Assembly: GCA_030426265.1 (NCBI GenBank)
Contig: JAUHYP010000001.1
Coordinates: 207,054 to 271,053, forward strand
Direction: 5' to 3'
Origin: Gammaproteobacteria bacterium
Lineage (GTDB): Bacteria; Pseudomonadota; Gammaproteobacteria; Xanthomonadales; SZUA-36
Length of the DNA stretch: 64,000 nucleotides
This document shows positions 1-64,000 of the stretch, piece after piece. Under the pieces are notes generated by a model. That model was not told the DNA's origin and made no database searches. It saw only the letters and a list, made by a program, of their open reading frames with translations. The position numbers and the translations under genes are program-made. Position 1 is the stretch's first letter, and each line of letters opens with the position of its first letter.

Positions 1-480
1 TGGGACGGCGACCTGCTGGTCGGCGCCCTGAAGGACAAGCACGTCGTGCGGCTGGACCTGGACGGAGCGGTGGTCCGCTCCGCCTATCCCTTCCTGGGCA
101 CGCTCAACGCCCGGGTGCGGGACGTGAAAGTGGCCGCCGACGGCTCCGTGTACGTGCTGATCCAGTTCGGCGCCCTGTATCGCCTGTCCCGAACGGCGGC
201 GAGCGAACCGGAAGGGGCCGGCCTGACCGGGGCGGATATCTATGCCCTGGCCTGCGCGGCCTGCCACGACTCGGGCGAGGCAGGGGCGCCGACCCTGGGC
301 CAGCAGGAACGCTGGAACACCATCGCGGCGCAGGACCGGGCGACCATCGAACGGCATGTGCTCGAGGGTCTCCGGGCCATGCCGGAGCGGGGCGGTTGCT
401 ACGCCTGCTCGGACGCGCACCTGGAAGCGGCCACGGACCACATGCTGGAGCGTGCCGGCGTGACGCCGGCGGTGGATTGA
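1..480 (+). CDS. C-terminal part of PQQ-dependent sugar dehydrogenase-like protein with c-type cytochrome domain (truncated by window start)
   Basis: Open reading frame 1 continues from base 1; RDVKVAADGSVYVLIQFGALYRL beta-propeller end followed by CAACH heme motif. Confidence 0.75.
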   Translation, partial: WDGDLLVGALKDKHVVRLDLDGAVVRSAYPFLGTLNARVRDVKVAADGSVYVLIQFGALYRLSRTAASEPEGAGLTGADIYALACAACHDSGEAGAPTLGQQERWNTIAAQDRATIERHVLEGLRAMPERGGCYACSDAHLEAATDHMLERAGVTPAVD

Positions 481-508
481 CGGGACGCCCGGGCGGCGGC
501 CGGGGTCG

Positions 509-1309
509 TCAGCCGTCGATGACCTCGTTCAACGCGATCCAGACACCGGGCGCCGCGGCGATCATCGGTGCGCCGGTGAGCAAGTGGGTGGCCTGTCGAA
601 CGGGCTCGTTGGTGCGACCACCCGCTTCGCGGACGATGAGGTCTCCGGCGATGGCGTCCCAGGCATTCATGTGCGGTTCGTAGTATCCGATCAGTCGGCC
701 GGCGGCGACGTGCGCCAGGGACAGGGCGCCACTGCCGCACCGATGAAACATGCCGTTGGCATCCAGGAGCCGGCGCATCGGCGCCAGGGTGTCGTCCGTG
801 CTCACGCGGTTGGAGTGGCCCATACCCACGAGCCCTTCGTCCAGGCGTGTCACCGAGGCGGTGGACATCGGTTGGTCATTGAGGGTCGCGCCACCGTCGA
901 GCAGGGCGCTGAACAGTTCATCGTGGGTCGGGTCGTAGATGACGCCCAGGCGCACCCGGCCGTCATGAAACCAGGCAATGGACACGCACCAGGTGCGCAG
1001 TCCGCAGAGAAAGGGCTGGGTGCCGTCAATGGGGTCGACCACCCAGGTGCCCAGCGACGCGTCCGGCCGGAAGCTGTCGCAGCTTTCCTCCCCCAGGAAG
1101 GCGTCATCGGGGTAGCGGTTGATGACGGCGTCCCGGACCAGGCGCTCAACGGTGTCATCCGCCTCGGTCACCATGTCCTGGACGCCCTTGCTGCGCACGT
1201 CCAGGGCGCCGAGGTCCCGCGAAAATTCCAGCGCGGTGGCACCGGCCTCCCGGGCAAGCGCCCCGGCGAACGCCAGGCGCTCCGCCATTGTTTCCCCTGG
1301 TGCCGTCAT
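509..1309 (-). CDS. Inositol monophosphatase family phosphatase
   Basis: Motifs GEES, DPIDGT, WDAIAG; start chosen at MTAPGETMAERL, giving an ATGA overlap with the upstream lipoprotein gene. Confidence 0.88.
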   Translation of the reverse strand: MTAPGETMAERLAFAGALAREAGATALEFSRDLGALDVRSKGVQDMVTEADDTVERLVRDAVINRYPDDAFLGEESCDSFRPDASLGTWVVDPIDGTQPFLCGLRTWCVSIAWFHDGRVRLGVIYDPTHDELFSALLDGGATLNDQPMSTASVTRLDEGLVGMGHSNRVSTDDTLAPMRRLLDANGMFHRCGSGALSLAHVAAGRLIGYYEPHMNAWDAIAGDLIVREAGGRTNEPVRQATHLLTGAPMIAAAPGVWIALNEVIDG

Positions 1310-1788
1310 TGCATTCGGTACACGGGCGCCTCGCAGGCCCGCAGGATGGCGAAGGTCTTGGACGTCGCGGGCGTGGAAACCTCGACGATGACCTCGTCCA
1401 GGTCGGTCAGCGTCTCGAACACCGTCACTTCGAACGATTTCAACACTGCCTCGCCTCCACAGTCCACTTCGAAGGACCATTCGCCGTCCTCTCCGGTGGC
1501 ATCGTAGCGGGTTCGGCAGTCCGGACGATCACCGAGGTCGAAGATTCCGCCCTCGGCGGCCAGCTGTTCCGTTCCCGAACCCAGCGCGCCGGGCTCCGGC
1601 CGGAACACGCCGTTCAGTGTGCCGGATGGACCAAAGTCCAGGTCCAGGGTCGACACCGGGCCGGAGTCCCTCGGGTGGACGGGGTAGGGGCCGCGACAGG
1701 GGTCGGGCTCGCCATCGTCCGCACAACCGGCCACGAACAGGCACGACAGCAGGACGCCCGCAATTCTTCGGAAGCTGATCTCAGTCAC
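1306..1788 (-). CDS. Hypothetical lipoprotein
   Basis: N-terminal signal with lipobox LFVAGC; overlaps both neighbours by a few bp (operonic). Confidence 0.7.
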   Translation of the reverse strand: MTEISFRRIAGVLLSCLFVAGCADDGEPDPCRGPYPVHPRDSGPVSTLDLDFGPSGTLNGVFRPEPGALGSGTEQLAAEGGIFDLGDRPDCRTRYDATGEDGEWSFEVDCGGEAVLKSFEVTVFETLTDLDEVIVEVSTPATSKTFAILRACEAPVYRMQ

Positions 1789-3172
1789 GCGCTTTCACCC
1801 GCCACAGGCAGGCCGCCAGCAGCACAGATACCACCGAGGCCCCGACCCAGAACACGATGGGCGCGGAATAGTCATAGAAATAGACGGTCTGAGTCGCCTC
1901 GCCGAAGCTGAAGACCACCTGCGTTTCGCTTTCATAAATCAGTTTGCCACTGATGTAGTCCTGCATGCCGGCGCCGATGTAGCTGAAGATGCCGATGAAG
2001 CCCATGGCCGCCCCCGCCACGTTCTTGGGCGCCACGTCGATGGCGAACAACCCGCCCAGGGAGGCCAGCAGCCCGCTGAGCCCAAAACCGTAAACGACCA
2101 ACGCCACGGCCAGCAGCAGGTCATTCTGTGGCCCGAAGAAGATGACCCACAGCGGCAGCAGTTCCATCAGGCCGAACATCAGGTTGGCCGGAGGCCGGCG
2201 CGCTGAAAACCACTTGTCGGAGATGAATCCATAGGCCACGCAGCCGAGGATTCCCGCCGCCGTGTTCAGGAAGATGAACAGGTTGGCGTCGAACAGGTCG
2301 AAGCCGCGGATTTCCTGAAGGTAGACGTTGCCCCAGCTGTTAATGGCGTACCGGGTGACGTACATGCTGGCGCTCGCGACCGCGATCACCCAGATGGCGG
2401 GAATGGTCAGGACGCGCAACTGATCGCGCAGGATGGTGCCGGCGTCGCGCGCCCGGGTCGAGACGTGGTTGATGACGTCGTTGCGCCATTCGGCCACGGG
2501 AGGCAGCCCCAGGGTCTGCGGACGGTCCTGGAGGTACCGAAGTGCGATCAGGGACGCGAGCACGCAGACGGCCGCCGGCGTGATGAAGCCCCAGGACCAG
2601 TGCAGCCCCAGCCCCTTGGGCGGGAGCGCGATCAACAGCGCGATGCCGAGGTAGGTGAGGCCTTCGCCGATCGAGTGCGCGGTACTCCAGATACCGTAGT
2701 AGCGGCCGCGTTCGTTGTTGCTGAACCAGTTGGCCAGCGCGACCACGCTGGACGGGGCGCCGAAGCCCTGGAACCAGCCGTTGAGCACCCAGAGCGCCGC
2801 CGACAACCAGACCACCGTGGACATCGCCATGCCGAAATTCATCAGTGCCGACAGGAACAGCCCGGCCGCGAAGAACCGTTTCACGTTGGCGTAGTCGGCC
2901 AGTATTCCGTTGCTGAACTTGCCCAGCGCGTAGCCGTACAACAGCATCGAGCCGATCAGGCCCATCTCTTCCGGCGTGAACACGCCGGCGTCCATCATCG
3001 GCTTCTTCACCACGTTCAGCGCGAGCCGGCACACGTAGCCCAGGCCGTAGCACAGCGTGATGACCACGATCACGTCGCGTCGGTGGCGACGGAACGCTTC
3101 ATCGATGGCGGCGCTGTCCTCGAGGCGGGGCCTGTCAGGTTGCGCGGCAAAGTATCCGAGTATTGATTTCAA
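1781..3172 (-). CDS. MFS transporter of the organophosphate:phosphate antiporter (OPA; GlpT/UhpT/UhpC-like) family
   Basis: ~12 hydrophobic segments, GYVCRLALNVVKKPMM N-terminal segment and NWFSNNERGRYYGIWSTAHSIGE typical of GlpT/UhpT proteins. Confidence 0.85.
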   Translation of the reverse strand: MKSILGYFAAQPDRPRLEDSAAIDEAFRRHRRDVIVVITLCYGLGYVCRLALNVVKKPMMDAGVFTPEEMGLIGSMLLYGYALGKFSNGILADYANVKRFFAAGLFLSALMNFGMAMSTVVWLSAALWVLNGWFQGFGAPSSVVALANWFSNNERGRYYGIWSTAHSIGEGLTYLGIALLIALPPKGLGLHWSWGFITPAAVCVLASLIALRYLQDRPQTLGLPPVAEWRNDVINHVSTRARDAGTILRDQLRVLTIPAIWVIAVASASMYVTRYAINSWGNVYLQEIRGFDLFDANLFIFLNTAAGILGCVAYGFISDKWFSARRPPANLMFGLMELLPLWVIFFGPQNDLLLAVALVVYGFGLSGLLASLGGLFAIDVAPKNVAGAAMGFIGIFSYIGAGMQDYISGKLIYESETQVVFSFGEATQTVYFYDYSAPIVFWVGASVVSVLLAACLWRVKARD

Positions 3173-3228
3173 GCGATCCCGGCCATTGAGCGGCTTCTGG
3201 TCTGAGCGTTGGCATTATGCCCTTGGTT

Positions 3229-3272
3229 GGAATAATATTTCCAGTCATGTGATTAAAAGGAAATATCGTTCC
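3229..3272. promoter_or_regulatory. Two tandem GGAA-N6-TTCC palindromes (putative RpiR/IolR-type operators) in divergent promoter
   Basis: GGAATAATATTTCC 3229-3242 and GGAAATATCGTTCC 3259-3272, 30 bp apart; second abuts the mmsA start codon. Confidence 0.65.
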
Positions 3273-4769
3273 ATGTCTGTCGAAGTCACCCATTTCATCA
3301 ACGGCGCCGTGACCCCTGGCGGCGATCGTCATGCCGACATCATGAACCCCGCCGAGGGCAACGCCTGCGGAACGGTCGCGCTGGCCGGCGCCGACACGGT
3401 CCGGGTGGCGGTCGATGCCGCAGCGGCGGCGTTCCCCGCCTGGCGTGACACGCCGCCGGCCCGGCGCGCCACGATCCTTTTCGAATACAAGCAACGGCTC
3501 GAGGCCAACTTCGACCGCATCGCCACATTGATCACCCGCGAACACGGCAAGACCCTCGGCGATGCGCGCGGCGAGCTGCGCCGCGGGATCGAGGTGGTCG
3601 ACTACGCGTGTGGCGCGCCACAGCTGCTCAAGGGAGAGTTCTCCAAGAACAGTGGCCCGGCCATCGACACGTGGACGGAGCACCAGCCGCTGGGCGTGGT
3701 CGCCGGCATCACCCCCTTCAACTTCCCGGCCATGGTGCCGATGTGGATGTTCCCGATGGCGATCGCCTGTGGGAACACCTTTGTCCTGAAACCGTCCGAG
3801 AAGGACCCTTCCGCCGCCATCGAACTGGCCCGGCTTTTTTCAGAGGCCGGCCTGCCGGACGGCGTGTTCAACGTGGTCAACGGCGAGGCGGCCGCGGTCA
3901 ACGCATTGCTCGCAGAGCCTCGCGTGCAGGCGGTCAGTTTCGTCGGTTCGACGCCCGTGGCCGAGCACATCTATCGCACCGCCGCGGCCAACGGCAAACG
4001 GGTACAGGCGCTGGGCGGCGCCAAGAACTGTGCCGTTGTGATGCCTGATGCGGACATCGACAACGCCGCCAGCGCACTGGTCGGGGCGGCCTACGGTTCC
4101 TGTGGCGAGCGCTGCATGGCCATCTCGGTCGCCATCTGCGTCGGGGACGAGACCGCGGACGCACTGGTCTCGAGCATTGGAGAAAAGCTGGACCAACTGG
4201 TCATCGGCGATGGCATGGAGGAGGGGGTCGCCATGGGCCCGCTGATCACCGCGGAGCACCTCGCGCGCGTCCGTGGTTATGTCGAGACCGGCGTCGGGGA
4301 AGGCGCGACGCTGGTGGCCGACGGTCGGGAAACGGTGCCGGACGGCCTGCGGGGATACTTTCTGGGGGGCTGTCTGTTCGACCACGTCACCCCGGGGATG
4401 ACCATCTTCAAGGAGGAGATCTTTGGCCCGGTGCTCTGCGTCATGCGTGCAGCGAATCTCGACCAGGCGATGCAGTGGATCGATAACCACGCCTATGGCA
4501 ACGGCACCTGCGTGTTCACGCGGGACGGCGAAACGGCGCGGCGGTTTACCGATCGGATCCAGGTCGGCATGGTGGGTGTGAACGTACCGTTGCCGGTTCC
4601 CGTGGCATCACACAGTTTCGGCGGCTGGAAGCGCTCCCTGTTCGGCGACCTGTACGCCTACGGCCCCGACGCGGTGCGTTTCTACACGCGTACCAAGACC
4701 ATCACGCAGCGCTGGCCGGATGCGCGAACCCGCGAAGCGGCCAACTTCGAATTCCCGTCCAACCAGTAG
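3273..4769 (+). CDS. mmsA: Methylmalonate/malonate-semialdehyde dehydrogenase (CoA-acylating)
   Basis: ALDH family: FNFPAMVPMWMFPMAIACGN, SFVGSTPVAEHIY, GSCGERCMAISV; start at MSVEVTHFING. Confidence 0.93.
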   Translation: MSVEVTHFINGAVTPGGDRHADIMNPAEGNACGTVALAGADTVRVAVDAAAAAFPAWRDTPPARRATILFEYKQRLEANFDRIATLITREHGKTLGDARGELRRGIEVVDYACGAPQLLKGEFSKNSGPAIDTWTEHQPLGVVAGITPFNFPAMVPMWMFPMAIACGNTFVLKPSEKDPSAAIELARLFSEAGLPDGVFNVVNGEAAAVNALLAEPRVQAVSFVGSTPVAEHIYRTAAANGKRVQALGGAKNCAVVMPDADIDNAASALVGAAYGSCGERCMAISVAICVGDETADALVSSIGEKLDQLVIGDGMEEGVAMGPLITAEHLARVRGYVETGVGEGATLVADGRETVPDGLRGYFLGGCLFDHVTPGMTIFKEEIFGPVLCVMRAANLDQAMQWIDNHAYGNGTCVFTRDGETARRFTDRIQVGMVGVNVPLPVPVASHSFGGWKRSLFGDLYAYGPDAVRFYTRTKTITQRWPDARTREAANFEFPSNQ

Positions 4770-4781
4770 ACGCAACCGCGC

Positions 4782-6401
4782 CTACTGCGCCAGGAGGATA
4801 TAGGTCGCCAGGGTCGCCAGCACGATCACCGCGGAGGCGGGCCGGGCCATGCGCCAGGGGGTCATGTCCACCGGAGCGGGCGCCGTGACGGAATGGTCGC
4901 GCGTGTCGGGGCGCCAGGCGCTGACCCCCGCGATCAGGATCACCGTGAACCCGAACACCACGGCCAGCCAGTGCAGGAAATGGATCGGTTCGGTCGTTCC
5001 GAACCAGCCCTGCACCACCGCCTGCAGCGGTTCGCGGTAGACGAAATTGATCAGGTAGAACAGGACCGGCCCCACCACCAGCGCGGTCTTGGCCGCCAGG
5101 GCGGAGGCCCGTCTCGTGAACAGGGCAGCCAGGATCACGGCCAGCATCGGCCCGAAGAAGGTGGCGTTGATCTGTTGCAGGTAGTTGTACAGGCTGCCGC
5201 TGGTGTCGATGCGCGGCGCCGTCACCATGGCTGCCAGTGCCAGGACGATGGAACACCAGCGTCCGGCGGACACGCGCTGGCGGTCGGTGGCGTCCCGGCG
5301 GAACAGGGGTTGCCATATGCCGTGGCTGAACAGGGTCGCCGCGCTGTTGAGCACGCTGTTGAAGGTGCTCAATACCGCGCCCACCATGACCGCGGCGAAC
5401 AGCCCGGCCAGCGCCGGTGGCAGGACCTCGGCCACCAGCATCGGGTAGGCCTGCAGGTAGTCCGAGCGTTGGAGTTCTCCCTGGAACATATGCCAGGCGA
5501 TCACCCCCGGCAGCACCACCACCAGGGGCCCCAGCAGCTTGAACATCGCCGCCAGCAGAACGCCCTGTTGCCCCGCAGCCAGGCTTTTCGCGCCCAGGGC
5601 GCGCTGCAGGATCGACTGGTTGACGCACCAGAAGAACACCTGGTTCACGATCATCCCGGTGAACAGCACGCCAAAGGGCAGGAAGCTTCCGGGCTCGTCT
5701 CCCGTGATGTCGAACTTGGGCTTTTCTTCGGTGTAGACCGTTTTCAGGCCGTCCAGGGGGTTGCCGTCACCGACAGCCATCAACGCGAGCACCGGGATCA
5801 GCAGGCTGGCCAGGAGGAAGCCGACGCCATTGACGGTGTCGGAGATCGCGATCGCCCTGAGTCCCCCGAAAATCGCGTACAGGCTCCCCAGTCCGCCAAT
5901 GCACCAGACCAGCAGCCAGCGCGCCTGGGATTCGCTGATCCCGAGAACGTCCGAAACGCTGAACAGGCTTTCCATGCCGCTCGCCCCGAACAACAACACC
6001 ACCGGCAGGATGGCCACAGCGTAAGAAAGCAGGAACAGGGCCGACATGATCACGCGGGTGCTCGAATCGAAACGCTGGTCCAGGAACTCCGGAATCGTCG
6101 TCAGGCCACGGCGCAGGTAGATCGGCAGGAACACGAGCGCGGTCAGCACCATCGCGAGCGCCGCCGTGGTTTCCCAGGCCGTGACCGCGATGGTGTGCTG
6201 GAACGCGTCACCGTTGAGGCCGATCAGGTGCTCGGTCGACAGGTTGGTCAGCATCAGCGAGCCGGCGATGAACAACGCACCCAGGCTGCGGCCGGCGAGA
6301 AAGTAGCCTTCCGCGGTCGCGCCAACCGCATGATTCCGGGTGCCCCGCCAGGCGATCACCGCCACCAGGGCGGTGAAGCCGAAAAAGCCGAGCCAGTTCA
6401 A
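4782..6401 (-). CDS. Sodium:solute symporter (SSS/SLC5 family), candidate inositol or sugar transporter
   Basis: AEGYFLAGRSLGALFIAGSLMLTNLSTEHLIGLNGDAF; multi-TM SSS fold; ATGA overlap with upstream phosphatase gene. Confidence 0.88.
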   Translation of the reverse strand: MNWLGFFGFTALVAVIAWRGTRNHAVGATAEGYFLAGRSLGALFIAGSLMLTNLSTEHLIGLNGDAFQHTIAVTAWETTAALAMVLTALVFLPIYLRRGLTTIPEFLDQRFDSSTRVIMSALFLLSYAVAILPVVLLFGASGMESLFSVSDVLGISESQARWLLVWCIGGLGSLYAIFGGLRAIAISDTVNGVGFLLASLLIPVLALMAVGDGNPLDGLKTVYTEEKPKFDITGDEPGSFLPFGVLFTGMIVNQVFFWCVNQSILQRALGAKSLAAGQQGVLLAAMFKLLGPLVVVLPGVIAWHMFQGELQRSDYLQAYPMLVAEVLPPALAGLFAAVMVGAVLSTFNSVLNSAATLFSHGIWQPLFRRDATDRQRVSAGRWCSIVLALAAMVTAPRIDTSGSLYNYLQQINATFFGPMLAVILAALFTRRASALAAKTALVVGPVLFYLINFVYREPLQAVVQGWFGTTEPIHFLHWLAVVFGFTVILIAGVSAWRPDTRDHSVTAPAPVDMTPWRMARPASAVIVLATLATYILLAQ

Positions 6402-7777
6402 GGTGCGCCCGCTGGGTCTTTCAGTTCATCCCGTCCTGAGCGGCGAAGAAAGCGATGTTGGAAGCTCACCGTGGTTTCGCTGCTTCCGTCATCCGGAATG
6501 GTCAGAATGGTCACTTCGCCCTCCTCTTCGCCCAGTTCCAGCGTGGCGAAGCCCCACACCTGGCCACGTGCGTACAGTGTGTGCTTCTGCGGGTAGGTGC
6601 GGTCCTGGTAGTCCATGAAGCGGCTGTGCAGGACCCGCTGTTTTCCGGCCGCTCCGGACACCAGCGTCAGCAACGGCCGGTCATCGGGTGCGCCCAGGCC
6701 CTCACGGCAGTCGTCCATGTGCACTTCGAGGGTGTGCTCATGGCCGGCGAGGAACATGTCCGCGTATCGGCACAATGCCGGATAGAGCAGTTCGCGCAGG
6801 ACGTTGGCTTGTTCGTACTTCCCGCCCGCGCCTGACCACAGGGGATGGTGGGCAATGACGATTTTCCAGCGTGCGTCGGATTCCGCCAGGGCACGCGCCA
6901 GCCAGGCGACCTGGTCCCGTTCCGCGCCCTGGGGAATGGTCCATGGCTCGTGCTCCTCGACCTCTCCGGTGTGCACCGGCGTGCCGTCGTCGGCGAAGGC
7001 GTATTCCGGTTCCTCGTAGGCTGCCAGCAGGAGGGTGGTGTCGATGCCGAACACTTCGACCCCGGGCGCGGGTTCGGTTTTCCACCAGAAACCGTCCATG
7101 CGGTACAGCGGCGAGTCCTGGAGATACTCCAGCTGCGCGACGGCGCCCTCGCGCGAGGTCTCCCAGTCGTGGTTGCCCATGACCGGGTAGATGACGAACT
7201 CGGGATCCTGCTCTTGCAGGCCGATGTAGGGCCGGTTCATCAGCGCCTCGAATCGCTCCGCATCGTCACGGCCGTCGACACCCATCGTGGCGCCCGAGGG
7301 ATAGATGTTGTCCCCGAGCATTACGCCGAACTCGCAACGTTCCGGCGCGGCGCACCAGTCCTTGATCGCCCTCGAGACGGGCCACAGGCCGCTGGCCGGC
7401 ACCCAGCCACCCGTCTGCTCCGCGTAATGGAACGGAGACAGGCGAAATTCCTGGATCGCCATGTTGTCCTCGATCCAGTCATCCAGTTCATTGACGATGA
7501 AGCTGCGCGCGTCCAGGGGGTTTTCGTGGTCGTCCGCTTCGAGCCAGTCGTAGTCGTATCCCGTATCGCCGAAGGCGAGCAGGTTGACCTTGAAGTCCTC
7601 TCCCGTGCCAGTCATGGCCTGTGTGGTGTCCTCGGAGGGCGCCGAGCCCGCGCAGCCTGCAAGGCCGAGAACAAGGGCCAGGCCTGAGGCCTTCAGAGTG
7701 CGGGTCGAAAAGAAGCCTTCGGACCGTCTGGACGAGGTGAAGCGCTGGATGGAGCGTCTCGAAGAGAATGAAGTCAT
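6398..7777 (-). CDS. Purple acid phosphatase-like metallophosphoesterase lipoprotein
   Basis: GDTGYDYD, GDNIYPSGA, GNHDWE, HHPLWS, GHEHTLE metallophosphoesterase motifs; lipobox LGLAGC; alternate start at 7822. Confidence 0.82.
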   Translation of the reverse strand: MTSFSSRRSIQRFTSSRRSEGFFSTRTLKASGLALVLGLAGCAGSAPSEDTTQAMTGTGEDFKVNLLAFGDTGYDYDWLEADDHENPLDARSFIVNELDDWIEDNMAIQEFRLSPFHYAEQTGGWVPASGLWPVSRAIKDWCAAPERCEFGVMLGDNIYPSGATMGVDGRDDAERFEALMNRPYIGLQEQDPEFVIYPVMGNHDWETSREGAVAQLEYLQDSPLYRMDGFWWKTEPAPGVEVFGIDTTLLLAAYEEPEYAFADDGTPVHTGEVEEHEPWTIPQGAERDQVAWLARALAESDARWKIVIAHHPLWSGAGGKYEQANVLRELLYPALCRYADMFLAGHEHTLEVHMDDCREGLGAPDDRPLLTLVSGAAGKQRVLHSRFMDYQDRTYPQKHTLYARGQVWGFATLELGEEEGEVTILTIPDDGSSETTVSFQHRFLRRSGRDELKDPAGAP

Positions 7778-7896
7778 GTCGATGAGCCCTGTTGTGGTTT
7801 CAGCGTTGCGCTGAATTCGCATTTGAAATATTCATTCGATTATAATAGAAAATGAAATTAACATTCTATAACTTGCGTCCACAAGCAGGATCCACC

Positions 7897-9921
7897 ATGA
7901 ACCGAATGCTCATCGCAACGCTCCTTGTTTCACTGGCTGCCTGTCATCCGGCATCCAGGACCCAGGCCGATACCGGTGACTCGGCCGGGGACGAACGCCC
8001 CGTCCTGGCGCCTGCGGCGCTGACCGAACCACCCCGCCTGGGAACCGCTGCCGATGGCGCATTCTGGCCCATCGGTGACACGGCCCTGCTCCTGGCGGCT
8101 GAAGGTGAGGGCGGCCTGAACACCTATGCCATGACCGGAGAACGACTCCAGGCCTATCCCCAGGTGACCGCCGGGATGGTCGAAGTGCTGCGAGACGGCC
8201 AGGCGGAGCCGGTGGCGGCCCTGGTCTACGAGGCAGACCGCAGTGAGTTGTCGCCCTGGCGTGTGAGCGACGAAGACGGCTCGCTCGAAGCGCTGCCCGC
8301 TGTGCCCATACCGGTCCACGATGAACTGACGGGCCTGTGCAGCTATCGCAGTAGCCTGTCCGGTGGCTGGTACGTTTTCGGCACCACCGACGAAGGCCTG
8401 CTGCACCACTGGGAACTGTACCACTCGGGAGATCGTTGGCAGGGTCGCCTGCTGCGCACGATTCCCGCCGGCAAAGGCGCCGGTTTCTGCGCGGTGGATG
8501 CGGCCGACGCCCAGGTCTACGTGGGCGACGAGGAGCTGGGCATCTGGCGATTCGGCGCAGAACCCGAGGCGGACACCACGCGGGAACTGATCGACCTGGT
8601 CGCACCACGTGGACAGCTGGGCGAGGAGATCAAGGGCGTGGACATCTATACGGTCCGCCCGGGCCTGGGGTACCTCGTCGTGGCAGATGCAGGGGAAGGC
8701 TTTCTCAGCGTGTACACCCTGCCGGATGGCGAGTACGCCGGCGCGGTCGACGTCGATGGCCTGTCCGAGGCCGAGGGCGTTGCCGTACTGGCCACCGCCG
8801 GTGGCGGGTGGCTGGCGGTCGCCGACGAAGACCAGTCCGACGGCGCCAGTGAGTTCAAGCTGCTTCCCTGGGCGGAGACGGCTTCCGCATTGGGACTGGC
8901 GGCCGCCGCCGAGGCGGGCGTCCCCCAGGGCACCGTCGCGACCGTCACCCCGACCGTGGAGACGGAGGTTGTCGACAGCTGGGGCGACGCTGCCGACGAT
9001 CCGGCCATCTGGGTGCACCCGGAGGATCCCTCAAAGAGCCTGGTCCTCGGGACCGACAAGAAGGGCGGGCTGCACGTGTACAACCTGGGCGGCGAGTCCA
9101 TCCGGTTCTTCCCCGACGGCCGGATCAACAACGTCGATGTTCGCGACGGCTTCACGCTGGACGGCGAAACGGTCGCCCTGGTGACGGCGAGCAACCGTAC
9201 CTGGAGCAACATCTCCATCTATGCCATCGACCCGGTGACCGCCGAGGTCAGTGAAGTGGCTGACGGCCGGCAAGCGACGGGCCTTCCCGACCCTTACGGC
9301 ATGTGCATGTACCGCAGCGCCCGCGATGGCGCGTTCTATGTCTTCGTCAACGGCAGCGGTGACGGCCTGACGATTCAGTTCCGGCTGACCGAGACCTCGC
9401 CCGGACGTGTCAGTGCCGAATCGGTGCGGGAGATCCCGGTCGGCGGCCAGGCCGAAGGCTGCGTCGCCAACGATACGACCGGCGAGCTGTTCATTGCCCA
9501 GGAAGACTACGGCCTGTGGAAGTACGGGGCGGAACCGGGTGATGGGGCAGACCGTACCCTGATCGACAGCGTCGAAGGCGAACACATGGTGGCGGACATC
9601 GAAGGCGTGTCCATCTGGCACGGCGCCGACGGTGGCGGTTACATCGTGGCGTCCAACCAGGGCGAGAACAGTTACCTGCTGTACCGCCTCGAGGGCGAGC
9701 ATGAGTATGTCGGCAAATTCCACGTGGTTGCCGATGCGGAATCCGGCATTGACGGGGTGTCCGAAACGGACGGTCTGGACGTGACCAGCAAACCGTTGGG
9801 GGAAGCCTACCCGGCGGGCATGCTGGTGGTTCAGGACGGGCGCAATATCGCTCCGGCCGAGCGGCAGAACTTCAAGTACGTGTCCTGGACGGACATCATC
9901 GAGGCGGTCGGGGACGACTGA
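7897..9921 (+). CDS. Tandem-domain 3-phytase (beta-propeller phytase)
   Basis: DSWGDAADDPAIWVHPEDPSKSLVLGTDKKGGLHVYNLGG and NNVDVRDGF BPP signature; degenerate N-terminal copy repeats the same fold; signal/lipobox SLAAC. Confidence 0.9.
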   Translation: MNRMLIATLLVSLAACHPASRTQADTGDSAGDERPVLAPAALTEPPRLGTAADGAFWPIGDTALLLAAEGEGGLNTYAMTGERLQAYPQVTAGMVEVLRDGQAEPVAALVYEADRSELSPWRVSDEDGSLEALPAVPIPVHDELTGLCSYRSSLSGGWYVFGTTDEGLLHHWELYHSGDRWQGRLLRTIPAGKGAGFCAVDAADAQVYVGDEELGIWRFGAEPEADTTRELIDLVAPRGQLGEEIKGVDIYTVRPGLGYLVVADAGEGFLSVYTLPDGEYAGAVDVDGLSEAEGVAVLATAGGGWLAVADEDQSDGASEFKLLPWAETASALGLAAAAEAGVPQGTVATVTPTVETEVVDSWGDAADDPAIWVHPEDPSKSLVLGTDKKGGLHVYNLGGESIRFFPDGRINNVDVRDGFTLDGETVALVTASNRTWSNISIYAIDPVTAEVSEVADGRQATGLPDPYGMCMYRSARDGAFYVFVNGSGDGLTIQFRLTETSPGRVSAESVREIPVGGQAEGCVANDTTGELFIAQEDYGLWKYGAEPGDGADRTLIDSVEGEHMVADIEGVSIWHGADGGGYIVASNQGENSYLLYRLEGEHEYVGKFHVVADAESGIDGVSETDGLDVTSKPLGEAYPAGMLVVQDGRNIAPAERQNFKYVSWTDIIEAVGDD

Positions 9922-9931
9922 TCCTCTTGGG

Positions 9932-9956
9932 GCGCCGGGACGGCTCGTCCCGGCGC
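9932..9956. terminator. Perfect 11-bp inverted repeat between convergent phytase and iolE
   Basis: GCGCCGGGACG-GCT-CGTCCCGGCGC. Confidence 0.6.
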
Positions 9957-9978
9957 TCATTGCCGTCCAGGCCGTTCC

Positions 9979-10863
9979 TCAACCGGGTTCGCTGACCCAG
10001 GCCGACAGCTTGCGGTGCCCCAGGGTCGCGTAGGTGACCGGGTCGGCCACCGCGGGATCCTGTTCGGCCTCCACCACGAACCACCCTTTATAGTCGGCCT
10101 CGCGCAATGGCGCGAACACGGCCGGGTAATCGACACAACCATCCCCGGGCACCGTGAACACGCCCCGCAGCACGGCCTCCAGGAAGGAGAGATCTTCGTT
10201 CAGAACCGTTGCGAGCACGTCCGGGCGGATGTCCTTGCAGTGCACGTGGGCGGTACGGGCCGCGTACCGTTGGGCCGCCGCGACGGGGTCGCCGCCACCG
10301 AAGGTCAGGTGACCGGTATCGAGCAGCAGCGACACCTGTTCGTTGCTTCCCTCCATCATCCGGTCCACGTCCTCGCCCGACTGCACGATGGTTCCCATGT
10401 GATGGTGGTAGGCCATGCGCATTCCGGCATCCGCCATCATCGACGCGAGTTCGCCCAGCCGGCGATTGAACCGGGGCCATTGCGCCGGTGGCAGCACCGG
10501 GCGGGCCGACAGCGGCGCGCGGATGTCCGAGTGGGTGCAGCCCGTGACTTCGGCACAGACCATGACGTCGCTGCCCAGGGCGGAAAGAAGCGCCAGGTGG
10601 GCCTGCATGGCGGCAAACTCGGCCGCCGCATCGCGTTCCAGCAGTCGCAGGCTGTACCAGCCCGAAACGAGCGCCAGGCCGTGCGCCGCCAGTCTCGGCC
10701 CCAGGGATTCCGGGTCGCGGGGAAACTTGTGTCCCAGTTCGACGCCCTCGTAGCCGGCCGCCGCGGCCTCACGCAGGCAGGTTTCGAGATCGATATCGCA
10801 GCCGAGTCGCGGCAGGTCATCGTTGCTCCAGGTCAGCGGGTTGATCCCCAGGCGTACGTTCAT
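9979..10863 (-). CDS. iolE: Myo-inosose-2 dehydratase
   Basis: MNVRLGINPLTWSNDDLPRLG...LREAAAAGYEGVELGHKFP; TIM-barrel xylose-isomerase-like. Confidence 0.92.
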   Translation of the reverse strand: MNVRLGINPLTWSNDDLPRLGCDIDLETCLREAAAAGYEGVELGHKFPRDPESLGPRLAAHGLALVSGWYSLRLLERDAAAEFAAMQAHLALLSALGSDVMVCAEVTGCTHSDIRAPLSARPVLPPAQWPRFNRRLGELASMMADAGMRMAYHHHMGTIVQSGEDVDRMMEGSNEQVSLLLDTGHLTFGGGDPVAAAQRYAARTAHVHCKDIRPDVLATVLNEDLSFLEAVLRGVFTVPGDGCVDYPAVFAPLREADYKGWFVVEAEQDPAVADPVTYATLGHRKLSAWVSEPG

Positions 10864-12683
10864 TGTTCCCGTGCTCCCCGGTAGGCGGCGCGGGCCTCGG
10901 TCACCCTGTCGCTGTCGGAGACGTCCGCCACCGGGACGTCCCACCACGCGCCGCCGGCCTGCGTGGACAGGGACGGGTCCGTATCGATGACGATGACGGA
11001 AACTCCCCCCCGTGCGCGCGCCGCGTCCAGTGCAGCAGCCAGGCCGTCCAGTCCCGCCACGTGCTCGGCATGGGCGCCCATCGACGTGGCATGCGCGGCG
11101 AAATCGACGCGACCGGGGCCGGTGGGCAGGAGGTTGTTGAATGAGTCCCCGCCACAGGAAGACTGAAGCCGCTCGATGCAGCCAAAGCCGCCGTTGTCCA
11201 GCAGCACGATCACGAGGTCGATTCCCATGGTGACGGCCGTGGCGATCTCGGAGTTCATCATCAGGTAGCTGCCATCGCCCACCGTCACGACGACCTCGCG
11301 CTCCGGCCCCGCGAGCTTGACGCCCAGCGCACCGGCAATCTCGTAGCCCATGCAGGAATAGCCATACTCCAGGTGGTAAGCACCGGGCCCGCTGGCCCGC
11401 CAGAGTTTGTGCAGTTCGCCGGGCAAGCCACCGGCCGCGCACACGACGGTGGTCGCGTCGGTGGCGAACCGGTCGAGCACGCCCAGGACGTGCGCATCAC
11501 CCGGCAAGCCAGAAGGCGAAGGCGCGAACGCCTCGTCGATGCGATCGTTCCAGTCGCGCCGCGTCGTGGCCAACTGCTCCCGCCATCCGGACGCCATGGC
11601 GCCGCAATCGACGGTTTGCGCAAGGGTCCGCAGGGCCTCGTCGGCATCCGACATCAGGGCCAGCGCGTTCCACTTGATGGCATCGTGGCGGCAAGGGTTC
11701 ACGGCGATGATGTTCGCTGCGGGCTGGAACAGCGTATTGGAAGCGGTGCTGAAATCCTGCAGGCGCGTACCGATGGCGAGAATGACGTCCGCCTCGGCCG
11801 CCAGGGCGTTGGCCGCCGCGCTTCCGGTAACGCCGAGCGCGCCGGCGTTGCAGTCGTGCGACCAGGGCAGGGCGCCTTTGCCGGCCTGGGTTTCCACCAC
11901 GGGAATTCCTGCGGCCCTGGCGAAATCCGCCAGGCGCGCCTCTGCGCCGGAGTACAGCACGCCACCCCCAGCGATGATGAGCGGGCGCTTTGCTTCGTTG
12001 AGCAGGCGGGCCGCTTGCGCCAGTCGCTCGCGATCGGCGCGGGGGCGGTGGGGCCTGTGCTCGACCGGCTCGAAGAAGGCCTCCGGCCAATCGTAGGCTT
12101 CGGGTTGGACGTCCTGTGGCAGACACAGGGTGACCGGGCCGCAATCGGCCGGGTCGGTCAGCACCGACAGGGCGCGCGGCAGGGTGTCCAGCAACTGTTC
12201 CGGACGGGTGATGCGATCGAAATAGCGCGACACCGGGCGGAAACAGTCGTTGGCGCTGACCGTGGCGTCCCCGAAATCCTCGACCTGCTGCAGGACCGGG
12301 TCCGGGCGCCGCGAGGCGAACACGTCCCCGGGCAACAGCAGGACCGGCAGGCGATTGACATGCGCGAGCGCTGCGGCGGTGACCATGTTGGTCGCGCCCG
12401 GGCCGATGGACGTCGTGCAGGCCATCATGCGTCGGCGCCGGCTGGCCTTTGCATAGGCCACGGCGGCGTGCGCCATGGCCTGTTCGTTGTGGGCCCGGAA
12501 GGTGGGCAGTCGTTCACGCTGGTGTTGCAGCGCTTCGCCCATGCCGGCGACGTTGCCGTGGCCGAAGATCGCCCAGCAACCTGCGAACAAGGGCAGGCTG
12601 TCTCCGTCGATGATCGTGTGCTGCGCGCCCAGGTAGCGTACCAGCGCCTGGGCGGTCGTCAGTCTCCGGGTCGAAGCGCTCAT
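10860..12683 (-). CDS. iolD: 3D-(3,5/4)-trihydroxycyclohexane-1,2-dione acylhydrolase (TPP enzyme)
   Basis: TTAQALVRYLGAQHT, TPP-binding GDGSYLMMNSE, gene context; start at MSASTRRL. Confidence 0.93.
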   Translation of the reverse strand: MSASTRRLTTAQALVRYLGAQHTIIDGDSLPLFAGCWAIFGHGNVAGMGEALQHQRERLPTFRAHNEQAMAHAAVAYAKASRRRRMMACTTSIGPGATNMVTAAALAHVNRLPVLLLPGDVFASRRPDPVLQQVEDFGDATVSANDCFRPVSRYFDRITRPEQLLDTLPRALSVLTDPADCGPVTLCLPQDVQPEAYDWPEAFFEPVEHRPHRPRADRERLAQAARLLNEAKRPLIIAGGGVLYSGAEARLADFARAAGIPVVETQAGKGALPWSHDCNAGALGVTGSAAANALAAEADVILAIGTRLQDFSTASNTLFQPAANIIAVNPCRHDAIKWNALALMSDADEALRTLAQTVDCGAMASGWREQLATTRRDWNDRIDEAFAPSPSGLPGDAHVLGVLDRFATDATTVVCAAGGLPGELHKLWRASGPGAYHLEYGYSCMGYEIAGALGVKLAGPEREVVVTVGDGSYLMMNSEIATAVTMGIDLVIVLLDNGGFGCIERLQSSCGGDSFNNLLPTGPGRVDFAAHATSMGAHAEHVAGLDGLAAALDAARARGGVSVIVIDTDPSLSTQAGGAWWDVPVADVSDSDRVTEARAAYRGAREQ

Positions 12684-14611
12684 GTCGTCTCCAGGCAGGC
12701 GTTCCGCCAGAGCGAGACGATGCGTCGGTAGCGTTCCGCGATGGCGGCACGGGCAGACGCGTCGTCCAGCTTGCCGGTGAACCAGGCCCTGGCGGGCTCG
12801 CCGAAAATACTGCGCCCCACGGCGAAGCCTTTCATGTAGGGAACGCCGGCCGCGGCGCGGAACCCTTCGCGAAGGACATCTTCCGCGGCGTCCAGTCCCA
12901 GCAGCACGATCCCTTTGCAGTGGGGGTCGCAATCGTCGATGACGGCGGACACCGCGCCCCATCCGGCCTGGCTCTGGGATTCCAGCTTCCACCAGTCGGG
13001 AAAAACGCCGAGGTTGTAGAACCGCCGCATGGCCCGGGGCAACGTCGTGTCATCGACCGCATGGTGCGCCGACGGGCAGATCACCTCGAGCACCAGGCGC
13101 CGGTCCTGGGCGCAGATTTCCGTGTACAGCGCACGGACCCGCTCCTCCTGGGCCAGTCGCAATTCCAGCGGATCATCGGGGTGATAGAAGACCAGGCACT
13201 TGATCACGTTGAGGGGAGGCAGGCCCAGCAATTGCTGGCCGAGGCCGGCGCCGGCCTCGAAGGCCAGCGGGCGTGAACCCGGTGTTTCGACCGGGCAGGC
13301 CGTCCAGAGTCCGGAGGCCGACAACCGGTCCATCGCCTCGCCACCGAAACGCTGGTCGACAATGAAGCCGCCGCGAACATCGCCGGGCAGTTCACTCGCC
13401 ACGGACAGGGCGGCCTCGGCAACCAGTGTCTTGAAGGTCGCAATGCGCCCGTGCGGCTGGCCCGTCTCGTTCGCCAGGTCGATGAACTGGCTACGGTGGT
13501 CGAAGGCCAGCACGCAAAGTGGACGCGGGTCGTCCTGCCAGGTCGTGGAACGATGCAGCCGGATCAGTTCCGGATCCAGGCGAGGCACCCGGGGCGTCGG
13601 GTCGCGTTGCAGGAACGCATCCAGTTCGATCCGGCTGGGGATGGCCGGGGTGCAGCCGTGGCGGGCCACGACCAGGGCGCCACAGGCGTTGCCCATGGCG
13701 CCGCACTCGGCCGGTTCCCGGCCGGTCAGCCAGCCGCCGAGAAAGCCGGACAGGAAGGCGTCGCCGGCGCCCAGCGTGTTGAACACCTCCACCGGCTTAC
13801 CGGGCGCCAAGGTGCCGTCATCGAGGGCATCGATCGGGCCTGGTGGGAAGACGACGCACCCATCTGCGCCGCGTTTGAGCACAATCCAGCCATCGCTGAG
13901 CTCGCGCACCCGGCGCAAGGCGGCCAGCAGGTCGTCCTCTCCACCCCCGGCGATCCGAATCTCCTCCTCGGTGCCCACCACCATGTCACACAGGGGCAGG
14001 ACATCCGCCAGCACCGCGCTGGCTTCCGCGCATTGTTCGTAGCGGCTGGCGCCATCACCGGCCGCCACCAGGCCCCAGAGGACGGGGCGGTAATCGATGT
14101 CCAGCGTGACGTGGGTCCCACGTTCGCGTGCGCAGTTCATGGCCCGGACCACGGCAGCCCGGGTCGAGGGCGTGGAGAGATGCGTGCCCGTCACCGACAG
14201 CATGCGCGCGGAGCCGATGAACTCGGGGTCGATGTCGTCTTCGACCAGGCCCATGTCGGCGCAGCGTTCGCGGTAGAAGATGTGCGGAATGTCCTCGCCC
14301 GCTCCGATACCGAGGATGACCAGCGCCGTCAGGCGATCGGGGTCGGTCGTCACGTGGCTGACGTCGACGCCTTCTCCCGCCAGCGCTTCGCGTACGAACC
14401 GCCCCATCTGCTCATTGCCGACGCGGGCCAGCATGGCACTGCGCAGCCCCATGCGCGACAGGCCAGCGGCCAGGTTCGCCGAGGAGCCGCCCAGGTACTT
14501 GGCGAAACTGCGCATGTCCTCCAGGCGCCCGCCCACCTGCTGGCCGTACAGGTCGACGGCCGCCCGACCCAGGCAAATAACGTCCAGGCTGCGAGTACCG
14601 GCCTCAGGCAT
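12680..14611 (-). CDS. iolC: Fused 5-dehydro-2-deoxygluconokinase with C-terminal DUF2090 (aldolase-like, IolJ-type) domain
   Basis: PfkB kinase motifs GGSSANLAAGLSRMG and GAGDAFLSGFLGG, followed by a long second domain (LCVLAFDHRSQFIDL...). Confidence 0.9.
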   Translation of the reverse strand: MPEAGTRSLDVICLGRAAVDLYGQQVGGRLEDMRSFAKYLGGSSANLAAGLSRMGLRSAMLARVGNEQMGRFVREALAGEGVDVSHVTTDPDRLTALVILGIGAGEDIPHIFYRERCADMGLVEDDIDPEFIGSARMLSVTGTHLSTPSTRAAVVRAMNCARERGTHVTLDIDYRPVLWGLVAAGDGASRYEQCAEASAVLADVLPLCDMVVGTEEEIRIAGGGEDDLLAALRRVRELSDGWIVLKRGADGCVVFPPGPIDALDDGTLAPGKPVEVFNTLGAGDAFLSGFLGGWLTGREPAECGAMGNACGALVVARHGCTPAIPSRIELDAFLQRDPTPRVPRLDPELIRLHRSTTWQDDPRPLCVLAFDHRSQFIDLANETGQPHGRIATFKTLVAEAALSVASELPGDVRGGFIVDQRFGGEAMDRLSASGLWTACPVETPGSRPLAFEAGAGLGQQLLGLPPLNVIKCLVFYHPDDPLELRLAQEERVRALYTEICAQDRRLVLEVICPSAHHAVDDTTLPRAMRRFYNLGVFPDWWKLESQSQAGWGAVSAVIDDCDPHCKGIVLLGLDAAEDVLREGFRAAAGVPYMKGFAVGRSIFGEPARAWFTGKLDDASARAAIAERYRRIVSLWRNACLETT

Positions 14612-15431
14612 CGCGGTCCACTCCCTTCGGCCACCAGAACGCCGCTTCCTTGTCCATGGTCCAGCGGTGCTCTTCGGTGAATTCTGGAATGGTGTAGGGA
14701 TTGTCCGGAAGGTGGCGAATCACCCAGCTGTAGTACATGCCGTAGCCCGGCGCGGCGCATTGCGCGTGGTCCAGCCCGGCGGGTATGCAGATCGAGTCGA
14801 ATTGCCGAACCTTGAAGACGTCCTCGCCGAGCTCGGCATGGCCATAGCCCTGCGGCTTGGTGAACCGGTAGTGGTAGATCTCCGGCTGGTCGTGGTGGTG
14901 CGGCGGGTAGCTCGACCAGCCACCGGGCATGTTCACAACCTCGCCCAGCACCAGGTGCGCACCTTCCGGTGCGTTGGTTCCGTCGAAGATGGTGCGGACG
15001 AATCGCAGGCAGCGTTCGGCCACCTGTCCGGCACCCCGGTGCTCGTTCGGGACGTTTTCCGGGAGGTAGACCCGGGGCTCGAAATCCGCCGTGTTGCCGC
15101 ACCGGTAGACGGTGAACTCGGTGGTTGTCTCGGCCCTCAGCTCGAGCGTCGACCCGGCGGGGAAGTGCACACAACTGGCCGACTCGTCGAACAGCGAATC
15201 GCGGCGCAGCCCGAACGATTCCGATGCGTCGCCGCTGGCTTCAACGCGTCCGGTGACGATGCCGTGCATCAGTAGCAGGGCTGTTTCGCTGGTCGCTTCC
15301 AGCCGGGTGCTTTCTCCCGCTTCGAGGCACAGGACGGCCAGTTCCAGGCCCTCGTGTTTCGCCAGTTCCGTCAGGCCCATGCCGAAGCCGGTGCGGTGGT
15401 CGGTGACATGATTCTGCTGATTCGCATTCAT
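14604..15431 (-). CDS. iolB: 5-deoxy-glucuronate isomerase
   Basis: GGWSSYPPHHHD, EIYHYRFTKPQGYGH; start at MNANQQN. Confidence 0.92.
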   Translation of the reverse strand: MNANQQNHVTDHRTGFGMGLTELAKHEGLELAVLCLEAGESTRLEATSETALLLMHGIVTGRVEASGDASESFGLRRDSLFDESASCVHFPAGSTLELRAETTTEFTVYRCGNTADFEPRVYLPENVPNEHRGAGQVAERCLRFVRTIFDGTNAPEGAHLVLGEVVNMPGGWSSYPPHHHDQPEIYHYRFTKPQGYGHAELGEDVFKVRQFDSICIPAGLDHAQCAAPGYGMYYSWVIRHLPDNPYTIPEFTEEHRWTMDKEAAFWWPKGVDRDA

Positions 15432-15448
15432 TCGAAAATCCTCTTCAT

Positions 15449-16582
15449 TCAGTCCTGATGGACACGAACCCAGCGCGCTTCGCCGGCCGATCGTTCGATG
15501 GCGTCCATCACGCGCTGCACGCGCAGCCCGTCGTTGAAATCCGGCCACGCCCGGGTCCCGTTCGTGGCCGCGCGCAGAAAATTGCGCGCCTCGATGACCT
15601 TCAGGTCGTTGTAGCCGAGGCCATGCCCCGCCGCCGGGTTGAACGCGGCGTAGTCCGGATGCGCCGGCCCGGCGAGAATCCGGCGGAACCCCTCACGGCC
15701 GCGACCGGCGGCGGATTCATAGACCTGGAGCTCATTCATGCGCTCCTGGTCGAACCTCAGCGCGCCGCGGCTGCACGACAGGTCGAAGGCCAGGCCGCAC
15801 TTGTAGCCAGACGCCACCCGGCTGGTTTCGATCACGGCCGGAACCCCGGATGCCAAGCGACAATGGGCGCTGGCGATGTCTTCGTTTTCGACCGCGCGGC
15901 GCGCACCGGACGCCGGGTCGCGGCGATGGCTCACGACCGTCGACAAGGCCCCCATCACTTCGCTCACCGGGCCCAGGAGCCAATCCATCAGGTGCAACAG
16001 GTGGCATCCCAGGTCGGCCAGCGCGCCCGAACCGGCGAGGCTGCGTTCACAGCGCCAGCTCCAGGGAACCTGCGGGTCGGCCATGTAATCCTCCAGGTAT
16101 CGCCCGGAAAAGCTGACCGGTTCGCCGAGTTCACCCGACTGGATGATCTCGCGCGCCAGTGACAGCAAGGGGTTCACCGCGTAGTTGAACCCGACCAGGT
16201 GGGCCCGGCCCGAGGCCGTCGCCGCAGCTGCGAGTTCCGCTGCTTCATCGGCCGTGTGGGCCAGCGGCTTCTCGCACCAGACGTGCTTGCCGGCCGCGAG
16301 CGCTGCGAGCGCCATTTCATGGTGGAGGTGGTTGGGCGTGCACAGGCTGACCGCGTCCACGTCGGGATCGTCGAGCAGGGCGCGCCAGTCATCGCCATGT
16401 CGCGCGAAGCCCATGGAGGCGGCGGCGGTCGATGCCCGCTCCGCATCGGCATCGACCACGTGGATCAGCCGTGGTGGCGTTACTTCATCGAAGACGCCAC
16501 CGACCGAGCGCAGTGCAATGGCGTGCGCCCGGCCCATGAAGCCGGTCCCCACGAGCCCAATGCCCAAAGCGCTTCCAGACAT
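15449..16582 (-). CDS. Gfo/Idh/MocA-family oxidoreductase, putative inositol dehydrogenase
   Basis: GLVGTGFMGRAHA Rossmann motif, CEKPLAHT motif, first gene of the iol operon. Confidence 0.85.
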   Translation of the reverse strand: MSGSALGIGLVGTGFMGRAHAIALRSVGGVFDEVTPPRLIHVVDADAERASTAAASMGFARHGDDWRALLDDPDVDAVSLCTPNHLHHEMALAALAAGKHVWCEKPLAHTADEAAELAAAATASGRAHLVGFNYAVNPLLSLAREIIQSGELGEPVSFSGRYLEDYMADPQVPWSWRCERSLAGSGALADLGCHLLHLMDWLLGPVSEVMGALSTVVSHRRDPASGARRAVENEDIASAHCRLASGVPAVIETSRVASGYKCGLAFDLSCSRGALRFDQERMNELQVYESAAGRGREGFRRILAGPAHPDYAAFNPAAGHGLGYNDLKVIEARNFLRAATNGTRAWPDFNDGLRVQRVMDAIERSAGEARWVRVHQD

Positions 16583-16620
16583 GCCGGTTGTTCTCCTCGT
16601 TCCGTGGCCGTTCCCGGATC

Positions 16621-16634
16621 GGAATTATTATTCC
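16621..16634. promoter_or_regulatory. GGAA-N6-TTCC palindrome upstream of the iol operon
   Basis: GGAATTATTATTCC, 39 bp upstream of the start codon of the 15449..16582 gene. Confidence 0.65.
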
Positions 16635-16667
16635 ATATAGATAGTTTATAAAAAATACATTTCACTT

Positions 16668-17666
16668 TCAGGGCGATTCGATGCGCCCGCTGGCCATGGA
16701 ACGCTCGGCGGCCGCGGCGAGACGCAAAGACAGGAGCGCCTCCTGGCCGGTTGCGAGCCCCCCATGGTCCGCGCCGGACTGGCCGCGCACCACGTCGATG
16801 AAGGCGCCGAGCTGGCGCCGGTAGGCCTGCTCGTAGCGTTCCAGGAAAAACGGCAGGGCCGGTTCGGATAGGAAGCCGCCCGCCGTGCCCAGCACCGTCC
16901 GCGTTTCTGAATCATTGTCCGCCCGCGCCACGCCGTCGGCGCAGAAGACTTCCAGTCGCTGATCGTACCCATACGCGCAACGGCGGCTGTTGGTGATTTG
17001 GCACTGGGCGCCCGTGGCGGAGGTCAGCACGACCGTGGCCGTGTCAACGTCACCGGCCTCGCCGATGGCGGGATCGACGAGACAGGATCCGGTGGCGAAG
17101 ACCCCGGTCGGCAACTCGCCCAGCATCCAGAGCGCCATGTCGAGGTCGTGGATCATCATGTCGCGGAACAACCCGCCGGATCGGGCAACGTAGTCGGCGG
17201 GCGGGGGCGCTGGGTCCCGGCTCGTGATGCTGATCACTTCGATCTTGCCCAGGCCGCCCTGGCGGACCGTGTCGTGAACCCGGCGAAAGGACGGATCGAA
17301 GCGGCGGTTGAAGCCCAGGAACAGCGGCACGCCCGCCGACGCCGCGACATCGACGCTGGCCTGGGCGCGCTCGAGGTCGAGGTCGAGCGGCTTTTCGCAC
17401 AGGATGGCCAGGCCCCGGTCGGCGGCCGCGGACACCAGTTCGTGGTGCGTGTCGGTCGAACTGGCGATGATCACGGCGTCGAGCGTAGCGTCGGCGAACG
17501 CCTCGTCCACGGTTCGCGTGGCCGCGCCATGCGCTTCGGCCAGCGAGCGCGCCGCCTGCGGATTGATGTCGACCACGGCGGCGAGCCGCGCGTCGGGCCG
17601 GCCGGCCAGGTTGGCAGCATGGATCCGGCCGATGCGTCCGGCCCCGAAAAGACAAACGTTCAACAT
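16668..17666 (-). CDS. iolG: Myo-inositol 2-dehydrogenase
   Basis: FGAGRIGRIHAANLA, CEKPLDLDLERA, DMMIHDLDMALWMLGE typical of IolG. Confidence 0.9.
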   Translation of the reverse strand: MLNVCLFGAGRIGRIHAANLAGRPDARLAAVVDINPQAARSLAEAHGAATRTVDEAFADATLDAVIIASSTDTHHELVSAAADRGLAILCEKPLDLDLERAQASVDVAASAGVPLFLGFNRRFDPSFRRVHDTVRQGGLGKIEVISITSRDPAPPPADYVARSGGLFRDMMIHDLDMALWMLGELPTGVFATGSCLVDPAIGEAGDVDTATVVLTSATGAQCQITNSRRCAYGYDQRLEVFCADGVARADNDSETRTVLGTAGGFLSEPALPFFLERYEQAYRRQLGAFIDVVRGQSGADHGGLATGQEALLSLRLAAAAERSMASGRIESP

Positions 17667-17691
17667 GTTCAGTGCTCCGTGAGCGGAAGGG

Positions 17692-18537
17692 TCAGTCGGC
17701 GGTCCGGGCATCAAGGCGTTGCGCGAGGCTGATCACGAGCGTTTGCGCCAGGCAGAACGAGGCGGTCAGCGACCGGAACTTCATGACCTCGGCATCGCGC
17801 ACTTCGAAACTGATGTCGGCCTCGCGCGCTGCCGGGCTGAGCAGGCTGTCGCTGATGGACACGATGGTGGCGCCGCGTTCCTTGGCGCGTGCGACGATGT
17901 CAGTGGTTTCCGGTGCGTAGGGTTTGAAACTGACGGCCATCAATAGGTCCCGGTCCGTGATCATCGAACTCTGTTCGTGAAACATCCCGGCCAGCCCATC
18001 GATCAAGTGGGTCGGCTTGTCGACGTGCCGCAGGGCGTAGGCCATGTAGGCGACCACCGGGAACGAACGGCGCAGGCCGACCAGGTAAATGGAGTGGCAA
18101 CGTTCCAGTGCATCGACCGCCTGTTCCAGCGCGTCGGGTGAAACGCTGTCCTGCAGCTGCTCCAACGCCATCACGTTGTTGCGCGCGAACTCCTCCAGCA
18201 ACTGCGCGGGACGCCAGGGCTCGCCCTGTCCCGCACGTTCCTGGAACTGGTGCACCCGCGTCGTGTAACTGGGACTCGGAACGGAATTGATCAGTTCTTC
18301 CCGAAACAGTCGCTGCATCGGGCTGGCGCCTTCGTAACCGAAGGCCTTGGCGAATCGCACGATGGTGGAGGGCTGGACGTCACAGCGCTGGGCGATCACC
18401 GCCAGCGTCTGGAGCCCGACCTCGCTCGGGTTCTCCAGCACGTAGGCCGCCACCTGGCGCAGACGTGGGCTGAGTTCGTCGTGGCGCGCGACGATCTGGT
18501 TTCGCAGGGTGTCCAGGTCCCGGGGTGCTTCAGTCAA
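17692..18537 (-). CDS. MurR/RpiR family transcriptional regulator (putative IolR)
   Basis: N-terminal HTH (LRQVAAYVLENPSEVGLQTLAVIAQRCDVQPSTIVRFAKAFGYEG) plus SIS domain. Confidence 0.9.
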   Translation of the reverse strand: MTEAPRDLDTLRNQIVARHDELSPRLRQVAAYVLENPSEVGLQTLAVIAQRCDVQPSTIVRFAKAFGYEGASPMQRLFREELINSVPSPSYTTRVHQFQERAGQGEPWRPAQLLEEFARNNVMALEQLQDSVSPDALEQAVDALERCHSIYLVGLRRSFPVVAYMAYALRHVDKPTHLIDGLAGMFHEQSSMITDRDLLMAVSFKPYAPETTDIVARAKERGATIVSISDSLLSPAAREADISFEVRDAEVMKFRSLTASFCLAQTLVISLAQRLDARTAD

Positions 18538-18594
18538 GATAATCTGCTCATGGTCGTGTCACCGCATCGATGCGGCCATCTGATGATACAAACA

Positions 18595-18691
18595 TTCCAA
18601 TAATGGAACGTGGTCTCGTTCCAGTCTTCACTTCCTTTCGTCGGTGATGGAATGTATTTTCTATACTTGCATGATACGGAAATTACATTCT
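18595..18691. promoter_or_regulatory. Cluster of GGAA/TTCC-type palindromes between the rpiR-type regulator and TonB receptor
   Basis: TTCCAATAATGGAA 18595-18608; GGAACG-N6-CGTTCC 18605-18622; GGAATGTATTTTCT 18649-18662; GGAAATTACATTCT 18678-18691. Confidence 0.5.
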
Positions 18692-18853
18692 ATACTGAAA
18701 TGGCAATTGAAGTGTCACCATCGGGTCAATAAAAAAGGTGCGGTTCAAAGCGTCGATGGCGCGTCACCGGCCCGAAACAAGAGCGGAAAGTGCACCCCTG
18801 GCTCGGTGCCGTCAGCCGCAAGGGCGATTCATGCTTCAACAGGAGAACCAGAC

Positions 18854-21670
18854 ATGCATGTCATGAACCAGATGGGGCGCCGTGTGGGAGCGCGCCTGCT
18901 CATCATGGCCGCGGCGCTCACCGCCGGCACCACTGTGTTCGCTGACGCCACGCTTCGTGGCCGCGTCAGTGATGCAGACACGCAGCGTCCCCTGGCTTCG
19001 GCCGAAATCCGGATTCCGGAACTCAATCGACGCGTTCGCTCCGATTCGACCGGACATTTCTCGATGACAGGTATCCCCGCGGGGACCTACACCGTCGTCG
19101 TGAACTACACGGGCTACCAGTCCGCGGAAACCAGCCTGACCTTCCCGGAAGAGGGCGCGCTCGACCAGGACGTGCTGCTGGCCGGCTTCGGCGTGACCGA
19201 AGAGGTGATGGTCACCGGCTTCCGCGCCTCCGTGCTCGATTCGGTGCAGGACAAGAACTCCGCGGACATCATCAAGGACTCCATCGACGCGAACGACGCC
19301 GGCAAGCTGCCCGACCAGAACGCGGCGGAAGCCTTGCGGCGCGTACCGGGCGTGTCGATCTCCATCGACCAGGGTGAAGGGCGTTACGTGGCGGTCCGCG
19401 GCATCGATCCGGGCCTGAACAATGTCACCATGGACGGGCAGACCATCGGCGCGCCCGAGGCCGACGACCGCAGGATCGCGCTCGACACCATCCCTTCGGA
19501 TGTGCTTTCCAAACTCGAAGTGATCAAGTCGGTCACGCCGGATCTCGACGGCAACTCCATCGGCGGCACAGTGAACCTCGTCACGCCCAGCCCGTACGAC
19601 GACGAAGACGGATTCATGGTCAAGGGGTCGGCCGACATCGGTTACTACGACATGAACGGCAAGAGCCCTTACAGCGCCTCGGGCGCTTGGTCACAGGTGT
19701 TCGGTCCCGAAGATCAGTTCGGGGTCCTGCTCAGCGCCAGCTTCAGCCGCAGGGAGTACCAGTCCGAAAACGTCCAGACCGATATCTGGGAGGAAGAGGA
19801 CGACTATTACATTCCGGGTGAACTGGTGTTGCGCGACTATTCGCTGGAGCGGGAACGCATCGGTGTCGTGGCCAACCTCGAGTGGCGGCCCAACGACGAC
19901 CTGAAGGTGTACTGGCGCAACCTCTTCAACCGCTTCTCCGACACCGAAGCGCGCATCGAGACGCTCTACGACTACCGGGAAGGCGACCTGTTGGACCAGA
20001 CGGCCACCTCAGGAACCTTCACCGAGGGTGAGGGCGAACGCAACTACAAGATCCGCCTGGAAGAGCAGTCCATCTCGCAGTCGACCCTGGGCGCTGAATG
20101 GGTGAAGGGCGACAACACCTTCTGGCTGAGCGCGACCCTGGGCAAGACTGAGCAGGACACCAAGTACGACAACGAATGGATCTTCGAGCCCGAAGATGCG
20201 TTGCCGATGAGCTATGACACGTCGGACTACTTCCCGCGCGTGACCGCCCCGGCGGAGTTCATGGATCCGGGTTTCTGGGAGTTCAGCCAGGTCGATCGCA
20301 ACAGCCAGTTGGTGGAGGAGGACCTCAACATCTTCCAGTTCGATTGGCGTCACGACCTCGAGTTTGGCGAAAACCCGGGCTACATCAAGACCGGCGTGAA
20401 ATACACGGGTCGCGAGAAAAGCAGCGACAACACCGGACCCAGCTATGACGGGTACGAGGACGACCTGTACCTTGCGGACTTCTTCATGCCCGGCAAGCCG
20501 GATTTCTACAATTCGGTGCGGCCCGGCTTCTATCCCTTCGGACCGGTGCCCAATTACGGCGATTGGGAAGCCTTCTTCGACCAGAACCAGTCCGGTTTCG
20601 AGTTGAACAGCGACGACACCAATGAAGTGGAGTTCGCCGAGGACTTCACCGTCACCGAGGATGTCACCGCCGCCTACATCATGGCCGGCATCGACTTCGA
20701 GAACCTCACCCTGACCGGTGGCGTGCGCTTCGAGGAAACCAAGTCGGACTACGGCGCCTTCGCGGTCCTGTTCGACGATGGTGATTTCGATCGTGCCGAG
20801 CCCACCTCCGGTTCGCAGAGCTATAACGACCTGCTCCCGGGCATCCAGGCGCGTTGGCAGGTGACGGAGGCTTTCGTCGCCCGCGGCGCCTGGACCAACA
20901 CCATCGGCCGGCCGGCGTACATCCAGTTGGTGCCCTATCGCATCTTCGACTTCGAACCCAATGACGACGATGAACTCGAGGGCGAAGTGGAAGAGGGCAA
21001 CCCGGAGCTTGACCGTCTGCAGTCCGAGAACTGGGACCTGTCGTTCGAGTACTACCTCGAGTCCGGCGGCATCATCGCGGCGGGGCTGTTCTACAAGGAC
21101 ATCGACAACCCGGTGTTCTCCCGCTCGGAAACCTTCGAGAACATCATGTACGAGGGTCGCGAGTTCGCTGAACTCGAGATCACCCGTCCCGAGAACGCCG
21201 AGGCCGGCGAGCTGCTGGGCATCGAGCTGAACTGGCAACAGCAGTTCATCGGCCTGCCCGGATTTCTCTCGGGGTTCGGAACCAGCATCAACTACACCTG
21301 GACCGACAGCGAGGCGACCGTTTTCGATCGTGACGACAAGCTGCCGTTCTTCCTGCAATCACAGGATGTGGCCAACGTGTCCCTGTACTGGGAAAAGCAC
21401 GGCTTCGAAGCACGCCTGGCATGGTCGTATCGCAGCGAGTACCTGGATGAAGTCGGCGGCGGTCCAGACGAGGATCTCTACATCGATGCCCACAGCCAGG
21501 TCGATTTCAAGGCCAGCTATGCCGTCAACGACCACTTCGACGTCTACTTCGAGGCACTCAACCTGACGGACGAACCGCTGCGCTACATCAGTGGGAAGGA
21601 TTCAGGCCGCCTGGCGGAAAACGAGGTGTACGGCTGGAACGCGGTACTGGGCCTGCAGTTCAACTACTGA
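18854..21670 (+). CDS. TonB-dependent receptor (Xanthomonas/Caulobacter-type, carboxypeptidase-regulatory-like N-domain)
   Basis: Signal peptide, CarboxypepD_reg-like domain, plug RRVPGVSISIDQGEGRYVAVRGI, C-terminal aromatic NAVLGLQFNY. Confidence 0.95.
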   Translation: MHVMNQMGRRVGARLLIMAAALTAGTTVFADATLRGRVSDADTQRPLASAEIRIPELNRRVRSDSTGHFSMTGIPAGTYTVVVNYTGYQSAETSLTFPEEGALDQDVLLAGFGVTEEVMVTGFRASVLDSVQDKNSADIIKDSIDANDAGKLPDQNAAEALRRVPGVSISIDQGEGRYVAVRGIDPGLNNVTMDGQTIGAPEADDRRIALDTIPSDVLSKLEVIKSVTPDLDGNSIGGTVNLVTPSPYDDEDGFMVKGSADIGYYDMNGKSPYSASGAWSQVFGPEDQFGVLLSASFSRREYQSENVQTDIWEEEDDYYIPGELVLRDYSLERERIGVVANLEWRPNDDLKVYWRNLFNRFSDTEARIETLYDYREGDLLDQTATSGTFTEGEGERNYKIRLEEQSISQSTLGAEWVKGDNTFWLSATLGKTEQDTKYDNEWIFEPEDALPMSYDTSDYFPRVTAPAEFMDPGFWEFSQVDRNSQLVEEDLNIFQFDWRHDLEFGENPGYIKTGVKYTGREKSSDNTGPSYDGYEDDLYLADFFMPGKPDFYNSVRPGFYPFGPVPNYGDWEAFFDQNQSGFELNSDDTNEVEFAEDFTVTEDVTAAYIMAGIDFENLTLTGGVRFEETKSDYGAFAVLFDDGDFDRAEPTSGSQSYNDLLPGIQARWQVTEAFVARGAWTNTIGRPAYIQLVPYRIFDFEPNDDDELEGEVEEGNPELDRLQSENWDLSFEYYLESGGIIAAGLFYKDIDNPVFSRSETFENIMYEGREFAELEITRPENAEAGELLGIELNWQQQFIGLPGFLSGFGTSINYTWTDSEATVFDRDDKLPFFLQSQDVANVSLYWEKHGFEARLAWSYRSEYLDEVGGGPDEDLYIDAHSQVDFKASYAVNDHFDVYFEALNLTDEPLRYISGKDSGRLAENEVYGWNAVLGLQFNY

Positions 21671-21687
21671 ACCCGCAGTGCCATGTG

Positions 21688-21717
21688 AAAAAGCCCCGGT
21701 TCTGCCGGGGCTTTTTT
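21688..21717 (+). terminator. Rho-independent terminator downstream of the TonB receptor
   Basis: AAAAAGCCCCGG-TTCTG-CCGGGGCTTTTTT. Confidence 0.9.
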
Positions 21718-21734
21718 CGTGGCGCGTCACGCCG

Positions 21735-22898
21735 TCAGGTCGATCGCTTGTCCGCCACCAATTCCCGCCCGATCAGCATCCGGCGGATTTCATTGGTGCC
21801 GGCGCCGATTTCGTACAGCTTGGCGTCGCGCAGGATGCGCCCCGCCGGGTACTCGTTGATGTAGCCGTTGCCGCCCAGGGACTGGATGGCTTCCAGCCCC
21901 AGTTCCACCGCGCTGCGCGAGACGTGCAGCAGGCAGGCGGCGGCGTCGATGCGGGATTTTTCTCCGCGGTCGAAGGCTTCGGCGGTGCGGTAGGCAAAGG
22001 CGCGCGAGGACTGCAGGGCGGTGTACATGTCCGCCAGCTTGGCCTGCATGATGCCGAACTCGCCGATGGCCTTGCCGAACTGCTTGCGCTCGCGCAGGTA
22101 AGGCAACACGAGGTCGACGGCGGCCTGCATCAGGCCGATCGGCCCGCCGGACAGGACCAGGCGTTCGGTGTCCAGGCCGCTCATCAGCACCTTCACGCCC
22201 TCGTTCACCTGCCCGAGCACGTTGGCGGCCGGAATTTCGCAGTCCTCGAACACCAATTCGCAGGTGTTGGAGCCGCGCATGCCCAGCTTGTCGAGTTTCT
22301 GCGCCTTGCTGAAGCCGGGCAGGTCCTCGGTGACCAGGAAGGCGGTCATGCAGCGTGAGCCCGCCTCCTTGCCGGCGGTGCGCATGTAGACGATGGCGAC
22401 GCCGCACTCGGGGCCGTTGGTGATCCACATCTTGTTGCCGTTGGCCACCCAGACGTCGCCCTTGAGCTCGGCCCGGCAGGCCATGGAGCCGACCACGTCG
22501 GAGCCGGCGCCCGGCTCGCTCATGGCCAGCGCGCCGACGGTTTCACCGCTGCACAGCCCGGGCAGGAAGCGCTCGAGCTGTTCCGGCGTGCCGTTGCGTC
22601 GCAGGTTGTCCACGCACAGGTTGGAGTGGGCGCCGTAGGACAGGCCCACCGAGCCGGAGGCGCGGCTGATCTCCTCCATCGCCACGACATGGGCGAGATA
22701 GCCCATCTCCGAGCCGCCGAGGTCGGCGGGCGCGGTCATGCCCAGCAGGCCCAGTTCGCCCAGCTTGGGCCACAGGTCCTGCGGGAAGGCGTTCTCCTCG
22801 TCGATGGATTGCGCGCGTGGCGCGATTTCCTGCTCGGCGAAGCGGCGAACGCTGTCGCGCAGCAGGTCCAGTTCCTCGTTGATGCGGTCCAGGCTCAT
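21735..22898 (-). CDS. Isovaleryl-CoA dehydrogenase
   Basis: Acyl-CoA dehydrogenase fold; [55 protein letters not shown]. Confidence 0.92.
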
Positions 22899-22926
22899 AT
22901 CACCCCCCGTTCAATTCACAGACAGC

Positions 22927-24030
22927 TCAGGCGGCCTGCCGTTCCCGGCCCGGGAAACGGTGCGGCTTGCCCATGTGCGGCATCTTGATCTTGCCCAGGA
23001 TGGCGATCCGCTCCTCGGCCATGCGGTCCGAGGCCCGGTAGGTGGGGATGCCGTCGCGTTCGGCGATCTCGAAAATGCGCTTGAGGTTGTAGTAGATGGC
23101 GCGCGTCATGCGGAAGGCGCGCTGCTCGTTGTAGCCCTCGAACTCGATGGACACGTTCATCAGGCCGCCGGCGTTCACGGCGTAGTCCGGGGCGTACAGG
23201 ATGCCGCGGCGCTCCAGTTCGTCGCCGGCCTCGTCGTTGGCCAACTGGTTGTTGGCCGCGCCGGCCACGACCTTGAACTTGAAGCGCGGCAGGGTGTTCT
23301 CGTTCACCACCGCGCCCAGGGCGCAGGGGCTGAACACGTCCGCTTCCACGTCGTAGATGTCGTCCAGGGGCACGGCCTCGGCGCCCATTTCCACCGCCTC
23401 GGCCACCGCCTGTTCGTTGATGTCGGTCACGAACACCTTGGCGCCCTCTTCGCGCAGCAGGCGGACCAGGTGGTGGCCCACGTGGCCGGCGCCCTGAACC
23501 GCGAAGCTGTACTTGCCCACGTCCTCGTCGCCGAACTTCGTGTGCAGCGCGGCCTTGATGCCCTGCAGCGTGCCGAAGGCGGTGAAGGGAGACGGGTCGC
23601 CCGAGCCGCCGTGCACCTGGTGCACGCCGACCACGTTGTTCGTCTCCTGGAAGATGAACTCCATGTCGTTGACGTCGATGCCCACGTCCTCGGCCGTGAT
23701 GTAGCGCCCGTTCAGGGTGTCGATGAACTTGCCGAAGGCGCGGAACAGGGCCTCGGACTTGTCCTGGCGGGGGTCGCCGATGATCACGGCCTTGCCGCCG
23801 CCCAGATTCAGACCGGAGACGGCCGCCTTGTAGGTCATGCCGCGCGACAGTCGCAGCACGTCGTCCAGGGCTTCCTGTTCGGAGGCGTAGGGCCACATGC
23901 GCAGGCCGCCCAGGGCCGGTCCCAGCGTGGTGTTGTGAATGGCGATGATGGCCTTGAGGCCGACGTCGGTGTTGTTGCAGAAGACGATCTGCTCGTGGCG
24001 CGAACCTTCGATGGTCTCGAAGAGTGTCAT
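22927..24030 (-). CDS. Leucine/valine (Glu/Leu/Phe/Val) dehydrogenase
   Basis: ALGGLRMWPYASEQEALDDVLRLSRGMTYKAAVSGLNLGGGKAVI. Confidence 0.92.
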   Translation of the reverse strand: MTLFETIEGSRHEQIVFCNNTDVGLKAIIAIHNTTLGPALGGLRMWPYASEQEALDDVLRLSRGMTYKAAVSGLNLGGGKAVIIGDPRQDKSEALFRAFGKFIDTLNGRYITAEDVGIDVNDMEFIFQETNNVVGVHQVHGGSGDPSPFTAFGTLQGIKAALHTKFGDEDVGKYSFAVQGAGHVGHHLVRLLREEGAKVFVTDINEQAVAEAVEMGAEAVPLDDIYDVEADVFSPCALGAVVNENTLPRFKFKVVAGAANNQLANDEAGDELERRGILYAPDYAVNAGGLMNVSIEFEGYNEQRAFRMTRAIYYNLKRIFEIAERDGIPTYRASDRMAEERIAILGKIKMPHMGKPHRFPGRERQAA

Positions 24031-24352
24031 CGGGTTGTTCTCCTGGACCGGACTGTCCGGGCCATGGCCGCAGGCCCTGAGCGATGGGGCCGGGAGCGCG
24101 GCAGTGGCCGGATCCGGGTTGAATGCGGTTCGGTGGGCGGGACACGATGTCCCGGCCCGGGTCAGCCGCGAATTATAGCAGCCCGCTCCCCCCGGGACGG
24201 CGGAAAACAGGCATGAATTCCGCATGAATGGGGTCACCCTTGTCGAAGAGGGGCGGGGGCGCGCCCGGGCCATCTTTCGGCGTACCAGGCGCTCGTATAG
24301 AATCGGGCCTCACCCGATCCAGGGGCCTGACAGCGTCGTGAGGATTCTGGTC

Positions 24353-25435
24353 ATGAAGCGTTGCGTTATGAGCCTGGCGCTCCTGCCGGGCCTTCTCCTT
24401 GTTTCCATTCCCCCGCAGCCCGCGGGCGCCCGTGTCACGCCCTACGACGGCGACAGCGCCTATGTCGTGGCGCTCGAGGCCACGCCTCCCCGGGAAGTCT
24501 TCGAGCCCAGGATCAAGATTCCCGGCGAAGCCATGAACCGGGGCGTCGAGGGCTGGGTACTGCTGAACTACACCGTTTTGCCCGACGGAACGACCAGCGA
24601 TGTCGAGATCGTCGAGCGGAGCATCCCGGGGGTTTTCGACGAGTCGGCCGTCAACGCCGTTCGCGACGCCCGGTACGAGCCGGCCACGCGCGACGGCGTG
24701 CCGGTGGAAGCCGACATGCAGATGCAGATCGTGTACTTCTACAAGACCGGCACCAACCGGGTCAGCAGCGGTTTCCTGCGCCGCATCCAGGCCGGAAGCC
24801 GCGCGCTCGCCAAGGGGGACATCGAGGGCGCGCGGGAGCGCATCGACAAGCTGGCCGCCACGCCGCGCCTGAGCCTGGCGGAGGACGCCTACTACCACCT
24901 GCTGCTGGCCTCCTACCACGAGAAGCTCGGCGCCTGGGAACAGGCCGCCGACATGATCGACCGTGCCCTGGTGGTCGCCCACAAGGCGGTGGACCGTGGT
25001 TCCCGCGAGTTGATGCTGCGCCAGGCGGTCGAATACCGGGCGCGGGCGGGGCGTTCCGGTGGTTCCATCGAGGCCTGGGCGGAGCTCACGGACCTGACCG
25101 GGCCGTTGCCCGCTGACGACCCCTTGCGCCCCCTGGTCGAGGACATTCAGGCCCGGATCGAGCAACCCGAGCCCATCGTCAGCGAGGTCGTGCTCGAACC
25201 CTGCGGGACCTGCGAAGGTGAGAATCGCTACGCGCTGCACCACCCGCTGCTGCGCAATCGTTTCACGCTCGACCGGATCGAGGGCGACCTGGAGTCGGCT
25301 TCCCTGGCCTGCGGCGATCACCTGGCGCACATCGAGCCGGTGATGGGCGAGACCTACGAGTTGCCCTCCACGGCGGAACGCTGCGCCCTGCGGCTGGAAG
25401 CGCCGGCGCCGATCCGCCTGGAAATCGCGGAGTGA
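24353..25435 (+). CDS. Secreted protein with TonB C-terminal-like domain
   Basis: Signal peptide then GVEGWVLLNYTVLPDGTTSDVEIVERSIPGVFDESAVNAVRDARYEPA (TonB_C-like). Confidence 0.75.
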   Translation: MKRCVMSLALLPGLLLVSIPPQPAGARVTPYDGDSAYVVALEATPPREVFEPRIKIPGEAMNRGVEGWVLLNYTVLPDGTTSDVEIVERSIPGVFDESAVNAVRDARYEPATRDGVPVEADMQMQIVYFYKTGTNRVSSGFLRRIQAGSRALAKGDIEGARERIDKLAATPRLSLAEDAYYHLLLASYHEKLGAWEQAADMIDRALVVAHKAVDRGSRELMLRQAVEYRARAGRSGGSIEAWAELTDLTGPLPADDPLRPLVEDIQARIEQPEPIVSEVVLEPCGTCEGENRYALHHPLLRNRFTLDRIEGDLESASLACGDHLAHIEPVMGETYELPSTAERCALRLEAPAPIRLEIAE

Positions 25436-25440
25436 TCAAC

Positions 25441-25469
25441 GGTGGCCGGCCGCAGCCCGGCCGGCCACC
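25441..25469. terminator. Perfect 11-bp inverted repeat between convergent genes
   Basis: GGTGGCCGGCC-GCAGCCC-GGCCGGCCACC. Confidence 0.6.
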
Positions 25470-25471
25470 CT

Positions 25472-28066
25472 TCAGCTGCAATCCAGTCCGAGTGATCCCG
25501 CGAGACGGACCAGGTCGAGCACCTGGCTGCCGGATTGGCCATTGAGCCGCACCTGGCCGCGCTGGCAACTCTCGAATTCCAGTTCCAGCTGGCCCCAGGG
25601 GGAGCGTTCGATCGCGTCGGGCTCGAATCCGGCGTAGTTGCCGCCGGTCACGTGCTCGACCTCGACCACGATGGTGTCGCCGAAACCGGCCGGCTGGTTC
25701 CAGCTGCCGATCAGCCACAGGGGATCGCCCGCAGGGTCGAATCCGTAGAAATAGACCACGCCCGCGTCCTTTGACACCCGATGTATGGCCAGGCCCTGGC
25801 CGTCGGTCACCGGGTCGTACCAGGATCCGGTGATGCCGGTCATGCGATCGGGCGGCGTCACCTGGACGGTACTCGGGCTGCAGGGCGAACCCGACACGGT
25901 GCCGATCCGCTCGAGCGCCAGTTCCTTCTGGCCGTCATCGCCGAAGAATCGGGCCACGGCCTTGAGGCAGTCGTCGACGCGGACCGACATGGCGCCCCAG
26001 GACCTGCGCTGGATGGCTTCCGGATCGAACGGCGCGAAATCTCCGCCGCTCACCCGCTGCATCTCGAACCGCGCGTATTTCCCCCAGTCGAACTCGCTCT
26101 CGCTGGTGCCCAGCAACCACAGCTGGCGACCCTGTCGGTCGTAGCCGTAGTAATAGGCCACGGCCAGTCGTTCGTGCACGGCGTGAATCATGAGGCCTTC
26201 CCCGGATGTGGCCGGGTCGTACCAGGAGCCGGTCCACGCTGCGGCTTCGGAGTCGCATTCGTCCGGGACGCCATCGCCATCGAAGTCTCCGCCGCTGCCT
26301 TCGCGATGGCCGCAGGCCGGTTCATCCGGCGGGTCGCCGGGACCGTTCGAAGGGCTGTCGCGAAAAGTGAAGCGCGCGCTGACGGTCGCGCCGGAATCGC
26401 CTTCCGGTCCGATGGGCGTCGCTTCCAGGGTCCGGGTGCCGGCCAGGCGCAGTTGGGTCACTGCAATGGGGTCACCTCCGTTGTCGCCACCCAGGAAGTA
26501 GGGGGCGTCCTGATCCGTGGTGGTGCTGCCGCGAAACCGAAACCGCACGCGGTCGACGGCATCGGCCTGGTTGACCCTGGCGCGGACGGAAAGCCTCGGC
26601 GGCAGCGAGCCCAGGGAGATGTCCAGGCCGTCCAGGTCGTACAGGGTCGCGCCCGTGTCGGCGTTGACCAGCAGCAATTGCTCGACTTCGGGGTCCGCGC
26701 CCGCCGGCTGGAAGGTGGCGCGGATGAGGGCGTCGCTGTTGCCCATGGTGAAGGTCGTGACCGGCGAATTCCGGTCATCCAGGCGGCTCCAGTCACCGGT
26801 CCAGCGATGGAAGGATTGTCCCGGCGGCGGGTCATCGGCTTCCACCAGGGTCTCCGTCCCGGAGGCGTACTGTCCGTCGCCGGACCCGTTCACCACTTCG
26901 AGATCGAACACCGGCGTGTTCGAGGCGCCCGAGTTGAGCAGCGGTTGCCAGGGGCACACTTTCGGGCCGCCGGTCAGGGGCTGGTACCAGTTGAGATCGC
27001 AGTCGTTGTCGTAGGGCTCCTCGGACAGCATGTTCACGCGAAAGCTGCTCAGGACCCGGTTGTGAATGGGGCGCCAGACGGAGTCCTCCGCGATCGAGAA
27101 GTGCACGTGCGGGCCGGTCGAACTGCCGCCCTGGCAGGTGGCGGTGGCTTCGTCATCGGCGTAGTTGGCCAGAACCTGGTTTTGCGCGACGTTCGCATTG
27201 TTCGCGACCTGGACGTTCTCCAGGTGGTAGTAGTTGGTCACCCAGGTCTCGCTGGGGTCGATCACGGAAACGCTGCAGGCCGACCAGACCCGGGCGCGGC
27301 CGGCATGCGCGGCGGCGACCCAGGCGTCGAAGACTTCCGGGTCGCCCCACTCGGTGTAACCCAGCTGGAAATCCAGGGCCTGCATGTTTTCCGAATGCGC
27401 GCCTCCGCCGCGCCATACCTCGCCCACCGGCCAGGGGAACTGGAAGTCGATGGGGGCGCCGCGCGGGCCCTCGGACTGGGTTGACGCTGTCGGGGGCGGT
27501 GCGATCCGCAATCCGCCGAACCATTGGTCGTGCAGCCGTCGATACTCCGCCAGTGCCGCGTCAGCGGGAATCTCGCCTCGGCCGATGTACAGGGAGCGCA
27601 GGGCGCTTTGGGCGAGTTCATGGACGCCAGGTCGCACAGCCTGCGTGGACGAGGGGTCCGGCGGGACATGCGCCGCGGACAGGCGCGCGGCCACGGCCAT
27701 GAGCTGCTCCCGGAACCCGGATTCAGGCGTCAGTCGGCCGAATGGGCGCTCGAGCCGGTCCCGATTGGCCGGACCGCTCAGCAGGCCGGACTCCTGCTCC
27801 ATCAGGGTGAGCAGAACCCGGGGGCTGATGTGGTGCCAGGCCGCCCAGTGACCGATGGCCTCCTCAAAGGGCGAAAGATGCGGGGCGTTTTCGTCCAGCC
27901 AGGCGCCGAGGTCGAAGCGCAGCATTTCCCGGGGCGTGAACGCCAGGGACAAGGCATCGGGTGCGGCGGCCGCCGCGCGTACGGGCGAATGGAAGCCGGC
28001 GGCGAGCAACAGCACCGCGGCGAGGATGATGATCCTGGGAGCTTTCGTACGCATCGAGGCCTCCAT
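25472..28066 (-). CDS. Secreted M23-type (LasA-like) metallopeptidase with Ca-binding-like segment and two C-terminal repeats
   Basis: LasA-like region EVWRGGGAHSENMQALDFQLGY...GPHVHFSIAED; DFDGDGVPDECD; two GSWYDP..G.GL.IH repeats; signal peptide. Confidence 0.75.
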   Translation of the reverse strand: MEASMRTKAPRIIILAAVLLLAAGFHSPVRAAAAAPDALSLAFTPREMLRFDLGAWLDENAPHLSPFEEAIGHWAAWHHISPRVLLTLMEQESGLLSGPANRDRLERPFGRLTPESGFREQLMAVAARLSAAHVPPDPSSTQAVRPGVHELAQSALRSLYIGRGEIPADAALAEYRRLHDQWFGGLRIAPPPTASTQSEGPRGAPIDFQFPWPVGEVWRGGGAHSENMQALDFQLGYTEWGDPEVFDAWVAAAHAGRARVWSACSVSVIDPSETWVTNYYHLENVQVANNANVAQNQVLANYADDEATATCQGGSSTGPHVHFSIAEDSVWRPIHNRVLSSFRVNMLSEEPYDNDCDLNWYQPLTGGPKVCPWQPLLNSGASNTPVFDLEVVNGSGDGQYASGTETLVEADDPPPGQSFHRWTGDWSRLDDRNSPVTTFTMGNSDALIRATFQPAGADPEVEQLLLVNADTGATLYDLDGLDISLGSLPPRLSVRARVNQADAVDRVRFRFRGSTTTDQDAPYFLGGDNGGDPIAVTQLRLAGTRTLEATPIGPEGDSGATVSARFTFRDSPSNGPGDPPDEPACGHREGSGGDFDGDGVPDECDSEAAAWTGSWYDPATSGEGLMIHAVHERLAVAYYYGYDRQGRQLWLLGTSESEFDWGKYARFEMQRVSGGDFAPFDPEAIQRRSWGAMSVRVDDCLKAVARFFGDDGQKELALERIGTVSGSPCSPSTVQVTPPDRMTGITGSWYDPVTDGQGLAIHRVSKDAGVVYFYGFDPAGDPLWLIGSWNQPAGFGDTIVVEVEHVTGGNYAGFEPDAIERSPWGQLELEFESCQRGQVRLNGQSGSQVLDLVRLAGSLGLDCS

Positions 28067-28271
28067 TGCCCTGATGATGCAATCCTTGCATGCGCCGCCA
28101 CGGGGTCTGGCGGCACGGGCGCTTTCCCCTTGTCGGGGCCCGTCGAAAGCGGCTACAGGGTATCGCGGATACCCCGATCGGGGCAATGTCCGGCGCGAAC
28201 GCGCTGCGGCGGCCTCGCGAGCGACGCGGGCCCGCGCCGCGCCCGGGTACGGAACCGAAACGAAAAAACCG

Positions 28272-28300
28272 TTGACATCCTTGGCTGGCTGGGAGATAAC
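28272..28300 (+). promoter_or_regulatory. Putative sigma70 promoter of the ilv/leu operon
   Basis: TTGACA (28272-28277), 17-bp spacer, GATAAC (28295-28300). Confidence 0.5.
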
Positions 28301-28306
28301 AACCGC

Positions 28307-28450
28307 ATGTTGATGAAATCACGTCACGAACTGAACGCCGTCCAGCAGGCCCTGCCCGCTGACGCGCTCCGTGGTGACGTGCATTCCGCACTCCTTCTTG
28401 GCCTGGTACTCATTATTCCGACACCAAGCGGGGCGAGCGCGCACATCTAG
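28307..28450 (+). CDS. Putative ilv leader peptide (start uncertain; GTG at 28379 also possible)
   Basis: In-frame ORF ending ...VHSALLLGLVLIIPTPSGASAHI*; run of Leu/Val/Ile codons followed by a terminator upstream of ilvD. Confidence 0.75.
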   Translation: MLMKSRHELNAVQQALPADALRGDVHSALLLGLVLIIPTPSGASAHI

Positions 28451-28472
28451 CAAAACGCGACAAGAACAAGCC

Positions 28473-28503
28473 AACCCCGCAACCGAAAGGAAGCGGGGTT
28501 TTT
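28473..28503 (+). terminator. Attenuator terminator upstream of ilvD
   Basis: AACCCCGC-N12-GCGGGGTTTTT; 5' arm CCCCGC can alternatively pair with GCGGGG at 28428-28433. Confidence 0.85.
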
Positions 28504-28524
28504 CGTTAATGGGCGAGTGAATTC

Positions 28525-30294
28525 ATGACAGACGACAAGAACACGACGGAGCGAACACCGGGCGACAGGCCCCTGGCCAGCGACCGCATGAAAGCGGGCG
28601 CGGCGCGGGCGCCGGCCCGGGCCATGCTTCGCGCCACCGGCCTGGACGACGCGGACATCGCCAAGCCCCTGGTGGCGGTGGTGAACACCTGGAGCGAGGT
28701 GACACCCTGCAACTTCCACCTGCGCAAGCTGGCCGAGCCCGTCAAGGCGGGTATCCGCGAGGCCGGCGGCACGCCCATCGAGTTCAACACGATCGTGGTG
28801 ACCGACGGCATCTCCATGGGCACTCCGGGCATGCGCGCATCCCTGATGTCCCGCGAGACCATCGCCGATTCCATCGAACTGGCGGTCAGCGGACACAGCC
28901 TGGACGCCATGGTGCTGCTGGTGGGCTGTGACAAGACCTTGCCCGCCGCCGCCATGGCCGCGGCGCGCCTGGATGTGCCCTGCGTGATTCTCTACGGCGG
29001 CTCCATCATGAAAGGCCGCCTGGGCAACCGCGACCTGTCCATCCAGGACGTGTTCGAGGCCGTGGGCGCGCATGCCGCCGGCACCCTGGACGACGACGGC
29101 CTGGCCGCCGTTGAAAAGGCCGCCTGTCCCGGCGCCGGCGCCTGCGGCGGACAGTTCACGGCGAACACCATGGCCATGTCCCTGACGGTCCTGGGCCTCT
29201 CGCCCATGGGTGTCAACGACATTCCCGCGGTGCACCCGGACAAGCACGCGGCGGCCTTCGAAGTCGGGCGCCAGGTGATGGACGCCCTGGCCGCCGACCG
29301 TCGCCCCGGCACCCTGATCACGCAGGACTCCCTGCGCAATGCCGCGGCCGCCGTCTGCGCCACCGCGGGATCCACCAACGCCGTGCTGCACCTGCTGGCC
29401 ATTGCCGCGGAGGCCGGCGTGGCCTTCGAACTGGGCGAATGGGACCCGATCAGCGCCAATACGCCGGTCATTGCCGACCTGAAACCGGGCGGGCGCTACC
29501 TGGCCTGCGACCTGTTCGAGGCCGGGGGTGCGGCTGCCGTGATCCGGCGCCTGGCCGCGGCGGGCAAGATCACCGACACGCCCACCGTTACCGGGCGCAG
29601 CCTGTTCACCGAGGCCGGCGAACGCGACGAGCCCGCCGGGCAGGACGTGGTCGTGGACGTGGCGGGCGCGCTCAAGCCCCGCGGCGGCTTCGGCATCCTG
29701 TACGGCAACCTGTCGCCCGAAGGCTGCGTGGTGAAGCTGGCCGGCCACGGCAAGATGCACTTCGAAGGCCCGGCGCGGGTCTTCGACGGCGAGGACGCGG
29801 CGTTCGCCGCGGTCCAGGCCGGCGCCATCCAGCCCGGGGACGTGGTCGTGATCCGCTGGGAAGGTCCCCGGGGCGGCCCGGGCATGCGCGAGATGCTGGC
29901 GGTCACCGCCGCCATCGCCGGTCGTGGCCTGAGCGACTCGGTGGCCCTGGTCACCGACGGACGCTTCTCCGGCGCCACCCACGGCTTCATGGTGGGCCAC
30001 GTGGCCCCGGAAGCGGCCGCGGACGGCCCCATCGCCAGGCTGCGTGACGGCGACCCGCTGCGCATCGACGTCGCGACCCAGGAAATCACCGTGCTGGCCG
30101 ACCTGGACGCCCGCACCCCGGCCCCGGCGCCGGACAAACCAGCGGTCCATGGCGTGTACGCCAAGTACCGCGCCCTGGTGGGCTCCGCAGCACGCGGCGC
30201 CGTCACCGTGCCCGAGGCCGACCTGCCCGCGATTCGCTCCGGGTCCGCCGCATCGAACACCCCATCCGAAACGAAACAGAGGAAAACCGCATGA
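28525..30294 (+). CDS. ilvD: Dihydroxy-acid dehydratase
   Basis: [52 protein letters not shown]. Confidence 0.96.
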
Positions 30295-31325
30295 AACTGC
30301 ACACCACCGCCGACGTGAAACGCGACGCCCTGGCCGGCAAGACCATCGCCGTACTGGGCTACGGCTCACAGGGCCGCGCCCACGCCAACAACCTCCGCGA
30401 CTCCGGTTACGAGGTGATCATCGGCGCCCGCCCGGGCGGCCCTACGGCGAAAACCGCCGCTGCGGCCGGCTTCGAGGTGCTGTCCTTCGAGGACGCGGCC
30501 GAGCGCGCCCAGGTGGTGTGCCTGCTGGTGCCCGACATGGCCCAGCCGGGCCTGTACCGCAAGATCGCCGACAAGCTGCAGGCCGGCGACACGCTGTTCT
30601 TCGCCCACGGGTTCAACATCCACTACGGCGCCATCACGCCGCCGGAGGACGTGGACGTGATCATGGTCGCGCCCAAGTCCCCGGGCGACCTGGTGCGCCG
30701 AGAATTCCAGCAGGGCCGCGGCGTGCCCTGCCTGCGCGCTGTCTACCAGGACGCCAGCGGCGAGGCCTGGGAGCGGGCGCTGAGCTACGCGCACGGCCTG
30801 GGCGGCACCCACGCCGGCGTGCTGGACACCACCTTCGCCGAAGAGACCGAAACCGACCTGTTCGGCGAACAGGCGGTGCTCTGCGGCGGCGCGGCCCAGC
30901 TGGTCATGCACGGCTTCGACACCCTGGTGGAAGCCGGCTACCAGCCCGAAGCCGCCTACTTCGAGTGCCTGCACGAGCTGAAGCTGATCGTCGACCTGCT
31001 GTACGAGGGCGGCCTGGACAAGATGTACGAGTTCATCTCCGACACGGCCGCCTACGGCGACCTGGTTTCCGGCCCGCGCATCCTGGACGAGAGCGTCAAG
31101 GCGCGCATGAAGGATGTGCTCTCCGACATCCAGGACGGCACCTTCGCCAAGCGCTGGATGGACGAGCACGCTTCGGGCTCCGGAGGCTTCAAGGCCCTGA
31201 TGGCGCAGCGCTGCGAGCACCCCATCGAGGACACCGGCCGCAAGCTGCGCGATCGCATGAGCTGGATCGCCGGCAAGGACGATGCCGGCGAGGCCGCCGG
31301 CGACGACAAGACCCTGGCCGCCTGA
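30291..31325 (+). CDS. ilvC: Ketol-acid reductoisomerase
   Basis: [38 protein letters not shown]; overlaps ilvD by 4 bp. Confidence 0.96.
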
Positions 31326-31355
31326 GGCGGCCGGGGAAGGCACCAGGGACACGGA

Positions 31356-33143
31356 TTGACGCCAGGAAACCAGACCATGAGCCTGCTCCAGGAAGAACAC
31401 GAACAGCGAACGGAAGCGACGGCGGCGCCACGCAATGGCTCCCAGCTGATGATCGAGGCGCTCAAGCGCAACGGGGTACAGCACATCTTCGGCTACCCCG
31501 GCGGCGCCATCATGCCGCTGTACGACGCCCTGGTGGATTCCGGGCTGACGCATTTCCTGTGTCGCCACGAGCAGGGCGCCTCCTTCGCCGCCGACGCCTA
31601 TGGCCGGGTGACCCGCCGGCCGGGCGTGTGCATGGCCACCTCGGGGCCGGGCGCCACCAACCTGGTGACCGGCATCGCCAACGCCTTCATGGACTCGGTG
31701 CCCATGGTGGCCATCACCGGCCAGGTGCCCTCGCCCCTGCAGGGCACGGACGCCTTCCAGGAGGTGGACATTTTCGGGATCACCCTGCCGGTCGTGAAGC
31801 ACAGCTACATCGTGCGTGACGTGGCCGAGATCGGCGCCCTGGTGGACGAGGCCTTTCACGTGGCGACCAGCGGTCGCCCGGGTCCCGTGCTGATCGACTT
31901 TCCCAAGGACATCTCCGTGCAGATGACGGAGGAGGTGCGGGCGCGTCCGCGGGAGACCTTCACTGCGCCCGAGCCCGACGCGGCGGCCATCCGGGCCGCT
32001 GCGGACATGCTGGCCACGGCGCGCCGGCCGCTGGTGATCGGGGGCGGCGGCATCGCCATTTCCGACAGTGTCGAGGTGTTCCGCCGCTTCATTCGCCGCT
32101 ACCAGCTGCCGGTGACCACCACCCTCAAGGCCATGGGCGTGATTCCCACGGACGAGGAGGGCTTCCTGGGCATGCTGGGCATGCACGGCAACGAGGCCGC
32201 CAACCACGCGGTGCAGAACTGCGACGTGCTGATGGTGGTGGGTGGGCGCTTCGATGACCGCGTGACCGGAAAACTGAGCCATTTCGCGCCCACGGCCCGC
32301 GTCATCCACATGGACATCGACCCGGCGGAGGTGGCCAAGCTGCGTCGCCCGGACATCGCCATCGTGGGCGAACTGGCCCCGGCGCTGGAAGCGCTGGAGC
32401 GTCACGCCGACGAACGTGGTGCGGCGCCCCGTGTTTCGGAGTCCTGGCATCGCCAGTGCACTGCCTGGCAGAAGGAGTTCGCCTGGCGCTATGACGCGCC
32501 GGGGGAAGGCATCTATGCGCCGAAGCTGCTGCGTGACCTGAGCCGTCACTCCGACGAGCCGCCGGTGATCGCCTGTGACGTGGGCCAGCACCAGATGTGG
32601 GTGGCCCAGCACTGCCGCTTCACCGATCCGCTGCAACACCTGACCTCCGGCGGCCTGGGCGCCATGGGCTACGGCCTGCCCGCGGCCATCGGCGCCAAGG
32701 TCGCGCGCCCCGAGGCCACCGTGGTGGCGGTCTCCGGCGACGGCTCCTTCATGATGAACGTGCAGGAACTGGCCACCATCAAGCGCTACGGCATCGACGT
32801 GCGCATCGTGCTGATCGACAACTCCATGCTCGGCATGGTGCGCCAGTGGCAGAAGCTGTTCTTCGGCGGCAAGTACTCCGAGGTCGACCTGTCCGACAAC
32901 CCGGATTTCGCGAAGGTCGCCGAGGCCTTCGGCCTGCGGGCGCGCACCATCGAGCGCCCGGACCAGGTCGCCGGCGGGCTGGACTGGCTGCTGTCTCCGG
33001 ATGGCCCTGCGCTGCTGCACGTGAAGATCGACCCGGAAGAGAACGTCTGGCCCCTGGTGCCCCCCGGGAGCGCGAACCACCAGATGATGGGCACGGGGCA
33101 GGGCAAGCGCAGCAAGGGCCAGTGGGAGGGCCTGATGGAATGA
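31356..33143 (+). CDS. ilvB: Acetolactate synthase large subunit
   Basis: FGYPGGAIMPLYDAL, GPGATNLVTGIANAFMDSVPMVAITGQV, GDGSFMMNVQELATIKRY; alternate start 31377. Confidence 0.95.
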   Translation: MTPGNQTMSLLQEEHEQRTEATAAPRNGSQLMIEALKRNGVQHIFGYPGGAIMPLYDALVDSGLTHFLCRHEQGASFAADAYGRVTRRPGVCMATSGPGATNLVTGIANAFMDSVPMVAITGQVPSPLQGTDAFQEVDIFGITLPVVKHSYIVRDVAEIGALVDEAFHVATSGRPGPVLIDFPKDISVQMTEEVRARPRETFTAPEPDAAAIRAAADMLATARRPLVIGGGGIAISDSVEVFRRFIRRYQLPVTTTLKAMGVIPTDEEGFLGMLGMHGNEAANHAVQNCDVLMVVGGRFDDRVTGKLSHFAPTARVIHMDIDPAEVAKLRRPDIAIVGELAPALEALERHADERGAAPRVSESWHRQCTAWQKEFAWRYDAPGEGIYAPKLLRDLSRHSDEPPVIACDVGQHQMWVAQHCRFTDPLQHLTSGGLGAMGYGLPAAIGAKVARPEATVVAVSGDGSFMMNVQELATIKRYGIDVRIVLIDNSMLGMVRQWQKLFFGGKYSEVDLSDNPDFAKVAEAFGLRARTIERPDQVAGGLDWLLSPDGPALLHVKIDPEENVWPLVPPGSANHQMMGTGQGKRSKGQWEGLME

Positions 33144-33472
33144 ACGACAGCGACCGGAAACATGCACTGAACATCCAGCTCCGGGCCGCCGAGGGCGCCG
33201 TGCTGCGGGCCCTGGGCCTGATTGAGCGCCGCGGATTCCGCCTCGAAACGGTGCACGCCGCGGAACCGCAGGGGGACGGGCAGTCCCTGGCCGTGACCGT
33301 CATCGGCGAGCGCCCGGCCGACCTGCTCCGGCGCCAGCTCGAGCGCCTGCATGACGTGCTCTGGGTGGAACTGCCCGGCGCCGACACGGCCTCCGCCGAC
33401 TGGACGGCGAGAGGCGCCACGAACACACCAGGAACGGGGGCCGTGGCTCGGTCCGCGGCAAGGAGAAACTGA
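33140..33472 (+). CDS. Acetolactate synthase small-subunit-like ACT domain protein
   Basis: Starts by ATGA overlap with ilvB; AVLRALGLIERRGFRLETVHA ACT-like segment. Confidence 0.75.
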   Translation: MNDSDRKHALNIQLRAAEGAVLRALGLIERRGFRLETVHAAEPQGDGQSLAVTVIGERPADLLRRQLERLHDVLWVELPGADTASADWTARGATNTPGTGAVARSAARRN

Positions 33473-33473
33473 A

Positions 33474-35081
<1,608 letters not shown>

Positions 35082-35119
35082 CGCGCGGCCCGGAACAAGG
35101 ACAAAGGGACCCAAAGACC

Positions 35120-36079
35120 ATGCAAGCGACGGAATTCATCTGGCACAACGGCAAGTACAAACCCTGGCACGAGGCCACGGCCCACGTCATGACGCACGCC
35201 CTGCACTACGGCTCCAGCGTCTTCGAGGGCATTCGCGTGTACGAGAAGCAGGGCCGCCCCATGGGTTTTCGCGTTCGCGAGCACCTGCAGCGGCTCTACG
35301 ATTCGGCGCGGGTCTACCGCATCACCATTCCCTGGGACGCCAACACGCTGTTCGAGGCCTGTTGTGGCGTGGTCACGCGCAACGGCCTCAACGCCGCCTA
35401 CCTGCGGCCCATCGCCTTTCGGGGCTACGGCTCCATCGGCGTCGCGCCCAAGGGCGACCTGCCCGTGGACGTGGCCGTGGCCGCCATCGAGTGGGGCGCC
35501 TACCTGGGCGAGGAAGCGCGTGAGAAGGGCGCCCGAGTCTGCGTGTCCAGCTGGAACCGCGTGGCGCCCAACACCATTCCGGCCGGGGTGAAAGCCGGCG
35601 GCAACTACCTCTCCAGCCAGCTCATCAGCATGGAAGCGCACCGCCTGGGTTATGACGAAGGCATCGGCCTGGCCGCCGACGGCACCCTCAGCGAGGGCGC
35701 CGGCGAGAACCTGTTCCTGGTCAAGAATGGGGTGCTGGTCACGCCCCCGCAGGCCTCCAGCATCCTGGCCGGTATCACCCGCGACACCGTGATCCGCCTG
35801 GCGCACGCCATGGGCTTCGAGGTGCGTGAGCTGCCGTTGACCCGCGAGGCCCTGTACACGGCCGACGAATTGTTCTTCACCGGCACGGCGGCCGAGATCA
35901 CCCCGGTGGCCTCGGTGGATGACCTGGACATCGGCTGCGGCAGCCGCGGCGCCGTGACGAAACAGTTGCAGGACGCTTTCTTCGGCCTGTTCTCGGGCGC
36001 GACGGAAGACCATTTCGGATGGCTCGAGCCCATGGACGAACCCGTCCAGGCCGCGGCCAAAGTCGCCAGCGCCACGTGA
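35120..36079 (+). CDS. ilvE: Branched-chain amino acid aminotransferase
   Basis: [49 protein letters not shown]. Confidence 0.95.
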
Positions 36080-36087
36080 GCGGGTCC

Positions 36088-37560
36088 ATGCCCAACGGCC
36101 AGGAGGACCCGGCGGTATCCGGCCAGGATGATGCTGGGGCCCGCACCCTGTTCGACAAGCTCTGGGATGCGCACATCGTGCGCGAAGAGTCGGCCGACAC
36201 GCCCGCGGTGCTCTACATCGACCTGCACCTGGTGCACGAGGTGACCAGCCCGCAAGGCTTCGACACCCTGCGCGCGCGCGGCCTTCCGGTGCGCCGGCCG
36301 GACCGCACCCTGGCCACGCTGGACCACTCCACCCCGACCACGCCGCCGGACGCGAACGGCGAGCGTCACTACTTCACGCCCCAGGCGAAGTCCCAGGTAC
36401 AGCAGCTCGAGCGCAACTGCGACGAATTCGGCGTGCGCCTGGAGGGCTGGGGCAGCCAGCAACGCGGCATCGTGCACGTCATGGGCCCGGAGATCGGCGC
36501 CACGCAGCCGGGCATGACGGTGGTCTGCGGCGATTCGCACACGGCCACCCACGGCGCTTTCGGCGCGCTGGCCTTCGGCATCGGCACCACCGAGGTGGGC
36601 TACGTGCTCGCCACGCAGTGCCTGCTGCAACGCAAGCCGAAGACCCTGCGCATCACTGTGGACGGCCGCCTGGGGCAGGGCGTGGGCGCCAAGGACCTGA
36701 TCCTGCACATCATCCGCACCATCGGGGTCAACGGCGGCACCGGGCACGTGATCGAATACGCCGGGGAGGCCATCGAGGCCCTGTCGATGGAACAGCGCAT
36801 GACCGTGTGCAACATGTCCATCGAGGCGGGTGCGCGGGCCGGAATGATCGCGCCGGACCAGAAGACCCTGGACTACCTCCGCGGCCGCCCGCTGGCGCCG
36901 CGGGGTGAAGCCTTCGAGGCCGCGGCCGAACGCTGGCTCGCGCTGCGCACGGACCCGGGGGCCGAGTTCGACCGGGAAGTGCGCCTGCACGCCGACGACA
37001 TCGCGCCCACGCTGACCTGGGGCATCGACCCGGGCATGTCCGTACCCGTCACCGGCACGGTGCCGGCGGGCGGCGCGCCGGGCACGGACCGCGCGCTCGG
37101 CTACATGGGCCTGGAGGGCGGACAGGCGCTGCTGGGGCATGCCGTGGACATCGTCTTCGTCGGCTCCTGCACCAACGGGCGCATCTCCGACCTGCGCGAG
37201 GTCGCTTCGGTGCTGCAGGGCCGCCAGGTGGCGGCGCACACGCGCATGCTGGTGGTGCCGGGCTCCGAGGCCGTGCGCCGCCAGGCCGAGGCCGAGGGCC
37301 TGCACGAGGTGTTCCTGGCCGCCGGCGCCGAATGGCGCGAACCCGGCTGTTCCATGTGCCTGGCCATGAACGGTGACCTGGTTCCGCCGGGCAAGACCGC
37401 CGTGAGCACGTCCAATCGCAATTTCGAGGGCCGCCAGGGCCCGGGCGCGCGCACCCTGCTGGCCAGCCCCCTGACCGCGGCCGCCTGCGCCGTGGCCGGG
37501 AAAGTCGTCGACCCGCGGGACTTCCTGCCCGCGCCGGCGCCCAAGCGGGAGGCCGCCTGA
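36088..37560 (+). CDS. leuC: 3-isopropylmalate dehydratase large subunit
   Basis: [57 protein letters not shown]. Confidence 0.96.
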
Positions 37561-38159
37561 TGGACGCCTTCACGACGCTCACGGGCCAGGTGCTGGTGCT
37601 GCCCGAGGAGAACATCGACACCGACCAGATCATCCCGGCGCGCTTTCTCACCGCCACCAGCTTCGAGGGCATGGGCGACCATGCCTTCGCCGACTGGCGC
37701 TACGACCGCGAAGGACAGGCGGTGCCGGGTTGCGTGCTGAACGAACCCCGCGCCGCGCAAAGCCCCATCCTGGTGGCCGGGCGGAATTTCGGCTGCGGTT
37801 CGAGCCGCGAGCACGCGCCGCGCGCTCTGCTGGGATTCGGCTTCCGGGTGGTGATCTCCTCGGAGATCGCCGATATTTTCCGGGGCAATTCGCAGAACGT
37901 CGGCCTGCTCCCCGTCGTGCTGCCGGAGGCGGTGCACACCCGGCTGCTGGCCATGGACGGCGAGGAACTGACCGTGGACCTGGAGGCCTGCGAAGTACGC
38001 ACGCCCGGGGGAGAACGCCACGCATTCGAGATCGACGGGTTCGCCCGCTACTGCCTGTTGAACGGCATGGACCGGCTGGATTTCCTGCTGGCCCAGGATC
38101 AAACCATCACGCGCTACGAGGAACGTCATGAACGCCAAGATTCTGCTGCTGCCGGGTGA
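37560..38159 (+). CDS. leuD: 3-isopropylmalate dehydratase small subunit
   Basis: NIDTDQIIPARFL, GRNFGCGSSREHAPRALLGFGFRVVISSEIADIF. Confidence 0.96.
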   Translation: MDAFTTLTGQVLVLPEENIDTDQIIPARFLTATSFEGMGDHAFADWRYDREGQAVPGCVLNEPRAAQSPILVAGRNFGCGSSREHAPRALLGFGFRVVISSEIADIFRGNSQNVGLLPVVLPEAVHTRLLAMDGEELTVDLEACEVRTPGGERHAFEIDGFARYCLLNGMDRLDFLLAQDQTITRYEERHERQDSAAAG

Positions 38160-39207
38160 CGGCATTGGTCCCGAGGTCACGGCCGAGGCCCGCCGCCTCA
38201 TCGAGGCCGTCGCCGAAATCCATGGACTGAGCTTCGACATCGACGAGGACCTGATCGGTGGCGCCGCCCTGGACGCCACCGGCGAGCCGCTGCCCAAGGA
38301 GACCCTCGCCAAGTGCCGCGAGGCCGACGCCGTCATCCTGGGCGCCGTCGGCGGTCCCCAGTGGGATGACCCGGATGCCAAGAAGCGCCCGGAACAGGGC
38401 CTGCTGAACCTGCGCAAGGAACTGGGCCTGTTCGCCAACCTGCGTCCCGTCCGCCTGCACCCCAGCCTGGCCCACATCAGCCCGCTAAAGGCCGAGAAGA
38501 TCCAGAACGTGGACCTGATGGTGGTGCGCGAACTGACCGGGGGCAGCTACTTCGGCAAGAAGGAACTGGACGCCGACAGCGCCTCGGACGAGTACCGCTA
38601 CTCGCGCGAGGAGATCGAACGCGTGGTGCGCCTGGCGGCGGACATGGCGCGCAGCCGCTACGGGCGGGTGACCATGATCGACAAGGCCAACGTGCTGGCC
38701 ACTTCACGCCTCTGGCGCAAGGTTTCGGCAGAGGTGATGAAGAAGAGCTACCCGGACGTGGCCTACGAGACCATGCTGGTGGACGCGGCGGCCATGCACA
38801 TCGTGGCCAACCCCTCGCGCTTCAACGTGATCGTCACCGAGAACATGTTCGGCGACATCCTGACCGACGAGGCCTCGGTGCTGGTGGGTTCCATGGGCAT
38901 GCTGCCCTCGGCCTCGCTGGGCACGGGCAAGGCGGGCCTGTTCGAGCCCATCCACGGTTCGGCCCCGGACATCGCCGGGCGGCGCCTGGCCAACCCCTTC
39001 GGCATGCTGGGCTCGGTGGGCATGATGTTCGAATACTCCCTGGGTATGCGCGAAATCGCACGGCAGATCGAGCTGGCCATCTGGAATGCCGTCTCGGCCG
39101 GCCAGTGCACGCTGGACATCGGCGGCAACCTGCGCACGGACGAGGCCGCGAACGCGGTGATCGAGCGCCTGGGCGAGATCCACACCAAAAAAGTGGCGTT
39201 CATCTGA
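38128..39207 (+). CDS. leuB: 3-isopropylmalate dehydrogenase
   Basis: LLPGDGIGPEVTAEA, VRELTGGSYFGKKE, MFGDILTDEASVLVGSMGMLPSASLG. Confidence 0.96.
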   Translation: MNAKILLLPGDGIGPEVTAEARRLIEAVAEIHGLSFDIDEDLIGGAALDATGEPLPKETLAKCREADAVILGAVGGPQWDDPDAKKRPEQGLLNLRKELGLFANLRPVRLHPSLAHISPLKAEKIQNVDLMVVRELTGGSYFGKKELDADSASDEYRYSREEIERVVRLAADMARSRYGRVTMIDKANVLATSRLWRKVSAEVMKKSYPDVAYETMLVDAAAMHIVANPSRFNVIVTENMFGDILTDEASVLVGSMGMLPSASLGTGKAGLFEPIHGSAPDIAGRRLANPFGMLGSVGMMFEYSLGMREIARQIELAIWNAVSAGQCTLDIGGNLRTDEAANAVIERLGEIHTKKVAFI

Positions 39208-39265
39208 GGCGCCGGCGTCGGGTGATGACGGTGACAGGCGACAGGCATTCGCTGCGGGGGCGCTG

Positions 39266-40864
39266 ATGGCGACGTTGGACGGCCTTCCCCAGCATTACCT
39301 GCAGCGCGCCCTGCGCGCCCAGGTCTACGACGTGGCCCGGCGCACGCCGCTGGAGCCGGCGCCGAAGCTCTCGGCGCGCGCGGGGGTGCAGCTGCTGCTC
39401 AAACGAGAAGACCTGCAGCCCACGTTTTCGTTCAAGCTGCGCGGCGCCTACAACTGCGTTCACCTGCTGGATGCGGGCCAGCGTGCCCGCGGCGTGGTGG
39501 CGGCCTCCGCCGGCAACCATGCCCAGGGCGTCGCCCTGGCCGCGCGCGAACTGGGCGTGCAGGCGAGAATCTTCATGCCGCGCACCACCCCGGACATCAA
39601 GGTCCGGGCCGTCGCCGCCCTGGGCGCGGAAATCGTCCAGACCGGTGACGATTTCGACAGCGCCTGCGCGGCGGCCATGGCCGATGCCGAGGCCAGCGGC
39701 GCGCGCTTCATTCATCCCTTCGACGACGAGGACGTGATCGCCGGCCAGGGCACCATCGGCGTGGAGATCACCCAACAGTTGCCCGAGCCGCCCGACGCGG
39801 TGTTCGTCGCCGTGGGCGGCGGCGGCCTGGCCGCGGGCGTTGCGGCCACCGTCAAGGCCATCTGCCCGGACACGAAGGTCATCGGCGTGGAACCGGAGGA
39901 TGCCGCCAGTATGCGGCGGGCGCTGGAAGCGGGGGCGCCGGTGGACATCGGCGCCACGGGCATGTTCGCCGACGGCGTGGCGGTGCGAAAGGTCGGCCGG
40001 ACCACCTTCCGGCTGTGCCAGGCCCTGCTGGACGAGGTGATCACGGTCAGCGTCGACGAGGTCTGCACTGCCGTGCGCCTGGTGTTCGAGGAGGCGCGGG
40101 CGGTGCCCGAGCCCGCCGGCGCCCTGGCCGTGGCCGGCGCCCTGGCCTGGGCGAAAGCCAACCCCGAATCCGTACGCGCCGATGCCCGCTGGGTGGCCGT
40201 CGTCAGCGGGGCGAACGTGAATTTCGACCGGCTCGGACACGTGGTCGAACGCTGCACCCTGGGCGACGGTTCGGAGGCCCTGCTGGCGGTGAACATTCCC
40301 GAACGGCCGGGCAGCTTCCTGGAGTTCTGCGGCATCCTGGGACAGTCCTCGGTCACCGAGTTCAATTACCGCCACAACGGCACCGCCGAGGCGCGCGTGT
40401 TCGTGGGCGTGCGCCTGAGCGAACCGTCCAGCGCGCTGCAGGAACACCTTGGGGACGCCGGCTACGAGGTCATCGACCTCACCGGCAACGAGGTGGCCAA
40501 GCTGCACCTGCGCCACCTGGTGGGGGGCTGCCTGCCCGTGGCGGAGCGCGAGGTGCTCTACCGCTTCGAATTCCCGGAGCGTCCCGGGGCCTTGCTGGAG
40601 TTCCTGACGGTGCTTGCCGGACGCTGGTCCATCAGCCTGTTCCACTACCGCAACCACGGCGCCGCCCACGGGCGCGTGCTGGCCGGCTTCCTGGTGCCCG
40701 AGGGCGACGATGCGGCCTTTGCCGCCTTCCTGCAGGAAACCGGCTACCACCACGTGGACGAGAGCGACAACCCGGCGTGCCGGGAATTTCTTTCCCGGCT
40801 ACCCGAGGCGGCGGCCACGGAACGATCCGCCAGCGGCGAGCGCCGCATGAAGACGGTCATCTGA
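39266..40864 (+). CDS. ilvA: Threonine ammonia-lyase, biosynthetic, with two ACT-like regulatory domains
   Basis: KREDLQPTFSFKLRGAYN, SAGNHAQGVAL, GGGGLAAGVAA; C-terminal ACT-like repeats. Confidence 0.95.
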   Translation: MATLDGLPQHYLQRALRAQVYDVARRTPLEPAPKLSARAGVQLLLKREDLQPTFSFKLRGAYNCVHLLDAGQRARGVVAASAGNHAQGVALAARELGVQARIFMPRTTPDIKVRAVAALGAEIVQTGDDFDSACAAAMADAEASGARFIHPFDDEDVIAGQGTIGVEITQQLPEPPDAVFVAVGGGGLAAGVAATVKAICPDTKVIGVEPEDAASMRRALEAGAPVDIGATGMFADGVAVRKVGRTTFRLCQALLDEVITVSVDEVCTAVRLVFEEARAVPEPAGALAVAGALAWAKANPESVRADARWVAVVSGANVNFDRLGHVVERCTLGDGSEALLAVNIPERPGSFLEFCGILGQSSVTEFNYRHNGTAEARVFVGVRLSEPSSALQEHLGDAGYEVIDLTGNEVAKLHLRHLVGGCLPVAEREVLYRFEFPERPGALLEFLTVLAGRWSISLFHYRNHGAAHGRVLAGFLVPEGDDAAFAAFLQETGYHHVDESDNPACREFLSRLPEAAATERSASGERRMKTVI

Positions 40865-40937
40865 CCGGTCACGGGGACGTTGTCCCGGCAGATTGACGGG
40901 ATGCCCCTGGAGCGTCGCGCGAGTTGAAAGAGGTTTG

Positions 40938-40990
40938 TCTGGCCTCACGGCCAGATCGTCAGGTGAAGCCCGGCCCCGGCCGGGCTTTGT
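40938..40990. terminator. Tandem hairpins between convergent ilvA and cysG
   Basis: TCTGGCC-TCAC-GGCCAGA (40938-40955) and AGCCCGGCC..GGCCGGGCTTTG (from 40967). Confidence 0.75.
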
Positions 40991-42412
40991 TCATGCGGCC
41001 CGGGCGCTGGCGACAGGAAGGTCGTTGACCTGGCCACTGCCTTCGAACCAGGCCAGTTGCCGGCCCACGGCCGCAACCTCGCCGATGACCAGCAGGGCCG
41101 GCGCGCCCCGCGGCGCGCGGGCGGCCAGGTCGGGCAGCTGGTCGAGGTGTCCGTGCAACGTGGTCTGCGTGTCACGCGTACCGTCCGCGACCAGGGCGAC
41201 GGGCAGGTCCGCGGGCAAGCCGGATTCGAGCAGCTTGCCTTTCAGTTCCGCCGCGCGTTGCGCGCCCATGTAGACCGCGAGTGTGCGGCCCTCGCCGGCC
41301 AGCGCCTGCCAGTCGGGCTCGCGCCCGCCCTCCGGGGTGTGGCCGGTGATCAGGGTCACGGCGTGGGCGTGGTCGCGGTGTGTGAGCGGGATGCCTGCGA
41401 AGGCGGCGCAGCCGATGGCGGCGGTCACGCCGGGCACGACTTCGTAGTCGATGCCATGGGCCCGCAGGTGCTCCAGCTCCTCGCCACCGCGACCGAACAC
41501 GAAGGGATCCCCCCCCTTCAGGCGCACCACCTGGCGCCCCTGGCTGGCGTGTTCGACCATCAGTTCGTGAATGGATTCCTGGCGGGTGGCGTGGCCGCCG
41601 CAACGCTTGCCGACGTCGATGAAATCGGCGTCACGCCGCGCCAGGTCGAGAATTTCGGGTGAGACCAGCCGGTCGTGCAGGATCACGTCGGCCTGCCCCA
41701 GGGCCTGCAGGGCCCGCAGCGTCAGCAGGTCCGCCCGACCCGGCCCGGCGCCGACCAGGACGACCTTGCCGGGCAGGGGTTTCCTGGCGGCCTGGTCCAG
41801 GCCCTTCTTCAGCCGGCGCTCGATGTCCTTCGCGGGCAGCGCGCCCAGCGCATGGACCTGCCCGCGGTCCAGCAAACGGTCCCAGGCGCGGCGCCGTTCG
41901 GGCAGGGGCAGCCGGGCGGCACGGTCGCGCAGGCGTCCGGCCGCGGCGGCGACCTTGCCCAGGCCCTGGGGGAGCAGGGCCTCGATCCAGCCGCGGATGC
42001 GTCGCGCCAGCACGGGCGAGGCGCCCGCGCTGGAGATGGCCACCTGCACCGGGTCGCGGTCGACGATGGCCGGCGTGATGAAGCGGCAGTGTTCACGGTC
42101 GTCGACGACGTTGACCGGCAGCCGCCGCGCCTCCGCCTCGGCATGTACCCGGGCATTGAGTTCCGCATCGTCGGTGGCGGCGAAGACCAGGCGGGGGCCG
42201 TCGAGCTGGGCCGGTCTGAACTCGCGGGCGATCCACTCCACCCTGCTGCCGTCGACCGCGGTCAGCAGGGCCGGGTTCAGCGTCTTCGCGACCAGCTGGA
42301 CGCGCGCGCCGGCCTTGCGCAGCAGCACGACCTTGCGCTCCGCGACCGCGCCGCCGCCCACGACGAGCACGGGTTCGTCCTGGATGTCCATAAACAGGGG
42401 GAAATACCGCAT
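40991..42412 (-). CDS. cysG: Siroheme synthase (trifunctional CysG)
   Basis: N-terminal VLVVGGGAVAERKVVLLRKAGA and C-terminal VGAGPGRADLLTLRALQALGQADVILHDRLV. Confidence 0.95.
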   Translation of the reverse strand: MRYFPLFMDIQDEPVLVVGGGAVAERKVVLLRKAGARVQLVAKTLNPALLTAVDGSRVEWIAREFRPAQLDGPRLVFAATDDAELNARVHAEAEARRLPVNVVDDREHCRFITPAIVDRDPVQVAISSAGASPVLARRIRGWIEALLPQGLGKVAAAAGRLRDRAARLPLPERRRAWDRLLDRGQVHALGALPAKDIERRLKKGLDQAARKPLPGKVVLVGAGPGRADLLTLRALQALGQADVILHDRLVSPEILDLARRDADFIDVGKRCGGHATRQESIHELMVEHASQGRQVVRLKGGDPFVFGRGGEELEHLRAHGIDYEVVPGVTAAIGCAAFAGIPLTHRDHAHAVTLITGHTPEGGREPDWQALAGEGRTLAVYMGAQRAAELKGKLLESGLPADLPVALVADGTRDTQTTLHGHLDQLPDLAARAPRGAPALLVIGEVAAVGRQLAWFEGSGQVNDLPVASARAA

Positions 42413-42629
42413 GGTTCTGACCTGGTGAATGTTTCCGATACCCCGGAATGTACGGACCCGGGCGCCTGTGCGGAAAGACAGGTTCCCTTGGACCTTAGAC
42501 AGGGTGGTTATAAGCCCATGCGAATTGATTGCTTGAGATCGATCGGTTCCAAGCTTATTCTCCCAAGGCATGAGGACGATCCGGCCAGCATTGACCCCAT
42601 CTGCGTGCTGCTCCCAGCACCACGCCGTG

Positions 42630-42665
42630 ATGTGGCTTTGCCTCTGTCCGCACCGTTCCGGGTGA
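42630..42665 (+). CDS. Candidate Cys-containing leader peptide MWLCLCPHRSG upstream of cysB
   Basis: ATG TGG CTT TGC CTC TGT CCG CAC CGT TCC GGG TGA; stop lies in a segment complementary to the terminator 5' arm; no clear Shine-Dalgarno. Confidence 0.3.
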   Translation: MWLCLCPHRSG

Positions 42666-42706
42666 GGGCCGCCGCCGTCTGATCGATCGTCGAGCAAGCG
42701 AACCCC

Positions 42707-42732
42707 ACCCGCCCCAGAGCGGGTTTTTTTTT
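42707..42732 (+). terminator. Strong intrinsic terminator upstream of cysB with no + strand gene in front of it (putative attenuator or sRNA end)
   Basis: ACCCGC-CCCAGA-GCGGGT followed by nine T. Confidence 0.85.
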
Positions 42733-42759
42733 CACTGGAGCAGGACCAGGCAACATCCG

Positions 42760-43785
42760 ATGAAACTGCAGCAATTGCGCTACCTCGTGGCGATCGTGGA
42801 CAACGGCCTGAACATCACCCAGGCCGCCGAGGCGCTGTTCACCTCGCAACCCGGCGTCAGCAAGCAGGTGCGCCTGCTCGAGGACGAGCTGAACCTCAAG
42901 CTGTTCGTGCGCAAGGGCAAGAGCCTGGAGGCGCTGACCAAGGCCGGGACGGAAGTGGTCGAGCGCGCCCGGCGCATCCTCGCCGAGGCCGACAACATCA
43001 AGGCGCTGTCGAACCAGATGGCGGGCCGCGTCGACGGAGAGCTGGTGATTTCCACCACGCCCACCCAGGCGCGCTACGTGCTGCCGGACCTGCTGGAGGC
43101 CTACCAGCGCGACAACCCCGGCATCGCCATCCGCCTGCAGCAGGGCACCAGCGAGCAGATCGCCCAGCAGGTGCAGGGCCGCGAGGTGGACTTCGCCATC
43201 GCTTCCGGCGAGAGCGAGCTGTTCGAGGACCTGGTCACCCTGCCGATCTTCAGCTGGGAACGCATCCTGCTGGTGCCGCAGGACCACGAACTGGCCGGCA
43301 ACGAGCACCCGACGCTGGACGACATCGTCCGCCACCCGATCATCTCCTACACCTACTCCTTCAACGACGACTCCTCGCTGGGCCGCGTGTTCGCGCGCGC
43401 CGGCGTGGAGCCCAACGTGGTGTTCACCGCCCAGGACCCGGACATCATCAAGACCTACGTCCGCAAGGGCATGGGCATCGGCATCCTGGCCTGCATGGCC
43501 TTCGACGCCGCCGTCGACAGCGACCTGGTGGCCATCCCGATGAAGGGCCTGTTTCCCAACCCCACCACCTGGGTGGGCTTCCGCCGCGATCGTTTCCTGG
43601 CGGACCATATGTTCGAATTCCTGGAGCGCATCGTCCCCGGCGCCAGCCGCGAATCCATCGAAGCGGCCATCGCCGGCGACGAGGGGGCCGGCAAGGTCAT
43701 CCCTTTTCCCCGGGCTGAGCCCCTGGCCCGGCACCCGACGCTGGGTGCGGGGCAGGACAGCTGCTGCGCCGGCTTCGATATCTAG
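42760..43785 (+). CDS. cysB: LysR-family transcriptional regulator CysB
   Basis: MKLQQLRYLVAIVDNGLNITQAAEALFTSQPGVSKQVRLLEDEL. Confidence 0.95.
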   Translation: MKLQQLRYLVAIVDNGLNITQAAEALFTSQPGVSKQVRLLEDELNLKLFVRKGKSLEALTKAGTEVVERARRILAEADNIKALSNQMAGRVDGELVISTTPTQARYVLPDLLEAYQRDNPGIAIRLQQGTSEQIAQQVQGREVDFAIASGESELFEDLVTLPIFSWERILLVPQDHELAGNEHPTLDDIVRHPIISYTYSFNDDSSLGRVFARAGVEPNVVFTAQDPDIIKTYVRKGMGIGILACMAFDAAVDSDLVAIPMKGLFPNPTTWVGFRRDRFLADHMFEFLERIVPGASRESIEAAIAGDEGAGKVIPFPRAEPLARHPTLGAGQDSCCAGFDI

Positions 43786-43831
43786 GCGCGCCTCACCCCG
43801 CCGCTACCTGCACTTTGGTGGTTGTAGGGCC

Positions 43832-44038
43832 GCCGCGCACCTTCACCCCCTTGCACCTGGCTCGGCCCGCTGGCCTGCGGCTTCCCTCCTGTCCCTATGC
43901 TTGGTGGGGCCGGCCGACAGGCCATCCTGGCCTGGTGCGGCCTCAATCGGCCATCCCTGGCCGATTGACCCCAGTCGCACAGTGCCACTCGGCAGCGGTC
44001 CTAATTGAGCCAGGTACAAGGGGGTGAAGGCACGCGGC
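43832..44038. repeat. ~205-bp structured palindromic repeat, copy A
   Basis: Terminal inverted repeat CCTTCACCCCCTTGCACCTGGCTC / GAGCCAGGTACAAGGGGGTGAAGG plus internal hairpin CAATCGGCC-ATCCCT-GGCCGATTG. Confidence 0.85.
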
Positions 44039-44165
44039 TACATTCGGGACTCGTGGGGTGCAAGCAGCGGAGGGGTGAGGCAAATGGGGGGAGGGAGGTG
44101 GTCGATCGGGGCAACCTGCCGCATCGTCGTTCCCTCAAGCTTCAATCTTTTCAACTCACGAAGAC

Positions 44166-44183
44166 GGGGTGGGTGGGGACGGG
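44166..44183 (+). other. Canonical G-quadruplex motif
   Basis: GGGG-T-GGG-T-GGGG-AC-GGG. Confidence 0.7.
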
Positions 44184-44201
44184 TGTGTGGGCTTTGGGTG
44201 C
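44175..44201 (+). repeat. Left arm of 27-bp inverted repeat flanking repeat copy B
   Basis: GGGGACGGGTGTGTGGGCTTTGGGTGC; partner at 44528-44554 with one mismatch. Confidence 0.8.
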
Positions 44202-44261
44202 CCACGCCGCCAGGAAGGACTCGACGCTCAGATCTGCCCCGCAACACGCCTCCCCGATGCA

Positions 44262-44466
44262 GGCCCGGTGCGTGACCCCCTGTACCCGGCTCAATCAGGG
44301 CCGTTGCCGAGCGGACCGGAGCGACTGGGGTCAGATGGCCAGGGATGGCCATCTGAGCCCGCCCGGGCAGGGATGCCCGTGCGGGCGGCCCCACAAAGCG
44401 CAGGGACAGGAGGGAAGCCGCAGGCCAACGGCCCGAGCCGGGTGCAGGGGGTCACGTACCGGGCCG
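44262..44466. repeat. ~205-bp structured palindromic repeat, copy B (opposite orientation to copy A)
   Basis: Terminal inverted repeat GTGACCCCCTGTACCCGGCTC / GAGCCGGGTGCAGGGGGTCAC plus internal hairpin CAGATGGCC-AGGGAT-GGCCATCTG. Confidence 0.85.
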
Positions 44467-44527
44467 TCCTACGAAGAAAAGACCTGCCGGCGGATCAAAA
44501 TCAATGCGACGAGCCGACCAACGACCC

Positions 44528-44554
44528 GCACCCGAAGCCCACACACCCGTCCCC
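44528..44554 (-). repeat. Right arm of 27-bp inverted repeat flanking repeat copy B
   Basis: GCACCCGAAGCCCACACACCCGTCCCC, reverse complement of 44175-44201 with one mismatch. Confidence 0.8.
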
Positions 44555-44568
44555 GGTCGGGGCCCCCG

Positions 44569-45321
44569 TCAAGCGGGGTAGCGGGCCGGCTCGTGCAAGC
44601 CGCACTCGCGCACGAGGCCGTTGAAGCGCGTGGCTTCGGCGTCCTCGTCGACGCCGGCCGGGCGTGAGCTGTGCCAATCGCCGATGGAGAGGTAGCCCTG
44701 CTCCCAGAGAGGGTGGTAGGGCAGGTCGAAGGCCTTCAGGTAGGTGAAGACGTCCCGGTCGCTCCAGTCGGCCAGCGGGTGGACCTTGTGCACGCCGCCG
44801 TGGGCCTGCAGCACCTGCAGGTTGCGGCGGGTGCTGGCCTGGCCGCGGCGCAGGCCGCTGAACCAAGTGGCGGCGCCCAGTTCGTCCAGGGCTCGGGACA
44901 TGGGTTCGACCTTGGCGAACTGGTTGTAGGCCTCGATGCCTTCGCGACCCTGTTCCCAGCGCCGTCCCCAGCGCGATTCCTGCCATGCGGGCGAGCGCGA
45001 GGGCCCGTAGACCTTCAGGTTCAGATCGAGGCGCTCGGTCAGCGTGTCCACGAAATCGTAGGTTTCGGGAAACAGGTAGCCCGTGTCGATCAGCACGATG
45101 GGAATGTCCGGGACCTGGCGCGTGACCATGTGCAGCATCACCGCCGCCTGGGCGCCGAAGCTGGAGCTCAGGATGTGCGGCCCGGGCAGGAAGTCCAGCG
45201 CCCAGCGCACCCGCTCCTCGGCGTCGAGGCGCTCGAGGCAGGGCTGCACCGAGTCCACCTGGCGGTCGGTCCAGGGCCCGCCGGGGCGGGGTACGCACAG
45301 TTGCAGGGCGGCATCAGGCAT
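44569..45321 (-). CDS. cysH: Phosphoadenylyl-sulfate reductase
   Basis: [27 protein letters not shown]-terminal RECGLH catalytic motif. Confidence 0.94.
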
Positions 45322-47005
45322 GGGCGGCCTCCTTGGGCGCTCCGGTGAATTCAGGGTGGGTGCGGGCGATGAAGTCCCCGAAGGGCTCGCCGCCGCTCCG
45401 GCCTTTGGCGAAACGGCCGAGCCAGTCGTCGAGGACGGCCAGGATTTCCTGCTCGTCCAGGTTCTCGCCCACCATGCGGTTCAGGCGCGTGCCGTCGACG
45501 GCGGCGCCCAGGTGCAGGTTGTAGTGTCCCGGCGCCTTGCCGACCAGGCCGATCTCGGACAGGTAGGGCCGGGCGCAGCCGTTGGGGCAGCCGGTCATGC
45601 GCACGCCGATGCCTTCGCCGTCCAGGTCGTGGCGTGACAGCAGGCCCTCCACCTTGCCCAGCAGGTCCGGCAGGTAGCGTTCCGCTTCGGCCATGGCCAG
45701 GGAGCAGGTGGGCAGGGCCACGCAGGCCAGGGCCCGAAGGCGCAGCGGCGACAGTCGCTCATGGGTGTCCAGGCCGTGTTCACGAATGATGGCGTCAATG
45801 GCGTCGCGGTCTTCCGCCGCCACGTTGGCGATGGCCACGTTCTGGTTCGGCGTGAGGCGGAACTCGCCCTTCAGGACCTTGGCGATCTCGCGCAGGCCGG
45901 TGAGCTGGCGCGCCCCGGCGTGGTCGGCGATGCGCCCGCTCTGGATGAACAGCAGCAGGTGCCAGCGGCCGTCCTCGGTTTCCTGCCAGCCGTAGCGGTC
46001 ACCGGTGTCGGTGAACACATGCGGCCGGGGCTTGCCGAGGGCGAAGCCGGCGCGGCGCTCGAACTCCTCGCGCAGCCACTCCAGGCCGTGGTCCTCCACG
46101 GTGTATTTGAAGCGCGCGTGCTTGCGGTTGCTGCGGTCGCCGAAGTCACGCTGGATGGTGACGATGGTTTCGCCCACGGCGTTGACCTGATCCGGCGTGC
46201 AGAAGCCCAGCACCTGCGCCAGCAACGGGTAGGTGGCCGGATCGCCATGGGTGACGCCCATACCGCCACCGACGGTGACGTTGAATCCGGCGAGCTGGCC
46301 GTTGTCTTCCACCGCGACATAGCCCAGGTCGTGGGCGAAGACGTCCACGTCGTTCTGCGGCGGGATGGCGAAGGCCACCTTGAACTTCCGCGGCAGGTAG
46401 GTCTTGCCGTAGATGGGCTCGACGTCCGGGGCGCTCACGACCTGTTCCCGGCCGTCGCCACGGTCCAGCCAGATCTCGTGGTAGGCCGTGGTCTGCGGGC
46501 TGAGGTGGGCCGACAGCGCATCGGCGGCCGCCACGGTGTCGCGGTGCACGGCCGACAGTTCCGGCAGGGTGGTGCACATGACGTTGCGGTTCACGTCGCC
46601 GCAGGCGGCCAGGGTGTCCATGAGGACGGCGTCGATGGCCTGCAGGCTGGGCCGCAGGTCGCCCTTGAGCACCCCGTGAAACTGGAAGGCCTGGCGCGTG
46701 GTCAGGCGCAGTGTGCCGTTGGCCCAGGTGTTGGCGATGGCGTCCATGGCCAGCCACTGCTCGGGCGTGCACACCCCGCCCGGTACGCGGGCGCGGATCA
46801 TGAAGCTGTGGTCGGGCGCCAGGTAGCGCTGGCGCCGCTCCTCGCGCACGTCCCGGTCGTCCTGCTGGTAGATGCCGTGGAACTTGCTGAGCTGGGTGTC
46901 CTCCTCCGAGATGGCGCCGGTGGCGGCATCGGCGAGGCTGTCGACCAGCGTTCCGCGCAGGGCGTTGCTGCCGGTCTTGATCTTTTCGACGTCGAACTTG
47001 CTCAT
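45314..47005 (-). CDS. cysI: Sulfite reductase hemoprotein beta component
   Basis: [65 protein letters not shown]. Confidence 0.95.
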
Positions 47006-47015
47006 TATTCCGGAC

Positions 47016-47147
47016 TCACAGCGCGGGTCCGCGGCCGCCCAGCCGCGGTCCCCGGGTTTTCAGGCGGGCGACCTCGTCCTCGAAGCGGCGGCGCTGCGCC
47101 AGCCACTCGCGAAGCCTGCCCAGCTGGATGCGGAGAAAGGCGGTCAT
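47016..47147 (-). CDS. Small 43-aa basic protein between cysJ and cysI
   Basis: MTAFLRIQLGRLREWLAQRRRFEDEVARLKTRGPRLGGRGPAL*; ATG overlaps the cysJ stop codon (TGATG). Confidence 0.5.
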   Translation of the reverse strand: MTAFLRIQLGRLREWLAQRRRFEDEVARLKTRGPRLGGRGPAL

Positions 47148-48946
47148 CAGTACAGGTCCTTGTGCAGGCGCCCGGCGCGGCGTAGATCGGCGACGGCTTC
47201 ACGGGCGGCGTCGCTGTCCGTTCCACGGACGCGCGCCAGCCCCTCCACCAGGGCATCCTGCACGGCATGGCCCATGGCCAGCGCGCCGCAGAGGTAGACG
47301 TGGGCGCCGCGTGCCAGCCACTCGTCCAGGCGCTCGGCCTGCTCGGCGACGATGTGCTGCACGTAGCGCTTTTCCTCCTGGTCGCGCGACCAGGCGGCGT
47401 CGATGCGGCGCACCTGGCCGGTCTCGCGCCATTTCAGCCAGTCGCGCTGGTACAGGAAGTCGGTGCGCAGGTGAGGGTTGCCGAAGATCAGCCAGGCCTC
47501 GTTGTCGCGCCCGTCCGCTTCCAGCTGCTGGGCGAAGGCGCGGTAGGGCGCCACGCCGGTGCCGGCGCCGATCATCACGATCGGCGCGTCGTCCTCCGGC
47601 AGGTGGAAGCGGCGGTTGGGCTCGGCGAAGACGCGCACGCGGGCGCCGGCTTCCAGGTCCAGGTTGAGGTGGCCGCTGGCCAGTCCCTGGCGCGGCGTCG
47701 CGCCGGCCTGGCTGCGCACGGTGGCGACCGTCAGGTGTACTTCCTCCCCCACGTAGTCGGCACTGGAAGCAATCGAGTAGGAACGAGGCGCCAGCGGGCG
47801 CAGGCCGTCCACCAGCGTCTGGGCCTCGGTCTTCCCGGGAAACTCAGTGACCAGGTCGGCGAACTGGCGCGCCTCGATAAAGGCGCTGCGCTCGTTGTCC
47901 CCGAAGGCCTGGAAGGCCTCCAGCAGGTCCGCGCGGCCCGTGGCTCGGGCATAGTTCTCGATGGTGCCGGCATCCAGGCGCGTCAGTTCACGCCGCTGCT
48001 TTAGCGACTCGGCCACGGTCAGGGCTTCGTCGCCGATGCTGACGCGGGCCGCCGGGTCGATGTCCAGCTGCTCCAGGATCTCGGCCACGGTGTCGTCGCG
48101 GTTCGGCGCCCACACGCCCAGGGCGTCGCCGGGGGCGTAGGCCAGGCCGGAACCTTCCAGGGAGAGGGCGATGTGGCGCACGTCCTTGGGCGAGCCGATG
48201 CCGGTGATGGGCCGCAGGTCCAGCACCTCGGCCTCGAAGGGGTTGTCGCGGGTCCAGCTGGGGCTGTTGCGCACCACGCTGAGGCGGGCGGCCGGGCGGG
48301 CGTTCGCGCCGCCGGCCAGGTGGTCGTGCGACCAGGCCAGTACCTCGGTGGCCCAGGCCTCGTAACCCGGGCCATAATCGACGTCGCAATCGACGCGTGT
48401 GCCGAAGCGGCTGGCGCCCAGGGCGGCCAGTCGTTCGTCCAGGCGCACGCCGGCCGCGCAGAAATGGGTGTAGCTCCGGTCGCCCAGGGCCAGGATGCGG
48501 TAGCGCAGCTGCTCCAGGCGCGGGGCGCGCGGTCCGTCCAGGGCCTCGAAGAAGTCGAGCGCCTCTTCCGGCGGGTCGCCCTCGCCGTGGGTGCTGACGA
48601 TGAACACGGCATTGGTCAGCCTGGCCAGTTGCGGCAGGCGCAGGCCGTCCAGCGACGCGGTTTCCACGGTGAGGCCGGCGCCGCGCGCGGTCTCCGCCAG
48701 CCGTTGGGCGAGGGTCTCGCCGTTGCCGGTTTCCGAGCCGTAGAAGACCTGCAGGGTTTCTCCGGCCTGCGCCACGGGCGCGGCGGCGCCGGCCAGCGCA
48801 TCGGCGGGCAAGGCGCGGGAAAGACCGGCGAGGTAGCCGCTCAGCCATAATGACTGGTGCGGTTCCAGGCTTTCGAGGGCACGGTTCAGGGCTTCGAGCT
48901 GCTGCTCGTCGAAGGGCGAGTTGTCGGTACGCAGGGCGCCAAGCAT
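47147..48946 (-). CDS. cysJ: Sulfite reductase flavoprotein alpha component
   Basis: FYGSETGNGETLAQRLAE flavodoxin, RSYSIASSADYVGEEVHLTV, MIGAGTGVAPYRAF FNR domain. Confidence 0.95.
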   Translation of the reverse strand: MLGALRTDNSPFDEQQLEALNRALESLEPHQSLWLSGYLAGLSRALPADALAGAAAPVAQAGETLQVFYGSETGNGETLAQRLAETARGAGLTVETASLDGLRLPQLARLTNAVFIVSTHGEGDPPEEALDFFEALDGPRAPRLEQLRYRILALGDRSYTHFCAAGVRLDERLAALGASRFGTRVDCDVDYGPGYEAWATEVLAWSHDHLAGGANARPAARLSVVRNSPSWTRDNPFEAEVLDLRPITGIGSPKDVRHIALSLEGSGLAYAPGDALGVWAPNRDDTVAEILEQLDIDPAARVSIGDEALTVAESLKQRRELTRLDAGTIENYARATGRADLLEAFQAFGDNERSAFIEARQFADLVTEFPGKTEAQTLVDGLRPLAPRSYSIASSADYVGEEVHLTVATVRSQAGATPRQGLASGHLNLDLEAGARVRVFAEPNRRFHLPEDDAPIVMIGAGTGVAPYRAFAQQLEADGRDNEAWLIFGNPHLRTDFLYQRDWLKWRETGQVRRIDAAWSRDQEEKRYVQHIVAEQAERLDEWLARGAHVYLCGALAMGHAVQDALVEGLARVRGTDSDAAREAVADLRRAGRLHKDLY

Positions 48947-49006
48947 GGCGGGTTCCTCAAATTCCGGAACCCAACCCTAAGCAGCGAGGCCGCCGCAGGG
49001 AACGAA

Positions 49007-49030
49007 GCGTTATTCATGCCGCCATAACGC
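49007..49030. promoter_or_regulatory. Perfect palindrome, putative CysB operator upstream of cysJ
   Basis: GCGTTAT-N10-ATAACGC in the cysJ / META-domain divergent region. Confidence 0.5.
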
Positions 49031-49114
49031 ATCGTCATATGCAGATTTTCGTTTAACCCCGGATCGGGCGCTTCGACGTTCTCTGGAGCATGCAAACAAT
49101 GAAGAGGAATTCCC

Positions 49115-49561
49115 ATGAGTCGCAAATGGAGCATCACCTTGTTCGTGGTCGCGGTGTCACTGTTGCTGGTGGCGGCCGTGTCTGATCCGTCGAAGGAAGC
49201 ACCGGGCGCACAGGATCCGCTGGACGGCAGCCAGTGGTGGGTGGAGGACATCCTCCAGGGCGGGGTCATCGACAACTCGCGCACCACGGTGCACTTCGCC
49301 GAGCCCGGGCGGGTCGCCGGCAGCGGCGGCTGCAACCGATACACGGGCGCGTACGAGCGCGACGGAGCCTCGTTGAGCTTCGGCCCGCTGGCGGGCACCC
49401 GCCGGGCCTGCATCCCGGCCCTGATGGACCAGGAACAGCGCTTCTACCAGGCGATGGCCCGGGTGGTGGCATGGCGCATCGGACCGGAGACGGACCTGCT
49501 GCACCTGTTGGACGAGAACGGCGAGACCGTCATCCGCGCTTCGCGGATCGAGGACGCGTGA
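49115..49561 (+). CDS. META domain (HslJ-like) membrane-anchored protein
   Basis: Single N-terminal TM; GSGGCNRYTGAYERDGASLSFGPLAGTRRAC. Confidence 0.85.
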   Translation: MSRKWSITLFVVAVSLLLVAAVSDPSKEAPGAQDPLDGSQWWVEDILQGGVIDNSRTTVHFAEPGRVAGSGGCNRYTGAYERDGASLSFGPLAGTRRACIPALMDQEQRFYQAMARVVAWRIGPETDLLHLLDENGETVIRASRIEDA

Positions 49562-49609
49562 AGCTGGTTATCCCCTGACTTCGAGGGCTGAACCCCTACA
49601 ACCCGACAA

Positions 49610-49634
49610 GGGGGCGGGCTGGGTGCCCGCCCCC
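49610..49634. terminator. Inverted repeat between convergent META-domain gene and M16 peptidase
   Basis: GGGGGCGGGC-TGGGT-GCCCGCCCCC. Confidence 0.6.
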
Positions 49635-49641
49635 CGGGTGA

Positions 49642-52566
49642 TCAGGGCCCGTCCGCGACGTAGCCGTCCTCGTTGAGCTCCACGATGGGAATGCCCAGGG
49701 CCTCGAGATCAGCGCGGATGCTGGCTTCGTCGCCCACCACCACGATGTTGAGGTTCTCGGGCTCGAGCGTTTCGCTCATCAGTTGGTTCAGCGTCTCGCG
49801 GTCCGTTTCGCGGAGGATGGCGTTCTGCTGCGTGCGGTAGTCCAGCGGCAGGTCGTAGCGCAGGATGTTGTTGAGCAGTCCCAGCTTGGAGCCGGGCGTC
49901 TCGTAATTCAGGGCATCCTGCTGGCCGATGGCCGAGCGCATGAAGGCGAACTCGGTCTCGCTCATCCCGTTGGCGTCGTAGTCCTCGAGTTCTTCCAGGA
50001 CCTCTTTCAGGGCATCCGCTGTCGCGTCCTGCCGGACTTCGGACGAGAACACCATGGCGCCGCCTTCCGGTTCGCCCACGAAGAAGGAGCGGGCGCCGTA
50101 GGTATAGCCCTTGTCCTCGCGCAGGTTCAGGTTGATGCGGCTCGAGAAGCTCCCGCCGAGGGGGAAGTTCGCCAGGGAGACCCGGTAGAAGTCACCCAGG
50201 GCGTCGTAGGGCAGGGCTTCCTGGCCCGTGCGCAGGCTGGACTGGGCGGCGCCTTCCTTGTTGACCAGGTAGACGGTGCGGCCCTCGATTTCCGGGCTTT
50301 CCTCGGCGATGGCCGCGCGGATGGGCTCGCTCACTTCCAACTGCGCCAGGCCGTCCACGGCCTGGACGATGGCTTCCTGCGGCAGGCTGGTGCTGACCGT
50401 CACGCCGGTGAGGTGCTGCGGGAAATGCGCCGCGTAATAGCCCTTGACGTCGTCGAGCGTGATGTCCGCCACGGTGCCGGGCAGGCCGCCGGCGGGGAAG
50501 GACAGCGGGTGGTCCGCGCCGCGCATCACCGCGCCCAGGGCGCGGCTGGCCAGGCCCTGGGGTGTCTTGCGCGCCTGCTGCAGGCCCTCGATGGTCTGCT
50601 GCTTCACGCGGGCGAAATCCTCTTCCGCGAAGGCCGGCTTCAGGATGCGTTCCATCATCAGCGGCATGGCCTCGTCGAGGTGCTTGGCCAGGGTGTTCAG
50701 GGTCACCGTGGTCTCGTACTGGCCCGGGCTGACCGACACGCTGGCGCCGATTCGGCCCAGGGCCTCGGCGAACTCCGCGGCGCTGCGTTCCGTGGTGGCT
50801 TCGCCCATCAGCGAGGCCATCAGGGCCGTCAGGCCGGCCTTGCCGCGCGGCTCGTCGCGCTGCCCGACGGTGAAGACGGCCTGCACCGTGACGGTGGGGG
50901 TTTCCTCGTTGGGCACGGCCAGCAGTCGCACGCCATTGGCCAGGGCCACGTCCCACATGGCCGGCAGGGTTACCTGGGGGTTCACGCCGGGGGTGGGCTG
51001 CACGCTGCGGTCGAAGTCGTCCGTCACCGGGCGCAGGGCCAGGCTTTCGCCTTCATCGGCGTAGTGTTCCGGCAGGATGCGCTCGGCGTGGTAGTTCTGC
51101 TCGGCCGCCGCCAACTGGGGCTGGCCGTTGGGCACCACGCTGAGGATCACGGCGGGTTTGCCCTCGATGTACTCGTCGAAGACCCGCTGCACGTCCGCGG
51201 TTTCCACGGCCAGGTAGCGGCGGATTTCCTCGTCGATGCCCTTGGGGCTGCCGGTGTAGGTCTCGAAGGCCGCCAGGGTGGCCACCTTTCCGGCCACGGA
51301 CTGCAGGCCGAACACGCGGCTGGATTCGTAACCGGCCTTGAACTTGACCAGGTCGTCCTCGGTCACGCCGCGCCCGGCGAATTCGACCAGGGTCTCGCGG
51401 ACGGCCTCTTCCATCTGCGGCAGGGTTTCGCCGGAGGCCGGGTTCTGGATCACGATGAACCACATTTCGCAGGCCAGTTCCTTGCAGGCGTGGCTGACGG
51501 AGGCCTGCACGGCGCGGCCGGTCTGCACCAGGCTCTGGTAGAGCAGGGAGTCCTGCCCCTGGCCGAGAATCTCGGCCGCGGCGTCCAGGGCCGCCTCGTC
51601 CGGGTGGTTGCGGTGCACGGTGGGGATCATCAGCGCCAGCGCCGGCAGGTGGATGTTGTCCTCCAGGGTGACGTAACGATCCGAGTCGAGCACGGCCGGT
51701 TGCGGCGGCAGGTTGTCCACGGCGGGACCAGTGGGAATGGGGCCGAAGTACTTCACCACCCATTCCAGGGTCTGTTGCGGGTCGATGTCGCCGCCGATGG
51801 TCAGCACGGCGTTGTTGGGGCCGTACCAGCGCAGGAAGAAGCGCTTGAGATCGTCCAGGTCCGCGCGGTTGAGGTCCTCGATCCAGCCGATCACGGGCCA
51901 GGAGTAAGGATGGCCGTCCGGGTAGGTGGCCGCGTACATGGTCTCCAGGGCCCGCCCGTAGGGCTGGTTGTCGACACGCTGGCCGCGCTCGTTCTTGACC
52001 GTTTCGCGCTGGACCTCGAATTTTTCCTGGGTCACGGCGTCGAGGAACACGCCCATGCGGTCGGCTTCCAGCCACAGCATGGTTTCGAGCTGGTTGGCCG
52101 GGACGGTCTGGTAGTAGTTGGTGCGGTCGGTGTTGGTGGAGCCGTTCAGCGTGCCGCCGGCCTCCTGGACGATGCGGAAGTGCTGCTCGTCACCCACGTT
52201 CACCGAGCCCTGGAACATCATGTGCTCGAAGAAATGCGCGAAGCCGGAACGGCCCGGGTCCTCGCGGTTCGAGCCCACGTGGTAGGTCACGTCCACGTGG
52301 ATCAGCGGATCGGAGTGGTCCTCGTGCAGGACCACGGTCAGGCCGTTGTCCAGCTTGTATTTCTTGTACGGGATGGCGATCTCGGCGCCGTCGCCGTCGA
52401 ATTCGTCGACCAGGGTGACGCCGGCGGGCAGGGCGGCGGTGGTCGTGACAGGCGCTGTCTCGGCGGTGGAGGTCTGGGCCTGTTCGGTCTGGGCCGGGTC
52501 GGGGCCCTGGCCGCAGGCGGCCAGCAGGACCGTGGAAAGAACCAGTGCAATCTGTGTGCGTTGCAT
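49642..52566 (-). CDS. M16 family zinc peptidase lipoprotein (two peptidase halves)
   Basis: HFFEHMMFQGS (HxxEH), TNYYQTVP, RVSLANFPLGGSFSSRINLNLREDKGYTYGA; lipobox LLAAC. Confidence 0.92.
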   Translation of the reverse strand: MQRTQIALVLSTVLLAACGQGPDPAQTEQAQTSTAETAPVTTTAALPAGVTLVDEFDGDGAEIAIPYKKYKLDNGLTVVLHEDHSDPLIHVDVTYHVGSNREDPGRSGFAHFFEHMMFQGSVNVGDEQHFRIVQEAGGTLNGSTNTDRTNYYQTVPANQLETMLWLEADRMGVFLDAVTQEKFEVQRETVKNERGQRVDNQPYGRALETMYAATYPDGHPYSWPVIGWIEDLNRADLDDLKRFFLRWYGPNNAVLTIGGDIDPQQTLEWVVKYFGPIPTGPAVDNLPPQPAVLDSDRYVTLEDNIHLPALALMIPTVHRNHPDEAALDAAAEILGQGQDSLLYQSLVQTGRAVQASVSHACKELACEMWFIVIQNPASGETLPQMEEAVRETLVEFAGRGVTEDDLVKFKAGYESSRVFGLQSVAGKVATLAAFETYTGSPKGIDEEIRRYLAVETADVQRVFDEYIEGKPAVILSVVPNGQPQLAAAEQNYHAERILPEHYADEGESLALRPVTDDFDRSVQPTPGVNPQVTLPAMWDVALANGVRLLAVPNEETPTVTVQAVFTVGQRDEPRGKAGLTALMASLMGEATTERSAAEFAEALGRIGASVSVSPGQYETTVTLNTLAKHLDEAMPLMMERILKPAFAEEDFARVKQQTIEGLQQARKTPQGLASRALGAVMRGADHPLSFPAGGLPGTVADITLDDVKGYYAAHFPQHLTGVTVSTSLPQEAIVQAVDGLAQLEVSEPIRAAIAEESPEIEGRTVYLVNKEGAAQSSLRTGQEALPYDALGDFYRVSLANFPLGGSFSSRINLNLREDKGYTYGARSFFVGEPEGGAMVFSSEVRQDATADALKEVLEELEDYDANGMSETEFAFMRSAIGQQDALNYETPGSKLGLLNNILRYDLPLDYRTQQNAILRETDRETLNQLMSETLEPENLNIVVVGDEASIRADLEALGIPIVELNEDGYVADGP

Positions 52567-52724
52567 GTCGGGAGGGACTCCGTACGGCATTTCGAGAGGC
52601 CGGGGAGGGTATCACAGGCGCTGTGAACGGCCATGCTCCGAAGGTCACGGCACGATGCACTGCCCGGGCGCATTCCGGCGGGACTTGGCCTAGACTTGAA
52701 CCATCACCTTTCGGGGGACGGATC

Positions 52725-54647
52725 ATGCGCAAGACCCTGCTGTACGCCTCGCTCATTCCCTTGTTGGCCGCCTGTGCACAGGAAGCCGATCCGCCGGCGC
52801 CCGAAACGGCCGCCGAAGCTGCGGTGCCTGCCGAGACCCTCGAGACGCCGGCGCCCGGCCCTGCCGTCTCCGAAATGGTCGCGGACGAGATTCCGCGCCG
52901 CGCCTTTTTCGGCGATACCCACGTACACACCGGCTGGTCCGCCGACGCGGGCATGGACGGCGCCGTGACTTCGCCCGAAGACGCCTATCGCTTCGCCCTG
53001 GGACAGGAAGTGACTTCCAATTCCGGGCTGAAGGCGCAGCTGGGCCGACCCTACGACTGGTTCATGGTGACCGACCACTCCGACGGCATGGGCACCATCA
53101 ACGAGATCCTCGCCGGCAACCCGGAAATGATCGCCGACGAGACGATCAAGCGCTGGTACGAGGCCCTGACCTCCGGCGACGAGAAGCGCGCCGCCGCGGC
53201 CAAGAGCGAACTGGTCGTGATGCAGTCGGAAGAACGCCTGCCAGCCGTCGTCATGGATCCCAAGTGGATGAAGTCGGCCTGGGAAAAGACCGTGCAGGCC
53301 GCCGAGGACTTCTACGACCCGGGTACCTTCACGACGTTCATCGCCTACGAGTGGACCGTGAATGCCGGCGGTGGCGACAACCTCCATCGCAACGTTATCT
53401 TCAAGGGCACCGGCGACCAGGCCCTGCAAGTGCTGCCACTCACCACCTTCGAAACCCAGGACCCGGAAAAGCTCTGGGAGTGGATGGCGAATTACGAGGC
53501 GAAGACCGGTGACAGCCTCCATGCCATCCCCCACAACGGCAACATGTCCAACGGGCGCATGTTCGAGGAAAGCCGCTTCGACGGCTCCCCGATGACGCCG
53601 GACTGGGCCGAACAGCGGCAGAAGTACGAGCGCTTGTACGAGGTCACCCAGATCAAGGGACAGAGCGAATCCCACCCGATGCTGTCGCCGGATGACGAGT
53701 TTTCCGACTGGGACCTGTGGGACCGCGGCAACCTGATTCTCAACCCCAAGCCCGAAGGGGCGCTCCCGTACGAGTACTGGCGTCCGGCGCTGGCGGCGGG
53801 TCTTCGTCTCGAGGACTCCCTGGGCGCCAACCCCTTCAAGTACGGCGCCAACGCGGGTACCGACACGCACACGGGCCTCTCCAGTACCGAAGAGGGTAAC
53901 TTCTTCGGCAAGTTCAAGACCCTGGAACCCACCAACATCGAGCGGTGGGATTTTCCCCTGCTCACCGGTCCTACCGACGCCTACATGGGCTGGGAAATGG
54001 CCGCTTCGGGCGTAACGGGCGTCTGGTCCACCGAAAACACGCGCGAAGCGATCTGGGACGCCATGTACCGTCGCGAGACCTTCGCCACCTCCGGCCCGCG
54101 CATGAGCGTGCGTTTCTTTGGCGGTTACGACTTCGCAGAATCCGACTTCGACGGCGACTGGGTCGCGAAGGGCTACGCGGACGGCGTGCCCATGGGCGCG
54201 GACCTGGCGTCCGGGCCGGAAGGGGCGGCGCCGAGCTTCCTGGTCGCCGCCATGAAGGACCCGGAAAGCGGCGGGCTGGACCGCGTCCAGGTGATCAAGG
54301 TCTGGGTGGATGCCGAGGGCCAGGCGCAGGAGCGCATCTACGACCTGGCCTGGTCCGGCGAGCGCCAACCGGGCCCTGACGGCAAGCTGCCGGCCGTGGA
54401 AAGCACGGTGAACCCCGAATCGGCGACCTTCGACACCACGGCCGGTGCGGCCCAACTCACCGCCGCCTGGACCGACCCGGAATTCGACCCCTCCATCAAG
54501 GCCGTGTACTACGTGCGGGTGCTGGAGATTCCGACACCGCGCTGGACCCTGTACGATCAGGTCAACCTGGGCGCCGAACCGGGACCGGATGTGCCCCTGG
54601 TACACCAGGAACGGGCGTTCTCCTCGCCGATCTGGTACACGCCCTGA
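52725..54647 (+). CDS. DUF3604 domain lipoprotein
   Basis: RRAFFGDTHVHTGWSADAG, DWFMVTDHSD, GTDTHTGLSSTEEGNFFGK; lipobox LLAAC. Confidence 0.88.
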   Translation: MRKTLLYASLIPLLAACAQEADPPAPETAAEAAVPAETLETPAPGPAVSEMVADEIPRRAFFGDTHVHTGWSADAGMDGAVTSPEDAYRFALGQEVTSNSGLKAQLGRPYDWFMVTDHSDGMGTINEILAGNPEMIADETIKRWYEALTSGDEKRAAAAKSELVVMQSEERLPAVVMDPKWMKSAWEKTVQAAEDFYDPGTFTTFIAYEWTVNAGGGDNLHRNVIFKGTGDQALQVLPLTTFETQDPEKLWEWMANYEAKTGDSLHAIPHNGNMSNGRMFEESRFDGSPMTPDWAEQRQKYERLYEVTQIKGQSESHPMLSPDDEFSDWDLWDRGNLILNPKPEGALPYEYWRPALAAGLRLEDSLGANPFKYGANAGTDTHTGLSSTEEGNFFGKFKTLEPTNIERWDFPLLTGPTDAYMGWEMAASGVTGVWSTENTREAIWDAMYRRETFATSGPRMSVRFFGGYDFAESDFDGDWVAKGYADGVPMGADLASGPEGAAPSFLVAAMKDPESGGLDRVQVIKVWVDAEGQAQERIYDLAWSGERQPGPDGKLPAVESTVNPESATFDTTAGAAQLTAAWTDPEFDPSIKAVYYVRVLEIPTPRWTLYDQVNLGAEPGPDVPLVHQERAFSSPIWYTP

Positions 54648-54682
54648 CGTTCAGCGACTCAGACTCACTCCGGGAAGTGAAC

Positions 54683-55489
54683 ATGATGAATCGATTGCCG
54701 CCCTGCGTGGCGGCCCTGGCCCTGTTGGCGTTCACGCGGCCGGCACTCGCCCAGCAAAGCGCCGAGGACCTGGCCAAGCAGCTGGCTAATCCCATTGCCT
54801 CGCTGATTTCGGTGCCGTTCCAGTTCAACTGGGACGACGACATCGGCCCCGTAGACGGCGGAGAGCGCCTGACGCTGAACATCCAGCCGGTGATCCCCAT
54901 CGACATCAGCGAGGACTGGAACCTGATCTCGCGCACCATCCTGCCGCTGATCGACCAGGAAGACATTTTCCCGGGGGCGGGGGATCAGTTCGGCACGGGC
55001 GACATCGTGCAGAGCCTGTTCTTCTCGCCCAAGGCGCCCACGGACAGCGGCTGGATCTGGGGCGCCGGCCCCGTGATCCTGGTGCCCACCGCCTCCGACG
55101 ATCTGCTCGGCGCCGACCGCTGGGGTCTAGGCCCCACCGCGGTCGCGTTGAAGCAGGAGGGGCCCATCACCTTCGGCGGCCTGGCCAACCACATCGTTTC
55201 CCTGGGCGGCAGTTCCAGCAAGGCCGACATCAACGCCACCTTCCTGCAGCCCTTCATGACCTACGCCACGCCCACCGGCTGGAGCTACACGCTCCAGGCC
55301 GAGGCGACCTATGACTGGGAAAGCGAGCAATGGAGCGTGCCGGCCGGCGCCTTCGTCAGCAAGGTGACCCGCATCGGCAACCAGGCCGTGCAGTTCGGCG
55401 CCGGGCCACGCTATTACCTGTCCAGCACGGACGGTGGCCCCGAAGGCTGGGGCTTCAGGGCGGTGGTGGTGTTGCTGTTCCCTCGCTGA
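54683..55489 (+). CDS. Hypothetical secreted outer-membrane/porin-like protein
   Basis: Signal peptide ending ARPALAQ-like; beta-rich, ends in aromatic-rich strand; alternate GTG start 54677. Confidence 0.65.
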   Translation: MMNRLPPCVAALALLAFTRPALAQQSAEDLAKQLANPIASLISVPFQFNWDDDIGPVDGGERLTLNIQPVIPIDISEDWNLISRTILPLIDQEDIFPGAGDQFGTGDIVQSLFFSPKAPTDSGWIWGAGPVILVPTASDDLLGADRWGLGPTAVALKQEGPITFGGLANHIVSLGGSSSKADINATFLQPFMTYATPTGWSYTLQAEATYDWESEQWSVPAGAFVSKVTRIGNQAVQFGAGPRYYLSSTDGGPEGWGFRAVVVLLFPR

Positions 55490-55512
55490 CGGAGAGGCAG
55501 TCGATACCTCAC

Positions 55513-55534
55513 GCAGGCGCCAACCGGCGCCTGC
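55513..55534. terminator. Inverted repeat between convergent genes
   Basis: GCAGGCGCC-AACC-GGCGCCTGC. Confidence 0.55.
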
Positions 55535-55553
55535 CCAGCCGGCGCGCGATCGT

Positions 55554-56147
55554 TCAGTCGCTGCCTACCCCCGCCAGTTCACGCACCAGGCTGCGTGCCT
55601 TGAGCGCGAACACGATGCGCAGCAGGCCGAAGACCACGGCCCAGAACGCGACCAGGTAGACCAGGGTCAGCCCGCCGAGCTCGATGCGGAAGAACAGCAG
55701 CAGCGCGAACAGGATGGACAGCGCGCCATTGAGGTAGAGCACCCATTCACGCGTGGTTTCCTGCCGGATTTTCCAGCCCAGTCCGACCATGGTGATCCCG
55801 GCCACCATGGCGAAGAAGGCCACCGTGTAGACGAAGGCCACCATCGAGACCGGCGGCACGGCCAGCAGGTAGCCGCCGATCAGCATGCCCAGCGCCCCCA
55901 TGATCGCCGCCAGCCACCAGCCGTCCTTGTCCCGGTGGGTCAGCGCGCCGACGAGGTTGAACACCCCGTCCACCAGCAGGTAGATGGCGAACCACAGGCC
56001 CAGCACCAGAAGGGCGATACCGGGTTTCGCGAAGGCGAGGATGCCGAAGATCAGCGAGGCGATGCCGCCGATCAGGAACATCCACCAGGTGCGCTTGCAG
56101 AAGGCCTGGACGTCTTTGGCGGTGGGCGGAAGGTTTGGATCGGTCAT
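55554..56147 (-). CDS. HdeD-like (DUF308) membrane protein
   Basis: Six TM segments; WWMFLIGGIASLIFGILAFAKPGIALLVL. Confidence 0.85.
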   Translation of the reverse strand: MTDPNLPPTAKDVQAFCKRTWWMFLIGGIASLIFGILAFAKPGIALLVLGLWFAIYLLVDGVFNLVGALTHRDKDGWWLAAIMGALGMLIGGYLLAVPPVSMVAFVYTVAFFAMVAGITMVGLGWKIRQETTREWVLYLNGALSILFALLLFFRIELGGLTLVYLVAFWAVVFGLLRIVFALKARSLVRELAGVGSD

Positions 56148-56251
56148 GGTGGCGCACTCCCTCTGTGGTTCCGGACATTATAGGTCTGTGGCTTGCTAGA
56201 CTGGGGGTGTCGCCCAAGGGGGGGCGGCTCCATTCACTGGAGGAGAAACCG

Positions 56252-58516
56252 ATGGGCAGATTCAATGCGTGGTTCATACTGTTGGCCGTCTTCGTGGCGC
56301 ATCCGGCAGGGGCCATCGACTGGCCCCAGGTCATTTCGGCGGACGAGGGCGACATCACTGTCTACCAGCCGCAACCGGAAAAGCTCGAAGGCAATACGCT
56401 CAGCGCCCGCGCGGCCTTCCAGTACGAGCCGAAAGGGGACGGCAAGCCCGTGTTCGGCGCCTTCTGGTTCACCGCGAAACTGGACACCGACCGTGACGCG
56501 GACGTGGCCACGGTACGGGACATCGCAGTCACCCGGGTGACCTGGCCCGAATCGAAGGATGCCCAGGAGCAGCGCTTCACCGCGGTGGTGGAAGGCGCCA
56601 TGCCGACCGCCGGTTTCGACATTTCCATGGAGGCGCTCAGCGCCAGCCTGGAAACCGCCGAGGTGGTGCAAAAGTCCCTGGAAGACCTGAACAACGACCC
56701 GCCGAAGATCGTCTTCACCCAGGAAGTTTCCGTGCTGCTCGCCTTCGACGGCGATCCGAAATTCTCCGACATCGAGAATTCGTCCTGGAAGCGGGCGCTG
56801 AACGCCCCGATGGCCGTGGCCTGCAAGCAGCGCGGCCGCGAGTGCTGGCTCTCCAGCGGCAAGTTCTGGTACACGGCCAAGGACGCCCTCGGGCCGTGGA
56901 CGACGTCAAACTCACCGCCCCAGGACCTTGCCGCCAACATGCCGCAGTCGGAGGACACCTCCGACCAGCCCGACAGCCCGCCGGCCATCGTCGTGGCCAC
57001 GGAGCCCACCGAACTGATCGTCACCCAGGGCGCGCCCGAATGGACGGCGCTCGATGGCGGCCAGATCCTGTACGTCAGCAATACCGAGTCACCCTGGCTG
57101 CGTGACCTGCCGACGGGAAACATGTACCTGCTGCTGTCCGGGCGCTGGTTCCGTTCCCAGAGCGAGAGCGGGCCCTGGATTTTCGTGAAATCCGACGAAT
57201 TGCCCGAGGCCTTCGCCGACATCCCGCCGGCCTCCGACATCGGTGGCCTGCGCACGTCCGTGGCGAGCACGCCCGAGGCCCAGGATGCCGTGGCCGAGCA
57301 GGCCATCCCCCAGACGGCCGCCATCGACCGCAAGACGACCAGCCTCACGGTGGAATACGAGGGCAAGCCCAAGTTCGAGAAGATCAAGGGCACGGACGTG
57401 TCCTACGCGGTGAACACCGGCGCCCAGGTGCTGGAAATCGGCGGGCGCTACTACGCCGTCGACAACGGCGTGTGGTTCACCTCGGCCGCCGCCACCGGCC
57501 CCTGGGTCGTGGCCGACAGCGTTCCGGAAGAGCAGATCGCCCAGATTCCGGCCACCTCGCCGGTGTACAACACCACCCACGTGCACGTGTACGACTCGAC
57601 GCCCGACGTGGTCTACGTGGGCTACACCCCCGGTTACCTGTGGTCGTTCCCCTACTACGGGGCGCCGGTGTACGGCACCGGCTGGCACTACCCACCCTAC
57701 TGGGGCGGCGGATACTACTACCCGCGCCCGCCGACCTGGGGCTTCAACGTGGGCTACAACCCCTGGACCGGCTGGAACTTCGGCCTCAGCTACAGCAACG
57801 GCTTCTTCAGCTTCAACATGGGCTGGGGGGGTGGCTACCCGGGCGGCTACCGGCCCTGGGGATGCTGCGGCGGCTGGTACGGCGGTGGTTACCGTGGCCC
57901 GACCATCATCAATACCGGTGACATCAACATCGGCAACAACGTCAATTTCGGCAACCGCAATACCATCAACAACCGCATCGGCAACATCAACAGCGGCAAT
58001 CGCGCAAACAACTTCGGCCACAGCAGCAACCTGTACAACCGGCCGGAGAACCTGGCGCGCAAGGCGGACCCGGCGGTGGCGCGGCAGGGCCTGCAGAAGG
58101 CGCGCCCGGCCACGGGTAAGCTGAACAACGTCTATGCCGACCGCAGCGGCCAGGTGGCGCGCCCAAACGGCGACCAGTGGCAGACGCGGGAGAATGGCCA
58201 GTGGAAGGACACGGCCGACCGCGTTTCGCCGGATACCCGGGACCAGGTCGCCAACCGCGTCGGTAACGTGAGCCAGGACACCCGGGACCGGGCGGCCCAG
58301 GCGGCGCAGAACCGGCCGTCGACCCAGCCCGCCACGCGGCCCGCGACACGGCCCTCCACGCAGCCGGCGACAAGGCCCTCCACGCGACCCGCCACCCGTC
58401 CGTCCAGCCCCTCGCTGAACACGCGCGACCTGAACCGCTCCGCCGCCGCCCGCCAGCGCGGCCACGTGCAGACCCGCTCGCGGCCGACGAACATGGGCGG
58501 GATGAGGCGCCGGTGA
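56252..58516 (+). CDS. Secreted protein with Gly/Trp/Tyr-rich region, Asn-rich NIGN tract and Thr/Arg/Pro C-terminal repeats
   Basis: Signal peptide; YPRPPTWGFNVGYNPWTGWNFGLSYSNGFFSFNMGWGGG; NTGDINIGNNVNFGNRNTINN; ATRPATRPSTQPATRPSTRPATRP. Confidence 0.75.
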   Translation: MGRFNAWFILLAVFVAHPAGAIDWPQVISADEGDITVYQPQPEKLEGNTLSARAAFQYEPKGDGKPVFGAFWFTAKLDTDRDADVATVRDIAVTRVTWPESKDAQEQRFTAVVEGAMPTAGFDISMEALSASLETAEVVQKSLEDLNNDPPKIVFTQEVSVLLAFDGDPKFSDIENSSWKRALNAPMAVACKQRGRECWLSSGKFWYTAKDALGPWTTSNSPPQDLAANMPQSEDTSDQPDSPPAIVVATEPTELIVTQGAPEWTALDGGQILYVSNTESPWLRDLPTGNMYLLLSGRWFRSQSESGPWIFVKSDELPEAFADIPPASDIGGLRTSVASTPEAQDAVAEQAIPQTAAIDRKTTSLTVEYEGKPKFEKIKGTDVSYAVNTGAQVLEIGGRYYAVDNGVWFTSAAATGPWVVADSVPEEQIAQIPATSPVYNTTHVHVYDSTPDVVYVGYTPGYLWSFPYYGAPVYGTGWHYPPYWGGGYYYPRPPTWGFNVGYNPWTGWNFGLSYSNGFFSFNMGWGGGYPGGYRPWGCCGGWYGGGYRGPTIINTGDINIGNNVNFGNRNTINNRIGNINSGNRANNFGHSSNLYNRPENLARKADPAVARQGLQKARPATGKLNNVYADRSGQVARPNGDQWQTRENGQWKDTADRVSPDTRDQVANRVGNVSQDTRDRAAQAAQNRPSTQPATRPATRPSTQPATRPSTRPATRPSSPSLNTRDLNRSAAARQRGHVQTRSRPTNMGGMRRR

Positions 58517-59496
58517 TGAAGCACCGCCGGCTGGGCAAGAGCGGACTCGCTGTTTCGGAAATCGGCCTGGGCTGCTGGCAGCTCGGTGGTGACTTCGGCC
58601 CCCTGGACGACGGCCGCGCCGCGCGCATTCTCTCTACTGCCGGCGAGCAGGGCATCGACTTCTGGGACACGGCCGACGTCTATGGCGCCGGCCAGAGCGA
58701 GGAGCGAATCGGGGCCTTCCTGTCCGGCATCACGCCGACCATCACCGTCGCCACCAAGGTGGGGCGGGACGGCGCGCTCTACCCGGACGGCTACACCCGG
58801 GAAAAGGTGCGCGCCAATCTCACCGGCTCCCTGCAACGGCTGGGTGTCGAGCGCCTGGACCTGGCGCAACTGCACTGCGTGCCGCCCGAGGTGCTCAAGG
58901 CCGGTGACCTGCTGTCCTGGATGGAGGACTTCCAGGACGAAGGATTGATCCGCGCCTTCGGCGCCAGCGTCGAGACGCTGGACGAGGCCCTGTTTGCCGT
59001 CGAACACCCGAAACTCGCCGCCCTGCAGATCATCTTCAACCTGTTCCGCCAGGACGCCGTGGGGCAGCTGTTCCCGGTGGCCCAGGAACGCGATGTCGGG
59101 ATCATCGTTCGCCTGCCGCTGGCCAGCGGCGTGCTCAGCGGCAAGATGCGCCGCGACCAGCAGTTCGATGCCAGCGACCACCGTCAGTACAACCGTCATG
59201 GCGCGGCCTTCAGCCAGGGCGAGACCTTTTCGGGCATTCCCTTCGAAAGCGCCGTGGACCTGGCGGAAGAATTGCGGGTACACGTTCCCCCGGGAATGAC
59301 CATGGCGCAGATGGCGTTGCGCTGGATCCTGGATTTTCCCGCGGTCAGCACCGTGATCTGCGGCGCCAGCCGTTCCGGCCAGGTGGTCGAGAATGCCGCC
59401 GTCAGCGACCTGCCGCCCCTGGGCGAAGAAGCCCACGCCCACCTGGCCGAATTCTACGCCCTGCGCGTGCGGCCGACGATCCTGGTGCGTGTCTGA
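58513..59496 (+). CDS. Aldo/keto reductase
   Basis: RRLGKSGLAVSEIGLGCWQLGGDF, FWDTADVYGAGQSEERIG; overlaps upstream gene by 4 bp. Confidence 0.9.
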   Translation: MMKHRRLGKSGLAVSEIGLGCWQLGGDFGPLDDGRAARILSTAGEQGIDFWDTADVYGAGQSEERIGAFLSGITPTITVATKVGRDGALYPDGYTREKVRANLTGSLQRLGVERLDLAQLHCVPPEVLKAGDLLSWMEDFQDEGLIRAFGASVETLDEALFAVEHPKLAALQIIFNLFRQDAVGQLFPVAQERDVGIIVRLPLASGVLSGKMRRDQQFDASDHRQYNRHGAAFSQGETFSGIPFESAVDLAEELRVHVPPGMTMAQMALRWILDFPAVSTVICGASRSGQVVENAAVSDLPPLGEEAHAHLAEFYALRVRPTILVRV

Positions 59497-59578
59497 ATTC
59501 CGCCGGATGGTCCGGCGTGTCATCCCATCCGGCGCCTAAGCTATCCCCGGGTGTCCGGTTCATCAGTAAAGGAGAACC

Positions 59579-59986
59579 ATGTTGAACAAGTCATTGATCG
59601 TCGCTTCCTTCATCACTTCACTGTGGCTGGCTGGCGCGGCACTCGCTTCCGAGCACGGCTACGTGTCCAGCATTCAGCATCACCAGCTCGATGAGAAACT
59701 GTTCTCGGTCAACATCGAAACCATCAACGGCGAAGACCCTTCACCGGGTCCCAATCATCGCGCCGACGCAGGCAAGAACGTCGTCAAGGTCGGGTTGTCC
59801 TATGACACCTCCTGGGGACGGAATCTCGCTGCGACCCTGGACTACGTCTACATGAAGGAAATCGAGGTCGAAGTCGAGGCCGGCAAACACTATTTCATCG
59901 CTGCCAAGGTCGACACCGACGCCAGCCCGGAGGACGTGAAAGCCAACACGTTCTGGGAGCCGGTCATTGCCGAAGTGAAAGACTGA
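59579..59986 (+). CDS. Hypothetical secreted protein
   Basis: Signal peptide SLWLAGAALASEH; upstream AAAGGAG; no family recognised. Confidence 0.65.
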   Translation: MLNKSLIVASFITSLWLAGAALASEHGYVSSIQHHQLDEKLFSVNIETINGEDPSPGPNHRADAGKNVVKVGLSYDTSWGRNLAATLDYVYMKEIEVEVEAGKHYFIAAKVDTDASPEDVKANTFWEPVIAEVKD

Positions 59987-60024
59987 TCCCGCCCGCCTGC
60001 CGAGGGCGGAAAGGCGCAGAATGC

Positions 60025-60056
60025 AGCGGCGCGCCGGCAGGTGCCGGCGCGCCGCT
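60025..60056. terminator. Perfect 15-bp inverted repeat downstream of 59579..59986
   Basis: AGCGGCGCGCCGGCA-GG-TGCCGGCGCGCCGCT. Confidence 0.55.
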
Positions 60057-60181
60057 TCGCTCCCCGGAATCTCTCGCGCGTCGCTTCACCCTGCACGTCA
60101 CGACCCTTTCAATGGTCATGTCCGGGGTGTACGCTGCGAGGCTTTGAACACCCCCAGAAAACCGAGCTCCCGGAGGATTCC

Positions 60182-61495
60182 TTGGCCTCACAGATCACAA
60201 CCCCAGCGCCGCGGCGCAAGTTCCTGTTCGTCTCCTACGATGGCCTCATCGGCGCCGTCGTCTGGAAGGTTCAGCAGGAAGGCAACGAGGTCAAATACAG
60301 CATCAAGAACCCCAAGGACAAGGAAGTCGGCGCCGGCTTCGTGCCCATGGTGGACGACTGGCGGGCCGAGGTGGACTGGGCCGACGTCGTCGTGTTCGAC
60401 GACGTGCTCGGCATGGGCGCCGAGGCGGAGAAGCTGCGGGCGCAGGGCAAGCTGGTGGTGGGCGGCACGGCCTACACCGACCTGCTCGAGGACGACCGCA
60501 CCTTCGGCCAGGAAGAGCTGAAGAAGCACGGCATTCCCATCGTGCCCTACCGCCACTTCGACGCCTTCGAGGACGCCATCGCCTTCGTGAAGGCCAATCC
60601 ATCCCGGTACGTGATCAAGCCTTCCGGCGAGGCCCAGAACACCAAGGGCCTGCTGTTCGTCGGTGAGGAAGAGGACGGTTCGGACGTGATCCAGGTGCTG
60701 GAGGACTACCACCAGGCCTGGCGCGACAAGATTCCGCAGTTCCAGCTGCAAAAGCGCGTCGTGGGCGTGGAGGTGGCCGTGGGCGCCTTCTTCAACGGCA
60801 AGCGCTTCTGCCACCCCATCAACGTCAACTTCGAACACAAGAAGCTGTTTCCCGGCAACCTGGGGCCATCGACCGGCGAGATGGGCACCTCGATGTTCTG
60901 GTCCGGGCCCAACCGCCTGTTCAACCAGACGCTGAAGAAGCTCGAGCCGAAGCTGGCCGAAGAAGGCTACGTCGGCTATATCGATCTCAACTGCATCGTC
61001 TCGGGCAGCGCCATCCACCCGCTGGAGTTCACATCGCGCTTCGGCTACCCGACCATCTTCATCCAGCAGGAAGGCATCACCACGCCCATGGGCGAGCTGT
61101 TCCACGGCCTGGCCGCGGGGACACGCGATACCTTCAAGACCCGTTCCGGCTTCCAGGTGGGCGTGCGCATCGTGATGCCGCCGTTCCCCTACAACGACCC
61201 GGAGACCTTCAATGTGAAGTCCAAGGACACGGTGATCCACTTCCGCAAGGGCAAGGACGGCGTGCACTTCGAGGACGTGAAGCTGGTCAACGACGAGTGG
61301 GTGATCACCGGCGCCTCGGGCGTGATCCTGGTGGTGGTCGGCACCGGCCCGACCATGAAGCAGGCCCAGAAGCAGGCCTACCAGCGCATCTCCAACCTGA
61401 TCATCCCGCACATGTACTACCGCGTGGACATCGGCGACCGCTGGGCCGAGGACAGCGACAAGCTGCACAACTGGGGCTACCTGAGAGAACAATGA
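60182..61495 (+). CDS. ATP-grasp family ligase (PurD-like), likely TTG start
   Basis: KPSGEAQNTKGLLF, GVEVAVGAFFNGKRF, VGYIDLNCIVSGSAIHPLEFTSRFGYPT; GGAGG ahead of TTG at 60182. Confidence 0.78.
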   Translation: MASQITTPAPRRKFLFVSYDGLIGAVVWKVQQEGNEVKYSIKNPKDKEVGAGFVPMVDDWRAEVDWADVVVFDDVLGMGAEAEKLRAQGKLVVGGTAYTDLLEDDRTFGQEELKKHGIPIVPYRHFDAFEDAIAFVKANPSRYVIKPSGEAQNTKGLLFVGEEEDGSDVIQVLEDYHQAWRDKIPQFQLQKRVVGVEVAVGAFFNGKRFCHPINVNFEHKKLFPGNLGPSTGEMGTSMFWSGPNRLFNQTLKKLEPKLAEEGYVGYIDLNCIVSGSAIHPLEFTSRFGYPTIFIQQEGITTPMGELFHGLAAGTRDTFKTRSGFQVGVRIVMPPFPYNDPETFNVKSKDTVIHFRKGKDGVHFEDVKLVNDEWVITGASGVILVVVGTGPTMKQAQKQAYQRISNLIIPHMYYRVDIGDRWAEDSDKLHNWGYLREQ

Positions 61496-62433
61496 TTCGA
61501 GAAGTCACCGACCCGGCCGAGTGCCGGAGCCTCTGGGAGGCGCTTTCCCCCGGCCAGCGCATCTGGGACGACTGGGACCTGATGTCGGCCTTCCACGACG
61601 CCGAGCACTGCGATTTCCGCTTCCTGGTGAGGGAAGAGGGGGGCAAGCCCACCGGCCTCGTCAGCCTGGTGTTCAACAGGGAGCTGAACCGCGGCGAGCT
61701 GTTCGGCGGCTCCTACCCCGACAGCCGCACGCTGTGGATCGACAACGCCGACTGGCCGGCCTTTGTCGAGGCCTTTCCAGAAACCACGGTGTTCTTCGAC
61801 CTTCGCGGCAGCTGGGTGGACGCCCTGCTGGCGGACCACCCGGACTACGCGCCGAACTTCCAGGAGGTCGACCAGCGTTTCTACCTGGCGCCGGATGATT
61901 TCGGCCGGGACATGGTCAACCACATCAAGTCGCTCAGCGCCGACACCCGCCAGGGCATCCTCTACGACCTGCGCAAGGTGCAGGCGCGCAACCCGGAACT
62001 GCGCTGGAGCACCGACAACGAGGTGGACATCTTCATCGACCTGGTGAACCGCCGCTTCGGCGCCGAGTCCGACTACGCCACGCCCAAGGGGCAGGAGGAA
62101 CTGCGCCGGGTCACGGGCGAGCTGGCGGACAACGGCTGGCTGCACACCCTGGTGATCACCGTGGACGGCAAGACCGAAGCGGTGTCGTTGTCCGCCCTGC
62201 ACGGCGAGACCTGGATCTCCCTGTATGCCGCGAGCAACCACGAGGTGAAGAACCTCGGCAAGCTGCTGACCGTGGAAACGGTTCAGGAGGCCTGCCGGCG
62301 CGGCGCGAAGGAGGTCAACTACATGACCGGCATGGCCTGGAAAGCCCAGTGGGGCATGAAGTGGGAGCCGGCGCGGACCTTCCGGCGGCCGCCGAAGGTC
62401 ACAGAAACCGGGACGTCCGACCCGGCCGCCTAG
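61492..62433 (+). CDS. GNAT/FemAB-like acetyltransferase
   Basis: ATGA overlap with ATP-grasp gene; AVSLSALHGETWISLYAASNHEVKNLGKLLTVETVQEACRRGAKEVNYMTG. Confidence 0.75.
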   Translation: MIREVTDPAECRSLWEALSPGQRIWDDWDLMSAFHDAEHCDFRFLVREEGGKPTGLVSLVFNRELNRGELFGGSYPDSRTLWIDNADWPAFVEAFPETTVFFDLRGSWVDALLADHPDYAPNFQEVDQRFYLAPDDFGRDMVNHIKSLSADTRQGILYDLRKVQARNPELRWSTDNEVDIFIDLVNRRFGAESDYATPKGQEELRRVTGELADNGWLHTLVITVDGKTEAVSLSALHGETWISLYAASNHEVKNLGKLLTVETVQEACRRGAKEVNYMTGMAWKAQWGMKWEPARTFRRPPKVTETGTSDPAA

Positions 62434-62808
62434 TCAGCCGCCGGCGTCGGCGATCAGGGCCTGCAGCGCTTCGTTCTCACCGAGGTGAAAGCACTTCACC
62501 AGGTCCACATCGAGGGCCTGCTTGGTCTGTATGTCCGGGGACCAGGAACGCACCAACTCTGAAATTGCCGCATAGGTGTCCGGGCCGGCGCTGCCCGTTT
62601 CGACCAGCCCCCCGGAGATGCCACGAATGTCGCTGCTGTCGTAACCCGCTTTTTCAAAGTACCAGTACAGGCAATTGGCCTGGGCAAAGGCCTGGAGATT
62701 CGATGCGCCAGGGGCCGGCGCCTCGTCCGGCGTCGAGGCGCAGCCGGCGAGGATCAGCGCCGCGACAGCGCAGTAGAACTCAGGTCGCTTTCCAGAACAG
62801 TATTTCAC
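62434..62808 (-). CDS. Tai4-like T6SS amidase immunity lipoprotein (GTG start inside end of tae4-like gene)
   Basis: VAALILAGC lipobox; NCLYWYFEKAGYDSSDIRGISGGLVE. Confidence 0.6.
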   Translation of the reverse strand: MKYCSGKRPEFYCAVAALILAGCASTPDEAPAPGASNLQAFAQANCLYWYFEKAGYDSSDIRGISGGLVETGSAGPDTYAAISELVRSWSPDIQTKQALDVDLVKCFHLGENEALQALIADAGG

Positions 62809-63271
62809 TGGCCTTGAATCCGTAGTCTTCCCACAGGCATCCGGTGTCCTTCCAGCAATCCGCATGGCCGCTGGCATCATCCCATCCGGGGACCACATAG
62901 AGCACGATCCCGCGACGGTTGTTCAGGATCTTCCGGTAGTTGGCGACCGGAACGACCGCCTCTCCCTTCCCGTAGGTTCGCTCCATGTACTTGCGCAGGG
63001 ACCGAACGCGGAACACGTGCCATTGTCCTGATGCGCCCGAGGACACAGCAGGCGTGAAGGATTTCCGGTCGGGCCCGATGTCTTTGAAGTAGGTGACCGG
63101 CTGACCGGAAAGGTTCAGGGCCCTGGAGACCCTGATACAACAAAAATTGGTGAAGACGCCGATGTCGTGGTTGAGCTTGACCTTGCCCCCGACCAGGCCG
63201 GCGCAGGTCCTGGCGTCGAACGCCGGAAAATGCGTCTCCAATGACTTCCATGCTGGCAGTGCCTTGCCCAT
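62780..63271 (-). CDS. Tae4-like T6SS amidase effector
   Basis: TCAGLVGGKVKLNHDIGVFTNFCCIRVSRALNLSG and VPGWDDASGHADCWKDTGCLWEDY, resembling Tae4 Cys/His regions. Confidence 0.72.
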   Translation of the reverse strand: MGKALPAWKSLETHFPAFDARTCAGLVGGKVKLNHDIGVFTNFCCIRVSRALNLSGQPVTYFKDIGPDRKSFTPAVSSGASGQWHVFRVRSLRKYMERTYGKGEAVVPVANYRKILNNRRGIVLYVVPGWDDASGHADCWKDTGCLWEDYGFKASEILFWKAT

Positions 63272-63334
63272 GCCCGTGCACCAGGATTCGGGATAGAACG
63301 TGCCTGACTATAGGCCAGGCGCACGGGTTTCGCT

Positions 63335-63360
63335 GGCGCCCGGGCGGTCACCCGGGCGCC
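63335..63360. terminator. Perfect 10-bp inverted repeat
   Basis: GGCGCCCGGG-CGGTCA-CCCGGGCGCC, downstream of the MBL-fold gene. Confidence 0.55.
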
Positions 63361-63370
63361 GGTGACGCGT

Positions 63371-64000
63371 TTACAACCCGGCGGTTTTCGGCTTTTCGGC
63401 CTTGAGCAGCGATTCGCGCAGGTCGTCCATGGTGGCCACCCGCGGGGAGTGGGCGCCGACGAGGGTCTTCACGTCCAGCCCGTGCTTGGCAATCGCGTCC
63501 GCCAGGGCGCGGGTCACCGGCTGGGCCGGCGGCATGACGCCATGGATGGGGTTGGGGAAGTGGTCGGCCTCGAACAGGATGCCGTCCTCCGGCAGCCAGG
63601 CCACCAGCAGGTGTTCGGTGTGGGGCGTGGGTCCGATGTCGATGACTTCCAGGGTCCGCCCGTTCGACTCGAAGGTGTGGCGCCCGTCCACGAAGGCCAG
63701 GTCCAGCGCCGCGCCGTCCTTGGCCGAGCCGCGCACCACCGCCTCGTGCGCCGACACGGTGTAGATCGTGGCGCCCTCGGCTTCCCAGGCCGGGACGCCC
63801 ACCAGGTGGTCGTTGTGGTGGTGGGTCAGCACGGCGAAGCGGATAGGCTTGTCCACGCCCGCCGCACGCAGCACCGCGATGCGTTCCTCGATGCCCGCCG
63901 TGCCGCCCACGCCGACCACGTGGTCCTCCATCTCGACGAACATCGCGTAGGTGCCGTTGGCGCCGACCAGGAACACGCCCTCCTCGAACTCGTCCAGCGC
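63371..64000 (-). CDS. MBL-fold metallo-hydrolase (N-terminus beyond window end)
   Basis: THHHNDH motif; frame remains open to base 64000. Confidence 0.88.
   Translation of the reverse strand, partial: ALDEFEEGVFLVGANGTYAMFVEMEDHVVGVGGTAGIEERIAVLRAAGVDKPIRFAVLTHHHNDHLVGVPAWEAEGATIYTVSAHEAVVRGSAKDGAALDLAFVDGRHTFESNGRTLEVIDIGPTPHTEHLLVAWLPEDGILFEADHFPNPIHGVMPPAQPVTRALADAIAKHGLDVKTLVGAHSPRVATMDDLRESLLKAEKPKTAGL

Follow-up and report, generated by a model that had tools for sequence, protein, structure and literature searches.

Phytate is the chief form in which plants store phosphorus, and bacterial phytases are nearly always treated as phosphorus-acquisition enzymes. In Flavobacterium johnsoniae, a beta-propeller phytase (BPP) adjoins a TonB-dependent transporter (Fjoh_1367/1368) and the pair is induced by phosphate depletion, with no iol genes reported alongside in the accessible part of that study (PMC8115612). 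Phytate was likewise predicted as the substrate of a phytase-adjacent transporter in Citromicrobium, by adjacency alone, and the available portion of the report mentions neither iol genes nor a regulator (PMC3400609). Inositol catabolism is best compared with the Caulobacter crescentus module, in which an RpiR-type IolR, GGAA-N6-TTCC operators and the same Iol enzymes as here occur, but the inositol transporter is of the ABC type and lies at a second site, and neither a phytase nor a TonB receptor is placed in the module (PMC2597717). The inositol clusters surveyed as IolCatGC share the core iol genes, although phytase linkage is not reported in the part of the survey available to us (PMC9430895), and a 2026 pig-gut study found phytase genes without a conserved neighbourhood (PMC12838507).

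The chromosomal stretch analysed here, which we call the window (64,000 nucleotides), carries at 509-21670 a contiguous cluster of genes predicted to serve phytate uptake, phosphate removal and inositol catabolism, together with a regulator and apparently all governed by a single switch of the inositol type. Its genes are as follows, profile scores being given as bits / curated NCBIfam cut-off.

509-1480, minus strand (likely start ~1309): inositol-monophosphatase (IMPase) family enzyme; Pfam Inositol_P 169 bits
1306-1788, minus strand: small Cys-containing lipoprotein of ZrgA/PA4063 fold (Pfam, structure model), between OPA and IMPase
1781-3172, minus strand: OPA-family organophosphate:phosphate antiporter, relative of GlpT/UhpT/UhpC; MFS_1 145 bits
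3273-4769, plus strand: IolA/MmsA, CoA-acylating (methyl)malonate-semialdehyde dehydrogenase; TIGR01722 633/448.5
4782-6401, minus strand: SSS/SGLT-type sodium:solute symporter; NF007790 (PRK10484) 662/401, vSGLT/SGLT1 in the PDB
6398-7822, minus strand (likely start 7777): purple-acid-phosphatase (PAP)-like metallophosphatase lipoprotein; Metallophos 40 bits, purple acid phosphatase E=1e-6
7852-9921, plus strand (likely start 7897): tandem BPP lipoprotein; PF02333 395 bits in two stretches, 1poo E=4e-79
9979-10869, minus strand: IolE inosose dehydratase; TIGR04379 395/290, ORF open to 11442
10860-12683, minus strand: IolD trihydroxycyclohexanedione hydrolase, the sole IolD in the genome; TIGR04377 895/715
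12680-14611, minus strand: IolC kinase fused to a DUF2090 aldolase; NF047869 721/600, PF09863
14604-15548, minus strand: IolB deoxyglucuronate isomerase; Pfam KduI/IolB 172 bits
15449-16582, minus strand: second Gfo/Idh/MocA dehydrogenase; nearest model levoglucosan dehydrogenase, 319 against a cut-off of 650
16668-17714, minus strand: IolG myo-inositol 2-dehydrogenase; TIGR04380 384/355
17692-18537, minus strand: RpiR/SIS regulator, IolR-type; HTH_6 + SIS
18854-21670, plus strand: TonB-dependent receptor (TBDR) of the TonB-Xanth-Caul class with a carboxypeptidase-like N domain; TIGR01782 617/310

An earlier note on this DNA had proposed a self-contained inositol-phosphate utilisation locus with almost no unrelated gene. 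NCBIfam and Pfam profile searches recovered every gene it named, and the cluster does hold almost no unrelated gene, its neighbours being a cytochrome-c-like protein at 46-480 on one side and, on the other, an acyl-CoA dehydrogenase at 21735-22898; the note had overlooked the small lipoprotein at 1306-1788, and where it listed one IolG there are two Gfo/Idh dehydrogenases, only that at 16668-17714 passing the IolG model. Its central proposal is backed by synteny and an operator that are both conserved, and by the completeness of the pathway. Its analogy with a polysaccharide utilisation locus holds at the level of function only. Bacteroidetes loci of that kind also unite a TonB receptor, envelope hydrolases, catabolism and a regulator. 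However, the regulator here is of another class, the substrate would be a small polyanion, and a Pfam scan found no SusD family member in any ORF of the locus, so that the receptor does not form part of a SusC-SusD pair. We put the probability that this is a carbon-type phytate (inositol phosphate) utilisation locus at roughly 0.7.

All seven activities of the myo-inositol pathway IolG-E-D-B-C-J-A are encoded, IolB by Pfam only (its NCBIfam score of 98 falls below the cut-off of 205) and IolJ through the DUF2090 domain, which has been proposed to take that role (PMC9007349). The phytase consists of two PF02333 domains in tandem. By residue comparison, the C-terminal domain retains all of what we take to be the active-site residues of the Bacillus 3-phytase (K76, R122, Y159, E211, E227, D258, E260 and D314), and nearly all are gone from the degenerate N-terminal domain (for example, E260 is replaced by K in 6/7), so only the C-terminal domain looks catalytic. 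This conservation also bears on whether the external substrate is some other inositol phosphate (scyllo-InsP6, a lower InsP or a lipid head group) and the phytase a general InsP phosphatase. The receptor is no more than a candidate as to ligand, and the second Gfo/Idh dehydrogenase, kept in most related clusters and possibly serving another inositol isomer, would fit a diet of more than one isomer; the intact 3-phytase site and a cluster devoid of glycerophosphodiesterase and phospholipase genes nevertheless make such a substrate improbable.

Synteny in relatives indicates that this gene arrangement is not chance. Among 300 genomes of the order, 20 carry a BPP, 32 an IolD and 10 both, where 2.1 would be expected (Fisher P=4e-6). 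The two genes lie within 12 kb of one another in nine of these ten genomes and 30 kb apart in the tenth. At least two of IolE, IolD and IolC are found nearby in 21 of the nearest 80 BPP loci. Shared descent connects the loci compared, and a good number come from MAGs, so counts over loci, here and below, are not independent. The linkage of phytase and receptor to iol genes is kept in Steroidobacteraceae, Woeseiaceae, Kordiimonadaceae, Parvularculaceae, Caulobacter and Luteimonas; the earlier note had named as fatal to its proposal the case that no relative links receptor and phytase to iol genes, and this is contradicted. Culturable bacteria with a phytase-iol locus include Steroidobacter agaridevorans and Kordiimonas gwangyangensis. 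The order TBDR-RpiR-IolG is preserved in all 12 related clusters checked, and their receptor is the best match in its genome to the window receptor (second best in L016). Receptors at the same position in Woeseiaceae-type loci are only about 31-34% identical, so their substrate could differ. The partner phosphatase differs among lineages. We also considered a single phylogenetic origin for iol linkage among BPPs and rejected it; the tree requires 10 label changes, which points either to repeated gain or loss of linkage or to short contigs behind some of the 'unlinked' calls.

The promoters of the locus bear on its control. The RpiR/SIS regulator adjoins the iol genes, as in the Caulobacter IolR regulon, and is 47-52% identical to RpiR proteins encoded next to IolG in Caulobacter (L037) and Luteimonas (L029). 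Sites resembling the operators of that regulon occur at four places.

3229-3272, divergent OPA/IolA promoter: two IolR-type operators, GGAATAATATTTCC and GGAAATATCGTTCC, exact matches
7830-7875, divergent PAP/phytase promoter: conserved block with a degenerate IolR operator, GAAATTAACATTCT, 2 mismatches
16621-16634, between IolG and the second dehydrogenase: IolR-type operator GGAATTATTATTCC, exact
18649-18691, RpiR/TBDR intergenic region: a pair of IolR-type palindromes lying 29 bp from one another, each with 1 mismatch

The block at the phytase promoter is nearly identical in the related cluster L004, where the aligned place holds a site with a single mismatch, and the footprint upstream of the receptor is common to the window, L004 and L111. 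Across loci, using the core motif GGAA-N6-TTCC as defined externally for Caulobacter IolR and allowing at most one mismatch, we found an operator in 20 of 25 iol-linked phytase promoters (0.148 in shuffled sequence) versus 3 of 54 unlinked ones (shuffled, 0.096; Fisher P=3e-11), two of the 25 (L010 and L020), whose contigs stop short of the iol genes, being counted as linked on the strength of synteny. The same threshold identified an operator in all 13 TBDR/RpiR intergenic regions compared.

These promoters argue against the reading of the cluster as a phosphorus-scavenging locus, in which phytase and receptor supply phosphate while the iol genes do no more than clear away the inositol that remains. 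That reading has precedent in the low-phosphate induction of the Flavobacterium pair, as far as the accessible text describes it (PMC8115612), and in a phytase belonging to the PhoB regulon of C. crescentus (PMC11208175). Yet the Pho box is absent from the whole window (0 matches allowing 3 mismatches; 2.6 expected by chance), IolR operators stand at the locus instead, and the genome already possesses a paralogous pair with a Pho box. This second phytase-receptor pair, on contig C19, includes the only close paralogue of the window receptor (64%) and lacks an IolR operator; its Pho box is shared with the orthologue L045, and a similar box lies upstream of phoB-phoR in the same genome. In the phytase tree the C19 enzyme is sister to the window phytase, within a clade of mostly iol-linked members. 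More broadly, with a Pho box called at 12/14 matching positions, 10 of 17 unlinked TBDR promoters have one versus none of the 25 iol-linked phytase promoters, and a Pho-box-like match at this threshold occurs in 1 of 13 iol-linked TBDR/RpiR regions (L102). The C19 pair is most likely under phosphate control, serving phosphorus, and is a closer analogue of the Flavobacterium pair, as the available description presents it, than the locus itself. Given IolR operators here, no Pho box, and a Pho-boxed paralogue elsewhere, we take the locus to be carbon-type and the C19 pair phosphorus-type, and regard phosphorus scavenging as an unlikely account of the locus, though the least unlikely of the alternatives. 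The claim of the earlier note that phytate serves the locus as both P and C source is not supported by this comparison; most likely the locus treats phytate as a carbon source and is induced by inositol.

Phytate is a strong chelator, and many TBDRs carry metal complexes. The receptor might then import zinc or iron phytate, with the ZrgA-like lipoprotein, whose place between OPA and IMPase is conserved in L004, L006, L009, L015, L016, L017 and L024, capturing the freed metal. Pfam ZrgA matches 8/8 members of this lipoprotein family (best 5.7e-9; the window copy itself, E=0.046), and the top 16 Foldseek matches to its AlphaFold model (pLDDT 75) are all ZrgA/PA4063 structures. However, the gene was recovered in just one subset of clusters, few His remain in the window copy, the locus has no metal-type regulator, and a complete carbon pathway stands beside inositol-type operators, so that metal acquisition seems very improbable. 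A Pfam/profile scan found no partner zinc transporter genes among the ORFs of the locus, and we therefore file the lipoprotein as a fold relative only.

For phytate-fed carbon nutrition, gene content suggests the following route. The TonB receptor would admit phytate, free or as metal salts, to the periplasm, where the phytase lipoprotein would strip the first phosphates by means of its C-terminal domain. BPPs stall at about InsP3, and the PAP-like lipoprotein, which carries an LGLAGC lipobox, may for that reason complete dephosphorylation. Free inositol is likely imported by the SGLT-type symporter. In what is the weakest step, the OPA antiporter might exchange phosphate for residual inositol monophosphate, to be cut by the IMPase; the antiporter scores 269 bits with the UhpC model, below cut-off, and aligns with GlpT (1pw4, E=3e-49) including the phosphate-site R and H residues, and the IMPase, with an intact DPIDGT motif and SuhB/IMPase relatives in the PDB (alignment beginning at residue 69), is predicted to be cytosolic, inspection of its sequence revealing no signal peptide. 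The presumed roles of both follow family membership. IolG-E-D-B-C-DUF2090-IolA, an established route, would then turn inositol into DHAP, CO2 and acetyl-CoA. By analogy with Caulobacter, we infer that RpiR binds the GGAA-N6-TTCC sites and represses these promoters until an inositol metabolite appears, and phosphorus demand would be met by the separate Pho-boxed pair of common ancestry. The transport substrates and the regulation given here are predictions.

Growth on phytate carbon would flood the cell with phosphate, for which the conserved OPA antiporter could be the outlet. We raise, tentatively and as somewhat doubtful, the idea that by trading cytosolic phosphate for inositol monophosphate these bacteria are net phosphate releasers, and that duplication divided the phytate nutrition of the lineage between a carbon branch under inositol control and a phosphorus branch under Pho control. 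A conserved class of phytase loci tied to inositol catabolism and an inositol regulator would imply that certain bacteria consume phytate as a carbon source, discarding phosphate as waste at any ambient phosphate level, and would alter predictions of the conditions under which organic phosphorus is mobilised by bacteria of soils and sediments. The presence of an IolR operator or of a Pho box would offer a sequence marker separating the two kinds of phytase locus in genomes, and the clusters provide candidates for phytate receptors, for antiporters of inositol phosphates and for phosphatases that complete the dephosphorylation. Each gene family is already known; of a phytase-iol locus under carbon control, as proposed here, we found no description in the open-licence literature.

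Operator patterns were also scanned genome-wide. A first, loose pattern gave 132 matches, with GC-rich spacers in most of the matches listed, and a stricter AT-spacer pattern gave 17 sites, five of them inside the locus; the AT spacer was taken from the locus itself, and weight is therefore put on comparing linked with unlinked loci by the external core motif. Of the strict-pattern sites outside the locus, three (two on contig C91, one on C20) show no inositol link, their neighbours being genes for polysaccharide export, an asparagine synthase and MFS/acyltransferase proteins. Several listed ORF starts lie too early, the likely starts being 18854 (TBDR), 7897 (phytase), 3273 (IolA), 12683 (IolD), ~10869 (IolE) and ~1309 (IMPase).

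The genes named for the locus in the earlier note (TonB-dependent receptor (TBDR), beta-propeller phytase (BPP), PAP-like phosphatase, symporter, OPA antiporter, IMPase, iol genes and RpiR regulator) are all present in the window, which covers positions 207054-271053 of contig C98 in the source genome G000 (3.6 Mb, 103 contigs), as judged by an ORF listing with codon-position GC and by Pfam and NCBIfam scans. IolA/MmsA, IolC-DUF2090, IolD, IolE, IolG, the SSF symporter and the TBDR class model exceeded curated NCBIfam cut-offs, and IolB was identified by Pfam KduI/IolB together with its position. One additional gene had been missed:

1306-1788, minus strand: ZrgA/PA4063-like Cys-containing lipoprotein, 160 aa, between the OPA and IMPase genes

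Gene order is conserved, at the sequence level, among phytase-iol loci. We searched a genome collection with the phytase C-domain, kept the best 80 loci and matched the window proteins to them; 21 of these have at least two of IolE, IolD and IolC near the phytase, and they belong to Steroidobacteraceae, Woeseiaceae, Parvularculaceae, Kordiimonadaceae, Caulobacter and other Pseudomonadota. A Luteimonas locus (L029) has IolC and IolG. Window-receptor matches were located, and their DNA examined, in 12 clusters (L004, L006, L008, L009, L015-L019, L023-L025); in all 12 the match adjoins a divergent RpiR gene and then IolG, followed by a second Gfo/Idh gene wherever the examined DNA extends far enough. 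This RpiR-adjacent receptor is its genome's best match to the window receptor in 11 of the 12 (second best in L016). The close relative's receptor is 84% identical to that of the window; the value is about 51% for L008, L018, L019, L023 and L025, and 30–32% for the Woeseiaceae-like set. Phytase is rare in the class (10/369 genomes). In an order-wide sample of 300 genomes, phytase occurs in 20, IolD in 32 and both in 10, where 2.1 are expected (Fisher P=4e-6, indicative because the genomes are related), and the two genes lie within 12 kb in nine of these ten and 30 kb apart in the tenth. Parvularculaceae-type loci L007, L011 and L013 each carry two TonB receptors. One Woeseiaceae-like genome encodes a 54–56% relative of the window receptor on a short contig (L112, G007:C89) and has a different receptor in its iol locus.

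Caulobacter IolR, an RpiR/SIS protein, represses iol genes through the palindrome GGAA-N6-TTCC (Boutte et al., PMC2597717). The window contains four exact matches against 0.69 expected, three of them in locus promoter regions (3229, 3259 and 16621), and single-mismatch sites precede the receptor gene at 18649 and 18678. Allowing one mismatch, the site occurs in 20 of 25 iol-linked phytase promoters (18/23 without L010 and L020, two operator-positive loci on contigs ending early that were counted as linked by synteny) but in only 3 of 54 unlinked ones, and in 13/13 RpiR/TBDR intergenic regions. The window's own phytase promoter has a site with two mismatches, within a block almost identical to that of L004. 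The RpiR protein would bind these predicted operators.

Pho boxes, called at 12 of 14 positions of the E. coli consensus, are distributed in the opposite manner. They precede the receptor in 10 of 17 unlinked receptor-phytase loci (shuffle 0.008), half of the ten being Pseudomonas/Alcanivorax relatives and thus not independent, whereas 0/25 iol-linked phytase promoters and 1/13 iol-linked TBDR/RpiR regions (L102) have one; none was found in the 64-kb window. G000 has one other phytase:

G000:C19:1-6500: second phytase-receptor pair (L113), with Pho box CTGTCAAGAAAGTGTCAT between the two genes

The two genes directly adjoin. This receptor is the window receptor's only close paralogue in G000 (1281 bits at 64% identity, against 89 bits for the next match), and the nearest sequenced relative also has the pair, with its Pho box (L045). 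A maximum-likelihood phylogeny of phytase C-domains places the second-pair phytases as sister to those of the window and L004 (support 100/96), in a clade that otherwise consists mostly of iol-linked members. The simplest reading is that the locus's receptor-phytase pair was duplicated, in that presumed direction, and the C19 pair is apparently a phosphorus-controlled duplicate. Similar boxes, located across the whole genome, ahead of phoB-phoR and of a DUF3450-ExbB-ExbB operon, likely a TonB energiser, support the validity of the Pho box in this organism. Ahead of that operon three boxes cluster (G000:C98:19857-19915; L129 3358-3416); beyond it lie genes for a TPR protein and a TonB receptor, and the group is a candidate phosphate-starvation TonB energising system.

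Phytase-TBDT adjacency is already known, and is interpreted in PMC3400609 and PMC8115612 as phytate or phosphorus uptake; one Caulobacter phytase belongs to the PhoB regulon (PMC11208175). In the open-licence literature we found no paper that places a phytase and its receptor together with iol genes under the control of IolR.

The phytase C-domain retains all residues invariant between Bacillus 1poo and other C-domains. The N-domain is degenerate in sequence and probably non-catalytic, since its active-site Lys, Arg, Tyr and Glu are lost (E260 is Lys in 6/7); other two-domain BPPs likewise have a non-catalytic N-domain. Both the phytase and the PAP-like protein begin with lipobox signals. The partner phosphatase is PAP-like in the window, PhoD-type in Steroidobacteraceae (in several alongside a PAP-like one), a histidine phosphatase in Caulobacter and Luteimonas, and, in Parvularculaceae (L007, L011, L013), a PhoA-type alkaline phosphatase with a phosphate-selective OprO/P porin in place of the PAP-like enzyme. 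Such non-homologous replacement across lineages suggests that a finishing dephosphorylation step is required.

In alignment, the OPA protein retains the Arg/His/Lys pattern of the GlpT phosphate site, residues with recognized roles in GlpT. The IMPase retains DPIDGT and has no signal peptide by eye. All transport substrates of the locus are putative; phosphate would be exported and phytate used for carbon. The additional lipoprotein gene is tied to the OPA and IMPase genes in a subset of phytate loci. Its family matches Pfam ZrgA in 8/8 members, the window copy weakly, and in a structure search with its AlphaFold model (pLDDT 75) every match ahead of a steep fall-off was a ZrgA/PA4063 zinc protein; that it handles metal freed from phytate is a guess.

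Beyond the locus, 2.5 kb from the receptor, a 403-aa protein (24224-25435, plus strand) has an oddly placed TonB C-terminal domain at residues 100–171, followed by about 230 residues without a family. The 904-aa product of 25472-28186 (minus strand) contains M23 peptidase-like and InlB-type repeat domains.
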